From positions 1 through 47,285 of IMG/VR virus record IMGVR_UViG_3300025669_000004: a stretch of 47,285 bases of DNA; one strand, given 5' to 3'. A model generated the notes under the pieces. That model was not told the origin of the DNA. It saw only the letters and a list, made by a program, of their open reading frames with translations, and ran no database searches. Source of the stretch: a virus. Of this stretch, positions 1 through 47,285 are shown piece by piece. Each line of letters opens with the position of its first letter. Within the stretch, counting starts at the first letter, position 1. The translations under genes and the position numbers were made by a program.

Positions 1-127
1 ATTGGCAAAAATATGGAAAAACAATAAGTGAAGTTTTAAGTCGTACAAAAAGACAAGTGTCAGAAGATGAATTTGAAATTGCTGACCTACAAAGAGCTTA
101 TGAAAATGCTAAAACAGAAGGACATTC
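1..127. repeat. Terminal direct repeat, left copy (circular overlap)
   Basis: Bases 1-127 are identical to 47159-47285 (offset 47158). The repeat lies inside a gene that continues in frame across the junction, so it is the overlap of a circular or circularly permuted assembly and not a duplicated locus. The real unit length is 47,158 bp. An overlap of exactly 127 bases equals a common maximum assembler k-mer, so it is probably an assembly artefact and not a physical terminal repeat of the virion DNA. Confidence 0.95.
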
Positions 128-2147
128 TTCTACTCAACAAAAATTAGAAAGTTTACAAAATGCTATGGATGCATTCGGAACAAGATGGGATACTTCATCT
201 TCTTTAATAAGTTCTAATATACAATCTCTTTTAAGTGATGGTTCTTTTAATGCTCAAGACATATTGCAAGATAATCCAGGACAAGCTAATAATCAAGGTG
301 GTCGTATGGGTTGGTATGATTCTGCTACAGGACAAGAAACATCTTATGGAGTTGGAACTTATGGAATAATACCTGGCAGTCAAGGAGAAAGTCAACAAAG
401 TAATACAAGCACTACTGGAACTAATACAGAAACTACTACAGGAGATACCACAGAAAATACAAGTACTAATGATATAAATAATCTTTATAATCAATTCTTC
501 GGTAGAGATGCTTCTCAACCTGAAATAGATAATTGGAGTAAAGAAAGACTTATAGACCTTGAAAGTTTTTTACATAAAGAATATAAGAAATTATCTGGTA
601 AACATTATGACGGAACTCCTTATACAGGAGAGCCAGTAACTCCAGAACCACCCGTGGTAGAACCTCCAATAGTAGAACCCCCTGGAGAACAACCAGGAAC
701 TCAACAAGCAACTTTAACTTCTCCAGATGGAAAAAGTAAGGTTGTTGTTACAGTAGGTTCAGCAGAAGCAAGTCAGTTAATGCAAGGTGGATGGATTTTA
801 GGTGATAGTGGCACTACTGAAGTTAGTTTAGATGATGCTATAGCTGGTATTGGTGAAACTTCTACAACTGAAACTCCTACTACTGATACCCCAACAACGG
901 ATACTCCTACTCCAGAAACTCCTTCTACAGAAACACCTACAGATATTTCAGCATTAACAGAAGGTAAGGCATATAAGTTTGCTGGAGACCCTAAAGTTTA
1001 TCAATTTAAAGATGGTAGATTACAACACATAAAAGATGAAGCAGCTTTTAAAGAATTATATGGTGGACTTCCTGAAGTAGGAACTAACTATACAGTTATA
1101 GATGATGAATATAAATCTTATGCAGAAGAAGATGTTGAATTTGATACAACCCAAGAACAAGAAGAACAACAAAGATTACAAGATGCTAGAGATATGATTG
1201 AACAAGCTATTCAGAGTGGAGAAATTACTTCTGAAGTAGGAGAACTTTGGAAACTTATATTAGAAAACTATCCAGAAGATATGGAAGTAAACCCTGAAGA
1301 GATTTTAAATACAATGGATAAAATAAGTGAAGAAACTATTGACCCATATTTTGATAATCTTGTTAAAATGGCTAAAGCTGATTTTGAGGGAGCTATTAAT
1401 TATATGCAAACTCAACACGACCTTGAAGTAGAACAATTAGGAGCTGAAGGTATAAAAAGAATCAGAGAAGCTCAAGGAAATCTTGAATCTTCTGGTATGA
1501 CATTTAGTGGAAAAGCTGTTGAACAACTAGGACAAGAAAGTGCTTATCCTACTCTTGAAGCACAACAACAAGCACAGCAACAAGCTGAGCAGGAAGCTCA
1601 ACAAGAAGGATTACAACCAGGAACTCCAGAATATGATGAAGTAGTAAAGAAGAAAGTGGACATAAGAAAACCAGGTCAACAACCAGGTCAAGAATATTTA
1701 GGATATGTTGATGGTAAAATACAAACATTTCCTACCGAAGAAGCTGCTCAACAAGCAGGAGCTACTGGAATAGAACCTAATTTTAATCGTTCTATTGGAT
1801 TACCTCAACCACAGAAAGGAGTACCAAGAGACCAATCTAGACAACCAGGACAAGATTATGGAGAAGGTATAAGAGGTATTGGACAAACAGAGGGGTCAAT
1901 TCCTCAATATAATAGAATGATGGCTACAAGTAGTGATGCTCGTAGAGCACAAGCTATACAACAACTTGGTTCAGGGATAGAACAACAACTTGGTTCAGGA
2001 ATGGGCGGACTTACATTACCTAGTTATAATGTATTAGGTGGAATTACAGGTGAACTTGATATACAAAGAGAAGGAGCTAAAGGTGGTTATTTAAGACAAC
2101 TTATTGGAACTAAATCTGCTAAAACAGAATCATTAACTAATATATAA
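1..2147 (+). CDS. Large virion/internal structural protein, 3' part (gene starts at 47017 across the junction)
   Basis: This is the main part of a 762-aa protein whose ATG is at 47017. The reading frame runs through base 47158 into base 1 without a stop and ends with TAA at 2147; the in-frame GTG at 57 is only an internal codon. The protein is acidic and rich in Gln, Thr and Pro. It has a Thr/Pro low-complexity linker (nt about 845-945), a short segment with FFGRDASQPEIDNW resembling repeats found in phage internal proteins, and a long helical Gln-rich half. No enzyme motif is visible. It is the first of three very large genes ending at 8642, which look like the ejection or internal-core proteins of a podovirus. 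That role is inferred from size, order and the lysozyme-like domain in the next gene. Function of this chain itself is unknown. Confidence 0.8.
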   Translation, partial: WQKYGKTISEVLSRTKRQVSEDEFEIADLQRAYENAKTEGHSSTQQKLESLQNAMDAFGTRWDTSSSLISSNIQSLLSDGSFNAQDILQDNPGQANNQGGRMGWYDSATGQETSYGVGTYGIIPGSQGESQQSNTSTTGTNTETTTGDTTENTSTNDINNLYNQFFGRDASQPEIDNWSKERLIDLESFLHKEYKKLSGKHYDGTPYTGEPVTPEPPVVEPPIVEPPGEQPGTQQATLTSPDGKSKVVVTVGSAEASQLMQGGWILGDSGTTEVSLDDAIAGIGETSTTETPTTDTPTTDTPTPETPSTETPTDISALTEGKAYKFAGDPKVYQFKDGRLQHIKDEAAFKELYGGLPEVGTNYTVIDDEYKSYAEEDVEFDTTQEQEEQQRLQDARDMIEQAIQSGEITSEVGELWKLILENYPEDMEVNPEEILNTMDKISEETIDPYFDNLVKMAKADFEGAINYMQTQHDLEVEQLGAEGIKRIREAQGNLESSGMTFSGKAVEQLGQESAYPTLEAQQQAQQQAEQEAQQEGLQPGTPEYDEVVKKKVDIRKPGQQPGQEYLGYVDGKIQTFPTEEAAQQAGATGIEPNFNRSIGLPQPQKGVPRDQSRQPGQDYGEGIRGIGQTEGSIPQYNRMMATSSDARRAQAIQQLGSGIEQQLGSGMGGLTLPSYNVLGGITGELDIQREGAKGGYLRQLIGTKSAKTESLTNI

Positions 2148-2174
2148 ATTTAATAATACCTTAATAATAAAAAT

Positions 2175-3500
2175 ATGGATAAAAAATTCTACCGAGTAGG
2201 TGAAAAAATATATGAAAATGGAACTAATCGCTACATAGATATGCCTGAATGGCAAAAGGATTGGTCTGGTAAAGCTACTGAGGTTGCATCACCTGAAGCT
2301 CAAAAAAAGCTTGAACAAGAAGAAAATATTATGGGAAGACCATCAACTCAACCAGAAATAGGTAAAATGTACCCTGAATATGCTTCTGAATATGGTACTG
2401 ATTCAAGTAATCTAGGAGCTTTAGGACAAGAGAAAGAAGCTACTGCTCAAGGTGTTAAATCTTTAGGTCAACCTACTTATGCTATTAATCTTTTACAAGA
2501 AGCAATTAAAAAGAAACAAGGAACAGCTAATAAAGGAATAGGTAAAAGTCCTATATTTGAAAAAGCTGGTTTAACTGGTATAGGTTCTTTAGCTTCAAGT
2601 TTAGCTTCTCGTCAAGGAGAAATACGAGATAATAGAGCTTATTTTTCTAATATTATAGGTGAAGCAATGGGTGGTTATAAAGATATGATGAATCAAGCTA
2701 ATTTTGCTTATGAAGCTGCTGCTAGTGAATATGAACAAGAAATGGAAAGATTAACTGACATAGATGAAGAATTAAGAAAACATAAACGAGCTATTGAATT
2801 ATATGAGAAGAAAGCTGAGATAGATAAAAATTTGGCTATCTGGGAAGCAGACCAAAATAAAACTCCTATTACTAATGTAGGTGGATATGATATTTCAAGT
2901 TATGCTACTGACCCTAATCACGAAACAGCAGTACAAAATATTATGGATTATATAGGAAAGTTTAATACTATTGAAGATGTAGATACTTATATTCAACAAG
3001 TAGCTTCAGGAAGTCCTGTAACTGGTGATATGATTTCTAAGGCTTCTGAAAAATATGGTGTAGATTGGGAAATGATGGTAGCTATGATGCAACAAGATAG
3101 TAGTTTAGGAACTAAAGGAATGGGAGCTAGAAATAATAATCCTTTCAATATAGGACAATTTGATAATCTTAATTCTCCAGTAGAAGGATATAAAACTATG
3201 CAAGATGGAGTAAATGCTGGTGCTGAATGGTTGAGCAAACATAAAAACAATGAAGAAACACAAAATATACCAGAAGATGGAGTATATAATGAAGATACTA
3301 AATTAGAAGTTAAAATTAACTCTGCTCAAAAGAATAAACTAATAGGTTTAGGAATACCTGCTAATGGTGTAAATCAATTATTACTTAATGTTCAAACCAG
3401 TGGTTTAGAAGATACTAAAAACCAAATTATATTAGAGAATGGAGAAACAGAAGAAGTACAAGCTATCTTAGATGCTTTAGATGATATATTTTTACAATAA
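2175..3500 (+). CDS. Virion-associated peptidoglycan hydrolase-like protein
   Basis: This 441-aa protein starts at ATG 2175, 28 nt after the previous stop, with no Shine-Dalgarno site. The N-terminal two thirds are helical and Gln/Glu-rich, with a coiled-coil-like stretch near residues 170-225. From about residue 285 there is a lysozyme/glucosaminidase-like segment: KYGVDWEMMVAMMQQDSSLG, then GARNNNPFNIG. This matches the fold in which a short helix carries the catalytic acid and a later NNPxNIG loop follows. The acid here reads as Asp in QQDSSLG and not the usual Glu, so activity needs testing. Its place between two giant proteins suggests a cell-wall hydrolase carried in the virion that helps DNA entry, as internal transglycosylases do in podoviruses. 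The role is inferred. Confidence 0.65.
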   Translation: MDKKFYRVGEKIYENGTNRYIDMPEWQKDWSGKATEVASPEAQKKLEQEENIMGRPSTQPEIGKMYPEYASEYGTDSSNLGALGQEKEATAQGVKSLGQPTYAINLLQEAIKKKQGTANKGIGKSPIFEKAGLTGIGSLASSLASRQGEIRDNRAYFSNIIGEAMGGYKDMMNQANFAYEAAASEYEQEMERLTDIDEELRKHKRAIELYEKKAEIDKNLAIWEADQNKTPITNVGGYDISSYATDPNHETAVQNIMDYIGKFNTIEDVDTYIQQVASGSPVTGDMISKASEKYGVDWEMMVAMMQQDSSLGTKGMGARNNNPFNIGQFDNLNSPVEGYKTMQDGVNAGAEWLSKHKNNEETQNIPEDGVYNEDTKLEVKINSAQKNKLIGLGIPANGVNQLLLNVQTSGLEDTKNQIILENGETEEVQAILDALDDIFLQ

Positions 3501-3509
3501 ATAAAAATT

Positions 3510-6500
3510 ATGATAAAGATAAGTCCAATAACAACTCAAAGAGTTGGTGGAATTAAAATTAGTCCAATAGGAACTAAGCCAGAACCAACTGAATTAGATA
3601 AACAATTTTATGAGAGAGTAGGTACTACACAAGTTACCCCTATGAAAACTTTTCCTGAAGGAGTTTTTAGTGGAGAAGCTAAAGCAGAATCTTATTATGG
3701 TAAAGAAGGAAAATCAGAACGACCTAATTTTACTCAGGAAGATTATGAAAAGTATGCTGAACGAGATAATATCAAAAGAACTAATATGTTTGGTATTCTC
3801 AAAACAGAGATAGACCATTTAGACCCTATTGGTTTATTAGGAACTAATGCTCCTGAAAATCTTAAAACAGTTAAAGCTAAGACTGGATTTTTAGGTCTTA
3901 AAAATATATTTAAAAAGACAACAGAAATGTCTCCTAGTGATAGACAAGGTGGTGGTGTTGAATTAGAACAAAAAATTGTAAAAGCTTATAACAAAGGAGA
4001 AATTACTCAGGTAGAAGGTCTATTTTTAATTAAAGCATTTAAAGATAAAAGAGATGGTAAAGTAAATATTAATAAAGAAGCAGTTAAAATGGCTTGGGAT
4101 AAAGTAAAAGAAGATTGGGATAAATCACCAGTTAAATATATTTTTGAAACCCCATTTGAACAAACAATAAAACAAATGCAACCTCAAGAAGTAGAGGAAG
4201 TATTTAAACAAAAACCTGTCAGTGGAATAGAAAGATTTGCTTCTCCTAAATCTTTAATAACTGGTAAATCATCTGAATTCGAAAGAGCAATTCCTGGAGC
4301 ATTAGCTGAGGTTAGTCAGGGTGTTTTAAAATATTTTGGTGGACTTGCCATAGAATTTGGATTAGATATATATGATAATATAAGTAAATTAGCTGGTGGA
4401 AAGGGAAAAGACACATTAGATTTAGGAATACTTGGTGAATATAAACCTTATAGTAAAGAAGTAGAAATACAATTTAAAGAAAATAAAGAAATAGCTAAAA
4501 GAATGGGTATTGAAGGTAAAGGTGCATCTGATGCATTTGCTCTTGGTAAACAAATTTTAGTTGATAATACTCTTAGAGCCACTGCAACGGCTGGATTTTA
4601 TGGTAGTATTGGCGTTAATTTAGGTAAGGTTTCAAAGTTTAATATGAAAACACCTGAATTTCAATTTAAAGCACCTAATAATGATGTTAAAGAATATGTT
4701 ATTAAACCAATTAAATCTAAAACTAAAACTGGAGTTGATGTTCCAGGTGGAACTTATGAGGGAAAACTAAAAGGACCAACACTAGAAGAACTTATATTTG
4801 GTAAACCTAAAAAAGCTGAAATATTTGTAAAAGATAATAATGGTAATATTGGATTATTAAAAATGAAGAATAATGGTAATGATACTACTTTTACTTTATA
4901 TGCTCCTAAAAATGTTAAACCAGGTGTTAATGTAAACATTCCTAAAGGACCAATTAAAATTGGAGCTGGTAATGGTTTGTCAGTATCTGGAGCCGTAAAT
5001 GCAGGAAAAGCGATTCAACCTACAACAATACCTTCAACACAAGTTGGAATAGCAGGAGCAGTAGCTAAACCAACTATTAAAATAGGTGGAGTAAAACCAG
5101 TAGTAAAACCAAATGAAATAACAACTTATAGTGGAGGTAAAGAAGCAACTCCTTTTTCTACAACAGATAAAGAATTTGCTCAAATGTTTGCTGATGACTC
5201 TGGTGGAACTATCCACGAAGTTAAAATAAATCCAGATAACTTTATAGACACAAGAATACCAGAACAAAAAGCACAATTAGAAAGTATATTAGGAAAAGAA
5301 AAAGTAAGACAACTTATATCAAATGGAAATAATGGGCTTCCAGTTCATCAAGAGACTGGAGAACAAACCTTACTAATAGATGCTGCTAAAAAACTAGGTA
5401 AGAAAGGTATAGTATTATCTGAAACTTCTAAGGAAGGATTATATAATAATAGAGAAGTTATATCTTATGCTAAAGTATCTGAAACAACACCCACCCAGAA
5501 GCCACAGAAGGCTGTTAGCGAGGTTAAACCAACAAAAGTGGTAGAAGATACTCTTATTAGTAAATTATCTCAAGAAGCTAAGAAAGCTAAGAGTGTAGAT
5601 GAGTTTGTTAAAAGTCAATTAAAGAAACAATTAGATGGAGAACAAACAGAAGTAAGTGTATATACAGATAAATATAATAAACTTATAGAAAGTGCTAAGA
5701 AAAATATAAAATCAATAGAGCCAATAGGAACTCTTGGAGAAATGTTTAAGTCTAATAAAATAAATGATATTATAGGTGAAGCCAAAGATATACCAATATT
5801 TATAGTAGATAGTAATGAATTTAATGGCAGATTTTCTACTGATGGTTTTCCAAAGATAGAAATGTCTAGAAATAATATAATAAAATTTGATGAGACATTA
5901 TTAGAAGAGGCTATTCACGCTAATCAATATTTAAAAGGCAGAATAAAAGAAAGAGGAATAAATAAAGACTATACAAAAGATGTCAATGAACAGTTGGCAA
6001 AAAGGGGAGCTTCTAATATAAATGCATTACTTATAAAAGAAAAACTTAAAACAAAATCCCAACTAGAACAAATATATAAAGAAGCTAATAAACCTACTAA
6101 GGTAGAAGTAAAGAAACCTAAATTACCAGTAAAGGAAACTCCTAAAGATACCTCAGTTAAATTAGGTGCTGGTATAGACCCTGGAGTAGATAAGTTTATA
6201 GCAGAAGATATAAAACCAACTGTTAAAAAACTTATTGATGTAGGTAGATATACTAAAGTAATAGGTAAATTTGTCTATAATCAACTTACTAACATATTTG
6301 AACCTATTAAATTATCTCAACGAAAATTTGGTTATGAAACTCCTTCTAAAATAATCCAAGCATTTGCTGGTAAACCAGACCTAGCTAGATTAGATTTTAG
6401 TCAAAAACAACTAGAAAACTTAGATTCTAATGTAGGAGAACTAAAGCAATGGTTTAATAAGAACTTTACTAAAAAGGATTTACAGAACTTTATGCGTTCT

Positions 6501-8642
6501 CGTGGTAAAGGATTAACTGGAGAATTTAGAAAAGCTCAAATACAAGCATTAGCTAAACTTCCTAAAGAACTTAAATCTGGTGCTATTAGAAAAGCAATAA
6601 ATGAAATTGCTGATTTTAACTATAAATATTTAACAAAGGTAGCTGGTAGGAAGATAAACAAAATAGAAGATTACTTTTATGGTATATACAAAGACCCAGA
6701 AGCAGTATCAAGATTTATAGATTTTTATCGTTCTACTGAGAGATTTAAGAAACAAAAAGTATTTCCAACTGTTTTAGAAGCAGAGGATTTTGGATTAGAA
6801 TTAAAATCATATAACCCAATAGATAATCTACAAAGTGAATATTCTGCTATTGCTAAGCTAGAAGCTACTCAATGGATTAGAAATGAACTATTAAGAGTAG
6901 GTGAAGGTAAATATATTGATAAGATAAGCAAAACTCATAAAGGTTGGGTTGCTGTCAAAGATAATCAATTTGATGGATTGAGATTAGAACCAACAATAGG
7001 AAAACTTGTAAATAACTTAATAGCGACTAACAAGATAACCCAACAACCAACATTGAACTTCTTTAGGAAAATAAACAATATTTTGAGAAGTTTTAAGTTT
7101 ATAGGTAGTGCTTTTCATTTAGGAGTAGAAACTAAACAAGCAGTAGCTGATACTGGATTTTTAAAGTTTATTAGCAAAACTTCTACTAGAGGAGTTAGTT
7201 TAGGATTTAAAAAGAATGACCAAATATTCAAAACTAGAGAATATAGAGATTATATTTTAAATGGTGGTGGTCAATCTTATAGTTTAGATGTAGAAGCTCA
7301 AAAGACTTTCTCTGATTTTGTAGATAAAATAAATAAAGGTAATTACTTAGGAGGTTTAACAAGAGTTCCTTTAATCCCTATCAATATTAGTAAATCATTC
7401 ATTAACTGGATGTTTGAGAAATATATCCCTAAACTTAAATATTCTAAATATTTAGATATGATGGCTAATATGGAAAAGAAACTAGATAGACCATTAAAAT
7501 CTTCCGAGAAACAAGAGATTATAAAAGAAGGACAAAATTTCTATGGAGCAATGAATGAAAAAATGTTTGGTAGAAGTGCTACTGTTACCACTGCTCTTAG
7601 GTTTATATTTATGGCTCCAGGATTTGCTGAAGGTAATTATAGAACTATTATAAAAGGTGTTACTCAATGGGGTAGAGGTAAAACTTGGAATGCTAAGCGT
7701 TCTAGGAACAATATGATTAACTCTCTTATACTTACTGGTATAATAGCAACAGTTGGAACTCTTATATTTACTGGTAAAACCCCTGAAAAACCAGAAACAT
7801 TAGATGATATTAGAGATTTATTAAAGATTGATACTGGTAAAATAGATGAAAAGGGTAGAAGAATAATGATTGATATGCTTAATTATGATAAAGACTATTG
7901 GAATATTATGTTTAATGTATTAAAAGGAAGACCTGATAAAGCTATTAACGAATCTATTAAAAGAATTGGTGGAATGAAAGCGTCTTTATTTGAATTTTTA
8001 ATTGATATGTCCACACTTATGCAAGGAAAAGCTATTGTAGATTGGAAAAATGATGCTATCTATGAAATTACAGACCCAGTATGGAGAAAGTTCTTAAAAA
8101 TAGCTGTTTATGAAACATCAAGATTAGAACCTATATCTTTTAGTGTATATAAACAATCAAGAGCAAAAGAAGCAGGTAAAATTATCTCAGCAATAGAAGC
8201 ATTATCAGGTGTTAGACCAACTTATTCTGAAAAAGATAAACGAATACAAGGTATAATGAGTAATATATTTTCTCTTAGAGAACAACAAGAGGAACTATAT
8301 TATTATTTAGGTTCTCAATCAGACCCTCGTGAAGCTATTGATAAATATAATTCTACAGTAGATAGTGTTCTTAATTCTAAGATAGTTCCTAAAGAAATAA
8401 AAGAAGAATGGGAGTCAACTCTTAAAGTTGATACAAACAAACTTATAGGAAACAAATTGTATCAATTAACAAATCCTACTGTATCAGATGAAGACATTGA
8501 TAAATATATTAAGTGGTTAAAGAACTTTGATATAACTTATGAAGAAGCTGAAAAACTTACTACTAAAGTATTAGATGAAAAGCTAAAAGAAAGAAAAACT
8601 AAAAGACAAAGATTAGACAGATTTAAAAAGAGGTGGAAATAG
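3510..8642 (+). CDS. Giant internal/ejection protein, polyvalent-type, 1710 aa
   Basis: The largest gene of the genome starts at ATG 3510 and ends at TAG 8642, just before an inverted repeat. Near residues 533-655 a stretch with YSGGKEATPFSTTDKEFAQM, then GTIHEVKI and an FIDTR segment resembles the beta/alpha pattern of ADP-ribosyltransferase-like domains found in large polyvalent phage proteins; I cannot confirm the catalytic triad. Near residue 800 LLEEAIHANQ recalls an EExxHxxQ metal-site-like motif. The second half is long, basic and helical, with one hydrophobic segment (about residues 1398-1415, ILTGIIATVGTLIF) that could be a membrane span. Size, position beside the hydrolase-bearing protein, and the late hydrophobic segment suit a protein ejected with the DNA to build a trans-envelope conduit or act on host targets. 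This function is inference. Confidence 0.65.
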   Translation: MIKISPITTQRVGGIKISPIGTKPEPTELDKQFYERVGTTQVTPMKTFPEGVFSGEAKAESYYGKEGKSERPNFTQEDYEKYAERDNIKRTNMFGILKTEIDHLDPIGLLGTNAPENLKTVKAKTGFLGLKNIFKKTTEMSPSDRQGGGVELEQKIVKAYNKGEITQVEGLFLIKAFKDKRDGKVNINKEAVKMAWDKVKEDWDKSPVKYIFETPFEQTIKQMQPQEVEEVFKQKPVSGIERFASPKSLITGKSSEFERAIPGALAEVSQGVLKYFGGLAIEFGLDIYDNISKLAGGKGKDTLDLGILGEYKPYSKEVEIQFKENKEIAKRMGIEGKGASDAFALGKQILVDNTLRATATAGFYGSIGVNLGKVSKFNMKTPEFQFKAPNNDVKEYVIKPIKSKTKTGVDVPGGTYEGKLKGPTLEELIFGKPKKAEIFVKDNNGNIGLLKMKNNGNDTTFTLYAPKNVKPGVNVNIPKGPIKIGAGNGLSVSGAVNAGKAIQPTTIPSTQVGIAGAVAKPTIKIGGVKPVVKPNEITTYSGGKEATPFSTTDKEFAQMFADDSGGTIHEVKINPDNFIDTRIPEQKAQLESILGKEKVRQLISNGNNGLPVHQETGEQTLLIDAAKKLGKKGIVLSETSKEGLYNNREVISYAKVSETTPTQKPQKAVSEVKPTKVVEDTLISKLSQEAKKAKSVDEFVKSQLKKQLDGEQTEVSVYTDKYNKLIESAKKNIKSIEPIGTLGEMFKSNKINDIIGEAKDIPIFIVDSNEFNGRFSTDGFPKIEMSRNNIIKFDETLLEEAIHANQYLKGRIKERGINKDYTKDVNEQLAKRGASNINALLIKEKLKTKSQLEQIYKEANKPTKVEVKKPKLPVKETPKDTSVKLGAGIDPGVDKFIAEDIKPTVKKLIDVGRYTKVIGKFVYNQLTNIFEPIKLSQRKFGYETPSKIIQAFAGKPDLARLDFSQKQLENLDSNVGELKQWFNKNFTKKDLQNFMRSRGKGLTGEFRKAQIQALAKLPKELKSGAIRKAINEIADFNYKYLTKVAGRKINKIEDYFYGIYKDPEAVSRFIDFYRSTERFKKQKVFPTVLEAEDFGLELKSYNPIDNLQSEYSAIAKLEATQWIRNELLRVGEGKYIDKISKTHKGWVAVKDNQFDGLRLEPTIGKLVNNLIATNKITQQPTLNFFRKINNILRSFKFIGSAFHLGVETKQAVADTGFLKFISKTSTRGVSLGFKKNDQIFKTREYRDYILNGGGQSYSLDVEAQKTFSDFVDKINKGNYLGGLTRVPLIPINISKSFINWMFEKYIPKLKYSKYLDMMANMEKKLDRPLKSSEKQEIIKEGQNFYGAMNEKMFGRSATVTTALRFIFMAPGFAEGNYRTIIKGVTQWGRGKTWNAKRSRNNMINSLILTGIIATVGTLIFTGKTPEKPETLDDIRDLLKIDTGKIDEKGRRIMIDMLNYDKDYWNIMFNVLKGRPDKAINESIKRIGGMKASLFEFLIDMSTLMQGKAIVDWKNDAIYEITDPVWRKFLKIAVYETSRLEPISFSVYKQSRAKEAGKIISAIEALSGVRPTYSEKDKRIQGIMSNIFSLREQQEELYYYLGSQSDPREAIDKYNSTVDSVLNSKIVPKEIKEEWESTLKVDTNKLIGNKLYQLTNPTVSDEDIDKYIKWLKNFDITYEEAEKLTTKVLDEKLKERKTKRQRLDRFKKRWK

Positions 8643-8643
8643 T

Positions 8644-8701
8644 CCTTTAGATAAAGGGTCTAAAACCCTTGACATTAAAAACTACCTATGCTAATCTAAA
8701 G
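8644..8701 (+). promoter_or_regulatory. Inverted repeat enclosing terminator-like hairpin and promoter
   Basis: CCTTTAGAT (8644-8652) pairs perfectly with ATCTAAAGG (8693-8701). Inside is a second hairpin, AAGGGT-ctaaa-ACCCTT, that could stop the upstream 8.6-kb operon, followed by the promoter at 8669-8697. The right arm of the inverted repeat overlaps the -10 element. Pairing was read by eye. Confidence 0.6.
8669..8697 (+). promoter_or_regulatory. Sigma70-type promoter for the early region
   Basis: TTGACA (8669-8674), a 17-nt spacer and TAATCT (8692-8697) give a consensus -35 and a good -10. Start of transcription would be near 8704, ahead of the small genes at 8736 and 8878 and the sigma-like gene at 9034. 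It lies between the end of the virion-protein operon and the first early genes. Confidence 0.6.
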
Positions 8702-8735
8702 GTAAAGTTATTAACAGTAAGAAATTAAAAAATAT

Positions 8736-8885
8736 ATGCAAGAAACATTACTACAATTTATAAACCAAGCAGAACAATTTAACACAAGTTGCTTGGCTTT
8801 TTTGTTGCTTAATGGTGGCGTAGTAACCTCCTTTGCAGACAACGGAAAGCCAGGCATTTTTTGTTTAAGTAAAATATATGGATAG
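8736..8885 (+). CDS. Small hypothetical protein
   Basis: This 49-aa frame has an ATG in the common AAATATATG context and a TAG that overlaps the ATG of the next gene (ATGGATAG). The protein carries a short hydrophobic segment (CLAFLLLNGGVV) and then NGKPGIF. A terminator-like hairpin (8765-8803) sits inside it, so the region may instead be an RNA leader with a fortuitous frame. No family is recognised. Confidence 0.4.
   Translation: MQETLLQFINQAEQFNTSCLAFLLLNGGVVTSFADNGKPGIFCLSKIYG
8765..8803 (+). terminator. Terminator-like hairpin with T-tract
   Basis: CCAAGCA (8765-8771) pairs with TGCTTGG (8790-8796), followed by C and six T (8798-8803). This is a classical intrinsic-terminator layout about 60-100 nt downstream of the promoter at 8669. 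It could be an attenuator controlling read-through into the sigma-like gene, or a coincidence within the small frame 8736-8885. Confidence 0.5.
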
Positions 8886-9024
8886 ACACAAAGAAGCATT
8901 ACAGGCAAATTATAAGATTGGTAATTATGGTATTAAATTTTGTAGTAATTGTTTACAACCAATAGAAAATTATAGTGATATTAAAACTGGTTTATGCAGA
9001 GAATGTCAAGAAATTTATAATTAA
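8878..9024 (+). CDS. Small zinc-ribbon protein
   Basis: This 48-aa protein starts with an ATG in AAATATATG context, overlapping the stop of the preceding small frame. Two Cys pairs, CSNC and CREC, are spaced about 20 residues apart, which is the pattern of a treble-clef or ribbon zinc site. It lies 9 nt before the sigma-like gene and is probably co-transcribed with it. It may be a transcription or nucleic-acid-binding accessory; this is inferred from the zinc motif alone. Confidence 0.65.
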   Translation: MDRHKEALQANYKIGNYGIKFCSNCLQPIENYSDIKTGLCRECQEIYN

Positions 9025-9033
9025 AACAAATAT

Positions 9034-9549
9034 ATGAAAATGAATCCAGAAATAAAAGAATTAAGAAGCGATAAACGAAAATTATTAACTATTGTAAGAA
9101 AACAAGGAGATATTATTGAAAGACAATATCAATCAAAAATGAGAGTTATAAAAAAACTTGCTTTAGAATTTTTAGGAGATAGATTAGATAGATTAACTCC
9201 TAGAGAACAAAAGGTCACAGAAATGAGATATGGAATATTGACTGGTGTTCCTGCTACATTAGAAGAAGTCGCTATGGAGTTTGGAGTAACTAGAGAAAGA
9301 ATTAGACAATTAGTAGCAAAGTCTATTGAGAAAATAAATTGTATTCCAACTAAAAGAGAATTAGAAATTAGTAAAAAAACTTTAGAAAAAGCCCTTAAAT
9401 CTCAAGAAAAGAGAATACATAGAAAACACGCACTAGAAATAAATCATATTTTAAATTTATATTCTAAACCATTAGGAGAAGGTGGTCTTGATTATATAAA
9501 AGCATTTGAAGAAATGGAAAATTATGAACATAAACTATTACTTAAATAA
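9034..9549 (+). CDS. Sigma factor region-4-like transcription regulator
   Basis: The protein has 171 aa. Residues 54-101 read as sigma-70 region 4: LTPREQKVTEMRYG, then the helix-turn-helix LEEVAMEFGVTRERIRQLVA, which closely follows the housekeeping-sigma consensus for -35 recognition. No region 2 (-10 binding, core binding) is visible; the N-terminus is a basic helix and the C-terminus is helical and charged. A region-4-only protein could bind the RNA polymerase flap or replace host region 4 at -35 elements, redirecting transcription to phage promoters such as the TTGACA sites seen here. It is the first substantial gene after the early promoter, as expected for a regulator. The domain assignment is strong; the mode of action is inference. 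Confidence 0.85.
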   Translation: MKMNPEIKELRSDKRKLLTIVRKQGDIIERQYQSKMRVIKKLALEFLGDRLDRLTPREQKVTEMRYGILTGVPATLEEVAMEFGVTRERIRQLVAKSIEKINCIPTKRELEISKKTLEKALKSQEKRIHRKHALEINHILNLYSKPLGEGGLDYIKAFEEMENYEHKLLLK

Positions 9550-9564
9550 TTAACTAATAAGTAT

Positions 9565-10374
9565 ATGAAGAGAATTAAATTTGGTATTGACCCAACTGGT
9601 AAAACAATACATTTAGGTAGAACTGTTCCATTACTAAAATTAAGAGAATTTCAAAAACAAGGTGATAAAATAATTTTAATAATTGGGGATTTTACTGCTC
9701 AAATTGGTGATGTATCTGATAAACTAGACAAAAGACCAGTTTTAACAGATGAAGAAATACAAGGTAATCTAAAAAATTATTTACCTTTAATTAGTAAAAT
9801 ATTAGATATTGATAAATGTGAAATTCATTATAATTCTGAGTGGTTTAATAAAATAACTGCTAAGGAACTAATGGATTTACAAAATTTATTTACTGTACAA
9901 AAAATGATTGCTAGGCGTAATTTTAAACATAGAATAAAAAATGAAATGCCAGTATATATTAAGGAGTTAAATTATCCTTTATTACAAGGTTATGATAGTT
10001 ATATGGTAAAAGCCGACATTGAAGTTGGGGGAGAAGACCAATTATTTAATCTTTTAGTTGGTAGAGATATTCAAAAATATTTTAATCAGAAACAACAAGA
10101 AATAATAACTACTCCAATGTTACTTGGAACAGATGGAAGGAAAATGTCCACTAGCTGGGGAAATGTTATAAATATTGATGATGAACGAAAGATAATGTTT
10201 GATAAAATATTATGCCTAAGAGATGAATTTACTGAATCATATTTAATAAACTGTACAGAAGATTTTAAAGAGAAGAAATCTATGTTAGAAGAAATACAAT
10301 CTGGTAATGCTGATTTTAGAAAATTGAAAGAAATGTTAGCGAATGAAATTATAAGATTTTATAAAGTTAAATAA
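9565..10374 (+). CDS. tyrS-like: Truncated tyrosyl-tRNA synthetase (catalytic domain only)
   Basis: This 269-aa protein has the class-I aminoacyl-tRNA synthetase signature. HLGR at residues 16-19 stands for HIGH, and KMSTS is at 193-197. Tyrosine-pocket and TyrRS-specific segments are visible as GIDPTGK, YPLLQGYDSYMV and VGGEDQLFNLLVGRDIQ. Bacterial TyrRS is about 400 aa with a C-terminal S4-like tRNA-binding domain; here the chain ends soon after the KMSKS loop and also begins right at the Rossmann strand, so the S4 domain and N-terminal extension are missing. The last base of HIGH (R for H) occurs, as I recall, in one TyrRS lineage, so it need not mean inactivity. It sits between the sigma-like gene and small genes and shares their AATTAACTAATAA leader. 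Possible roles are tyrosyl-AMP formation, charging of an altered tRNA, or RNA binding like the splicing TyrRS of fungi. The family call is firm; the role is open. Confidence 0.88.
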   Translation: MKRIKFGIDPTGKTIHLGRTVPLLKLREFQKQGDKIILIIGDFTAQIGDVSDKLDKRPVLTDEEIQGNLKNYLPLISKILDIDKCEIHYNSEWFNKITAKELMDLQNLFTVQKMIARRNFKHRIKNEMPVYIKELNYPLLQGYDSYMVKADIEVGGEDQLFNLLVGRDIQKYFNQKQQEIITTPMLLGTDGRKMSTSWGNVINIDDERKIMFDKILCLRDEFTESYLINCTEDFKEKKSMLEEIQSGNADFRKLKEMLANEIIRFYKVK

Positions 10375-10389
10375 TTAACTAATAAATAT

Positions 10390-10569
10390 ATGAAAGAAAT
10401 ATATACTTGTCCTAAAATAATTAGGAATTATAAATTTTATCAACATCCTATAAAATATATTAAAGATATAGAAAACTTTAGAGTGTTGAATAATTTATTA
10501 AAATATGAATGGAAGAATGGTTTAGAAAAAAAGATAAGAAAAGATTTATTAAATGAAATAATTAACTAA
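10390..10569 (+). CDS. Small hypothetical protein
   Basis: A 59-aa basic protein with an ATG in AAATATATG context and the same junction sequence (AATAATTAACTAATAA) as its neighbours on both sides. It begins MKEIYTCPKII and is rich in Lys, Tyr and Asn. It is part of a run of small cassettes (9550-10961) with near-identical spacers. No family is recognised. Confidence 0.6.
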   Translation: MKEIYTCPKIIRNYKFYQHPIKYIKDIENFRVLNNLLKYEWKNGLEKKIRKDLLNEIIN

Positions 10570-10576
10570 TAAATAT

Positions 10577-10744
10577 ATGAAAGGATATTTAATAGTAGAT
10601 AAAAAAAAGCCCATATATCATTATGGAGAAATGTATCTTATATTATCAACTAAAAGACAAGCAATATTAGAAAGAGATTATTATAATAAATATTTTAATC
10701 ACAATTATAAAATTAAGAAAGTAGATATAAAAATAATTAACTAA
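10577..10744 (+). CDS. Small hypothetical protein
   Basis: A 55-aa basic protein (MKGYLIVDKKKP start), 7 nt after the previous stop with the repeated junction motif. It is rich in Tyr and Lys and has no recognised domain. Similar length and composition to its upstream neighbour suggest related small early proteins, though I see no clear alignment. Confidence 0.55.
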   Translation: MKGYLIVDKKKPIYHYGEMYLILSTKRQAILERDYYNKYFNHNYKIKKVDIKIIN

Positions 10745-10748
10745 TAAT

Positions 10749-10961
10749 ATGAAAAAAATAATTGTAATATTAGGAAGAATTACATTTGTAATATTTGTAT
10801 GTTTATCATCATATATTATAGGTGGAGCTATATTAGCTGCAGCTGGTGCTTTAGGTAAATTAGCAAATAATATTTTTTATTCAGATGTATTCATTATCAG
10901 AACAATAATAATGATTACTATTGGATATCAATTTTATAATAAGTATATATTAAATAAATAA
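10749..10961 (+). CDS. Small membrane protein
   Basis: A 70-aa protein with two likely membrane spans: residues 4-33 (IIVILGRITFVIFVCLSSYI, continuing into an Ala/Gly-rich stretch) and residues 48-60 (FIIRTIIMITIGY). Charged ends flank both. It follows the last AATTAACTAATAA junction and precedes a second small membrane protein. It may be a host-envelope modifier or superinfection-exclusion factor; nothing specific is visible. Confidence 0.65.
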   Translation: MKKIIVILGRITFVIFVCLSSYIIGGAILAAAGALGKLANNIFYSDVFIIRTIIMITIGYQFYNKYILNK

Positions 10962-10972
10962 TCAAAAAAATT

Positions 10973-11125
10973 ATGTGGAATTTAATTTTAGGAGCAATGT
11001 TAATAATAATAATATTTTATGTTGCTGGATTCTTGTTACAAATTATAGGTGCTGTAATTGTATTAATTGTATCATCTGTAATTGGTCTATTTGAAAAAAT
11101 AGTTAGTATTATTAAAAAGAAATAA
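10973..11125 (+). CDS. Small membrane protein
   Basis: A 50-aa, almost wholly hydrophobic protein (MWNLILGAMLIIIIF start, second span IIGAVIVLIVSSVIG) with a Lys-rich C-terminal tail. It lies 11 nt after the previous small membrane gene. The pair could form a small envelope complex; function unknown. Confidence 0.6.
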   Translation: MWNLILGAMLIIIIFYVAGFLLQIIGAVIVLIVSSVIGLFEKIVSIIKKK

Positions 11126-11129
11126 ATGT

Positions 11130-11321
11130 ATGGAAAAATATATGAGAAAAGCTGAAGTATTATCAAAATATTTTGGTGTATATGGAAAAGGAAATTTTGA
11201 TTTATCATTAGAAGAGATAGCTAGAATACTTGAACTATTAGTTATCAAAAAAAATGATCAATATTTAGATGCTAATTTAAAAGAATTATATGACAGACTC
11301 GCACAAACAAGGTTGGGTTAG
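11130..11321 (+). CDS. Small hypothetical protein overlapping the replication initiator
   Basis: A 63-aa helical, charged protein (MEKYMRKAEVLSKYFG start). Its last 32 nt overlap the start of the replication-initiator gene at 11290, pointing to translational coupling. A nine-codon frame begins at ATG 11126 and overlaps this start in an ATGTATG double start. No domain is recognised. Confidence 0.6.
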   Translation: MEKYMRKAEVLSKYFGVYGKGNFDLSLEEIARILELLVIKKNDQYLDANLKELYDRLAQTRLG

Positions 11322-12018
11322 GCTACATAGAAAAATAGCTGATAATGATTTGTGGTTTTTAGAACCATTTACAAAGGCTCAAGCCTGGATAGATTTGTTT
11401 TTGAATGCTAATCATAAAGATAGTTCTTTTTCTGTTAGGGGAAACATTATATTTGTTAAAAGAGGACAGATAGGATGGAGTGAATTGACAATGGTCAAAA
11501 GATGGAGCTGGAGTCGGGGTAAAGTTCGGAGGTACTTGGGAATGCTAGAAACAAGACAACAGATAATACAACACAAAACTCCTCTAACAACGATAATAAC
11601 TATATTAAATTATGAAGACCATCAGTCAGATAGAACAACAGACAGTACAACAGAAAGACAACAGAAAGACAGCAGACGGTACACAAACAAGAATGTTAAG
11701 AATGTAAAGAATGATAAGAATGTAAAAGAAGAAATACTGGGAGATAAATCTCCCGAAGAATTTTCCTCTAAGGAGTATATTGAACAAGTAATAAAAGATA
11801 AAAAACCTCATATATCTCTTATAGGGAAATACTTTAAAACTAAACAGGTGGATTTTCCAAGTTTGAAAGCAGCTAGAGCAGAATTAGTTAGGTGGACAAA
11901 AGACGCTTCGGTTCTAGCAGAATATCCAGAGGAACGAATCAATCAGACATTCGCCCTTGTAAGTGAAAAATTTAAGGAGGAATGGAATTTATCAACAATA
12001 AGAAAGTATATAGCTTAA
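11290..12018 (+). CDS. Phage replication initiator / replisome organiser-like protein
   Basis: The protein has 242 aa. The N-terminal 90 residues (GWVRLHRKIADNDLWFLEPF, then AWIDLFLNANHKD) match the winged-helix start of phage replication initiators that precede helicase genes. A charged, low-complexity Thr/Asn/Lys linker follows near residues 115-150, then a C-terminal helical segment resembling DnaD-like helicase-loading tails. The gene is directly followed (16 nt) by a DnaB-like helicase, the classical initiator-helicase pair. It is predicted to bind the phage origin and recruit the helicase. The origin is not certain; the DnaA-box-bearing region at 14011-14092 is one candidate. Confidence 0.75.
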   Translation: MTDSHKQGWVRLHRKIADNDLWFLEPFTKAQAWIDLFLNANHKDSSFSVRGNIIFVKRGQIGWSELTMVKRWSWSRGKVRRYLGMLETRQQIIQHKTPLTTIITILNYEDHQSDRTTDSTTERQQKDSRRYTNKNVKNVKNDKNVKEEILGDKSPEEFSSKEYIEQVIKDKKPHISLIGKYFKTKQVDFPSLKAARAELVRWTKDASVLAEYPEERINQTFALVSEKFKEEWNLSTIRKYIA

Positions 12019-12034
12019 AATTAAAAATAAAACT

Positions 12035-12931
12035 ATGGAAAATATGCTTGTCAAAGACATACCAGACTATAAAGGAATCAAACCAGATTCAGAAGATGAT
12101 AGAGTATTACCTTTAAAAGAGGTAGCAGAAGAAAATCGTAAAAATAATAATACAGGAGATAGATATTCTACTGGATTTAAAAGATTTGACAATGCTTTAA
12201 GAGGTGGATTTGCTATTGGTGATTTTGTAGCAATCGCTGGAATAGAATTTCAGGGAAAAACTTCTTGGGGACAGACTTTAACTTATCATCTTTGTAAACA
12301 AGCTATTCCTTGCTTATGGTTTAGTTATGAAACCGTAGAAGAAGAATTAGATAAAAAGTTTATGGAAATGGGTATAGATGATAATTATTTAGTTTATGTT
12401 CCATTTAAAAAAACATCTCATAGATTAGATTGGATTAAAGACAAAATTAAGGAAGGAGTAGCTAAATATGGAACTCAAGTAATTTTTATAGATCATATAG
12501 GAAAACTTGTATCTGAAAAAGCTGAAAGAAGCGGAAATAAAGCTCAATTTTTAGATGCTATTGCTAGTGAACTTAAAGATTTAGCAGTAGAATTAAGAAT
12601 AGTTATAGTAGTTATGTCTCACGTTAATAAAATAGGAGATAATGTTCCTACAACCCAAGATATTGCTCATACAAGCGGGATAGGAAATGAAGCTGATGTT
12701 GTGATGATTATTTGGAGATTAAAAAATAAAAATAATTCATCTCTTAAATTAGGAGAAGATAAAACAAAAGATAATGATGAAGAGTATTCTAACGAATCAA
12801 GAGTAAAAATGACAAAAGCCAGACCTACAGGACATACTCCAATTATAAAATTATTTTATAAAAATAGTAAATTTGAATTAATAACAGAAAATTATGATGA
12901 TGAATATATACCAAACGAAGAAAATGATTAA
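12035..12931 (+). CDS. dnaB-like: Replicative DNA helicase, DnaB C-terminal (RecA-fold) type
   Basis: The protein has 298 aa. The RecA-type ATPase core shows Walker A near residues 69-77 (GIEFQGKTS), a WFSYE segment after strand 2, Walker B VIFIDH (149-154), the VVMSHVNK strand with DnaB-like His (192-199), and the DIAHTSGIGNEADVVM motif near residues 209-224. The N-terminal primase-interaction domain of full DnaB (about 450 aa) is absent, so this is a helicase-core-only form as in several phages. It should unwind DNA at the phage fork as a ring. It is flanked by the initiator gene and a small gene whose ATG overlaps its stop (ATGATTAA). No phage primase or DNA polymerase is recognisable, so host enzymes are probably used. 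Confidence 0.88.
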   Translation: MENMLVKDIPDYKGIKPDSEDDRVLPLKEVAEENRKNNNTGDRYSTGFKRFDNALRGGFAIGDFVAIAGIEFQGKTSWGQTLTYHLCKQAIPCLWFSYETVEEELDKKFMEMGIDDNYLVYVPFKKTSHRLDWIKDKIKEGVAKYGTQVIFIDHIGKLVSEKAERSGNKAQFLDAIASELKDLAVELRIVIVVMSHVNKIGDNVPTTQDIAHTSGIGNEADVVMIIWRLKNKNNSSLKLGEDKTKDNDEEYSNESRVKMTKARPTGHTPIIKLFYKNSKFELITENYDDEYIPNEEND

Positions 12932-13079
12932 GAATGAGAAAGAGAAAGAAATAAAAGATATGCTCTTAAATTACTTAAAGATAATGATTTGTTTAGGAAA
13001 AACCCTAAATGAAATTAAATATAATAAAGATGTAGAACAAGGAACAATAAATACATTTAAAATTTTACAAGAAGTTTAA
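12924..13079 (+). CDS. Small hypothetical protein coupled to helicase
   Basis: A 51-aa protein (MIKNEKEKEIKDML start). ATG 12924 overlaps the helicase stop codon in ATGATTAA, which favours this start over the earlier in-frame ATG codons at 12894-12900. It is amphipathic and Lys/Glu-rich, with a single LLNYLKIMICLG hydrophobic helix. It may be a helicase accessory; no family is recognised. Confidence 0.5.
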   Translation: MIKNEKEKEIKDMLLNYLKIMICLGKTLNEIKYNKDVEQGTINTFKILQEV

Positions 13080-13090
13080 CCAAAAAATAT

Positions 13091-13255
13091 ATGTTAAGGT
13101 GTCCTAGATGTTCCAACAATAAAGGAATAATAGAACTAATAGATAACTATAAGTATTTCCGTTGCTTAGAATGTAGTGATAGATACTTTATGAAGTTCTA
13201 TAGAGCTAAGATGAAAGAAGCAAAAGAGTTAATAATTGAAGAACATAAGTTTTAA
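13091..13255 (+). CDS. Small zinc-ribbon protein
   Basis: A 54-aa protein that opens MLRCPRCSNNKG and has a second pair, CLEC, about 25 residues later, the layout of a zinc ribbon like those in transcription and replication proteins. It has the common A/T-rich leader and ends 4 nt before the resolvase-like gene. Nucleic-acid binding is likely from the fold; a precise role is not visible. Confidence 0.65.
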   Translation: MLRCPRCSNNKGIIELIDNYKYFRCLECSDRYFMKFYRAKMKEAKELIIEEHKF

Positions 13256-13259
13256 ATAT

Positions 13260-13688
13260 ATGAAAGAAAAAGATTTTCAAGTAATGTTTTCTAAGTGGGT
13301 AAAGAAATTTGAGCCTTTTCATCATTCATCAGCTTTTGAATTAAAGATTTGTAAATTAAAGTCTATGCCATTTGACCAAGTCAAACCCCATCAAAAAAAA
13401 GCATTAAAAAGTGTTAAGAGAGGTGGTCTATATCACAAGATAAATGATATGCCAATCTTTAAAGGAAATAGAATGAGATTTACTAATCCTAAACCATTTG
13501 ATTGTTTTATTATAACTGAAGCAGATGCCTTTGTGGTAATATGGTTTTATAAACCTAGACAAAAAAAAGAAATGATATGGATTGATATTGATAAATTTTT
13601 AAAGGAAGAAGAAGTATCAAATAGAAAAAGTCTAACAGAAGAAAGAGCTAAGGAGATAGGAATAACATTTAATTTCAATGAGAAATAA
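13260..13688 (+). CDS. PD-(D/E)XK nuclease, Holliday-junction-resolvase-like
   Basis: A 142-aa protein from ATG 13260, which has the AAATATATG leader; the frame can be opened 24 nt earlier only from a TTG inside the preceding gene. It shows a compact restriction-fold pattern: SSAFELKICK (Glu-x-Lys catalytic pair), then KPHQKKAL, then KPFDCFII and AFVVIWFYK core strands. This order resembles small phage resolvases or VRR-type nucleases. It would cut recombination or replication junctions before packaging. The next gene overlaps it by 11 nt and looks like an HNH endonuclease, making a small nuclease pair after the helicase. The family is good; specificity is inferred. Confidence 0.65.
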   Translation: MKEKDFQVMFSKWVKKFEPFHHSSAFELKICKLKSMPFDQVKPHQKKALKSVKRGGLYHKINDMPIFKGNRMRFTNPKPFDCFIITEADAFVVIWFYKPRQKKEMIWIDIDKFLKEEEVSNRKSLTEERAKEIGITFNFNEK

Positions 13689-14007
13689 TTTTAAACCAAA
13701 AACAAGAGAATTATTTGATCTAGGTGGATATGCAGAAGATTACGAAGATGGAAGAAGTGATGCTGATTGTTTACACCATATTAAAAAGCGTATATCAGAT
13801 TCTCCTTATAATGCTTGTCCTTTAAATAACTTTAGAAACCATCAACCAGAAGGAAGAACATCACAAGGACTACCAGCATTACATTCTAAAGAGGTAGAAC
13901 AAAAGTATCTTAGAAAGACAAAAGAATTTTTAGATGAGATTGGATATGAACCAACAGAAAAAGATAAAGAGTTTTTATTAAAAGTATTAGAGAAATATGA
14001 AAAATAG
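13678..14007 (+). CDS. HNH-like endonuclease (recombination-type), 109 aa
   Basis: ATG 13678 overlaps the stop of the resolvase-like gene. Residues about 27-56 contain CLHHIKKRI, then CPLNNFRNHQPEGR, an arrangement resembling the His-Asn-His core of small phage HNH proteins of the NinG/recombination kind, which carry one zinc-like Cys pair. The rest is a charged helical tail. It may act on branched DNA with its upstream partner. A rival view is a non-catalytic zinc protein; the HNH assignment rests on motif spacing only. Confidence 0.45.
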   Translation: MRNNFKPKTRELFDLGGYAEDYEDGRSDADCLHHIKKRISDSPYNACPLNNFRNHQPEGRTSQGLPALHSKEVEQKYLRKTKEFLDEIGYEPTEKDKEFLLKVLEKYEK

Positions 14008-14010
14008 ACC

Positions 14011-14092
14011 TGTTGATAACTTTTGATAAAAAGGCTTGACAAATAAAATTAGATGATATATACTTAGAGTATAAATAACTAACTGTGGATAA
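14011..14092. other. Candidate replication origin: DnaA-box-like cluster
   Basis: TGTGGATAA at 14084-14092 is a perfect match to the bacterial DnaA box (reverse complement TTATCCACA). TGTTGATAA at 14011-14019 differs at one base, and another one-mismatch copy (TGTGGATAG) occurs near 14141 inside the next gene. The DNA between is AT-rich and also holds the promoter at 14036. Origin function is inference from motif density and the nearby replication genes. Confidence 0.35.
14036..14064 (+). promoter_or_regulatory. Consensus sigma70 promoter
   Basis: TTGACA (14036-14041), exactly 17 nt, and TATACT (14059-14064) make the best consensus promoter in the window. The transcript would start near 14071, upstream of the small ribbon-helix-helix gene at 14095 and the SSB-like operon. 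Confidence 0.75.
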
Positions 14093-14094
14093 CT

Positions 14095-14238
14095 ATGAAA
14101 CTCAAAAAGAAACTATACCTATTAAGACTTGATAATAATATGTGGATAGAAGTAGAGAAATACTCAAAAGATAACTGCTTACATATTTCAAATATTATTA
14201 GAAAAGCAATCAAAGATTTTTTAACAAATAATAAATAA
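14095..14238 (+). CDS. Small ribbon-helix-helix-like DNA-binding protein
   Basis: A 47-aa protein (MKLKKKLYLLRLDNNMW start, then HISNIIRKAIKDFL). A basic beta strand followed by two helices, at this length, fits the Arc/CopG ribbon-helix-helix family. It is the first gene after the strong promoter at 14036 and the DnaA-box-like sites, so autoregulation or control of the replication region is plausible. This is inferred from fold-like features and position, not from a catalytic motif. Confidence 0.5.
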   Translation: MKLKKKLYLLRLDNNMWIEVEKYSKDNCLHISNIIRKAIKDFLTNNK

Positions 14239-14242
14239 TCGT

Positions 14243-14413
14243 ATGAAAATCCAACAAAAAGGAATGTTAATTATGGGAGCAGCAGAAATGCTTTCAACAA
14301 GAAAATTACACGAACGTAAATTAGAACAAGAAGCAAGAGAACGAGCAGAAGAATATCAAGAATCTAAAATGGGAAGTTCAGACTATGATTCTAATGGTCA
14401 TTATAATAAATAA
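14243..14413 (+). CDS. Small hypothetical helical protein
   Basis: A 56-aa protein (MKIQQKGMLIMGAAEML start) with a long Arg/Glu helix (ERKLEQEARERAEEYQE) likely to form a coiled coil, and a hydrophilic tail. It starts 5 nt after the previous stop. No family is recognised. Confidence 0.55.
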   Translation: MKIQQKGMLIMGAAEMLSTRKLHERKLEQEARERAEEYQESKMGSSDYDSNGHYNK

Positions 14414-14433
14414 TTAAAAAAGGAAAAAAATGT

Positions 14434-14625
14434 ATGAGTGAAATAAAAATAACTCGCAGAATCCCAATGGAAACTTATGCTTATTATGAATTAGAGTTTA
14501 ATTCAGTAGAAGTATTTGAACAAAATTATAAGCAGATTAGAAGAGCTATAGATGAACAAGAAAAAGTAGAATCTAAACCAGTAGAAACAAAGACAGTAGG
14601 AAATTTTACTAAAAAACTAATATAA
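14434..14625 (+). CDS. Small hypothetical protein
   Basis: A 63-aa protein (MSEIKITRRIPMETYAYYE start). A short upstream frame, MYE-stop from ATG 14430, overlaps this start in an ATGTATG double start. The N-terminal half looks beta-rich, with a motif (EFNSVEVFEQNYKQI) seen in small phage proteins next to SSB genes. The gene ends 5 nt before the SSB-like gene, so a DNA-metabolism role is possible. Not assigned. Confidence 0.5.
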   Translation: MSEIKITRRIPMETYAYYELEFNSVEVFEQNYKQIRRAIDEQEKVESKPVETKTVGNFTKKLI

Positions 14626-14630
14626 ACAAT

Positions 14631-15023
14631 ATGGACAATCAAACTAGCTGGGTAAAAATGAGTAGCTTAGTAAAAAAGCAATTTATATTTAAAACTATAA
14701 TGGGAAAGAAATATAAAAAGTGGAATGACGCAGAAAAAACTTTTGAGATTAAAGATACTTATTTTGAAGGAAGTCAATTAAAAGTTCAAGTTCAAACAGA
14801 CCAAGGAACATTAGATATGAGTTGGGGTCAGATATGTCAGATATTAGGAGCTTGTTTTGACCACGCAACTTTATCAAGTAAAATACAAAACGCAATTATT
14901 GAAGTAGGAAGTAATGGAAAAGCAGGTATTGATATTCGTTACTATTTTAAAAAGAAAGGATATGCTAATGATATTTCTAAAGAAGAAGAAATAAATATTG
15001 AAGATATCCCATTTGATAATTAA
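14631..15023 (+). CDS. SSB-like single-stranded DNA-binding protein
   Basis: A 130-aa protein whose C-terminus is acidic and ends EDIPFDN, recalling the DDIPF tip with which bacterial SSB recruits replication proteins. The body is beta-rich (KKYKKWNDAEKTFE, KVQVQTDQGTLDMSW), consistent with an OB fold but without a diagnostic match. The position within the replication block supports a ssDNA-binding role. A structure prediction would decide. Alternative: an unrelated DNA-metabolism protein with a chance tip. Confidence 0.45.
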   Translation: MDNQTSWVKMSSLVKKQFIFKTIMGKKYKKWNDAEKTFEIKDTYFEGSQLKVQVQTDQGTLDMSWGQICQILGACFDHATLSSKIQNAIIEVGSNGKAGIDIRYYFKKKGYANDISKEEEINIEDIPFDN

Positions 15024-15035
15024 CAACTTATCTAA

Positions 15036-15101
15036 CTTCTACCTACAATTATCTTTGTGAAAGCGTTTTAAATAATGTCTAAGGATATGAGTAGGTAGAA
15101 G
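15036..15101 (+). promoter_or_regulatory. Structured leader: 11-bp stem enclosing 44 nt
   Basis: CTTCTACCTAC (15036-15046) is perfectly complementary to GTAGGTAGAAG (15091-15101). The enclosed 44 nt can form smaller hairpins (CTTTgtgAAAG). The element lies between the SSB-like gene and 15118, and a GGAGG sequence sits just outside the stem, 9 nt before ATG 15118. It could be a translational switch or RNA-processing site. Confidence 0.55.
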
Positions 15102-15117
15102 ATGGAGGTTAAAATAT

Positions 15118-15459
15118 ATGAATAAAAAAGAAGTAATAGAAATATTACACAAAGAAGTAGGAATAGTTTATGAATTTCACGATGAAGATGAAAAAGGAGA
15201 ATTATATATTACTAAAAGACAATTTATGGAAGCTGAACAAGTAATCAAAGGATTAGAGAGAAAAAGAAAAGATGTAGCACTAAAAGAGAAACAACTTATA
15301 AGAATGATAAAAAAGAATAAAGGTAATTATGTTGATGTTAGTGATAATTTCTTGAAAGATAAAACTTTAAAGGTAAAAGGGGATTTAGCATTTTTACAAC
15401 CAAATAACTTATTATTAACTCATTGTAATTTTCTAACACAAAAAGATATTAAATTTTAA
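15118..15459 (+). CDS. Hypothetical coiled-coil protein
   Basis: A 113-aa protein (MNKKEVIEILHKEVGIVYEF start). The centre (AEQVIKGLERKRKDVALKE) is a charged heptad-like helix and the C-terminus is more globular. This is one of few early genes with a Shine-Dalgarno-like GGAGG (about 9 nt upstream), set just after the 15036-15101 stem. Followed 5 nt later by another unassigned gene. Function unknown. Confidence 0.6.
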   Translation: MNKKEVIEILHKEVGIVYEFHDEDEKGELYITKRQFMEAEQVIKGLERKRKDVALKEKQLIRMIKKNKGNYVDVSDNFLKDKTLKVKGDLAFLQPNNLLLTHCNFLTQKDIKF

Positions 15460-15463
15460 ATAT

Positions 15464-15844
15464 ATGGCTACACCAAGAGAACTATTACAAATACCAAGTA
15501 CATTGTCCAACTATAAAAGTATGAGCAATGGCGTGGTTAGAATAACATTTGATACTCAAGAGAATATTCAACCAGAACTAAAAGCTAAAATACTAGCAGG
15601 ACACGAACAATTCGGTTGGTTATCATTCTTAATAGGAGATAAAAAGATTGCCCCAGAAGATATAGTTGAATTACCACCATTACCTAAAAAAGATAAAGAA
15701 CAGAAATCGCCAGGAGAAATGCTTTATAATAGAATGTTCGTATATTATATGAGTTGCCATAAGGATAAGAGTAAGTTCAATCAATGGAGAGAAGAACAAC
15801 TATTAAAACTAGGAGAGAAATATTTAAATAAAATAGATAAATAA
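15464..15844 (+). CDS. Hypothetical protein in replication/recombination block
   Basis: A 126-aa protein (MATPRELLQIPSTLSNYKSM start). It has a beta-rich N-terminal half (GVVRITFDTQENIQ, FGWLSFLIGD), a Pro/Lys linker (VELPPLPKKDKEQK) and a helical C-terminus (KFNQWREEQLLKLGEKYL). Such a pattern occurs in phage DNA-metabolism proteins near SSB genes, but I do not recognise a family. The stop TAA is followed directly by the ATG of the HNH gene. Confidence 0.55.
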   Translation: MATPRELLQIPSTLSNYKSMSNGVVRITFDTQENIQPELKAKILAGHEQFGWLSFLIGDKKIAPEDIVELPPLPKKDKEQKSPGEMLYNRMFVYYMSCHKDKSKFNQWREEQLLKLGEKYLNKIDK

Positions 15845-16327
15845 ATGATTACACAAAAAGAACTTAAATACATATTAGATTATGATAAAGATACTGGATT
15901 GTTTTATTGGAGAAATAGTTTTTCAAATCGTATAAAAATTGGAGAAATAGCTGGTAGTCTTAATATTAATGGATATATAAATATCAAAATAAATTCAAAA
16001 ATGTATAAAGCCCACAGATTAGCTTGGTTCTATACTTACGGACATTTTCCTAAATTGGAAATAGACCACATTAATAGAATAAGAAACGATAATCGTATTA
16101 AAAACCTAAGAGATGTAAGTCATTCTATAAATGTTAAAAATATAGAGTTGAGAAAAGATAATTCTTCAGGATATAGTGGAGTTCGTTGGTATGAAAGTCT
16201 AAATAAATGGAGAGCAAAAATAACTATAAATAAAAAACAATTACATTTAGGATATTTTAAAGACTTGAAAGGAGCTATAAAAGCCCGTAAAATGGCTGAA
16301 ATAAAGTATGGATATTTAACTAACTAA
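15845..16327 (+). CDS. HNH homing endonuclease with AP2-like DNA-binding domain
   Basis: A 160-aa, full-length member of the phage HNH-AP2 type. Residues about 55-90 hold the nuclease core (HRLAWFYTYGHFP, then DHINRIRNDNRIKNLR). From about residue 115 an AP2-like module follows (SGYSGVRWYESLNKWRAKI, LGYFKDLKGAIKAR). It starts directly at the previous stop and has no own leader, suggesting an inserted free-standing homing nuclease. A decayed relative that has lost its AP2 module is at 20371. These enzymes nick specific DNA and spread themselves; target unknown. Confidence 0.85.
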   Translation: MITQKELKYILDYDKDTGLFYWRNSFSNRIKIGEIAGSLNINGYINIKINSKMYKAHRLAWFYTYGHFPKLEIDHINRIRNDNRIKNLRDVSHSINVKNIELRKDNSSGYSGVRWYESLNKWRAKITINKKQLHLGYFKDLKGAIKARKMAEIKYGYLTN

Positions 16328-16347
16328 GAAAGGAGAAATATAAATAT

Positions 16348-16635
16348 ATGAAAAAAAGTTTAACAAATATGTTTTCAGAAAGTTTTGACGTAAAAGAACA
16401 AAAGCCTAAAAAAGAAAGTCATTGGTTTATGAGTACTGGATATAATGGAAATATTGTTTTTACATTGCCAATAAAAAAGGTAAAAGAAGAATTAAAGAAA
16501 TATAAAAATAAAGAACAAGTTGTCATAAAATTTCCAGTAGAGATACAAAACAAACTAGAAAGATTTAACGAGTTAGAACAAGACAATATACTTTTAAAAG
16601 ATGTTATAAGAAATTTAATGGATAGAGAAGATTAA
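16348..16635 (+). CDS. Hypothetical protein, paralogue A of a tandem pair
   Basis: A 95-aa protein. It aligns with the next gene: KSLTNMFSESF against KSLTSMFYNGF, IVFTLPIKKVKEELKKY against SCFEMPKKDFNDLKKLI, and KFPVEIQNKLERF against DFPKDIQDKLREY, each ending in a Leu/Ile-rich coiled-coil helix and an acidic tail. The 5' leader (an AAAGGAG sequence 19 nt before ATG) is identical in both copies. It is a small conserved phage domain of unknown function, probably dimeric through the C-terminal helix. Confidence 0.65.
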   Translation: MKKSLTNMFSESFDVKEQKPKKESHWFMSTGYNGNIVFTLPIKKVKEELKKYKNKEQVVIKFPVEIQNKLERFNELEQDNILLKDVIRNLMDRED

Positions 16636-16663
16636 TTAAATAATAAAGGAGAAATATAAATAT

Positions 16664-16945
16664 ATGAATAAAAAGAATTATTACTCAAATATAGATAAGA
16701 GTTTAACAAGTATGTTCTATAATGGATTTACTTCTGTTGGATTTGATAAAAATAGTTGTTTTGAAATGCCTAAGAAAGATTTTAATGATTTAAAGAAGTT
16801 AATTGCTAAAGACAAGATAAAAGAAATTTATATAGATTTTCCTAAAGATATACAAGATAAACTAAGAGAATATGATGGATTAAAAAAGAATATTATATTT
16901 TTAAGAAATATTATAGAACATTTAATAAAAGGAGAAGAAGATTAA
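16664..16945 (+). CDS. Hypothetical protein, paralogue B of a tandem pair
   Basis: A 93-aa protein duplicated from, or ancestral to, the upstream gene. It shares the KSLTxMF start motif, the DFPxDIQDKL segment and a C-terminal coiled-coil helix (FLRNIIEHLIKG). It has an extra nine-residue Asn/Tyr N-terminal extension. The leader is identical to that of its paralogue, so the duplication included the translation signal. Function unknown; divergence of the proteins with a conserved leader suggests both are expressed. Confidence 0.65.
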   Translation: MNKKNYYSNIDKSLTSMFYNGFTSVGFDKNSCFEMPKKDFNDLKKLIAKDKIKEIYIDFPKDIQDKLREYDGLKKNIIFLRNIIEHLIKGEED

Positions 16946-16966
16946 ATAATTAAAACAAAAATCAAA

Positions 16967-17542
16967 ATGAAAAAGACTAAATGGAAAACAAGTGAAGTAG
17001 GAGAAAAAGAACCTAAGAGATATTATACTAAGAAAATGAAACTTAAAAGAAAGAAAAAGGAGTGGGGAGTAATTGGAATGGTATTAGGATTAGCAGTAGT
17101 AATTATTGTCGGATATTCAAGTATTGATGAGTTAGAAATTGACCGAAATTTACGAGCCAAAGCTCAAAGTGGTATGTTATACCAAAAAGAACAGTTAAAA
17201 GCGACAGAGAGCCAAATATTAAGCGAGAGGGCTATGTTAGGAAAATTTGACCCAGTTAAAAAAGACATTATTGATGTAGCTCAAGAAAAAGGTTTTGAAG
17301 ATATAGGTTTATTATTCTATCTAGCTAAGTATGAAAGTGGATTTGACCCCTATGCTATCGGAATAAATAAACATAAATCAGGAGTAATTTCACTAGACCG
17401 AGGAACATTTCAAATAAATCATTTCTATCATCCTGCAATAAGTAATGAATGTGCCTTTAATACTAGGTGTGCTACAAATGAAACAATTAACATAATTAGG
17501 CGAGATGGAGGATGCCAAGCTTGGACAACCTGTCCTTATTAA
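16967..17542 (+). CDS. Membrane-anchored endolysin, lysozyme/transglycosylase-like
   Basis: The protein has 191 aa. A strongly basic N-terminus is followed by one membrane segment at residues 34-50 (VIGMVLGLAVVIIVGY), then a 60-residue linker. The catalytic domain follows (YLAKYESGFDPYAIG with the likely catalytic Glu at 123; SLDRGTFQINHFYHP; CAFNTRCATN). The domain matches lytic-transglycosylase-like endolysins. An uncleaved N-terminal anchor suggests a SAR-like or signal-anchor endolysin exported by the host and released at lysis. It lies in the middle region, far from the holin-like pair at 36279, which is unusual. Three Cys near the C-terminus could form disulfides after export. Confidence 0.7.
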   Translation: MKKTKWKTSEVGEKEPKRYYTKKMKLKRKKKEWGVIGMVLGLAVVIIVGYSSIDELEIDRNLRAKAQSGMLYQKEQLKATESQILSERAMLGKFDPVKKDIIDVAQEKGFEDIGLLFYLAKYESGFDPYAIGINKHKSGVISLDRGTFQINHFYHPAISNECAFNTRCATNETINIIRRDGGCQAWTTCPY

Positions 17543-17547
17543 AAAAT

Positions 17548-18069
17548 ATGGCAAAACATAAGAATAAAAATATGTCTAAAAATAAAAGAATGCAAATAGC
17601 TTTTGATTTAGATGAAAAAGACTATAAGAAAAATCACAAAAGTATTGTGAATGAGTTTAAATTTCAAAGATGGTTTGAGAAGTTTGGAAGATTATCAAAC
17701 TTTATCAATATAGAAAGAGAAATACAATTATTTCCAGCAGTTTCTACATTGAACAATGATAGAAAGGGAAGGATAATAGGAAAAATTGATTTTAAATTTA
17801 TCTATAAAAGTAAACGATATTTGTGTGAATGTAAATATTATAGGTTTGGTAATTCTGATTTTTGGGAATCATTAAAAATACTTGGGTATTGTAAATATTA
17901 TAACTGGCAAAACAATACAAAATATAAACCAGCCATAATGGTTGATGCTAATAATATTAAATTAGAACATTTTATGGTAGCAAATTTTCTTAAATTTAAA
18001 ATATTTGGAATTACAGAAAATGGAAATAATACTTATAAGGTTAAAGAAATGTTATGTTCAAATTTATAA
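17548..18069 (+). CDS. PD-(D/E)XK superfamily nuclease
   Basis: A 173-aa protein from ATG 17548, six nucleotides after the endolysin stop; the frame can be opened from an ATG at 17512 inside that gene, but this later ATG has the usual leader. The core shows RIIGKIDFKFIYKSKRYLCE followed by CKYY: an Asp in a beta turn and a Glu-x-Lys pair (ECK), the restriction-fold active site. The rest is basic and aromatic. Size and context allow a phage recombination, anti-restriction or host-DNA-degrading nuclease. The family is fairly clear; substrate is unknown. Confidence 0.6.
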   Translation: MAKHKNKNMSKNKRMQIAFDLDEKDYKKNHKSIVNEFKFQRWFEKFGRLSNFINIEREIQLFPAVSTLNNDRKGRIIGKIDFKFIYKSKRYLCECKYYRFGNSDFWESLKILGYCKYYNWQNNTKYKPAIMVDANNIKLEHFMVANFLKFKIFGITENGNNTYKVKEMLCSNL

Positions 18070-18092
18070 ATTAAAAGAAAGGGTTAAATTAT

Positions 18093-18218
18093 ATGGGCAA
18101 AGTAGTATATAATATAGATAAATTATCTCTAGGCTCAGATGATAATGTTGATACAATCGATATGGTTTATAAGATAAATGAAATAATTGATATTTTAAAT
18201 TCAAAAATTAAACAATAA
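18093..18218 (+). CDS. Small hypothetical protein
   Basis: A 41-aa acidic, helical protein (MGKVVYNIDKLSLGSDD start). A GGG-containing leader lies about 10 nt upstream. It ends 4 nt before the out-of-frame ATG of the HNH remnant. No family is recognised. Confidence 0.45.
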   Translation: MGKVVYNIDKLSLGSDDNVDTIDMVYKINEIIDILNSKIKQ

Positions 18219-18224
18219 ATATAT

Positions 18225-18356
18225 GAGAGAAATAAAAGTGTAACATTTTCAGAATATCCAGAATTTAGATTTAATATTAATAATGGCATAACTTTATGTA
18301 AAAAATGCCATAAGGAGACAAATAATTATGGATTCACAAAGAGAAATAAAGTTTAG
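18225..18356 (+). pseudogene. Remnant of an HNH endonuclease (C-terminal part)
   Basis: This 43-codon open frame has no start codon. It reads [20 protein letters not shown] then CHKETNNYG, the typical end of phage HNH endonucleases ([10 protein letters not shown]). The leader and ATG at 18223 (AAATATATG) are present but in a different frame, giving only six codons (MREIKV-stop). The frame is thus shifted and truncated relative to its own start, and its end overlaps the YopX-like gene. Most of the nuclease (N-terminal and His-Asn core) is missing. I read it as a decayed mobile gene. Confidence 0.5.
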
Positions 18357-18582
18357 ATTAAGACAAAATAATAAAATTGTAGGTTATGAAAAGTTTACCT
18401 ATATTGCAACTCAAGAGAAATGGTGTTGGTTGTATGCTCCAACAGAAAAAGGACTTTGGGATGAAGAGTATATTAATCATAATGCAAAAGACCAATATAC
18501 AGGATTTAAGGATAAGAATGGAGTAGAGATTTATGGGGGAAATATTATAAAACATAAATACGCTATGAAAACTTTTTGCTAA
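18328..18582 (+). CDS. YopX-family protein, C-terminally shortened
   Basis: The protein has 84 aa. [19 protein letters not shown] at the N-terminus, then [20 protein letters not shown], are the two hallmark segments of YopX, a small phage protein of unknown function. YopX proteins are usually about 120-140 aa and continue with a beta-rich domain after the GGNIIK motif; here the frame stops 9 codons later. An AAGGAG lies 12 nt upstream of the ATG. The truncation abuts a terminator-like hairpin and a duplicated gene fragment, so a deletion is likely. It may be non-functional. Confidence 0.7.
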
Positions 18583-18585
18583 GTA

Positions 18586-18660
18586 TACTTTACAAAAAGT
18601 TAAACTATTTGTAAAGTACATACAATAAATTAATTATTTTTTTGTTATTCTTTGTTATTT
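18586..18660 (+). terminator. Hairpin followed by T-rich tract
   Basis: TACTTTACAAA (18586-18596) and TTTGTAAAGTA (18608-18618) form a perfect 11-bp stem, followed within 25 nt by a run of seven T and further T-rich DNA. This is a probable terminator after the YopX gene, although the T-tract is not immediately adjacent. A second hairpin follows at 18693. Confidence 0.5.
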
Positions 18661-18692
18661 TAAACATCTGTTAATCTAAGTTTAATATTAAT

Positions 18693-18728
18693 TTGAAAGT
18701 GTTTTCAAATTTTTGAAACTACTTTCAG
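18693..18728. other. Long imperfect hairpin in intergenic scar
   Basis: TTGAAAGTGTTTTCAA (18693-18708) pairs with TTGAAACTACTTTCAG (18713-18728), 16 pairs with one mismatch and a 4-nt loop. It lies between the YopX terminator and the duplicated gene fragment at 18743. It could be a bidirectional terminator or a recombination remnant. Together, 18583-18906 holds no convincing gene. Confidence 0.5.
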
Positions 18729-18742
18729 TTAAAGAGCAATGT

Positions 18743-18816
18743 AATAATAATAGAAATAGTGTATGGTCTAGTGGTAGTAATAAAAGTAATTGGAATAGTG
18801 AATTTAAAGATTTAAT
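18743..18816 (+). repeat. 74-bp direct repeat, copy 1 (gene fragment)
   Basis: This segment is identical to 19260-19333, the 3' part of the gene at 19098. Here it has no upstream half and no start codon, and the frame stops soon after (ATCAATAAATAA). It is a duplicated or left-over gene end, marking a past recombination between this site and the downstream gene. Confidence 0.9.
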
Positions 18817-18906
18817 CAATAAATAATAAGATATAAGACCCTTTACTTTAAAGGAGGTTTATATATAAGAGAATATAAGAGATTTATTAACCTAAATAAT
18901 AATAAA

Positions 18907-19017
18907 ATGAAACATAAAAACAAGATAATAAAGATATATAAGAAAAGAGAAATCGCCTATAAAACATTACTTGAATGTGATATAGCAATAGATAATTTAT
19001 TAAAGGAACTTAAATAA
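18907..19017 (+). CDS. Very small basic protein
   Basis: A 36-aa frame (MKHKNKIIKIYKKREIAYK start) with an amphipathic C-terminal helix (IAIDNLLKEL). An AAAGGAGGT sequence lies far upstream at 18850. The protein is highly basic at the N-terminus, consistent with nucleic-acid binding. It is short enough to be chance, but it fits the dense small-gene pattern. Confidence 0.35.
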   Translation: MKHKNKIIKIYKKREIAYKTLLECDIAIDNLLKELK

Positions 19018-19035
19018 CCCCTATAACATAATAAA

Positions 19036-19070
19036 CGTGAATAAATACTAAAAAACGATACTTGTTCACG
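19036..19070 (+). promoter_or_regulatory. Hairpin upstream of small gene
   Basis: CGTGAATAA (19036-19044) pairs with TTGTTCACG (19062-19070), nine pairs with one G-U, around a 17-nt loop. It is 27 nt before ATG 19098 and may terminate the preceding unit or control this gene. Confidence 0.4.
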
Positions 19071-19097
19071 CTTATATCTTATTTAATCAATAAATAT

Positions 19098-19355
19098 ATG
19101 AATGAACATTTAATAAAAAGAGTTAAAACATTATTTGATTCTCTTGGACCAGTATTTTCAAGCGACCCAGATACAGACTTAGCATATAAAATATTAAGAA
19201 CTAGTGGTTTTACATCAAAACAAAGTATAGACACATTAACTGGAGAAAGAGTTTATAGAAATAATAATAGAAATAGTGTATGGTCTAGTGGTAGTAATAA
19301 AAGTAATTGGAATAGTGAATTTAAAGATTTAATAGATAATACTCATAAAGAATAA
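19098..19355 (+). CDS. Hypothetical protein with duplicated 3' end
   Basis: An 85-aa protein; ATG 19098 in AATAAATATATG context is chosen over an earlier in-frame TTG at 19062 that lies in the hairpin. It reads MNEHLIKRVKTLFDSLGPVF, followed by a Ser/Asn-rich C-terminus (VWSSGSNKSNWNSEF). Bases 19260-19333 are duplicated exactly at 18743-18816. The next gene starts 4 nt later. No family is recognised. Confidence 0.6.
   Translation: MNEHLIKRVKTLFDSLGPVFSSDPDTDLAYKILRTSGFTSKQSIDTLTGERVYRNNNRNSVWSSGSNKSNWNSEFKDLIDNTHKE
19260..19333 (+). repeat. 74-bp direct repeat, copy 2 (in intact gene)
   Basis: Identical to 18743-18816. This copy encodes the Ser/Asn-rich C-terminal part of the gene at 19098. 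The perfect identity over 74 bp, 517 bp apart, indicates a recent duplication or an unfinished deletion event. Confidence 0.9.
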
Positions 19356-19359
19356 ATAT

Positions 19360-19692
19360 ATGAATAAATACAAAATAACAAAAAAAGCTACAAGACCAGC
19401 AGGAGATGATGATAGATGTTTTTATTGTAATAAGAAGATAGGAGATTATCATAAAAAAGATTGTGTTCTTATAAGTAAAAAAGCAAAAGTTATTGCTACA
19501 ATAGAATATGAAGTAGATGTGCCTTTTACTTGGAAAAAACACGACATAGAATTTAATAGAAATGACGGAACTTGGTGTGCTAGTAATATTATAAATGAAT
19601 TAAAGGAACTAGATAAAAAAGAAGGTTGTCTATGTCAATATATAGAATATGAATGTATTGATGATAAGGGAAAATCATTTTTAGATGAATAA
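19360..19692 (+). CDS. Zinc-binding hypothetical protein
   Basis: The protein has 110 aa. An N-terminal CFYCNKKIGDYHKKDC motif (Cys20, Cys23, His31, Cys35) is a clear zinc-finger pattern, followed by a beta-rich body (KVIATIEYEVDVPFTWKKHD) and a Cys pair (CLCQ). Similar small phage proteins beginning with a Cx2C-His-Cys finger are known but have no assigned role. ATG has the common AAATATATG context; the next gene overlaps its stop. Confidence 0.65.
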   Translation: MNKYKITKKATRPAGDDDRCFYCNKKIGDYHKKDCVLISKKAKVIATIEYEVDVPFTWKKHDIEFNRNDGTWCASNIINELKELDKKEGCLCQYIEYECIDDKGKSFLDE

Positions 19693-19876
19693 TAAGAGTA
19701 TGCCATTATTATATTCATTTAAAACTTTATTTAAAAAGAAAGAATATAACTATTGGCGGAGCGATTGTTGCGATGCCCCTGTAATAAGTATAGACGATAG
19801 TTTTAGAGTTACTTGTGTAAAATGTGGAAAGGATAGTACTTCTCAACATAATATAGTTCCTTATAAACTAAGATAA
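19685..19876 (+). CDS. Small zinc-ribbon protein
   Basis: A 63-aa protein overlapping the previous stop by 8 nt. DCCDAPV and CVKCGKD form two Cys pairs about 16 residues apart, the layout of many phage and host ribbon proteins beginning with W-x-SDCC. Function is not known; RNA or DNA binding is likely. Confidence 0.6.
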   Translation: MNNKSMPLLYSFKTLFKKKEYNYWRSDCCDAPVISIDDSFRVTCVKCGKDSTSQHNIVPYKLR

Positions 19877-19880
19877 ATAT

Positions 19881-20018
19881 ATGTTTAGACAAATATGGTG
19901 CTGGATCAAGCGAGGACATAACTATCACAAAGATAATAAGTTGATGCCCAAGTATATTTACTGTTTCTATTGTGGATATAGGAGAAAATATAGAGGAAAG
20001 ACAATAGAAGAAGAATAA
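19881..20018 (+). CDS. Small basic zinc-knuckle-like protein
   Basis: A 45-aa, very basic protein (MFRQIWCWIKRGHNYHK start) with CFYCGYRRKYRGK near the C-terminus. It has one Cys pair plus His residues, so it may bind one zinc. The AAATATATG leader is present and it follows the previous gene by 4 nt. It is one of a run of three small Cys-rich genes. Confidence 0.5.
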   Translation: MFRQIWCWIKRGHNYHKDNKLMPKYIYCFYCGYRRKYRGKTIEEE

Positions 20019-20034
20019 ATAATAAAATAATCCT

Positions 20035-20286
20035 ATGCTGTCTAGGAAGAATCAAGTGACAAAGAAAGTTTATAAAGTTTTGATATTTCCATATCCTTAT
20101 GAGGTTATGATAAAAGCAGTAGATAAGGTAACTGCCAAACAAGAAGCAGTTGGTAGATTAGAAATCAAAGCAAATGACATTTATAAAATAACAGCATCAA
20201 CACAAGCATCTAAGGCATTAAGGGCTTGTAGTTGTGCTAATGAAAGGTTAGCTACTAGGAGACTAATTGAGAAGGGATATATATAG
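20035..20286 (+). CDS. Hypothetical protein
   Basis: An 83-aa protein (MLSRKNQVTKKVYKVLIFPY start), basic, with an alternating beta/alpha pattern (EVMIKAVDKVTAKQEAVGRL). The arrangement recalls small phage proteins with a single-strand-binding-like or DUF-type fold, but no name can be given. It is the last gene before the terminator at 20330. Confidence 0.5.
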   Translation: MLSRKNQVTKKVYKVLIFPYPYEVMIKAVDKVTAKQEAVGRLEIKANDIYKITASTQASKALRACSCANERLATRRLIEKGYI

Positions 20287-20319
20287 GACTTATCCTCTTT
20301 TTTGATTGAGAGGTACTTA

Positions 20320-20328
20320 TGGTATAAT
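20320..20328 (+). promoter_or_regulatory. Extended -10 promoter element
   Basis: TG-G-TATAAT (20320-20328) is a perfect extended -10. A weak -35-like TTTGAT lies at 20301-20306. The predicted start, about 20335, falls in the hairpin 20330-20351, so the RNA would begin inside it and read into the HNH gene at 20371. Confidence 0.45.
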
Positions 20329-20329
20329 G

Positions 20330-20356
20330 AATAGTGTAAGGATACACTATTTTTTA
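20330..20356 (+). terminator. Intrinsic terminator
   Basis: AATAGTGTA (20330-20338), loop AGGA, TACACTATT (20343-20351) and a T-run to about 20355: a strong nine-pair hairpin with U-tract. It ends the small-gene operon before the HNH gene. Confidence 0.75.
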
Positions 20357-20370
20357 TTTACAAAATATGT

Positions 20371-20790
20371 ATGTTAACGCAAAAGAAATTAAAGAATTTA
20401 CTGTCTTATGATAAGGGAACAGGTTTTTTTGTATGGAAAAAGTTTATGGGTGGAATTGCTTATAGAGGTAAAATAGCTGGTGGTTATGATAAAAGAGGGT
20501 ATATTCAAATTAAAATAAATAAAAAGATGTATCCATCACATAGATTAGCTTGGCTCTATGAATATGGAGAATTTCCAAAACAAAATATAGACCACATAAA
20601 TAGAAACAAAGAAGATAATCGTATTTGTAATTTGAAAGAAGTAAGTCATATGGAAAATATGAATAATTGTTCAGGATATAATAAATCTAATTATGGGAAA
20701 CTTGGAACTTTTAGACAAAATGAAAGGTCTAAATTTAGAAAAAATATTGAACAAAGAGAAGATTGGAAATTAAAATTAGGAATTAGCTGA
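20371..20790 (+). CDS. HNH endonuclease, AP2 domain lost or degenerate
   Basis: A 139-aa relative of the HNH-AP2 protein at 15845, sharing the HRLAWLYEYGEFP core, the following DHINRNKEDNRICNLKEVSH stretch, and the opening LTQKKLKNLLSYDKGTGFF. The intact copy goes on to an AP2-like domain (GVRWYESLNKW); here the chain after NCSGYNKSN becomes a short basic, unrelated tail and ends in TGA. The nuclease core appears intact but DNA targeting is probably altered. It sits alone after a terminator, as expected for a free-standing homing gene. Confidence 0.75.
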   Translation: MLTQKKLKNLLSYDKGTGFFVWKKFMGGIAYRGKIAGGYDKRGYIQIKINKKMYPSHRLAWLYEYGEFPKQNIDHINRNKEDNRICNLKEVSHMENMNNCSGYNKSNYGKLGTFRQNERSKFRKNIEQREDWKLKLGIS

Positions 20791-20797
20791 TATGTAA

Positions 20798-20926
20798 ATG
20801 AATTATAAAGACATACATAGAATATTAGATAGAATGGAGATGACTAGAATCGCCAGAGAAGATAAGATATGTCAGGAAAATAGTAGAATATATAAAGAAC
20901 AAATGCATTTTTACAATATATGGTAA
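20798..20926 (+). CDS. Small hypothetical helical protein
   Basis: A 42-aa protein (MNYKDIHRILDRMEMTRIAR start), charged and helical. It begins 7 nt after the HNH stop and ends 16 nt before the structured RNA element. Function unknown. Confidence 0.4.
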   Translation: MNYKDIHRILDRMEMTRIAREDKICQENSRIYKEQMHFYNIW

Positions 20927-20942
20927 TTTGTTATCAACATAA

Positions 20943-21097
20943 TTAGTTTTCAGTTGCAAATTAAGGAAGATGTTAGTTATATTTTCACGCAACAGATATA
21001 TAACAACTATTCTTTACTCAGAGCTAAATTATTACCACTTTAAACATCTAGCGCTTCGGCTAACTAGATAAAGGTAATAATTGTAGCTGAAAGTTAA
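20943..21097 (+). ncRNA. Structured RNA motif, copy 1 of 3
   Basis: Closing helix: TTAGTTTTCAGTTG (20943-20956) with TAGCTGAAAGTTAA (21084-21097), 14 of 14 pairs counting G-U. Inside: an upstream hairpin (20972-20982 with 20998-21007) whose loop contains ACGCAACAG (20987-20995), and a downstream hairpin ATTATTACC/GGTAATAAT (21028-21036, 21073-21081) with a nested ATCTAG/CTAGAT stem, ending 2 nt before the closing strand. The same plan recurs at 27178 and 38244. It lies before small genes leading to the terminase. Confidence 0.6.
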
Positions 21098-21145
21098 CTA
21101 TCAAATATATGGATAATAAGTATTGGATTTATTCTAATGGAGATT

Positions 21146-21301
21146 ATGTCTAAAATAATAATATTAAATAGAGAAAAGGCTGAGATAATCCGAAAAGATT
21201 GTCATATTCCATACGAAGAAGAAAATGGTAAGTATGTTTTTGAATATACCATAAGTTTAGGAAAGATTTTAAAAGATTTAAGAGATGAATCTGCAAACTA
21301 G
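21146..21301 (+). CDS. Small hypothetical protein
   Basis: A 51-aa protein (MSKIIILNREKAEIIRKDCH start). A 14-codon frame (21109-21153, MDNKYWIYSNG start) with the common leader overlaps its start and may couple its translation to the RNA element upstream. Acidic centre (PYEEENGKYVFEYTI) and helical end. Not assigned. Confidence 0.45.
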   Translation: MSKIIILNREKAEIIRKDCHIPYEEENGKYVFEYTISLGKILKDLRDESAN

Positions 21302-21410
21302 ATTAAATCGCATAAAGGTATGGATATGGTGGGTTTTACATAAATCGGCTAAAAGTAGGGAAAAGTTAAGCGATAGGAGACGATATAAGAAGAGTATAGG
21401 AAAGAGATGA
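21285..21410 (+). CDS. Small basic protein
   Basis: A 41-aa, very basic protein (MNLQTRLNRIKVWIWWVLHK start, then RRRYKK), overlapping the previous gene by 17 nt. It may be a small nucleic-acid-binding or membrane-associated peptide. It ends in TGA, one of the few TGA stops in the genome. Tentative. Confidence 0.35.
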   Translation: MNLQTRLNRIKVWIWWVLHKSAKSREKLSDRRRYKKSIGKR

Positions 21411-21437
21411 CCTAACACTCATAGAATAAATAATAAT

Positions 21438-21563
21438 ATGAACATAGAAGATATTAAAATAGATAAGGGAGAAGAATTTACTACTAAAGATTTTAAATTT
21501 ACAATTAGAACATATCTTGAACCATTTTATTATAGTATAGGAGATGGGGAGGAAATCAAATGA
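21438..21563 (+). CDS. Small acidic protein before small terminase
   Basis: A 41-aa protein (MNIEDIKIDKGEEFTTKDFK start). Its opening MNIxDIKIDK is shared with the next gene (MNINDIKIDK), so one may be a partial duplication of the other's start. It ends ATGA, with the next ATG overlapping. A GGGGAGG sequence precedes that ATG. Function unknown. Confidence 0.5.
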   Translation: MNIEDIKIDKGEEFTTKDFKFTIRTYLEPFYYSIGDGEEIK

Positions 21564-21925
21564 ATATAAATGATATTAAAATAGATAAGACCACAGAAGT
21601 TAAAGAAAGTAAAGTAGTAGAACCAACAAAGGATAGTAAAAAGATAGAAAGAGATAAGAAGGGAAGATTAAAGAAAGGTTCTATTTTAAACCCTACTGGT
21701 AAAGGTGGAGATGGTATTAGTTTACTAGCCGATATAAAGAAGAAATTGTTAGAAGTAAAGAATGATGAACCTAATAAATATAAAGAACTAATAGATTACT
21801 ACTGGAAGAATGAGAAGACTAGAGATTTACTTATAAAGATGATAGATGGTTTACCTAAACAGAAAATAGATTTAAAAGCTAAAGTAGAAACTTATGATTG
21901 GGGAGAATACAAAGATAATTTATAG
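21560..21925 (+). CDS. terS-like: Candidate terminase small subunit
   Basis: A 121-aa protein immediately before, and overlapping by 32 nt, the large terminase. It starts with an acidic tail, then KGRLKKGSILNPTGKGG, the GRxKKGxxxNPxG motif of a family often found at this position, and then helices. The overlap and the motif support a DNA-recognition subunit, but I cannot confirm the fold from sequence. Start ATG overlaps the previous TGA and has a good GGGGAGG site 8 nt upstream. Confidence 0.6.
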   Translation: MNINDIKIDKTTEVKESKVVEPTKDSKKIERDKKGRLKKGSILNPTGKGGDGISLLADIKKKLLEVKNDEPNKYKELIDYYWKNEKTRDLLIKMIDGLPKQKIDLKAKVETYDWGEYKDNL

Positions 21926-23177
21926 CCCAAGATTATGGTCTAAACCATTACACGAAGGTAAAGAAAGATGGAAAGTAATAGTTGCACATAGAAGATCTGG
22001 TAAAACTTTTGCTAGTATCAATCATTTGATAAGAGATGCAGTAAGGGTAGAGAGAAGTAAGTATGCTTATATTGCTCCTACTTATAAACAAGCAAAGAAT
22101 ATAGCTTGGGATATATTAAAAGAATATGCTCGTAAGATAGATGGTGTAGTATTTAATGAATCAGAGCTAAGAGCAGACTTTAGAAATGGTAGTAGAATAA
22201 CTTTATATGGAGCTGACAATCCAGATAGTTTACGTGGACTAGGATTATGGGGAGTAGTATTTGATGAATATAGCCAACAGCCTAGTAAGATATTTACAGA
22301 GATTATAAGACCAGCATTAGCAGACCACGAAGGTTATGCTATATGGATAGGAACTCCTAAAGGTAAGAATGATTTCCATAGATTATATCAAGTAGCAAGA
22401 AAGACTGATAATTGGTTAGGACTATTATTAACAGTAGAAGATACTAAACTCATAAATGATGCAGAACTACTAGATAGTAAAGCAATAATGACTAATGATG
22501 AGTATAACCAGGAGTGGTATTGTTCATTCGAAGCAGCTATTAAAGGAGCTTATTATTCTCAAGAGTTATCAGAGATGAGAAGTAGTGGAAGAATAAAACA
22601 AGTACCACAAGACAAGGAGTTAAAAGTTCATACAGTATGGGATCTAGGAGTAGGAGATGCTACATCAATAGGTTTCTATCAAGTAGTAAATAATGAATAC
22701 CGAATGATAGACTACTATGAGAATACAGGTAAAGGATTAGATTTTTATATAAACTACCTACATACTAAACCTTATATCTATGGAGAACACTTTGCTCCAC
22801 ACGATATAAAGGTAAGAGAGTTTAGTTCAGGTAAGAGTAGATGGGAGATAGGACAGAACTTAGGTATAAACTTCCAGATAACTCCTAATATGAAGATAGA
22901 TGATGGTATCAATGTTGCTAGACTATTCCTTAATAAACTATGGGTAGATGAGAAGAAGTGTGAAACATTCCTAGATTATATAGGACAGTATAAGAAAGAA
23001 TGGAATGACCTAAGAGGATGTTTTGGAGATAAACCAGTACACGATTTTACTTCTCACGCTGCTGATATGCTTAGATACACAGCTATAGTACACGATAAGA
23101 TGACTAATTATGATTATCAACAAGAACCATTAGATAATGAACCATTAGACCCTTATTCACTAATACAACAAATATGA
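21894..23177 (+). CDS. terL: Terminase large subunit
   Basis: A 427-aa packaging motor. The ATPase domain has Walker A AHRRSGKT (31-38), Walker B GVVFDE (120-125) and a GTP motif near residue 153. The RNase H-like nuclease has a TVWDLGVGD segment with the first catalytic Asp at 250, and a HAADMLRYTA motif near residue 405. Full length for phage TerL. It cuts concatemeric DNA and drives it through the portal with ATP. The start is inferred from the overlap with the small subunit. It ends ATGA, overlapping the next start. Upstream is the small terminase candidate and downstream lies the portal after three small genes. Confidence 0.92.
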   Translation: MIGENTKIIYSPRLWSKPLHEGKERWKVIVAHRRSGKTFASINHLIRDAVRVERSKYAYIAPTYKQAKNIAWDILKEYARKIDGVVFNESELRADFRNGSRITLYGADNPDSLRGLGLWGVVFDEYSQQPSKIFTEIIRPALADHEGYAIWIGTPKGKNDFHRLYQVARKTDNWLGLLLTVEDTKLINDAELLDSKAIMTNDEYNQEWYCSFEAAIKGAYYSQELSEMRSSGRIKQVPQDKELKVHTVWDLGVGDATSIGFYQVVNNEYRMIDYYENTGKGLDFYINYLHTKPYIYGEHFAPHDIKVREFSSGKSRWEIGQNLGINFQITPNMKIDDGINVARLFLNKLWVDEKKCETFLDYIGQYKKEWNDLRGCFGDKPVHDFTSHAADMLRYTAIVHDKMTNYDYQQEPLDNEPLDPYSLIQQI

Positions 23178-23497
23178 ATAAACCAATGAAACAACACATA
23201 GAAAAATCACAATGGGACGAGTTAAGTTATAAACAAAAGAAAACATTTGTAATTAGTATATATAGTGATTGTTCTTTTGAATATTTTGAAGATTGTTTTG
23301 ATGAATATGGTTATGTAAATATAGGACAAATGGTTGAGTTCTTAGGAGATGATATGATGACAATAGATTTACTAGAAGACAATTTCTTTTCTGTTGAAAC
23401 AATGCCTATGATAGCTGAAGAAACATTTACATTATTTGAAAAGAGTAATCTATGTGATGCTCTATGGGAAGCCTGTGTTTATAAATTAAAACAATAA
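23174..23497 (+). CDS. Hypothetical protein
   Basis: A 107-aa, acidic protein (MNKPMKQHIEKSQWDELSYK start) whose ATG overlaps the terminase stop. It is rich in Asp/Glu/Phe (ECFDEYGYVNIGQM-like centre). It ends YKLKQ, as does the next gene. Translational coupling to the terminase suggests a packaging or head role; not assigned. Confidence 0.55.
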   Translation: MNKPMKQHIEKSQWDELSYKQKKTFVISIYSDCSFEYFEDCFDEYGYVNIGQMVEFLGDDMMTIDLLEDNFFSVETMPMIAEETFTLFEKSNLCDALWEACVYKLKQ

Positions 23498-23499
23498 AT

Positions 23500-23718
23500 A
23501 TGACTATAGAACAAATGATAAGGTTTTTAGAAAAGCATTATGATATTATTTCACTAGAAAGAGGTTCAAAGTTTAATTCTAAAAAGCCTAATATGTGGGA
23601 AGTGAGAGTTAGCAATAGAAAAAAAGATGATAGTTTAGAATTTATTGGAGAATGGATTGAAAAAGAATTAGAAGATGCTCTACAAAAAGCGATTGATAAT
23701 TATAAATTAAAACAATAA
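23500..23718 (+). CDS. Hypothetical protein
   Basis: A 72-aa protein (MTIEQMIRFLEKHYDII start) with a central KPNMWEVRVSNRKKDDSLEF segment and a helical end in NYKLKQ. The last five residues match the preceding gene's end. One base of spacing to the next ATG. No family is recognised. Confidence 0.5.
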   Translation: MTIEQMIRFLEKHYDIISLERGSKFNSKKPNMWEVRVSNRKKDDSLEFIGEWIEKELEDALQKAIDNYKLKQ

Positions 23719-23719
23719 T

Positions 23720-23920
23720 ATGATAGAATTAACAAAAGAAGACGACAAAAAGATAGATGAAGCCTTAGAATCAGTTAAAGTTAAAGAAGCTCAAGAGCTT
23801 TTAATAAAAGAACAACAAAAGAAAAGCCAAGTAGTAATGGCAGAGATACAAGCTGTACTAGATAAACACGGATATACTATGAGAGTAGTAAATAACATAC
23901 AGTTAGTACCAAAACAATAA
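23720..23920 (+). CDS. Small helical protein
   Basis: A 66-aa, charged, mostly helical protein (MIELTKEDDKKIDEALESVK start, then KEQQKKSQVVMAEI). Probable coiled coil. It directly precedes the structured RNA before the portal. Function unknown. Confidence 0.5.
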   Translation: MIELTKEDDKKIDEALESVKVKEAQELLIKEQQKKSQVVMAEIQAVLDKHGYTMRVVNNIQLVPKQ

Positions 23921-23932
23921 TTTATAAAAAAT

Positions 23933-24211
23933 ACACAAGAAGAACCTTGCTTTAGGGATATGCAAGTAAAACCATTCCTCAAGATATATTAAAGGGTCTT
24001 ATGCGAAAGTTAGGGTAAATGAGTGTCAGGACTTCTCACCTAACCTTTTAATAAGCCTCGTTGAAATATTAGAGCATTGAATTGGCTAATACACCTAGAG
24101 GTAGGTGTAGAAGAACTTAGTTGCAATAGATGTTTACTTCTTGTGTCATCTATATGTAGATATTCTACATTCTACATCTTCCTTTAAGGGTATTAAAGGT
24201 TAAAAGTCCTG
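23933..24211 (+). ncRNA. Structured RNA of about 280 nt with predicted pseudoknot, before portal
   Basis: The 313-nt gap 23921-24233 has no good frame but strong pairing. Outer helix ACACAAGAAG/CTTCTTGTGT (23933-23942, 24137-24146) encloses CTTGC/GCAAG (23946-23950, 23962-23966), GTTAGG/CCTAAC (24009-24014, 24039-24044) and ACACCTA/TAGGTGT (24091-24097, 24102-24108). Downstream are ATGTAG/CTACAT (24154-24170) and CCTTTAA/TTAAAGG (24181-24199). The loop CAGGACTT (24027-24034) is perfectly complementary to AAGTCCTG (24204-24211), a long-range pseudoknot just before the portal start. It could be a packaging RNA, a portal-mRNA leader or a ribozyme; no family is recognised. Confidence 0.6.
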
Positions 24212-24233
24212 CTGTTTAAATAATTTATAATAT

Positions 24234-26210
24234 ATGGCAAAAAAAGAAAAGCAAACACAATCTCAAATATCCGAAGATAATGATAATCGTGATATAAAGC
24301 TACCAAACTATACAACCGATGAACAGAAGTATAGAGGATTTATCATTGATAGACTCACATCAGCTAAAGAGTCAAGAGAACAAACTCATACAGAGTATGA
24401 TGATTTAACTTATACAGAAAACTATAGAACTAATAAGAAAGCTGGTATAAGTTATAATCCACCAAAGAATAATAAGAATGACCCAAGAATAGTTACAGGC
24501 ACTACAATGGAGAAGGAGAATATTATACTTAATACTATTCTAAACCTTAATTTAGAGCCAGACATAGAAGCATTTAGTAAAGATGACCTACCAGTTCAAA
24601 AGCTATCTGAAGCAGTAGAAACTATGGTAAAGAAGTCTAGAATCCTAGAGGACTATGATGGATTAAAGAGAGAACTATTCTATAAGGAGTTATTTGACCA
24701 AGGAACAGCATTTGCTGAGGAGTTATTTGTTGAACCTAAACACATTCAAAAGGAACTAAAGGATAAGAATTGGTTTGAAAAAGATGTAGATAAAATAGAA
24801 TGGACAGAAGTATTAAAAACAGGACTAGGACAATGTGAGATAAATCTTATTAAAGGAACTAAAGTATTTCTAGGTAATATCAATGAAAGTCTAGTAAGTA
24901 AACAACCCTATTTATATACAGTAGAATACAAGCCATATTATGACGCTGAGAAGCTATATGGCAAGATGAAGAGATGGGAGAATGTACCTACTCAAGTTAA
25001 TCAATTAGATAGTAAAACAGAAGATGATACAGAGTTCGCTAATTGGAGACTATATGATACTAACGAAGAAATGGTAGAGATTATTAAATACCAAGACAAG
25101 TGGTCTAATGAGTATATGTTAGTTATTAATGGAGTAATGATGCTCCCTTGTGGTTTTCCTTTATCAGAAATGACAGGAGATGGAAAATATAGTTTAACCA
25201 AAGGAGATGTAGAGAGAATACCATTCTTTGCTTATGCTAAAGGTATTCCTGCTAAGACTAAGGTAGCTCAGGCAGTATTAGATGAGTTCCTAAGACTAAT
25301 GATACTCAAGACTCAACAGAGCTATAAGCCTCCTTATGCTAATGCTAGTAATCGTATATTAAACTCAGACATATTTAATGCTGGAACAATAACTCCTAAT
25401 GTAGCTCCTGATCAATTAAAACCTCTTGTAACTCATCAAGGAGTAAGCACAGGTGAAGTTAATGCTTATCAAATGCTACAAGCTGTGTTAGATGATATGA
25501 CTGTATCTAAACAATTTGAAGGTACTGAAGATAAGAAACAAACTGCTACTGAGTCAATGAATAATATGAGACAGAGTTTAACTAAGATTGGTTTATATGT
25601 ATTAGGTGTCATCAACTGGGAGAGAGAGATGTGTAAGAGAAGAATAGTTAATATCCTAAGACATTGGACAGAACCTATTGATAAGAAGATTACTGGAGTT
25701 AAGGGTAAGGTTGAGAGTATGTATAGAACTATATCAGCTCCTGCTAGTTTTCAAGGTAAACAAGGTATTAGAATGGTTAAATTTACAGAAGATAATACTC
25801 CTAATACTCCTGAAGCAATAGAGAGAGAAGAAGATGCTTTTGAGAAACTAACTGGTAAACCTGTTAAAATAACATATTTGAGAGCAGATATGATTAAAAA
25901 TCTAAATAATGAATGGTATATTGAAATTACTCCTACTGAGAAAGAAACATCAGAGGTAAGAAAGGCTATGTTTAAACAAGATATAGCTGATACAGTAGCC
26001 CTATTTGGTATAGAATCAACTAACCTAGAAGGATTAAAGCCTAGATGGTCTCAAATCCTTAAAGAAGAAAAAGATGTATTATTTACTGAAGGACAACAAA
26101 GTATTAGTCCAATGCAACAAGGACAGGCAGGAGCTGGTCAAAGACCTCAAGTTCCTAGTGTAAAAACTCCCCAAAAGCCTAGTATAAACACTCTTCAAAA
26201 TCAAGCATAG
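24234..26210 (+). CDS. Portal protein
   Basis: A 658-aa protein with the order expected of a podovirus-type portal: N-terminal wing (YRGFIIDRLTSAKESREQ), a helical stem, and a beta-rich middle with LYTVEYKPYYDAEKLYG. A long helical crown-like C-terminus holds the Gln-rich tail (QGQAGAGQRPQVP) that may be flexible. It follows the terminase region and precedes the scaffold-like gene. It would form the dodecameric DNA channel, docking terminase outside and the neck inside. The start is supported by the AATATATG leader after the structured RNA. Confidence 0.82.
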   Translation: MAKKEKQTQSQISEDNDNRDIKLPNYTTDEQKYRGFIIDRLTSAKESREQTHTEYDDLTYTENYRTNKKAGISYNPPKNNKNDPRIVTGTTMEKENIILNTILNLNLEPDIEAFSKDDLPVQKLSEAVETMVKKSRILEDYDGLKRELFYKELFDQGTAFAEELFVEPKHIQKELKDKNWFEKDVDKIEWTEVLKTGLGQCEINLIKGTKVFLGNINESLVSKQPYLYTVEYKPYYDAEKLYGKMKRWENVPTQVNQLDSKTEDDTEFANWRLYDTNEEMVEIIKYQDKWSNEYMLVINGVMMLPCGFPLSEMTGDGKYSLTKGDVERIPFFAYAKGIPAKTKVAQAVLDEFLRLMILKTQQSYKPPYANASNRILNSDIFNAGTITPNVAPDQLKPLVTHQGVSTGEVNAYQMLQAVLDDMTVSKQFEGTEDKKQTATESMNNMRQSLTKIGLYVLGVINWEREMCKRRIVNILRHWTEPIDKKITGVKGKVESMYRTISAPASFQGKQGIRMVKFTEDNTPNTPEAIEREEDAFEKLTGKPVKITYLRADMIKNLNNEWYIEITPTEKETSEVRKAMFKQDIADTVALFGIESTNLEGLKPRWSQILKEEKDVLFTEGQQSISPMQQGQAGAGQRPQVPSVKTPQKPSINTLQNQA

Positions 26211-26241
26211 AAAAAGCGATACTTATAATTAAAATAATAAT

Positions 26242-26613
26242 ATGTACGCACATTATAGAAAGAAGAAAAGAAGTTTGTTATATAATATCTTTATAAAGAT
26301 TGGTAAAAAGTATTTTTATGATTCATTAAGATATGAATTTCCTACAGAAACTAAAACATTTAGTCCTAAAAAGGAAATATGTCATTGTGGAGGAGTCATA
26401 GAGTGTATCTACGGAGATAGTCCTCATAGCAAATGTGATAAATGTGGAAAAGAATTATGGGGAGGTATTGGTTATAATTTATATTTACTAGATATAGATA
26501 ATGATAACAATATGCTTTATGAATATTATAGTAATGATAAGCACGAGGGATTTAAAACAGAAATAAAGTTAGGAATACCAACTACTAGGAAGATTATTAA
26601 AAAGATTAAATAA
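26242..26613 (+). CDS. Zinc-ribbon hypothetical protein
   Basis: The protein has 123 aa. ICHCGGVIECIYGDSPHSKC followed by DKCGKE gives four Cys in a ribbon-like pattern. The N-terminus is basic (MYAHYRKKKRSLLY), and the C-terminus has a beta segment (GFKTEIKLGIPTTRKIIKKI). It lies between portal and head genes, so a head-morphogenesis accessory is possible. Not assigned. Confidence 0.55.
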   Translation: MYAHYRKKKRSLLYNIFIKIGKKYFYDSLRYEFPTETKTFSPKKEICHCGGVIECIYGDSPHSKCDKCGKELWGGIGYNLYLLDIDNDNNMLYEYYSNDKHEGFKTEIKLGIPTTRKIIKKIK

Positions 26614-26614
26614 T

Positions 26615-26899
26615 ATGGATATAAACACAGTAATAGACAAATTAGACCTATCAGAAGCAGATAAGAAGTCAGTTAGTGTTATCTTTAGCCGTAAGGTATT
26701 CAAGAAAGTAATGGATAAGATAATACAGATTAAAAGAGATGTTATAGGTGATGAAGTTAAGACCCTAGAGGGATTGGAGAGAATGAGATTTACAAAGATA
26801 GGCAATGAAGAAGTTTATAAGATATTTGAAGGAATAAACTCAATCTTTGAGAGTGAAAACAAACCAAAGGAAGATTTTAATCCTCAAGATATGATTTAA
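26615..26899 (+). CDS. Hypothetical helical protein
   Basis: A 94-aa protein (MDINTVIDKLDLSEADKKSV start), helical and charged, with an acidic tail (PKEDFNPQDM). It starts 1 nt after the previous stop. Helical, charged proteins in this place often serve in head assembly, but I see no diagnostic motif. Confidence 0.5.
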   Translation: MDINTVIDKLDLSEADKKSVSVIFSRKVFKKVMDKIIQIKRDVIGDEVKTLEGLERMRFTKIGNEEVYKIFEGINSIFESENKPKEDFNPQDMI

Positions 26900-26909
26900 T
26901 AACAAATAT

Positions 26910-27176
26910 ATGGATTTAGAAAAAGATTTGGTAAAAGCAATGAATAATCCTAATAAACTACAGACATTATGAATAGAGTTATCTAAGAAGAAAAAGTGTA
27001 TTTATTGTAGTAAGAAGTTTAAAGATGGCATAGTAAATAAACATCCTAACGAGAGTAAGTTTGCATTATCAGCACACTATTGGTTTACAGCAGAGTATTT
27101 AGTACATTGTCAGACTACTCACGGTTATCATCCTGATACAATGACTGAGTTTTTAGAAACAATTAATAATAAGTAA
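26910..27176 (+). pseudogene. Zinc-finger frame interrupted by in-frame TGA
   Basis: ATG 26910 (AAATATATG leader) opens 20 codons (MDLEKDLVKAMNNPNKLQTL), then TGA at 26970-26972. The same frame continues for 67 more codons to TAA 27176 and carries CIYC, SAHYWFTAEYLVHC and HGYHPD, a plausible Cys/His zinc domain. No start codon exists for the second part. TGA works as a normal stop elsewhere here (20790, 21410, 21563, 23177, 37925), so it is a nonsense mutation, sequencing error, or local read-through. Confidence 0.55.
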
Positions 27177-27177
27177 T

Positions 27178-27303
27178 TTAATAGTTAGTTTCCAGTTGAT
27201 TATGAGACAAAGATTGCGACCGATAGGACGCAAATACCTAGATGGGAGTAATGTGGTGACGACCAATTCAAATATTACTCCTCAGCTGAAAGCTAACTAT
27301 TAA
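27178..27303 (+). ncRNA. Structured RNA motif, copy 2 of 3
   Basis: The closing helix is the longest of the three: 27178-27198 pairs with 27283-27303, 21 positions with one C/A mismatch, including TTAGTTTCCAGTTG against CAGCTGAAAGCTAA. A hairpin TTGCG/CGCAA (27214-27218, 27229-27233) carries the ACGCAA motif, and GGAGTAAT/ATTACTCC (27245-27252, 27274-27281) ends 1 nt before the closing strand. Pair changes against copies 1 and 3 (G-C for G-U or A-U) support selection for pairing. It precedes the scaffold-like gene. Confidence 0.62.
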
Positions 27304-27332
27304 GATAATTTAATAAATAAGTTAATTATTAA

Positions 27333-27399
27333 GTGTTATTCGCCTTCGCAAGGGTTGTTAGTGAAGTGTACACCACTTACATATTGCGTTAGATAACAC
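27333..27399 (+). promoter_or_regulatory. Structured leader of the scaffold-like gene
   Basis: GTGTTAT (27333-27339) pairs with ATAACAC (27393-27399) directly before ATG 27401. Inside, CCTTcgcAAGG and AAGTGtacacCACTT can form hairpins, and CGCAA can pair with TTGCG near 27385. The start codon sits at the foot of the stem, so this may control translation of the next gene. Confidence 0.5.
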
Positions 27400-27400
27400 A

Positions 27401-28054
27401 ATGAAAGGCACATTAAAAATGTCAGAAGAAAAAGACCCAGTAGAACCTGTAGTTGAACCTATAGAGAAAACATACTTCAATGAAGATGGTGAGGAAGTAA
27501 AATTCCCAGGTACTCCTGAGTCAATAAAGAAACTACTTGATGAGAGTAATACTGAAATTTTAGCTAAAGAGAAAGAGCTTAAAGGTCTTAGAGATAAAGA
27601 CTTTAACTTTAAAAGGGTTAAAAATATGTCAGTTGAAGAGAAAGCTAAGTTTGATGAGAAAGAATTGGTTCTTAAACAACAGATAGAAGATTTGCAAGAT
27701 GGTCAAGACAAGACAAAGAACCAACTAGTAGAGAATTGGAAAGACAAAGCAATTCGTAGTATGGTTGGTAGTGATGAGGAATTGAAAAAGAAAATCATTG
27801 AATCTTATGAAACATTAAACATTGAAGCTAATACTGAATTTGAAATTGGCGATAAGGTGGTCAAAGCATTTCTATCAACTGGTTTAGCTCCAGTAGGTGT
27901 ATCTAATCCATTAACCACTGCTTCTCACGGAGTATCTGCATCACCTGATACAGAGAAAGGTATAGAATCTAAAGCTAGTAAAGAGTTTGGCAACAAATTT
28001 GGACTTACAGCAGATGATAAGAAGAAGTATAAGAAAGGAGTTAAGATAATTTAA
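27401..28054 (+). CDS. Scaffold-like head-assembly protein
   Basis: A 217-aa protein with an acidic N-terminus (MSEEKDPVEPVVEPIEKTYF), a long central coiled coil (about residues 70-115, EKELVLKQQIEDLQD) and a basic helical C-terminal tail (KKYKKGVKII). This charged coil-plus-basic-tail design and the place between portal and capsid genes match tailed-phage scaffolds, which bind the capsid protein through the C-terminus. ATG 27401 is the first start after the stem; the next in-frame ATG (27419) is equally plausible and gives 211 aa. Confidence 0.6.
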   Translation: MKGTLKMSEEKDPVEPVVEPIEKTYFNEDGEEVKFPGTPESIKKLLDESNTEILAKEKELKGLRDKDFNFKRVKNMSVEEKAKFDEKELVLKQQIEDLQDGQDKTKNQLVENWKDKAIRSMVGSDEELKKKIIESYETLNIEANTEFEIGDKVVKAFLSTGLAPVGVSNPLTTASHGVSASPDTEKGIESKASKEFGNKFGLTADDKKKYKKGVKII

Positions 28055-28064
28055 CTATAAATAT

Positions 28065-28673
28065 ATGGAAGATATAAAAAGAGAAGGATTGAGAAAAGAT
28101 TTAATTGAAAAACAACCCTTTAAAGAAGAATTTAAAGAAGAACCAGCAGAAGAAATTAAAGTAGAAACACCAAAACCAGAAGGAATCTTTGTTGATTCAA
28201 AGAAATTAGATAAGATGGTTGGTGATTTCAATGAAATGGCTTTAAAGGTAAAGTCAATGGAAGAACAAATGCACGCAGGAGAGAATCTTGATAAACCAAA
28301 GGAAAGAGGAAACAATAGAGTATTCCTAAAGATAATCAGAGACGTTGATAATAAACCTCATATTATTACTTCCTCAAAGTCTAGTTTTAATAATCGTCTA
28401 GTATATAGTCCTACTAATGCTAATGTAGTAGTCGGAGAAATATTACAAGCTGAATACTATTCATCAATAGATGATTGGAGTTCAGGAAAGGTAGATCAAG
28501 TTTATTTTACTCGTTCAGGAGAATTAGTATATGGTGAAGTGATTAAGAAAGAAGGTAATGTTGATCATATTAAACTAGATAAGTTAAGCGATAATGCTGG
28601 TGAAGATACTAGAGAACTATTAAGAAGTATTAAAGAACCAGTAAAGGTAGAGATTTCATTTGTTAACCCATAA
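28065..28673 (+). CDS. Hypothetical head-region protein
   Basis: A 202-aa protein. The N-terminal 70 residues are acidic/basic alternating and coil-like (KEEFKEEPAEEIKVETPKPE), followed by a beta-rich domain (NRVFLKIIRDVDNKPHI, VVVGEILQAEYYSSIDDW). It may be a head-assembly or structural protein between scaffold and capsid. No family is recognised; leader is AAATATATGG. Confidence 0.5.
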   Translation: MEDIKREGLRKDLIEKQPFKEEFKEEPAEEIKVETPKPEGIFVDSKKLDKMVGDFNEMALKVKSMEEQMHAGENLDKPKERGNNRVFLKIIRDVDNKPHIITSSKSSFNNRLVYSPTNANVVVGEILQAEYYSSIDDWSSGKVDQVYFTRSGELVYGEVIKKEGNVDHIKLDKLSDNAGEDTRELLRSIKEPVKVEISFVNP

Positions 28674-28683
28674 TAATAATAAT

Positions 28684-29073
28684 ATGTCAAAGAAAGAAAA
28701 TATATATATTGGTTCACAATTGGTAAAACAATATGCAATATCAGACAAACCAGAAATAGATTTAGTAGGTGTCTTATATGAAAATGATAGTGCAGAAGAC
28801 TTTACTAATGACCAATTTGAAGCAGTAAGGTCATCTGAGAAATATGATGATGGTCAAGTAAGACAAAGAAAGTTTAATAGTCTTATTGTAGGTATTCTAA
28901 AGGATATGTTAAGAAATAATATCAAGATGATAGATGTAGATTTCATTCTTAACCTAGTAGATACATCAATCAGAGAAAACTACAAGACAATGATTGCAAA
29001 TATATTTGATGTTAAAGACCCAACATTGATTAGTCTAGCTCAAATAGATGCACAATTGAAAATAAAGAAATAG
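28684..29073 (+). CDS. Hypothetical helical head-region protein
   Basis: A 129-aa protein from ATG 28684 in ATAATAATAATATG context, preferred to the in-frame start at 28660 inside the previous gene. It is helical (FNSLIVGILKDMLRNNIK) with a beta start. It resembles small proteins beside capsid genes that join head assembly, but there is no firm match. It is followed by a long structured leader. Confidence 0.5.
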   Translation: MSKKENIYIGSQLVKQYAISDKPEIDLVGVLYENDSAEDFTNDQFEAVRSSEKYDDGQVRQRKFNSLIVGILKDMLRNNIKMIDVDFILNLVDTSIRENYKTMIANIFDVKDPTLISLAQIDAQLKIKK

Positions 29074-29083
29074 TATTTTATAT

Positions 29084-29151
29084 GTTGCCTATAATTTATG
29101 TTGTAGGCAATAATAAGATTCAATTCGCTGACACCGTAACTGTCAATCTTA
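29084..29151 (+). terminator. Two strong hairpins between head genes
   Basis: GTTGCCTATAA/TTGTAGGCAAT (29084-29094, 29101-29111) makes an 11-pair stem with two wobbles and a 6-nt loop. TAAGATT and GACA (29114-29120, 29130-29133) pair with TGTC-AATCTTA (29141-29151). Farther down, AAGGT/ACCTT and GTAAAA/TTTTAC (29184-29209) overlap as alternatives. These may be a terminator or processed leader of the decoration/capsid genes. No T-tract follows the first hairpin. Confidence 0.5.
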
Positions 29152-29238
29152 GAAAATTTCCCAGGTAAGGAGTTAAAATCCAAAAGGTATGTAAAAACCT
29201 TAATTTTACGTATTTAATTAACCCTTAACAGGAAAAAT

Positions 29239-29682
29239 ATGACTGTAAAAATAGAATCAGGCCTTTGGAAAATGGCCTGGCAAGCAAAGAAAGCTTCAAC
29301 AGCTTTTGCTGATGATGTTTTAGTCGCTATGGACAGTGGATATGCTAAACCAGCAGATTCAGGTTCAGGTGGAGTAGATGAACCTATCGTAGGTTTATAT
29401 TGTGGTGAGGTAATCACTGCAGCTACAACTGGAACATTTCTTTATAGTAATACTGCTAAAATCCCTATTATGCTACCAGTTGGTAATGATTCTAAACTTA
29501 GAATGACTGCTACTGGAACTCTAGCTGTAACTGATGAAGGATTAGGACTTGACATTTCGGATTCCGTAACTGTCAACGCCGCAGCTAATACTTATAAAGC
29601 AGTCACCTGTACGGACTATATTAGTGCTACTGAAGGACTATTTGTTATTAACAAAACCTTCAACACTAACGTAGCCGCATAA
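29239..29682 (+). CDS. Probable capsid decoration protein
   Basis: A 147-aa, beta-rich, Ala/Thr/Gly-rich protein (MTVKIESGLWKMAWQAKKAS start; KIPIMLPVGNDSKLRM; TDYISATEGLFVINK). The pattern and the position 12 nt before the capsid gene resemble small head decoration/stabiliser proteins. No catalytic motif. A Shine-Dalgarno-like AAGGAG lies well upstream (29167). Confidence rests on context. Confidence 0.55.
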   Translation: MTVKIESGLWKMAWQAKKASTAFADDVLVAMDSGYAKPADSGSGGVDEPIVGLYCGEVITAATTGTFLYSNTAKIPIMLPVGNDSKLRMTATGTLAVTDEGLGLDISDSVTVNAAANTYKAVTCTDYISATEGLFVINKTFNTNVAA

Positions 29683-29693
29683 CACTAAAAATT

Positions 29694-30689
29694 ATGGCAC
29701 AGATAATTAATAGAGGTAATTTCCCAGATTTCTGCGATAACTTAGAAATCTATTGGAGAAAGTCCTACGAAGAATATCCAAAAGCTGCCGCTCAACTATA
29801 TGATGTAGAGAATGTTAGTGTTGATACAGGTGATGAATCTGGTATTGACGGATACTCAGTTGCCAAACGAAAAATGGAAGGTGGCGACTTAGCTTATCTA
29901 AACATAACTCAAAATTATAGAAAGAGTTGGACAGTGTATGAGATTGGTGGAATGACCAAGATTACTTGGTTGATGCGAAAAGCTGCTAAATATAACAAGA
30001 TAATGGGAAGAATCTCAAATCTTGCTACATCAGCTGCTAAAAGATTAGAATGGGATTTAACTCATAGATTCTCTTTCGCTACTGCTGAATCTTATACAAA
30101 CCTAGACGGTGATACTGTAACTACTACTGTTGGTGACGGTGAAGCATTAGCTTATACCGAACATACAGTTCCAGGTACAACTACCACTTATAGAAACCGT
30201 ATCGCTAATAACCCTGCCTTAAGTAAAGGTGGAATTGAAGCAGCTGAACTTTTGTTCGCTTCTCAAATCCCTGATACTAATGGTGAGTTAGTAGTTGATA
30301 CACCTACACATATTATTGTTCATAACAATCCTAATGTTGTTAATACAGCTTTAGAATATTTACGTTCAGTTGCTGCTCCAGAGCAAGATAACTCAGGAGT
30401 AACAAATGTGTATAAAGGCAAATATACTTTAATTATATTGCCTTACTTAGCAACCACAGCCGCTGGTGCTTATAATTCAGCTAAAAAGGACTATTGGTTC
30501 TTAGCTAATCTTAATCACAAAGACGCTGTATTGAAAGTTCTTCAATCTCCTATTTTCATTCCTCCAACCGATAACGGTGGTAAGGAATTTGAAACAATGG
30601 ATTGGAAGTTCGGTTGTCACGCTGCTTATGCTATTGAAATTATAGACCCTAGATGGATTTGTATGAGTTCAGGAGATGGCGTAGCATAA
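29694..30689 (+). CDS. Major capsid protein (HK97-fold candidate)
   Basis: A 331-aa protein with the balanced alpha/beta profile of an HK97-type capsid protein: an N-terminal arm (MAQIINRGNFPDFCDNLEIYW), a long spine-like helix region (KIMGRISNLATSAAKRLEWD), a beta hinge (GKYTLIILPYLATTAAG) and a C-terminal beta end (FGCHAAYAIEIIDPRWICM). It lies after the scaffold and decoration genes as expected. No N-terminal delta-domain or protease is apparent, consistent with a free scaffold. The fold is inferred from pattern and order. Confidence 0.72.
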   Translation: MAQIINRGNFPDFCDNLEIYWRKSYEEYPKAAAQLYDVENVSVDTGDESGIDGYSVAKRKMEGGDLAYLNITQNYRKSWTVYEIGGMTKITWLMRKAAKYNKIMGRISNLATSAAKRLEWDLTHRFSFATAESYTNLDGDTVTTTVGDGEALAYTEHTVPGTTTTYRNRIANNPALSKGGIEAAELLFASQIPDTNGELVVDTPTHIIVHNNPNVVNTALEYLRSVAAPEQDNSGVTNVYKGKYTLIILPYLATTAAGAYNSAKKDYWFLANLNHKDAVLKVLQSPIFIPPTDNGGKEFETMDWKFGCHAAYAIEIIDPRWICMSSGDGVA

Positions 30690-30714
30690 AGTAGAAAAAT
30701 ATTGATAAAATTAT

Positions 30715-30777
30715 ATGAAGAAATGTGTTCTTTGTCACAAACAAACAGATTCTTATAAAGTTAATCAATATGCTTAA
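30715..30777 (+). CDS. Tiny Cys-pair protein or remnant
   Basis: A 20-codon frame (MKKCVLCHKQTDSYKVNQYA) with one CxxC and a His, read from an ATG in TTATATG context. This looks like the first half of a zinc ribbon. It may be a relic of the small zinc-ribbon genes common in this phage or a non-translated leader segment. Confidence 0.3.
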   Translation: MKKCVLCHKQTDSYKVNQYA

Positions 30778-30789
30778 ACTTAATTCATA

Positions 30790-30830
30790 TTTTATAAGCT
30801 ATATTTAGAGGTGGTGGTGGGCTTATAAGA
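30790..30830 (+). promoter_or_regulatory. Hairpin leader of the beta-helix gene
   Basis: TTATAAGC (30792-30799) pairs with GCTTATAA (30821-30828), extendable by a T-G and a T-A pair, around a 21-nt G-rich loop (GGTGGTGGTGG). It lies 16 nt before ATG 30846 and may stabilise or control that message. Confidence 0.45.
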
Positions 30831-30845
30831 TTTAACAAAAAAATT

Positions 30846-31862
30846 ATGTTATACGGACAAAATTCAGGATATGGAATGGGACTTATTAATATGGTCTCAT
30901 CTATTATCCCTACCTTTGGAAGAATTTTTGTGGTTTTTGACCCAGATGATACTACAAGCGAAAATTATCAAAGAATGCAAGAATTAATGAAACCAGACCC
31001 ACAAGGAAAAACTAGATTCTTTACTTCATTAGAGTCAGCTTACGCAGCTGTAGAATCTAATAACAATGATGTTATTTTACTAGATGGTCATTCAGCTCAC
31101 GAAATTGATGCAATGATAACTGTTTCAAAGAGCAGAGTTCATTTCGTTGGTATGGATGGTGGTGGAAGATTATGTCAACAAGGTGCAAGAATTAAAATGG
31201 GTGTTACTGGTGTAGCAACTGATTTAGCACCAGTATTAGTTACTGGAACTAGAAATACATTTAGGAATCTAAAAGTTGAGAATGCTTCTAGTACAGATGA
31301 ATCTTTATATGGATTTATTGAGAATGGAGAAGGAACATACATTGAAAACTGTCATTTCCTAAAGACTGCTGGACTTGATGACGCTGGTTGGGCTAACTTC
31401 TGGATGGCAGGAGATAGTTTAACAATGAAAAACTGTACTCTTGGACAATCTAATGTTGGAAGTGCAGTAGCTCATTATGGCATCTTAATTGATGCTAAAA
31501 CTGGTGGAGGTTCAAGTGCAGTTAAAGAAAATATGTTAGAGAATATTTATATTAATATGTCTGTTCTTACTGCTGCTGCTGCAACTGCTTGTTTTATTAA
31601 AGTAGCCGATGGTGCTGCTATGAACTTTAATAATGTTATTAAAGACTTGAACGCTTATAACTTTGTACAGGCTAGTACTGGAACAATTATGACAGATGCT
31701 GTTCTTGGAGCAGCTTGTACTGGTGGATATCTACAATTAATCAGACCAACCTTTATGGGTTGTACTGGTGTAGGTTCTGCTACAGGACAAGGAATATACA
31801 TTTCTCAATCTACAGCTCCTGATGCTAATGGAGGATTGGGAACTGAACTTACTGATTCCTAA
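30846..31862 (+). CDS. Right-handed beta-helix structural protein
   Basis: The protein has 338 aa. After a 70-residue N-terminal domain the chain shows repeated short strand-turn units with Asn/Gly turns (DVILLDGHSAHEIDAMI, RNTFRNLKVENASS, GTYIENCHF, DSLTMKNCTL, NNVIKDLNAYN), the look of a parallel beta-helix as in pectate-lyase-like folds. No polysaccharide-lyase catalytic signature is evident. Position directly after the capsid gene suggests a head fibre or other surface protein; an ORFan tail-spike role is an alternative. Confidence 0.55.
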   Translation: MLYGQNSGYGMGLINMVSSIIPTFGRIFVVFDPDDTTSENYQRMQELMKPDPQGKTRFFTSLESAYAAVESNNNDVILLDGHSAHEIDAMITVSKSRVHFVGMDGGGRLCQQGARIKMGVTGVATDLAPVLVTGTRNTFRNLKVENASSTDESLYGFIENGEGTYIENCHFLKTAGLDDAGWANFWMAGDSLTMKNCTLGQSNVGSAVAHYGILIDAKTGGGSSAVKENMLENIYINMSVLTAAAATACFIKVADGAAMNFNNVIKDLNAYNFVQASTGTIMTDAVLGAACTGGYLQLIRPTFMGCTGVGSATGQGIYISQSTAPDANGGLGTELTDS

Positions 31863-31872
31863 TAATAAATAT

Positions 31873-32001
31873 ATGCCTACAAAAAAAGTAGAAAAGAAAA
31901 AGGTTGTTAAAGCTACTAAAGTAGTAAAGACAGAAATGATTGATTGCGACCATAGAAAAATCACTTTTAGTGATGGTTCTGAACAAATCTTATTTGTTTA
32001 A
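31873..32001 (+). CDS. Small basic protein
   Basis: A 42-aa protein (MPTKKVEKKKVVKATKVVKT start) with a Lys-rich head and an acidic/beta end (IDCDHRKITFSDG). Leader is AATAAATATATG. The last codons form a 7-pair hairpin (AACAAATcttATTTGTT). It could bind DNA in the capsid; function not known. Confidence 0.45.
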   Translation: MPTKKVEKKKVVKATKVVKTEMIDCDHRKITFSDGSEQILFV

Positions 32002-32003
32002 GA

Positions 32004-32066
32004 TAACCTTAGTTAGAGGGGACATACCTCACTAGGTAAAACCTCGTCCCCTCAATAGTGAGGTTA
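32004..32066 (+). promoter_or_regulatory. Switch-like RNA pseudoknot before head/neck gene
   Basis: GAGGGGAC (32016-32023) pairs with GTCCCCTC (32046-32053). ACCTCACTA (32026-32034), inside its loop, pairs perfectly with TAGTGAGGT (32056-32064) outside, an interleaved order that is a pseudoknot. Alternatively TAACCT (32004-32009) pairs with AGGTTA (32061-32066) to close the first stem, and AGGT-aaa-ACCT can fill the loop. The two states exclude each other. It lies between the small gene ending at 32001 and ATG 32087. Confidence 0.55.
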
Positions 32067-32086
32067 ATTAAATAATATATAAATTT

Positions 32087-32734
32087 ATGAGAGAACAAAA
32101 AGCTTACACAATATTAGATGATATTGGTAAAAAAACAGGTACTTTTACTGCAGCTACTACTGATGTAATTACATCTAATGCACACGGATTAAAAAACGGA
32201 GATATGGTGGTTTTAACAACTACTAATACTCTTCCAGCAGGATTATCCTTATTAACTGTTTATTATGTAAGAGACGCTGCTACTAATACATTCAAACTAA
32301 CTCTAATCCCTGATGTAGATGCCTTAGGAACTATTGCAGATGTTACAGATACAGGAATTGGAACACATACATTTACAATGCACGACATTGGAAAGAATGT
32401 TTATTCAGGTGATTATCAAAACATCTCATTATCTTTTGATACTGACGGTGCTGGAGATGCTGCAATGACAGTTAAAGTAGTAGGTTCAAATGAAGAAACT
32501 TGCCCAGACTTTAGTGCTGCTCAATCAGACACTAATATCTTTGAGTTTTTACAATGTATTGATAGTGAAAGTGGTGATGAAGTAGAAGGAGATGCTGGAT
32601 TTGTAGTAGCTAGTGCTGATGATCACGTGCTATATGAAGTAAATAAGAATAATCTAAGATGGATAAATGTCTTAATGACAGCTTGGACAGAAGGAGAAGT
32701 AACAGTAAAAGCATACCTAACTAATAATCAATAA
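32087..32734 (+). CDS. Structural protein with module shared with the tail protein
   Basis: The protein has 215 aa. Residues about 12-105 hold the segment TGTFTAATTDVITSNAHGL, then LPAGLSLLTVYYV and GTGTHTF-like words that recur in the gene at 39479 (HGLxxGxxVxxTTTxTLPAGLS). This beta-sandwich module is common in virion proteins of environmental phages. The C-terminal half is acidic and beta-rich (EVEGDAGFVVASADDHVLY). It may be a head-tail joining or minor head protein. Role inferred from position. Confidence 0.55.
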   Translation: MREQKAYTILDDIGKKTGTFTAATTDVITSNAHGLKNGDMVVLTTTNTLPAGLSLLTVYYVRDAATNTFKLTLIPDVDALGTIADVTDTGIGTHTFTMHDIGKNVYSGDYQNISLSFDTDGAGDAAMTVKVVGSNEETCPDFSAAQSDTNIFEFLQCIDSESGDEVEGDAGFVVASADDHVLYEVNKNNLRWINVLMTAWTEGEVTVKAYLTNNQ

Positions 32735-32739
32735 ATAGG

Positions 32740-33573
32740 ATGAGACGAAGTTCTAAAACCAAAAGAATAATTCCTTTTAAAGTTAAAGAAATCTCTGCAA
32801 TGGAGAAGAGGGAAAAAGTAGTTCTTGAGAAAACTCAGAAAGAACAGATTTTATTATCTAAAAATATAAAAGAGTTAGAACTTAAAGAAATATCTCTAGG
32901 CAATAGTATTGTAAGAAAACAAAGTACTTTAGATGATATGAATGTTGACAAAGCTGATAAAGAGTTAGAGCTAAAAGAACTTAATAAAAATATAGGTAAA
33001 AAACTAAAGGATTATTTAGCAGTGGAGGAAGAGATTGAAAAACTTGGTTATAATTATCTAGAAGATAAAGCTGAATTAGAACGAGAATTAGAAGATGGTA
33101 GAAAATATCATAGAGAAGAAATGGAAGGAATGGATATTAAATTAAAAGAAATTAAAGATGATGTAAATGACCTATATGCTACTAAAGACTCCTTAGAAGT
33201 CCAAATAATGGCTAGTAATGTTGAATTAGAACAGAATGAGTGTAAATTTGATGAATTAAATGGACATATTGATCTAGCTAATGAAATGATTGAAGATAAA
33301 GAAAAGTATATTGTAGAACTAAATAAAGACTCCTCAAATATCAATGAAGATATAAAGTCTAAGAGTATTCTTTTAAATGAACTTACTAAAGAGTTAGACG
33401 GTTTAGCTAAAGAAATAGAAATTAAAAACAATATAAATGATAAGTTGAAGAAAGAGAATAAATCTTTAAATACTTCTAAATTAACATTCTATAAAAGACA
33501 AAAGGATGTAGAAGAAAAAGCTGAGATAGTTAAGAGATACTATAAAGGTGCTAATGTAGAAATTGAATTATAA
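32740..33573 (+). CDS. Long coiled-coil protein
   Basis: A 277-aa protein that is coiled coil nearly end to end (LLSKNIKELELKEISLGNS, EVQIMASNVELEQNE) with heptad Leu/Ile/Val and many Glu/Lys, plus a basic head (MRRSSKTKRIIPFKVK). It may act as a rod or spacer in the virion, or as a fibre-attachment rod. Such a long rod in a short-tailed phage without a tape measure is notable. Followed 3 nt later by a small acidic gene. Confidence 0.55.
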   Translation: MRRSSKTKRIIPFKVKEISAMEKREKVVLEKTQKEQILLSKNIKELELKEISLGNSIVRKQSTLDDMNVDKADKELELKELNKNIGKKLKDYLAVEEEIEKLGYNYLEDKAELERELEDGRKYHREEMEGMDIKLKEIKDDVNDLYATKDSLEVQIMASNVELEQNECKFDELNGHIDLANEMIEDKEKYIVELNKDSSNINEDIKSKSILLNELTKELDGLAKEIEIKNNINDKLKKENKSLNTSKLTFYKRQKDVEEKAEIVKRYYKGANVEIEL

Positions 33574-33576
33574 TAT

Positions 33577-33873
33577 ATGGGAAAAATAGCAACAAAAATA
33601 AAGGTAAAGTCAGATATAGAGTTAACAGATACTAATGCTGTTGCTTTGGCTTCTAAACAAGATGATACTATAACTGCTGTTGAAGAAATAACATCAAACT
33701 TAGAGGATTCTCAAGTAACTGAAGGTGGTCAAGTAAAGAATGCAACAACTAACTTTACTCAGGAAGAGTTTATGGAACAAATGTTAGTAGAATTAAGAAA
33801 GATAACACTTCAACTAGCTATCATTACTGATACTGTCTTGAAGGATGAAGATATAAATAATAATTTAAAATAA
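33577..33873 (+). CDS. Hypothetical protein
   Basis: A 98-aa protein (MGKIATKIKVKSDIELTDTN start) with a central acidic/Thr-rich part (DDTITAVEEITSNLEDSQV) and a C-terminal helix (EEFMEQMLVELRKITLQLAI) that could pack against a fibre or trimer. It sits between the coiled-coil protein and the fibre. Perhaps a fibre accessory; not assigned. Confidence 0.45.
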   Translation: MGKIATKIKVKSDIELTDTNAVALASKQDDTITAVEEITSNLEDSQVTEGGQVKNATTNFTQEEFMEQMLVELRKITLQLAIITDTVLKDEDINNNLK

Positions 33874-33877
33874 TAAT

Positions 33878-35701
33878 ATGTCAAGAAGAGCGATACAATT
33901 TGACCCCAATAAAGCACAAACACTTACCAATAAAACTATTGATGGTGATGATAATACTCTCCAAGATATTGGAGTTGCTGACTTAAAAGAAGGAACAGAT
34001 GGACAGCTTATTACTTGGGGAGCTGATGGAGAACCTACTACTGTAGCTGCTGGAGATTCATCACAAGTATTAACAAGTAATGGAGCTGGTGCTGCTCCTA
34101 CATTTCAAGCAGTTGGTGCTGGAGTCAAAGCTACTGGTGCTGAAATAGATACAGCTACAGATGATGCTAAGTTTGCTACAGCTAAAGGAATAAAAGATTC
34201 TCATAATGTACCAAGTGTAGTACCTAGTACAGCAGGGAAAGTTTTAACTTCTGATGGAACAGATTGGATAAGTGCAGCAGGTACTGCAGGAACAGTAACT
34301 TCTGTAGCAGCTTTAACTCTTGGAACAACAGGAACAGATGTATCATCTACTGTTGCTGATGGAACATCTACTCCAGTGATAACACTACAGATACCAACTG
34401 CTTCAACAGCAAATCGTGGAGCATTAAGTTCAACAGATTGGGACACATTTAATGGAAAATTATCTACCCTAGCTTTTGCTGGACTATCTGATTATCCAGC
34501 TGATGCAGCAGGTGCATTATCAAATGATGGATCTGGTAATTTAAGTTGGTCTGCACTTGGTGCTGGAGATATGATACTTGCTTCAGCTCAATCAAATACT
34601 GGAATAAAAACATTTGATAAAGGAACATTAAAAGTAAAAGGAACATCAACTGGTGTTACCGATTTAACTACTGCAAATACAAGTGCTACATCTTATACTC
34701 AAACATTCCCAGCTAGAAATGGAACAGTAGCTAACTTAGATAATGTAACTTATATTGGAACTACTTCTGTAGCTTTAAATAGAACTACTGATACTCTTAA
34801 CTTAGCAGGAATAGGAACTCTAGGTGTAGGTGCAATTACTACAACTGGTAACTTATCTCAAACAGGAGCTACAACTTTTGGTACAGGAACTGGAACAGTA
34901 AGCATAAATGGTAGTGTTCAAATAGCATCAGCTAAAACCCTTAAATTCAATACAGGAGCAACTGTAGGAACAATAGGAACTACTTTCGCTGACAATGATA
35001 CTTCTTTGATGACTTCTCAGGCAATTAAAGAAAAGATTGAAAATTATAGTTATGCTACAACAACTGCACCAACCTTTGCTACTTCAATTACTGGTTCATA
35101 TCTAACAGCTTCTGAGATGTTAATTACAGATGCAGATAAAAAGATAGTATCAGCAGCAGTAGCAACATATCCTAGTTTGACTGAACTTGCTTATGTAAAA
35201 GGACTATCTTCATCTATTCAAACTCAGCTAGGAAATAAAGCTGCTTCAGGTGCTAATAGTGATATAACATCTATTACAGGACTTACAACAGACCTTACAA
35301 TAGCTCAAGGTGGAACTGGAGCAAGTACATTGGCAGGAGCAAGTATTCCAACTTATACAAGTACAAATACTTTTACTAATAAAAGAATTACCCAAAGGGT
35401 TGTAACTACTGCAAATGATGCTACTGCTGAAATTGATATAGATATTACAGATGTTTATGAACTAAGTGCGATTGCTGATGATACAACTTTCACTCTTACA
35501 GGAACACCAACTGATGGTCAGAAATTAATAGTCAGATTTAAAGATGCTGGTACAACTAAAGCTCTTACTTGGACAGGATTCACAGCAGTAGGAATAACAT
35601 TACCAACGACAACAGTTGTTAGTAAATGGCACCTTGTAGGATGTATTTATAATCTAGGTGCAACGACTTGGGATGCAGTAGCTTATTCAGTAGAAGCTTA
35701 A
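33878..35701 (+). CDS. Tail fibre / appendage protein
   Basis: A 607-aa protein. The N-terminus (MSRRAIQFDPNKAQTLTNKT) could attach to the virion. The body is a run of Thr/Gly/Ala/Ser beta-strand repeats (GTAGTVTSVAALTLGTTGTD; ADGTSTPVITLQIPTAST) typical of fibre shafts, and the last 100 residues (TFTLTGTPTDGQKLIVRFKD, LTWTGFTAVGITLP) resemble a compact beta-rich receptor-binding head. Candidate receptor-binding or side fibre. The glycine-rich tip of the 1348-aa protein may serve a similar role. Confidence 0.6.
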   Translation: MSRRAIQFDPNKAQTLTNKTIDGDDNTLQDIGVADLKEGTDGQLITWGADGEPTTVAAGDSSQVLTSNGAGAAPTFQAVGAGVKATGAEIDTATDDAKFATAKGIKDSHNVPSVVPSTAGKVLTSDGTDWISAAGTAGTVTSVAALTLGTTGTDVSSTVADGTSTPVITLQIPTASTANRGALSSTDWDTFNGKLSTLAFAGLSDYPADAAGALSNDGSGNLSWSALGAGDMILASAQSNTGIKTFDKGTLKVKGTSTGVTDLTTANTSATSYTQTFPARNGTVANLDNVTYIGTTSVALNRTTDTLNLAGIGTLGVGAITTTGNLSQTGATTFGTGTGTVSINGSVQIASAKTLKFNTGATVGTIGTTFADNDTSLMTSQAIKEKIENYSYATTTAPTFATSITGSYLTASEMLITDADKKIVSAAVATYPSLTELAYVKGLSSSIQTQLGNKAASGANSDITSITGLTTDLTIAQGGTGASTLAGASIPTYTSTNTFTNKRITQRVVTTANDATAEIDIDITDVYELSAIADDTTFTLTGTPTDGQKLIVRFKDAGTTKALTWTGFTAVGITLPTTTVVSKWHLVGCIYNLGATTWDAVAYSVEA

Positions 35702-35720
35702 TAATTAAACACTTAATATA

Positions 35721-36260
35721 ATGGCAACAGAAGTACAAATAGCAGGAACAGGTACTACTGATTCATCAGTCGGAACACTGGCATGGAGAAATCCTAGCAA
35801 TATTACTGCAGATGATGGAAGTGTAACCGATGATTGGTTTGCTAAGAGTGGAACAGGTCTTATATACAGCGAATATTTAAAGTCTACTAATTTTGGCTTT
35901 TCTATACCAGATGGTGCAACAATAGATGGAATAACAGTAGAATTTAAAGATTTTGCTACTAATAATGCAGGATATACAAAAGACTGGTCTGTTAAACTTG
36001 TAAAGGGTGGAACAGTACAGGGTAATGATAAAGCTGATCAAGCTCTTTTATCAGGAGATAAAACATATGGTGGTTCATCTGACCTATGGGGTATTACTTT
36101 ATCAAGTTCCGATGTAAATGCAAGTGATTTTGGTGTAGTATTTCAATCACAAGAAAATACAGTAGATTTTAATATGGTTATGGAATGGGATTATTGTCAA
36201 ATTACAGCACATTATACAGAAGTAGCAACAAACACAGGAGCATTTTTTCAATTATTTTAA
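35721..36260 (+). CDS. Virion-associated beta-rich protein
   Basis: A 179-aa protein (MATEVQIAGTGTTDSSVGTL start) with alternating strands (ATIDGITVEFKDFATNNAGY, WSVKLVKGGTVQGN) and an aromatic end (HYTEVATNTGAFFQLF). Probable jelly-roll-like fibre tip, fibre chaperone or capsid accessory, judged by its place after the fibre and by the aromatic C-terminus. No enzyme motif. Confidence 0.5.
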   Translation: MATEVQIAGTGTTDSSVGTLAWRNPSNITADDGSVTDDWFAKSGTGLIYSEYLKSTNFGFSIPDGATIDGITVEFKDFATNNAGYTKDWSVKLVKGGTVQGNDKADQALLSGDKTYGGSSDLWGITLSSSDVNASDFGVVFQSQENTVDFNMVMEWDYCQITAHYTEVATNTGAFFQLF

Positions 36261-36278
36261 AAATTAACAATAAATAAA

Positions 36279-36545
36279 ATGGAATTATTACTTTCATTGT
36301 CAATAACAATATTGGCAGAAGGATTTAAAAAGCTAATTAAGAAAGTAGGAGAAACTAAAGCTAAGTTTTTAGTATTAGGATTTGTATTATTACTATCAGT
36401 GATTTATTCAGTTCTAAATTTTAATGGATTTGTTACAGCAGTAGTATTAAAAAAGATAGTTACTATATTTGGTATGTCTATTGCTAGTTATGAGATTGTA
36501 TTTAAAAAGATTATATATCCAGTATTAAATAAGATTAAAAAATAA
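36279..36545 (+). CDS. Holin-like membrane protein
   Basis: The protein has 88 aa. Hydrophobic segments at residues 1-16 (MELLLSLSITILAEGF), 30-50 (FLVLGFVLLLSVIYSVLNF) and 54-75 (VTAVVLKKIVTIFGMSIASY) are bordered by Lys clusters, with a basic tail. Size, multiple spans and the small membrane partner at 36547 suit a holin. The corresponding endolysin is probably the anchored enzyme at 16967 or the cysteine protease at 38394. Holin calls from topology alone are tentative. Confidence 0.5.
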   Translation: MELLLSLSITILAEGFKKLIKKVGETKAKFLVLGFVLLLSVIYSVLNFNGFVTAVVLKKIVTIFGMSIASYEIVFKKIIYPVLNKIKK

Positions 36546-36546
36546 A

Positions 36547-36732
36547 ATGGAAGAAATAACAAATCAAACATTACACGAGATATTAGTGAGAGTAGAGAAA
36601 CAGGTTACCAAAACAAATGGCAGGGTAACAGATTTAGAAGATTGGAAAAACAAAATTAAGGGAGCTTTAATTATAATGAATATAATTTTAATTCCATTAA
36701 CATTGTTTATTATTACAAAATATATATTTTAG
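36547..36732 (+). CDS. XhlA-like small membrane-anchored lysis protein
   Basis: The protein has 61 aa. A charged coiled-coil N-terminus (EITNQTLHEILVRVEKQVTK, TDLEDWKNKIKG) is followed by one C-terminal membrane span (IIMNIILIPLTLFIITKYIF), the topology of the XhlA-type holin partner. It lies directly after the holin-like gene. Lysis timing or holin activation is inferred. Confidence 0.55.
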   Translation: MEEITNQTLHEILVRVEKQVTKTNGRVTDLEDWKNKIKGALIIMNIILIPLTLFIITKYIF

Positions 36733-36761
36733 TATATTAAAAAGCAAAAAGGAGTAGCACT

Positions 36762-37547
36762 ATGAAAAATAACATTCGTTATCTAGTGTCTAAGAGAAAC
36801 AATGAGAAAGTTTTATTTGTTTCTGACATCCACGCACCTTTTCAGGACAATAGAGCAGTGAGAGCTATCATATCATTTGGTAAATGGTTAAAGCCAGATA
36901 GAATCATTTTTATCGGTGATGTAATAGATTTCTATGCTGTGTCTAAGTTTAACAAAGACCCTATCAGAGCATTGAGACTTCAAAGTGAAATAGATGAAGC
37001 TCATAGTATTCTTAGGATATTCCGTAAGGAATTTCCTACTGTTGAAATGATTTACATAGAAGGTAATCACGAAGCAAGATTAAGAGGATACCTATGGTCT
37101 CAAGCATCAGAACTTTCTGGACTAAGAAATATGAGATTAGAATCTTTAATGGGTCTTGAAGTGTTGAACATTAAGTATGTCAGTAATGGTAGAATGAAAT
37201 TTAGAAACTTTGTCATCAAGCACGGTGATATAGTTCGTTTACATTCTGCTTATACGGCTCGTGCTGAACTTACGACTACTGGTATATCTGGTTTAAGTGG
37301 ACATACTCATAGACTTTCAACACATTACCTTTCAAATGAAGGTGGAGACTATGTGTGGTATGAAATTGGTTGCCTTTGTAAAATGAATCAAGAGTATATG
37401 AAAGGTAAATTCCCTAATTGGCAACAAGGATTTGCATTTGGATTCTTTAAAAAGGGTTCTGCTAAATATAATATTCACTTAGTGAACATTGTAAATGGTA
37501 AAGCACTTTTTATGGAAAATGAATTTTCTGGCAGTAATAAACAATAG
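36762..37547 (+). CDS. Calcineurin-like metallophosphoesterase
   Basis: The protein has 261 aa and all five metallophosphoesterase motifs: DIHAP (22-26), GD (52-53), GNHEAR (101-106), KHGD (153-156) and GHTH (180-183), which bind two metal ions and hydrolyse phosphate esters or nucleic acids. It has a real Shine-Dalgarno AAGGAG about 8 nt before ATG, unlike most genes here. It heads a four-gene cassette (36762-38104) of the same style. The substrate is open; such phage enzymes may act on DNA ends, cyclic nucleotides or nicks. A transferred cassette is likely. Confidence 0.85.
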   Translation: MKNNIRYLVSKRNNEKVLFVSDIHAPFQDNRAVRAIISFGKWLKPDRIIFIGDVIDFYAVSKFNKDPIRALRLQSEIDEAHSILRIFRKEFPTVEMIYIEGNHEARLRGYLWSQASELSGLRNMRLESLMGLEVLNIKYVSNGRMKFRNFVIKHGDIVRLHSAYTARAELTTTGISGLSGHTHRLSTHYLSNEGGDYVWYEIGCLCKMNQEYMKGKFPNWQQGFAFGFFKKGSAKYNIHLVNIVNGKALFMENEFSGSNKQ

Positions 37548-37556
37548 GAGGATAAA

Positions 37557-37736
37557 ATGTATGTATGGTATGAGTTCAACATCTATGAAGTGATAAGGCC
37601 ACGTCTAAGTGAACGTATTATTGCAGATTTGAGAGACTCTTGTCCTAACACTATGCTAACCTTACAACTTATTAAAAACCCTCGTTTTTTTAAGACGGTT
37701 AAAATCAAGTATGTAAAGTTTCAATTTGAATGGTAG
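37557..37736 (+). CDS. Small hypothetical protein in SD-led cassette
   Basis: A 59-aa protein (MYVWYEFNIYEVIRPRLSER start), 9 nt after the phosphoesterase stop with a TAGGAGG Shine-Dalgarno site. Its basic C-terminus (TVKIKYVKFQFEW) has alternating strands. No family is recognised. Like its neighbours it uses G/C-rich codons more often. Confidence 0.5.
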   Translation: MYVWYEFNIYEVIRPRLSERIIADLRDSCPNTMLTLQLIKNPRFFKTVKIKYVKFQFEW

Positions 37737-37745
37737 GAGGTTCTA

Positions 37746-37925
37746 ATGAAATTCTCAGAATATGTAGATTTAGCAGAGCAAGAAAGACACGCTGTAATAG
37801 ACGCACTTCTTAATGAAATCTATGATTTAAAAAGACAGCTCGCAGAATATAAACGAGCTGAAAAAAAGGAATTAGTTCCTTCAAAAAGAAAACCAGTAGG
37901 ATTTAATCAAGGTGGTAAAAAATGA
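37746..37925 (+). CDS. Small hypothetical protein in SD-led cassette
   Basis: A 59-aa protein (MKFSEYVDLAEQERHAVIDA start), with AGGAGG before the ATG. It is helical (DLKRQLAEYKRAEKKEL), with a basic Gly-rich tail, and could bind the phosphoesterase or nucleic acid. It ends with ATGA, overlapping the next ATG. Confidence 0.5.
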   Translation: MKFSEYVDLAEQERHAVIDALLNEIYDLKRQLAEYKRAEKKELVPSKRKPVGFNQGGKK

Positions 37926-38104
37926 AAGGTCAAGAAGGCAGAATAGTAGATATTGCCATTCTACTTAATGAGGGTTGGAAAAAGGAAATTTACTTTGGAA
38001 ATAATGGATTAGTCCTTTCCAAAGGTGATGATAGAATACTCTATTCTATAAAACAGAAAAGGGTAATCGTTCATTACAAATCCAAACCAATACTCGGATG
38101 TTAA
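37922..38104 (+). CDS. Small hypothetical protein in SD-led cassette
   Basis: A 60-aa protein (MKGQEGRIVDIAILLNEGWK start) beginning in the overlapping ATGA of its neighbour, beta-rich and basic (VIVHYKSKPILGC). Probably translated by coupling. It is followed 6 nt later by a terminator-like hairpin that closes the cassette. Confidence 0.5.
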   Translation: MKGQEGRIVDIAILLNEGWKKEIYFGNNGLVLSKGDDRILYSIKQKRVIVHYKSKPILGC

Positions 38105-38109
38105 TCTAT

Positions 38110-38138
38110 AGGGAGTTGACAATAAAAGCCGACTCCCT
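38110..38138 (+). terminator. Hairpin closing the phosphoesterase cassette
   Basis: AGGGAGTTG (38110-38118) pairs with CGACTCCCT (38130-38138), nine pairs with one T-G, around an 11-nt loop. It has no T-tract. It ends the cassette 6 nt after the stop codon of the last gene. It also contains TTGACA (38116-38121), but there is no good -10 at the right distance. Confidence 0.55.
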
Positions 38139-38175
38139 ACAAATCTTAATTGTAAACTAATAGTATATATAAAGA

Positions 38176-38247
38176 TTAACTACTAGTTTATAAGTTAACA
38201 TAGGTTAAGTAAATAATTTAAAAATAAAATAGATTAACATAAGTTAA
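38176..38247. promoter_or_regulatory. Operator-like palindromic repeats
   Basis: TTAACATAGGTTAA (38195-38208) and TTAACATAAGTTAA (38234-38247) are near-identical palindromes, and a weaker third copy (TTAACTACTAGTTTA) starts at 38176. Start positions are about 19 and 39 bp apart, close to two helical turns and multiples. They lie in a 289-nt gap before the papain-like gene, with the last overlapping the RNA element. They may bind a regulator. Confidence 0.45.
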
Positions 38248-38378
38248 TTTTCAGTTGCACTTAACCACACCAATTCAACGAGAGTTCGGTTGGTTAGAAA
38301 TACATACGGCAGAATCCTTTTTTGAAGTCCCAACGCAACAGAGGCTTTATTACAGTCTTCTGCCCAGCTGAAAGTTAA
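38244..38378 (+). ncRNA. Structured RNA motif, copy 3 of 3
   Basis: The closing helix has 19 consecutive pairs: TTAATTTTCAGTTG (38244-38257) with CAGCTGAAAGTTAA (38365-38378), extended outward by five. Inside are TAACCACACC/GGTTGGTTA with an AAC-gaga-GTT hairpin, and GGCAGAA/TTCTGCC (38308-38314, 38358-38364), which ends directly at the closing strand. ACGCAACAG is at 38333-38341 and can pair with the GTTGC at the inner end of the closing helix. It ends 15 nt before ATG 38394. Confidence 0.62.
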
Positions 38379-38393
38379 TTTATTAAAAAACAT

Positions 38394-39392
38394 ATGGATG
38401 AAATAAGATATGGTTTTATAGATAGAGTAAGGGATTCTGATTGGCGTCTTGGTGCTAATGATAATTTAGATTTACAAAAAGTTAGTAATACTGGAGATTA
38501 TACAGATGTTATACCTAAATGGGAATCACAGATAGGTTTATATATGGATACTATGGCTTGTGTTACTTATTCTGCATTAGATTGTCTTGAAACAATATTC
38601 GGTCAAATAATGCAAGATTATAGTTATTTAGATGAATACAGAGATGAAAATGGAGATATAAATTTTAGTGATAGATTTATTGCTAAGTTATCTGAAACAA
38701 CTCATCAGGGTAATTATTTTACAAAAGTAGGAGATGCAATTAGAGGATATGGTATTTTAAAAGAATCTGATTGGGATTTTCCTTATAAACAAAGAACACC
38801 AGTTTTTGCTTGGGATGATTATTATACAGATATATCTCAAGAATTATTAGATAAAGGAAAGGATTTTTTAAGTTATTTTGATATAACTTATAGATTAATT
38901 CCTATAAATAATATAAATATAAAAGAACAATTAAAATATGGACCGATACAAATAAGTTATTCTACAAAAAGTCCAATAGTAGATGGAATAATTCAAAATA
39001 ATATAGCTTATCATCATCCTAATCACGCTGTAATGATTTATAATGTTAAAGATGATGGAGTTATAGAAGTATTAGATCACTATGAAAGAAATGGACACGG
39101 ACATATTAAGTTTGCAAAAGATTTTCAATTTGGCCAATGGGCTTTACAATATTATATTAAACCTAAACAATTAAATACTATGAATTTAAAAGAAGGAACA
39201 TTATATCAATTAGTAGAAGGAAGAGGAGGATTTGCAATAGCAATAGATGATGCCTTATTTATAGACGATTTAGCAAAAATACTTGCTACTTGGGAGGTTA
39301 GAAATAATGGTAAAGGTAAAACAGCTACAATGACATTAAATGATTGGAATAGCTTTGACCATTATAACTTAAAAAGAGAAAAAATAAATTAA
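38394..39392 (+). CDS. Papain-like cysteine protease, probable cell-wall or virion peptidase
   Basis: A 332-aa protein. DTMACVTYSALDCLE has a likely catalytic Cys at 56; HHPNHAVMIYNV has the His near 211; LDHYERNGHGH follows in the place of the Asn/Asp helper. This Cys-His order matches papain-like peptidases that phages use as endolysins or virion enzymes. An upstream Gln (46) could stabilise the oxyanion. The C-terminus (NTMNLKEGTLYQLVEGRGGF) may be a short wall-binding or structural module. Late position with holins nearby suggests lysis, but virion processing is possible. Confidence 0.6.
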   Translation: MDEIRYGFIDRVRDSDWRLGANDNLDLQKVSNTGDYTDVIPKWESQIGLYMDTMACVTYSALDCLETIFGQIMQDYSYLDEYRDENGDINFSDRFIAKLSETTHQGNYFTKVGDAIRGYGILKESDWDFPYKQRTPVFAWDDYYTDISQELLDKGKDFLSYFDITYRLIPINNINIKEQLKYGPIQISYSTKSPIVDGIIQNNIAYHHPNHAVMIYNVKDDGVIEVLDHYERNGHGHIKFAKDFQFGQWALQYYIKPKQLNTMNLKEGTLYQLVEGRGGFAIAIDDALFIDDLAKILATWEVRNNGKGKTATMTLNDWNSFDHYNLKREKIN

Positions 39393-39396
39393 CAAT

Positions 39397-39474
39397 ATGA
39401 CTAACAAACAAGTGGATGAAATAATAAAAGCACTTGAATCATTAGTAAAAAACTTAAAAAAAATAATAAAATAA
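39397..39474 (+). CDS. Tiny hypothetical helical peptide
   Basis: A 25-codon frame (MTNKQVDEIIKALESLVKNL then KKIIK), amphipathic helix with Lys-rich end, 4 nt after the papain-like gene and 4 nt before the tail gene. It may be a real small protein or a leader peptide. Weak. Confidence 0.35.
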   Translation: MTNKQVDEIIKALESLVKNLKKIIK

Positions 39475-39478
39475 TAAT

Positions 39479-41224
39479 ATGTGTCCAACAGCAGAATTAT
39501 TACAAAAACCCAGTATAATAGATATAACAGGGTCAACTATTACGGTGGCACATCCTGATATTTCTGGTTATACAAGACATTATCTTAGAAGCCAAGTAAC
39601 TACTGTCAGTTCTCTGACAGCTACATTTACAGCAGCAATCACTGATATTATAACTTCAGCAACACACGGATTAGCTACTGGTAATATAGTAGTCTTTACT
39701 ACTACTACAACTCTCCCTGCTGGTTTATCTTTGGCTACAAATTATTATGTAAAATATTTGACAGCAAACACATTTAATGTAAGCACAACATATAATGGAA
39801 CTAATGTTGATATAACAGATACTGGAACTGGTACTCATACATTTACAGTAGTAGGAACTACATCAGCAGTAGATGATAATCTAGGACTAGAAGATAATGA
39901 TTGGTTTGTACTAGGAGAAATAGGAGACGCTAAAACAGAAGATGATGATGTTAATGGAACAGTAACAAGAGGAACAGCACTTCCAATAACAAATAATATT
40001 AGCTTTGCTCACGATATTAGTACTCCAGTTACAAAGATATTAGAAAGAGGAATAGCAATTTATGGAACGGATGATGATGGTGTAACTGGAACAATAATAG
40101 AATCTATTGGTGCTATCACTGCTTCTGGTACTCAATTAGCAGATGCTACAATGATTCAATGGAATAGAGAATCCACTGAATATACAATGATTACTACTGA
40201 TACTACTTATGAAAAGTATTATGTAGTATTTACAGATGGAACCACTGAATCAGCTATTAGTGATTGTGTAGCGGCAGCAGGATTAGGTTCAACTGCTATT
40301 CAAAATCAAGTAGATTCAGCCTTAGAGATGTGTGATGAAGAGATTAACGAAACAGGAAAGATTACTAGAAAGTTCTTACTAAATCAATCTAATCAATGGC
40401 AAGATACAGTTAGCCAATATATCTATACTAATGAACGAGGTACTAGAGTAGTTAAAGATTGGGCGCACGAACTTGTTAGTAATGATACTTCAATAACTGC
40501 TACTGAGAATGAAAATGAATATGCTTTATCAGGATTAACATACGCACTTAAATATCCTGATTCTAAACAAGGAATATTGAATGTAAGATTTGGAACTAGG
40601 TCTTTAGAATATATAGACCCAGCAGAGATGGATAAAAACTTTACTAATATACCTGTTACTCAAGTTAAAACTGCTATTACAGTTGCTGATACTTCAATAG
40701 TATTAGATAGCACTTATGAGTTTTCTGAATCAGGAACAGTTTATATTGGAGAAGATACAATCTCTTATACTGGAAATACAGAAGCTACTGGAACTCTAAC
40801 TGGTTGTACTGATGTAGATAATGATCACGCAGTAGATGATAATGTATGGCAGAATATACAACCTGGATTACCAAGAACTTATACAATATTTAATGGAAAG
40901 ATAATTGTTAATGTTCCTATTGATACTGATTATGTAGGATATGCTTTTAAGTTTAAATACTTAAAAGCCTTAACTCGTTTTAGCGATTTCAGTGATACAA
41001 CTGATATACCCTTTTATAATACTTTAGAAACTTTCTTAAGAGCTAGAATAGAGATTAGAAAAGGTAATAGAAGTGAAGGAGATAAAATAATGGAACAATT
41101 TGAAAAGCAATTAGCTCGTAATGCTGCTTCTCAATTTACTCCTGTTATGGAAGAGATGACATATCATACTTTCAACAATGACTTAGACAATGGTAGAACT
41201 AATTTATTATATACAAAACGATAA
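39479..41224 (+). CDS. Tail tube/adaptor protein with beta-sandwich insert
   Basis: A 581-aa protein. An inserted module (residues about 36-120: ATFTAAITDIITSATHGLAT, LPAGLSLATNYYVKY) is related to the one in the protein at 32087. The C-terminus (FSDFSDTTDIPFYNTLETFL, then RARIEIRKGNRSEGDKIMEQ and FEKQLARNAASQFTPVMEEM) looks like the helical bundle of podovirus tail-tube/adaptor proteins that bind the portal. Between are beta repeats. The next gene is a nozzle-like protein, the usual order. Function inferred from architecture and order. Confidence 0.6.
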   Translation: MCPTAELLQKPSIIDITGSTITVAHPDISGYTRHYLRSQVTTVSSLTATFTAAITDIITSATHGLATGNIVVFTTTTTLPAGLSLATNYYVKYLTANTFNVSTTYNGTNVDITDTGTGTHTFTVVGTTSAVDDNLGLEDNDWFVLGEIGDAKTEDDDVNGTVTRGTALPITNNISFAHDISTPVTKILERGIAIYGTDDDGVTGTIIESIGAITASGTQLADATMIQWNRESTEYTMITTDTTYEKYYVVFTDGTTESAISDCVAAAGLGSTAIQNQVDSALEMCDEEINETGKITRKFLLNQSNQWQDTVSQYIYTNERGTRVVKDWAHELVSNDTSITATENENEYALSGLTYALKYPDSKQGILNVRFGTRSLEYIDPAEMDKNFTNIPVTQVKTAITVADTSIVLDSTYEFSESGTVYIGEDTISYTGNTEATGTLTGCTDVDNDHAVDDNVWQNIQPGLPRTYTIFNGKIIVNVPIDTDYVGYAFKFKYLKALTRFSDFSDTTDIPFYNTLETFLRARIEIRKGNRSEGDKIMEQFEKQLARNAASQFTPVMEEMTYHTFNNDLDNGRTNLLYTKR

Positions 41225-41242
41225 AAAATTTATGAGAAATTT

Positions 41243-42703
41243 ATGAGAATAGAATACTTACAATTTTTACAAGGAGCAAACACGCAAGTAAGTCCTTTCC
41301 TTATGGGAGATGATATGCTTACTATTCAAGATAATGTAGTTACTTCTCATCAGTTAGGAGCTATATTAAAACGACCTGGTTATTCACAAGTAGGTGGAGC
41401 ATTAGATGCTAAACCTATTACAGGACTTCATAATTTCAGACAAACATCTTCCACTCAGAAGATACTAGCTACTTGTAATAATTCAGCAGGAACTAACTTA
41501 ACTCTACAATGGAATAGTTCTGGAACTTGGACAGATATTGCTTTAGGTGGAGTATGGGATGGTTATGAAGACGCTGTTGTAGAAATGGAAGACTTCTTAG
41601 GATATTGTTTCTTTGTAGGATATGATTCTGCAGACAATGTTTGGTTACCTATCAAAAGTATGACAGGGGTTACTTTAGGAACTACTAATTTAACTGATGT
41701 TCCAGCTGGTGCTAAATATATTAAACGATACAGAGATAGACTTTATATAGCTAATCTTAATGACGGTGGATTATTACCTTATAGAGTAGGATTTTCAGAT
41801 GTTCCAGTAGCAGGTTCAATCGGATGGACAGAATATCAAGCTGATACAGGTTGGATTGATGTTGATTATAGTGAAGCTATTACTGGTTTAGGAACTAACT
41901 GGGATAGACTAATGATATTCACAGAGTATTCAGCATATATGTATGACCAATCTACCAAGAAAAAAGTTTGGGATGTAGGTTGTTCTAATCATAGAACTAT
42001 TAAAAACTCAGGAGCTTATATGATATGGGCTAATCAAGATGGAGTATGGATGTCTACTGGTGGAAGACCACAGAATATAGCTGGTAGAGTATTAGATTTT
42101 ATAAAAGGTTCTACTCCTTCTGCTATGTTTGCTGAAGTAGTTGATGAAGAATATCATTTATATGTAGGTAATGTAACTGTAAATGGAATAAGTTATTCTA
42201 ATTGCTCACTTATCTATAACATACCTACTCAGACTTGGAGATGGCACGAATATCACGATGGAATAGAAATATTTGCTAGATATAATGATTCAGGAGATGA
42301 CAGACTTTATATGGGAACTACTGATGGAGAAGTTATGAATCTAGGTAAATATACAGATGGCACATTGGTAAACTCAGATGATGGTAATGATATACAAGCA
42401 TTCTTTAGAACCAAGCCTTTTAACTTTGGAATGGCCGAGAAATATAAACGATTAATGAAGATGACTGCTTTTTCAGATAGAGCGCAAGGACTTTTATTAA
42501 AATGTAGAAGATTAAATAGAAATTCAGATGCGACTATTAAACCATTACCATTAGGACAACTTAATAATTATATAGAAGAATTTACTCCTAAGATAGAACC
42601 AGGAGAATTACTACAAATTGAAGGAGTAGAGATAAGTACAAACCCTTATTTCTCATTCTATGGTTGTGTAGTGGATGTACAGTTAAATAACGATAGAAAT
42701 TAA
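41243..42703 (+). CDS. Tail nozzle / tail-tube distal protein
   Basis: A 486-aa protein. Repeated strands with WxxGxY-like turns (GVWDGYEDAVVEMEDFLGYC, YRDRLYIANLNDGG, YHLYVGNVTVNGISYSNC) suggest a beta-propeller-like body, as in podovirus tail nozzles. The N-terminus (LQGANTQVSPFLMGDDMLTI) resembles the start of tail proteins that set the virion tail length. It follows the tube/adaptor. A four-codon frame (MRNL, 41232-41246) overlaps its start because of an 11-bp tandem duplication. Confidence 0.6.
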   Translation: MRIEYLQFLQGANTQVSPFLMGDDMLTIQDNVVTSHQLGAILKRPGYSQVGGALDAKPITGLHNFRQTSSTQKILATCNNSAGTNLTLQWNSSGTWTDIALGGVWDGYEDAVVEMEDFLGYCFFVGYDSADNVWLPIKSMTGVTLGTTNLTDVPAGAKYIKRYRDRLYIANLNDGGLLPYRVGFSDVPVAGSIGWTEYQADTGWIDVDYSEAITGLGTNWDRLMIFTEYSAYMYDQSTKKKVWDVGCSNHRTIKNSGAYMIWANQDGVWMSTGGRPQNIAGRVLDFIKGSTPSAMFAEVVDEEYHLYVGNVTVNGISYSNCSLIYNIPTQTWRWHEYHDGIEIFARYNDSGDDRLYMGTTDGEVMNLGKYTDGTLVNSDDGNDIQAFFRTKPFNFGMAEKYKRLMKMTAFSDRAQGLLLKCRRLNRNSDATIKPLPLGQLNNYIEEFTPKIEPGELLQIEGVEISTNPYFSFYGCVVDVQLNNDRN

Positions 42704-45700
42704 ATGCCAACAATACGGGATTTGGGTTACAGCGTTTTCAATAGACGAGATAACGCAGATATAAATGAAGAGATAGTAGAACTTAATCAGGTTATCCCTG
42801 GTAGTGGTGTTGGTTTTGGTGAATTAAATATAGGAGTTTTTGAAGATAATCAAGATATACAAAGTAGAGGTTTTGTATCTGGTTCAACTGGTTGGAGAAT
42901 ACAAGGAGATGGAACAGCAGAATTTCAAAATGTTATTGTTACTGGTGTAGCTTTAAGTGACTGTACTGGAGATTTAGACGATATAGATAATGGAACTACT
43001 TATTCAAGAGTTCTTACTACAGATATAACGGCAGGACATATTCTTTTAAGTGCTGCTAGTGGAGATAGTGATGATATAGGAGAAGGAAGTTCTAACTTTT
43101 TTGCTGGAGCTTCTGGTGCAGATTTTATAAAAGCTATTGATACTTTAGATAATGTTTCTAATGGTGCTACATATGGTCGTGTAGCAATAACAGATATTAC
43201 TGCTGGGCATATAGTCTTAGCACAATGTGATACTACTGGTTATACTTTAGATAGCGTAAGTGATGGTGCTACTTATGGAAGAATAGCTATTACCGATATT
43301 AGTTCTGGACATATTTTACTTTCAACTTGTACTGGTGATTTAGATAATATAGATGATGGTACTACTTATAGTAGAATAGCAACAACAGATATTACTGCTG
43401 GGCATATTACTTTAGTATCTTCCTCAGCTTCTATAAATATAAATGATACAACATTCGGAAATCAAGGTATTCAATTACAATATAATGCAGGAACACCAAG
43501 GGGTTATATAGGTGATGGTTCAAATGCTTTCTTTAACTTTGATGGAACTAAACTGACTTGGAAAGCTGCTAATACAGAACTAGACGGAGACGGAAAACTT
43601 ACTTTAGCTGGAGCTACTATTGGTACTTCTGTTATTACAGGAATAGCAACAGGTTCAGAAATAGCAATACAAGGATGGCAATCAGATTTAGTATTTAGTG
43701 CAACTGATTATAGAATTGTTGCTTGGGCTTCAGGAACTATTACTTTAATGAATGGAGATACTTATTCTATTGACGCTGGTAATACTGGTAATATGGCAGC
43801 TTTAACTTATATTTATTTAGATATAGCTACATCTATTACCGTTTTACAAACTACTACAACCCCAGCGACAGCAGTAGGAACAGGAAAGATTTTAATTGCA
43901 GTAGCAGAAAATAACGCAGATACAACTTCTGACGCTACATTTCAAGTATTTGGAGGAAGTGGTGGCAATAATTTATTAGTAGATAATATTGTAGCTAATA
44001 GTGCATCTACTAATGAGTTCATTTCTAACACAGCACAAATTAAAGATGCTATTATAACAAATGCTAAAATAGATACTTTAGCGGTTTCTAAACTTACAGC
44101 TGGAACTATTACATCACAAGCGATTACTTTAGCTATAACTCCAACTGGAGGAGATACATATATAGCAGCAGGGAAAACAGATTTTGGAGATACAACAGCT
44201 GGATTTATATTAGGAATAGATGATAGTGATAGTGATATAGCTAAATTTGAAATAGGAGAAGAAACTAAATATTTAAAGTATGACCCAACTAATGGAATGA
44301 GAATAGCTGGGAATATAACTATTTCTAATCCAGAAGATATAAATACAAGTGATTTAACTAATGGTGCTGGTTGGACAGACGATACTACTGCTGATACAGC
44401 TATTACTAACGCTGCTACTGCTCAAACTGCAGCTGACGACGCACAAGGTGACGCTACAACAGCTTTGGGAGAACTTGATGATATTGCAGCTGATGATAAA
44501 ATTACACCTGTTGAAAAGCTAACTTTACTTCCTATATGGAATAGTATTTTAGCAGAAAAAACAGATATAGATTCAGAAGCTGATACATTTAGTGTAAGTA
44601 AAACTGATTATGGTACTGCTTATGATAACTTATATGGTTATGTTGTAACTACATTATCTACGTTTGACAATATGGCAGCTACTACTGATATTACTCGTGC
44701 AACTTGGAATGGATATTTTGAGGCTTATTATAATGCTAAAGTTGAAATACTTAATGCTATATCTACTGCTGCTAAAGGTTTAGCAGATACTGCACAAGGT
44801 GCAGCAGATGATGCTCAAGGTGATGCTACTGATGCTTTAAGTGAATTAGATGATATAGCAGATGATGCAAAGATAACCCCAGTAGAGAAACTTACTCTTA
44901 AACCCTTATGGGATGACATAGTTGTAGAAGGAACTGCAACAACAGGAACAATACCAACACAAGCTACTTTATTTGGAGTAGCTGATACTGATTTTGATAC
45001 AGCTTATGCAACTTTATATGCTTATATAATTACAACTTTAGATGTTTTTAATGATATGGAAGCAACTACAGCTATTACTCGTGCTACTTGGGATACAGAT
45101 TTTGAAGCATATTATAACGAAAGAACATTGCTTTTAAATGCTATAGCCGCTAAAGCAAGAACACTGGCTAATACTGCTCAATCTGCTGCAGAAGCTGCAC
45201 AAGGTGACGCTACAACGGCTTTAAATTCTTTAACTGATATTTCTGATGATGCTAAAATAACTCCTGTTGAAAAATTGACAGTTAAACCTTTATGGGATTC
45301 TATAGTAGCCGAAAAAACTACTATTGATACACAGGCAGACGTTTACTCAGTCTCTAAAGTAGCCTATGGTACTGCTTATGATAATTTATATGGATATGTA
45401 ATCACAACCTTAGATGTGTTTGATGATATGTCAGCAACTACAAGTATTACTAGAGCAACTTGGGATGGTTATTTTGAAGCCTATTATGGTGCTAAGGTTG
45501 ATATTTTAAATGATATTGCTGATGCTACTGCTTTATTAGCTGATTGGACTGGATTAAGTAATATTCCTGGAACATTAGGAACACCCGCTGGAGCAGGATT
45601 ATTTTTAAGTGCTACATATTTAGGTTATTATGATAGTTCTAATTGGAAAACCTATATGGATAGTTCAGGAAATTTCTATTTAGGTGGTAGTTCTGGAAAA

Positions 45701-46750
45701 TTACAATGGGATGCTTCAGAAGATACTTTGACAATAACTGGAGTAATAAATGATAGTAGACTTGTATATAGTAGTATGTTTGGAGATGGAGCAGCTGGAG
45801 ATGTAGTATCTAGTGGAGATATTACACTAACTGATGATGTTTATTATGATAATTTGACAATTAGTTCTGGTGATGTTCTATATACAGATGGATATAGGGT
45901 TTTTGTAAAAGATACTTTGACATTTGAAGGAACTGGTAAGATAGTTTCTAGTGGTGGTGATGGTGGTAATGGTGGTAATTCTTCTGGTGATACTGCTGGA
46001 ACTGCTGGTGCTGCTGGAACTCAGGCTCATACAGGAGGAATACTGCCAGATTCTCCTATTGGTGAAGTTGGTTCTGCTGGTGTAAATAATACTGATGGAA
46101 TTGCTGGAACTGCTGGAGATAGTTTTGATAAAGCATTATTAGAAACTACTGGTGCTGCTGGAGGAGCTGGTGGATTTGGTAAATATCTTAGTTATACTCA
46201 AAATGGAGGTGCTGCTGGTGCTGGTGGTGCTATTGCTAGAAAAAAATTATCTTTAACTACAAGTTCTATAAATTTTCCATTTACTTTTGTAGATGCTGGA
46301 GAAGGAACTATTGATGAACTAGATATTAGTCCTGGTGCTGGTTCTGGTGGTTCAGGTGGATGTGAAAAATATTCTGGTTCTCCAGTTGGTGCTTCAGGTG
46401 GTTCAGGTGGTTCAGGTGGTGCTGGTGGATGTGTTTGGGTATTTGCTCAAACTATTGTTACAGTAGATGGAAATGTTTATATAGAAGCTACAGGTGGTGA
46501 TGGTGGAGATGCTGGTACTTCAAATATGACTGCTCCTAATGGTGCTACTGGTGGCTCTGGAGGAGGAGGAGGAGGAGCTGGTGGAATTGTTTTAATAACT
46601 TATGCTAGAAAATCAGGAACTGGAACAATAGATATTACAGCAGGAACTGGTGGTACTGGTTCTGATGGTGCTTCAAATGGAGCTAGTGCAAGTGATTCAG
46701 ATGGAGCTGATGGTGCAAATGGACAAGCTGGAATAATACTTTATTTATAA
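42704..46750 (+). CDS. Long tail fibre with triplicated modules and glycine-rich tip
   Basis: The protein has 1348 aa. The start (GSTGWRIQGDGTAEFQNV) is a motif of phage tail-tip proteins. Four short repeats follow (TYSRVLTTDITAGHILLS, ATYGRVAITDITAGHIVL and variants). Three modules of about 120 residues (near 580-700, 701-825, 826-950) each start with AQGDATxALxxLxDI, then ITPVEKLTxKPLWDSI, and end with TRATWxxxFEAYYxAK; they resemble repeats of tail-associated adhesins. The C-terminal 260 residues are Gly-rich (GGSGGSGGAGG; GGGGGGAGG) between strands, a likely adhesin tip with polyglycine helices. It starts right after the preceding stop. Confidence 0.65.
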   Translation: MPTIRDLGYSVFNRRDNADINEEIVELNQVIPGSGVGFGELNIGVFEDNQDIQSRGFVSGSTGWRIQGDGTAEFQNVIVTGVALSDCTGDLDDIDNGTTYSRVLTTDITAGHILLSAASGDSDDIGEGSSNFFAGASGADFIKAIDTLDNVSNGATYGRVAITDITAGHIVLAQCDTTGYTLDSVSDGATYGRIAITDISSGHILLSTCTGDLDNIDDGTTYSRIATTDITAGHITLVSSSASININDTTFGNQGIQLQYNAGTPRGYIGDGSNAFFNFDGTKLTWKAANTELDGDGKLTLAGATIGTSVITGIATGSEIAIQGWQSDLVFSATDYRIVAWASGTITLMNGDTYSIDAGNTGNMAALTYIYLDIATSITVLQTTTTPATAVGTGKILIAVAENNADTTSDATFQVFGGSGGNNLLVDNIVANSASTNEFISNTAQIKDAIITNAKIDTLAVSKLTAGTITSQAITLAITPTGGDTYIAAGKTDFGDTTAGFILGIDDSDSDIAKFEIGEETKYLKYDPTNGMRIAGNITISNPEDINTSDLTNGAGWTDDTTADTAITNAATAQTAADDAQGDATTALGELDDIAADDKITPVEKLTLLPIWNSILAEKTDIDSEADTFSVSKTDYGTAYDNLYGYVVTTLSTFDNMAATTDITRATWNGYFEAYYNAKVEILNAISTAAKGLADTAQGAADDAQGDATDALSELDDIADDAKITPVEKLTLKPLWDDIVVEGTATTGTIPTQATLFGVADTDFDTAYATLYAYIITTLDVFNDMEATTAITRATWDTDFEAYYNERTLLLNAIAAKARTLANTAQSAAEAAQGDATTALNSLTDISDDAKITPVEKLTVKPLWDSIVAEKTTIDTQADVYSVSKVAYGTAYDNLYGYVITTLDVFDDMSATTSITRATWDGYFEAYYGAKVDILNDIADATALLADWTGLSNIPGTLGTPAGAGLFLSATYLGYYDSSNWKTYMDSSGNFYLGGSSGKLQWDASEDTLTITGVINDSRLVYSSMFGDGAAGDVVSSGDITLTDDVYYDNLTISSGDVLYTDGYRVFVKDTLTFEGTGKIVSSGGDGGNGGNSSGDTAGTAGAAGTQAHTGGILPDSPIGEVGSAGVNNTDGIAGTAGDSFDKALLETTGAAGGAGGFGKYLSYTQNGGAAGAGGAIARKKLSLTTSSINFPFTFVDAGEGTIDELDISPGAGSGGSGGCEKYSGSPVGASGGSGGSGGAGGCVWVFAQTIVTVDGNVYIEATGGDGGDAGTSNMTAPNGATGGSGGGGGGAGGIVLITYARKSGTGTIDITAGTGGTGSDGASNGASASDSDGADGANGQAGIILYL

Positions 46751-46757
46751 AAAAATT

Positions 46758-47012
46758 ATGTATATTTATTACAGTAAAAAAGACAATAATATAAAAATGA
46801 TAAGTGAAAAGAAAATCACTGCATCAAATTTATTTTATATAAAAAAAAATCTAACAAAAGAAGAAAATAATAGTATTGGAAGTGTTAAATATGATAGAAA
46901 AGTAATTGATGGAAAACTAATTATTGTTGAAAAAGAAACAATAGAAGACCTTGTAGATAATTGTAAAGATTTTAAAGATTTAAAAACATTATTAAAAAAT
47001 AAATTAAAATAA
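46758..47012 (+). CDS. Hypothetical protein
   Basis: An 84-aa basic protein (MYIYYSKKDNNIKMISEKKI start), helical end (VDNCKDFKDLKTLLKNKL). It stands between the long fibre and the large internal-protein gene at 47017, 7 and 4 nt away. Beta-rich first half. Perhaps a fibre chaperone or fibre-assembly protein; the sequence does not show it. Confidence 0.5.
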   Translation: MYIYYSKKDNNIKMISEKKITASNLFYIKKNLTKEENNSIGSVKYDRKVIDGKLIIVEKETIEDLVDNCKDFKDLKTLLKNKLK

Positions 47013-47016
47013 ACAT

Positions 47017-47285
47017 ATGACACCACAAGAACAATTAGAATTGCTTAAAGGACTTTCTCCTAGTGCTGCTAAAACTTTTGAAGATAGAAGAAGTAGATAT
47101 GGTTTTGGTGGAGCTGGATGGACTACACAAACATCAAGAGGAACTGGAGAAGAAAGATATTGGCAAAAATATGGAAAAACAATAAGTGAAGTTTTAAGTC
47201 GTACAAAAAGACAAGTGTCAGAAGATGAATTTGAAATTGCTGACCTACAAAGAGCTTATGAAAATGCTAAAACAGAAGGACATTC
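47017..47285 (+). CDS. Start of the 762-aa virion protein (continues at base 1)
   Basis: ATG 47017 (ACATATG context) begins MTPQEQLELLKGLSPSAAKT, with AGWTTQTSRGTGEERYWQ further on. The frame crosses the junction in phase: base 47158 joins base 1, and the chain ends at TAA 2147. The Tyr/Trp-rich head WQKYGKTISEVLSRTKRQV is followed by the Gln-rich body. No Shine-Dalgarno site. See the entry at 1-2147 for role. Confidence 0.85.
   Translation, partial: MTPQEQLELLKGLSPSAAKTFEDRRSRYGFGGAGWTTQTSRGTGEERYWQKYGKTISEVLSRTKRQVSEDEFEIADLQRAYENAKTEGH
47159..47285. repeat. Terminal direct repeat, right copy (circular overlap)
   Basis: Identical to bases 1-127. Removing one copy gives a circular or circularly permuted 47,158-bp genome. 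It lies within the coding sequence of the 762-aa protein. Confidence 0.95.

Follow-up and report, generated by a model that had tools for sequence, protein, structure and literature searches.

What are the three similar, strongly folded sequences that recur in gaps between the genes of an uncultured phage, and do they act as RNA? The window, that is, the whole stretch of DNA analysed, comprises the 47,285 bases of one virus record; its G+C is 31%, and given a 127-base direct terminal repeat it is probably complete. Essentially all of its genes lie on the + strand; those recognisable encode a sigma-70 region 4 protein, a TyrRS-like protein, a DnaD-like loader, a DnaB-like helicase, HNH endonucleases, the terminase large subunit and an endolysin, along with a weak match to RecU/Holliday-junction resolvase. 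The names portal, scaffold and capsid follow gene order and synteny with relatives rather than database matches, and the "papain-like protease" label of the original prediction found no support in PHROG or Pfam. Neither a nucleotide match nor a portal protein match was found among named phages, to which TerL (~45% to Pelagibacter phages) provides the sole relation. In the genome collection the portal has a single relative, on a contig of 4,076 bp (L144) binned in a Mycoplasmatota MAG, which either hints at the host group or reflects faulty binning; this MAG and the DnaD- and RecU-like genes hint at a host among Bacillota/Mycoplasmatota.

Some further features of the genome were recorded on the way. 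The TyrRS-like protein (9565-10374, + strand, 269 aa) matches bacterial tyrosyl-tRNA synthetase over its catalytic domain (Pfam 5.7e-64; PDB 6bqy, E 1.8e-62); the HLGRT and KMSTS motifs are present and the C-terminal tRNA-binding domains apparently absent. A partnership of this protein with the three elements was considered and dropped, the protein being found in 0 of 33 relative records by a search that lacked a positive control and thus shows little. Of two HNH_3 genes, one (20371-20790) lies just 5' of the first element and is missing at that spot in the same-species records L009 and L010, and the other lies at 15845-16327. A small ORF before the second element (26900-27176) has an in-frame TGA at 26970 that reads TGG in L009 and L076, and TGA is the stop in only 2 of 53 called genes. 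TGA as a general tryptophan codon was nevertheless not supported, in that the called genes are open under table 11 with 169 TGG codons and the stop of terL is part of an ATGA overlap.

All three copies proposed in the original prediction were found in place, each 128-163 nt long and closed by a helix that we term P1. C1 (20939-21101, + strand) is closed by strands 20939-20959 and 21081-21101, with 20 of 21 positions paired and one A-C mismatch; C2 (27177-27304, + strand) by 27177-27199 and 27282-27304, with 22 of 23 paired and one C-A mismatch; and C3 (38239-38383, + strand) by 38239-38257 and 38365-38383, with all 19 paired. The 14-pair core of this helix is as predicted, as are its arms UUNNCAGUUG and CAGCUGAAAG (UAGCUGAAAG in C1), the first of which, the 5' arm, has no further occurrence on the + strand of the window. 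A hairpin, P3, adjoins the 3' closing strand in every copy, again in agreement with the prediction (about 21023-21083 in C1, 27244-27281 in C2 and 38308-38364 in C3). The elements sit in gaps whose genes on either side share one strand: C1 between the stop of a 42-aa ORF at 20926 and the start of a short ORF at 21109, C2 with its first base directly after the stop codon 27174-27176, and C3 ending 10 nt 5' of an ATG at 38394. Intrinsic terminators (a short GC-rich stem plus a T run) were rejected as an identity for these elements, the three terminator-like sites detected in 20200-39500, against 5.2 expected by chance, all falling outside C1-C3. A tRNA identity was likewise tried and not supported.

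When all helices enclosing 60-180 nt were compared, the P1 helices of C1, C2 and C3 turned out to be the three top-scoring ones in 47 kb. Fold z-scores against shuffles were -3.3, -6.6 and -6.4 for C1, C2 and C3, respectively, with 0 of 200 shuffles as stable. With 420-460 nt of surrounding sequence, the majority of P1 pairs kept P > 0.8, the exceptions being some end positions, notably the outer five and inner two of C1. We then aligned the three copies with the C2 variant of L009 and found P1 paired in 95% of cells; a register slid by 1-3 columns gave 18-48% and zero two-sided changes. In the unshifted register, three P1 pairs had changed on both sides with pairing intact, namely A-U/U-A twice near the base and G-C/A-U at core pair 4; at the latter, the predicted series of G-U in C1, G-C in C2 and A-U in C3 was recovered, with G-U as the intermediate. 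The A-U/U-A pairs adjoin each other and may represent a shift in register, and two U-G pairs of P1 are invariant across copies. Coming from three paralogues and one variant, this covariation is modest evidence for P1.

The reliance on paralogues has its origin in how few homologues exist in the data, since every record found to have an arm pair with continued pairing was a near-identical one of this same phage. We scanned IMG/VR with three arm patterns and examined 191 matches from two looser scans, among which pairing continued outward in same-species records alone. When 1.26 Mb of relatives (96 sources) and 25 whole records were searched with a P1 covariance model, no diverged member emerged, the best other hits having E of about 0.4-1. 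With no diverged homologue found, covariation in homologous phages was not obtainable, and the family in its strict sense thus appears, within the data searched, to be confined to this phage species. The predicted lack of a known family also held: Rfam 15 gave no gathering-level match in the window, and permissive searches with C1, C2, C3 and the L009 variant of C2 produced only matches far below gathering.

The original prediction of one three-part architecture stood for the closing helix, which is clearly homologous among copies, but not for the interiors, which differ and could not be aligned, so that the RNAalifold consensus consists of P1 and nothing more. The inner element said to bear ACGCAA(CAG) was recovered in part. 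ACGCAA is present in all three copies, but the longer ACGCAACAG in C1 and C3 only, and its structural place varies: it lies in the loop of the P2 hairpin in C1 (20987-20995, + strand) and within the apical part of P3 in C3 (38333-38341, + strand), and ACGCAA falls on the 3' strand of the P2 hairpin in C2 (27228-27233, + strand). A 6-mer common to three such interiors arises in 8.6% of shuffles; C1 and C3 additionally have ACGCAACAGA in common, and C2 and C3 ACCAATTCAA. Since a 6-mer in all three copies plus a 10-mer in two was seen in only 0.65% of shuffles, some homology between the interiors is likely, though the common pieces occupy different structural places. The suggested GUUGC/GCAAC pseudoknot or switch was rejected: it is not conserved in C2 (GUUGA/GCAAA), is destroyed in the L009 variant of C2 (GUCGG), and would compete with P1.

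Records of the same species showed how these elements vary. C1 is identical in L008, L009 and L010, C3 is identical in L067, L071 and L072, and both are invariant across all same-species records aligned over them. In a sister genotype (L009, L076/L078 and L349) a longer segment, which itself folds strongly (z -5.6), takes the place of the 5' interior of C2, and the L009 variant has lost two inner P1 pairs. No empty site was seen among the same-species records aligned over each site, a small sample.

The three copies are not the only folded gaps of this genome. An element of similar shape and unrelated sequence lies 5' of the portal-like gene (24087-24195, + strand), where a closing helix of 26 positions surrounds a 57-nt interior (z -4.9). 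In the sister genotype (L009 4585-5510), an HNH endonuclease gene lies at the 5' arm of this pre-portal hairpin element and a 50-nt piece is tandemly duplicated, which suggests HNH gain or loss there. Intergenic stretches 32002-32086 and 29074-29238 also fold better than mononucleotide shuffles (z about -5.5 and -4.2, respectively). Relatives were identified by their portal, and long closing helices were sought in them without use of sequence; in 31 of 212 gaps the best helix beat all 40 shuffles, against about 5 expected. Two such elements were found in L079 (portal 47% identical; 457-626 and 3529-3693), one of 31 pairs 5' of the terminase genes in L018/L080 (portal 44%), and one in the gap after portal in L082 (portal 45%; 7933-8054), the second of L079 and that of L082 nearly filling their gaps. 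The notion that all relatives carry such elements was discarded upon reading whole the records of six others, which hold none or one each; as most of the other relatives read whole have none or one, the element is not essential to the phage group. These elements are alike in shape and position, and because their letters fail to match C1-C3 we do not call them homologous. Separately, hairpin elements of two distant relatives (L135 1774-1885 and L133 581-692) carry a T-arm-like GGCGGUUCGAGUCCGCC and are possibly tRNA-derived.

Which nucleic acid these helices serve can be approached through their imperfect pairs, for an inverted repeat acting in DNA predicts about equal numbers of G-U and A-C oppositions, whereas a transcribed RNA predicts an excess of G-U. 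Across 13 strong helices taken from gaps in this phage and its relatives, a mixed set with some members perhaps unrelated, a scoring that treats both alike yielded 41 G-U versus 11 A-C (p 3.6e-5), and C1-C3 alone 9 versus 2. This excess points to selection on RNA of the transcribed strand.

Together, these data support a structured RNA motif in three copies that is absent from Rfam, with folds that we regard as real and uncatalogued. C1-C3 are most likely cis-acting intercistronic mRNA elements, and of the roles originally put forward, late-operon control and RNA processing are still the two best readings. The best single mechanism is that a double-strand-specific, RNase III-type enzyme processes the late transcript, which we propose tentatively and at somewhat less than even chances. 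C1-C3 would then constitute a phage-specific cis-acting RNA family placed between gene blocks of a same-strand late transcription unit, each member presenting a G-U-containing duplex of 19-22 pairs that closes a branched interior. P1 would be the substrate of a host-encoded endonuclease, cutting of which would separate the late mRNA into packaging, scaffold/head and downstream modules and leave folded ends that set transcript stability. The scan of phage genes turned up nothing RNase III-like, so a host enzyme has to be assumed here. Structure, strand, copy number and position are the supported parts of this proposal; that the RNA is made and cut, and by which enzyme, we infer.

RNase III needs a helix of about 20 pairs and tolerates a freely varying interior, and phage mRNAs with several RNase III sites are known in T7 and SP82; early mRNA of SP82, a phage of Bacillus subtilis, is reportedly cleaved by the enzyme, a phage precedent. 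P1, with 20, 22 and 19 pairs in the three copies, has the about 20 or more duplex pairs of such a site. C1-C3 resemble the sites of T7 and SP82 in being several structured sites within intercistronic gaps of what is presumably one same-strand phage transcript, in offering about two helical turns of duplex, and in letters that vary more than pairing. They differ in that P1 closes a branched interior of 80-130 nt, in that the three copies have P1 letters in common, and in that cleavage is here a prediction. Against processing count the loss of two inner P1 pairs in the L009 variant of C2, the scarcity of such elements in most other relatives read whole, and the fact that an RNase III site needs neither conserved P1 letters nor a branched, strongly folded interior.

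Because processing leaves the conserved P1 letters unexplained, binding of a protein or of RNA polymerase, the elements being put-like antiterminators or target sites of a phage regulator that keep late transcription going, persists as a possible if rather unlikely alternative. The common P1 sequence and its two invariant U-G pairs suggest recognition rather than pairing alone, though invariance among recent paralogues may reflect common descent only; the position of the elements at module boundaries of a same-strand unit also fits. A precedent comes from phage HK022, whose two put RNAs are alike in sequence and work in cis with no dedicated protein (PMC9378689), and C1-C3 resemble them in being more than one related structured RNA per phage genome, presumably transcribed in cis. 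However, put RNAs are about 70 nt long, consist of two stem-loops and lie downstream of early promoters (PMC9378689), a size and shape that C1-C3 do not have, being longer, closed by a helix of ~20 pairs, and located inside gene blocks at late gene boundaries.

C1-C3 could instead be passive stable folds that insulate cistrons, shield mRNA ends from exonucleases, or space ribosomes and start codons with no specific partner, an explanation that we consider unlikely. Folding is also seen in further gaps of the window (24087-24195, 29074-29238 and 32002-32086), sequence-unrelated elements occupy the same kind of place in relatives, and a location between cistrons and high stability are what C1-C3 share with end-protecting hairpins. 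What such folds leave unexplained is the recurrence of the same P1 letters in three copies next to unrelated ones in other gaps, and they differ from C1-C3, which have long-range closure, a branched interior and a paralogous P1.

That C1-C3 represent a new cis-acting RNA class of phages is distinctly unlikely; in such a class, exchangeable branched interiors closed by a conserved duplex would make up a repeated module controlling successive late gene blocks, for example by an effect of the nascent RNA on polymerase or via a dedicated protein. They are better described as species-restricted intercistronic RNA folds than as a proven new class; the deciding covariation is beyond what three copies in a single genome can offer.

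Inverted repeats acting in DNA, as the ends of a small MITE-like mobile element or as a cruciform site, make a highly doubtful reading. Common terminal inverted repeats, variable middles, several copies and sporadic occurrence are indeed MITE-like traits, and the phage encodes a possible Holliday-junction resolvase and HNH endonucleases. Nonetheless, the strand-asymmetric excess of G-U over A-C speaks against it, no empty site appeared in the small same-species sample, and no direct repeat adjoins the inverted repeats of C1-C3 as a target-site duplication would; when offsets were allowed, C2 showed a 10-nt repeat at +7/+1 (background 1.25%) and C1 and C3 remained at background. A self-cleaving ribozyme or ligand-sensing riboswitch is very improbable: the compact branched fold, abutting helices and lack of an Rfam match would suit it, but no interior core is conserved across copies, ACGCAA sits in differing structural contexts, the pseudoknot is not conserved, and the C2 interior has been rebuilt within the species.

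Catalogues cover structured RNAs in the particle-gene operons of phages poorly, as most phages remain uncultured and the folds diverge past the reach of sequence search. Long-range closing helices, together with the asymmetry of G-U over A-C, can flag such elements and the strand on which they act, and C1-C3 provide a concrete site for the question of RNA processing in an uncultured phage group.
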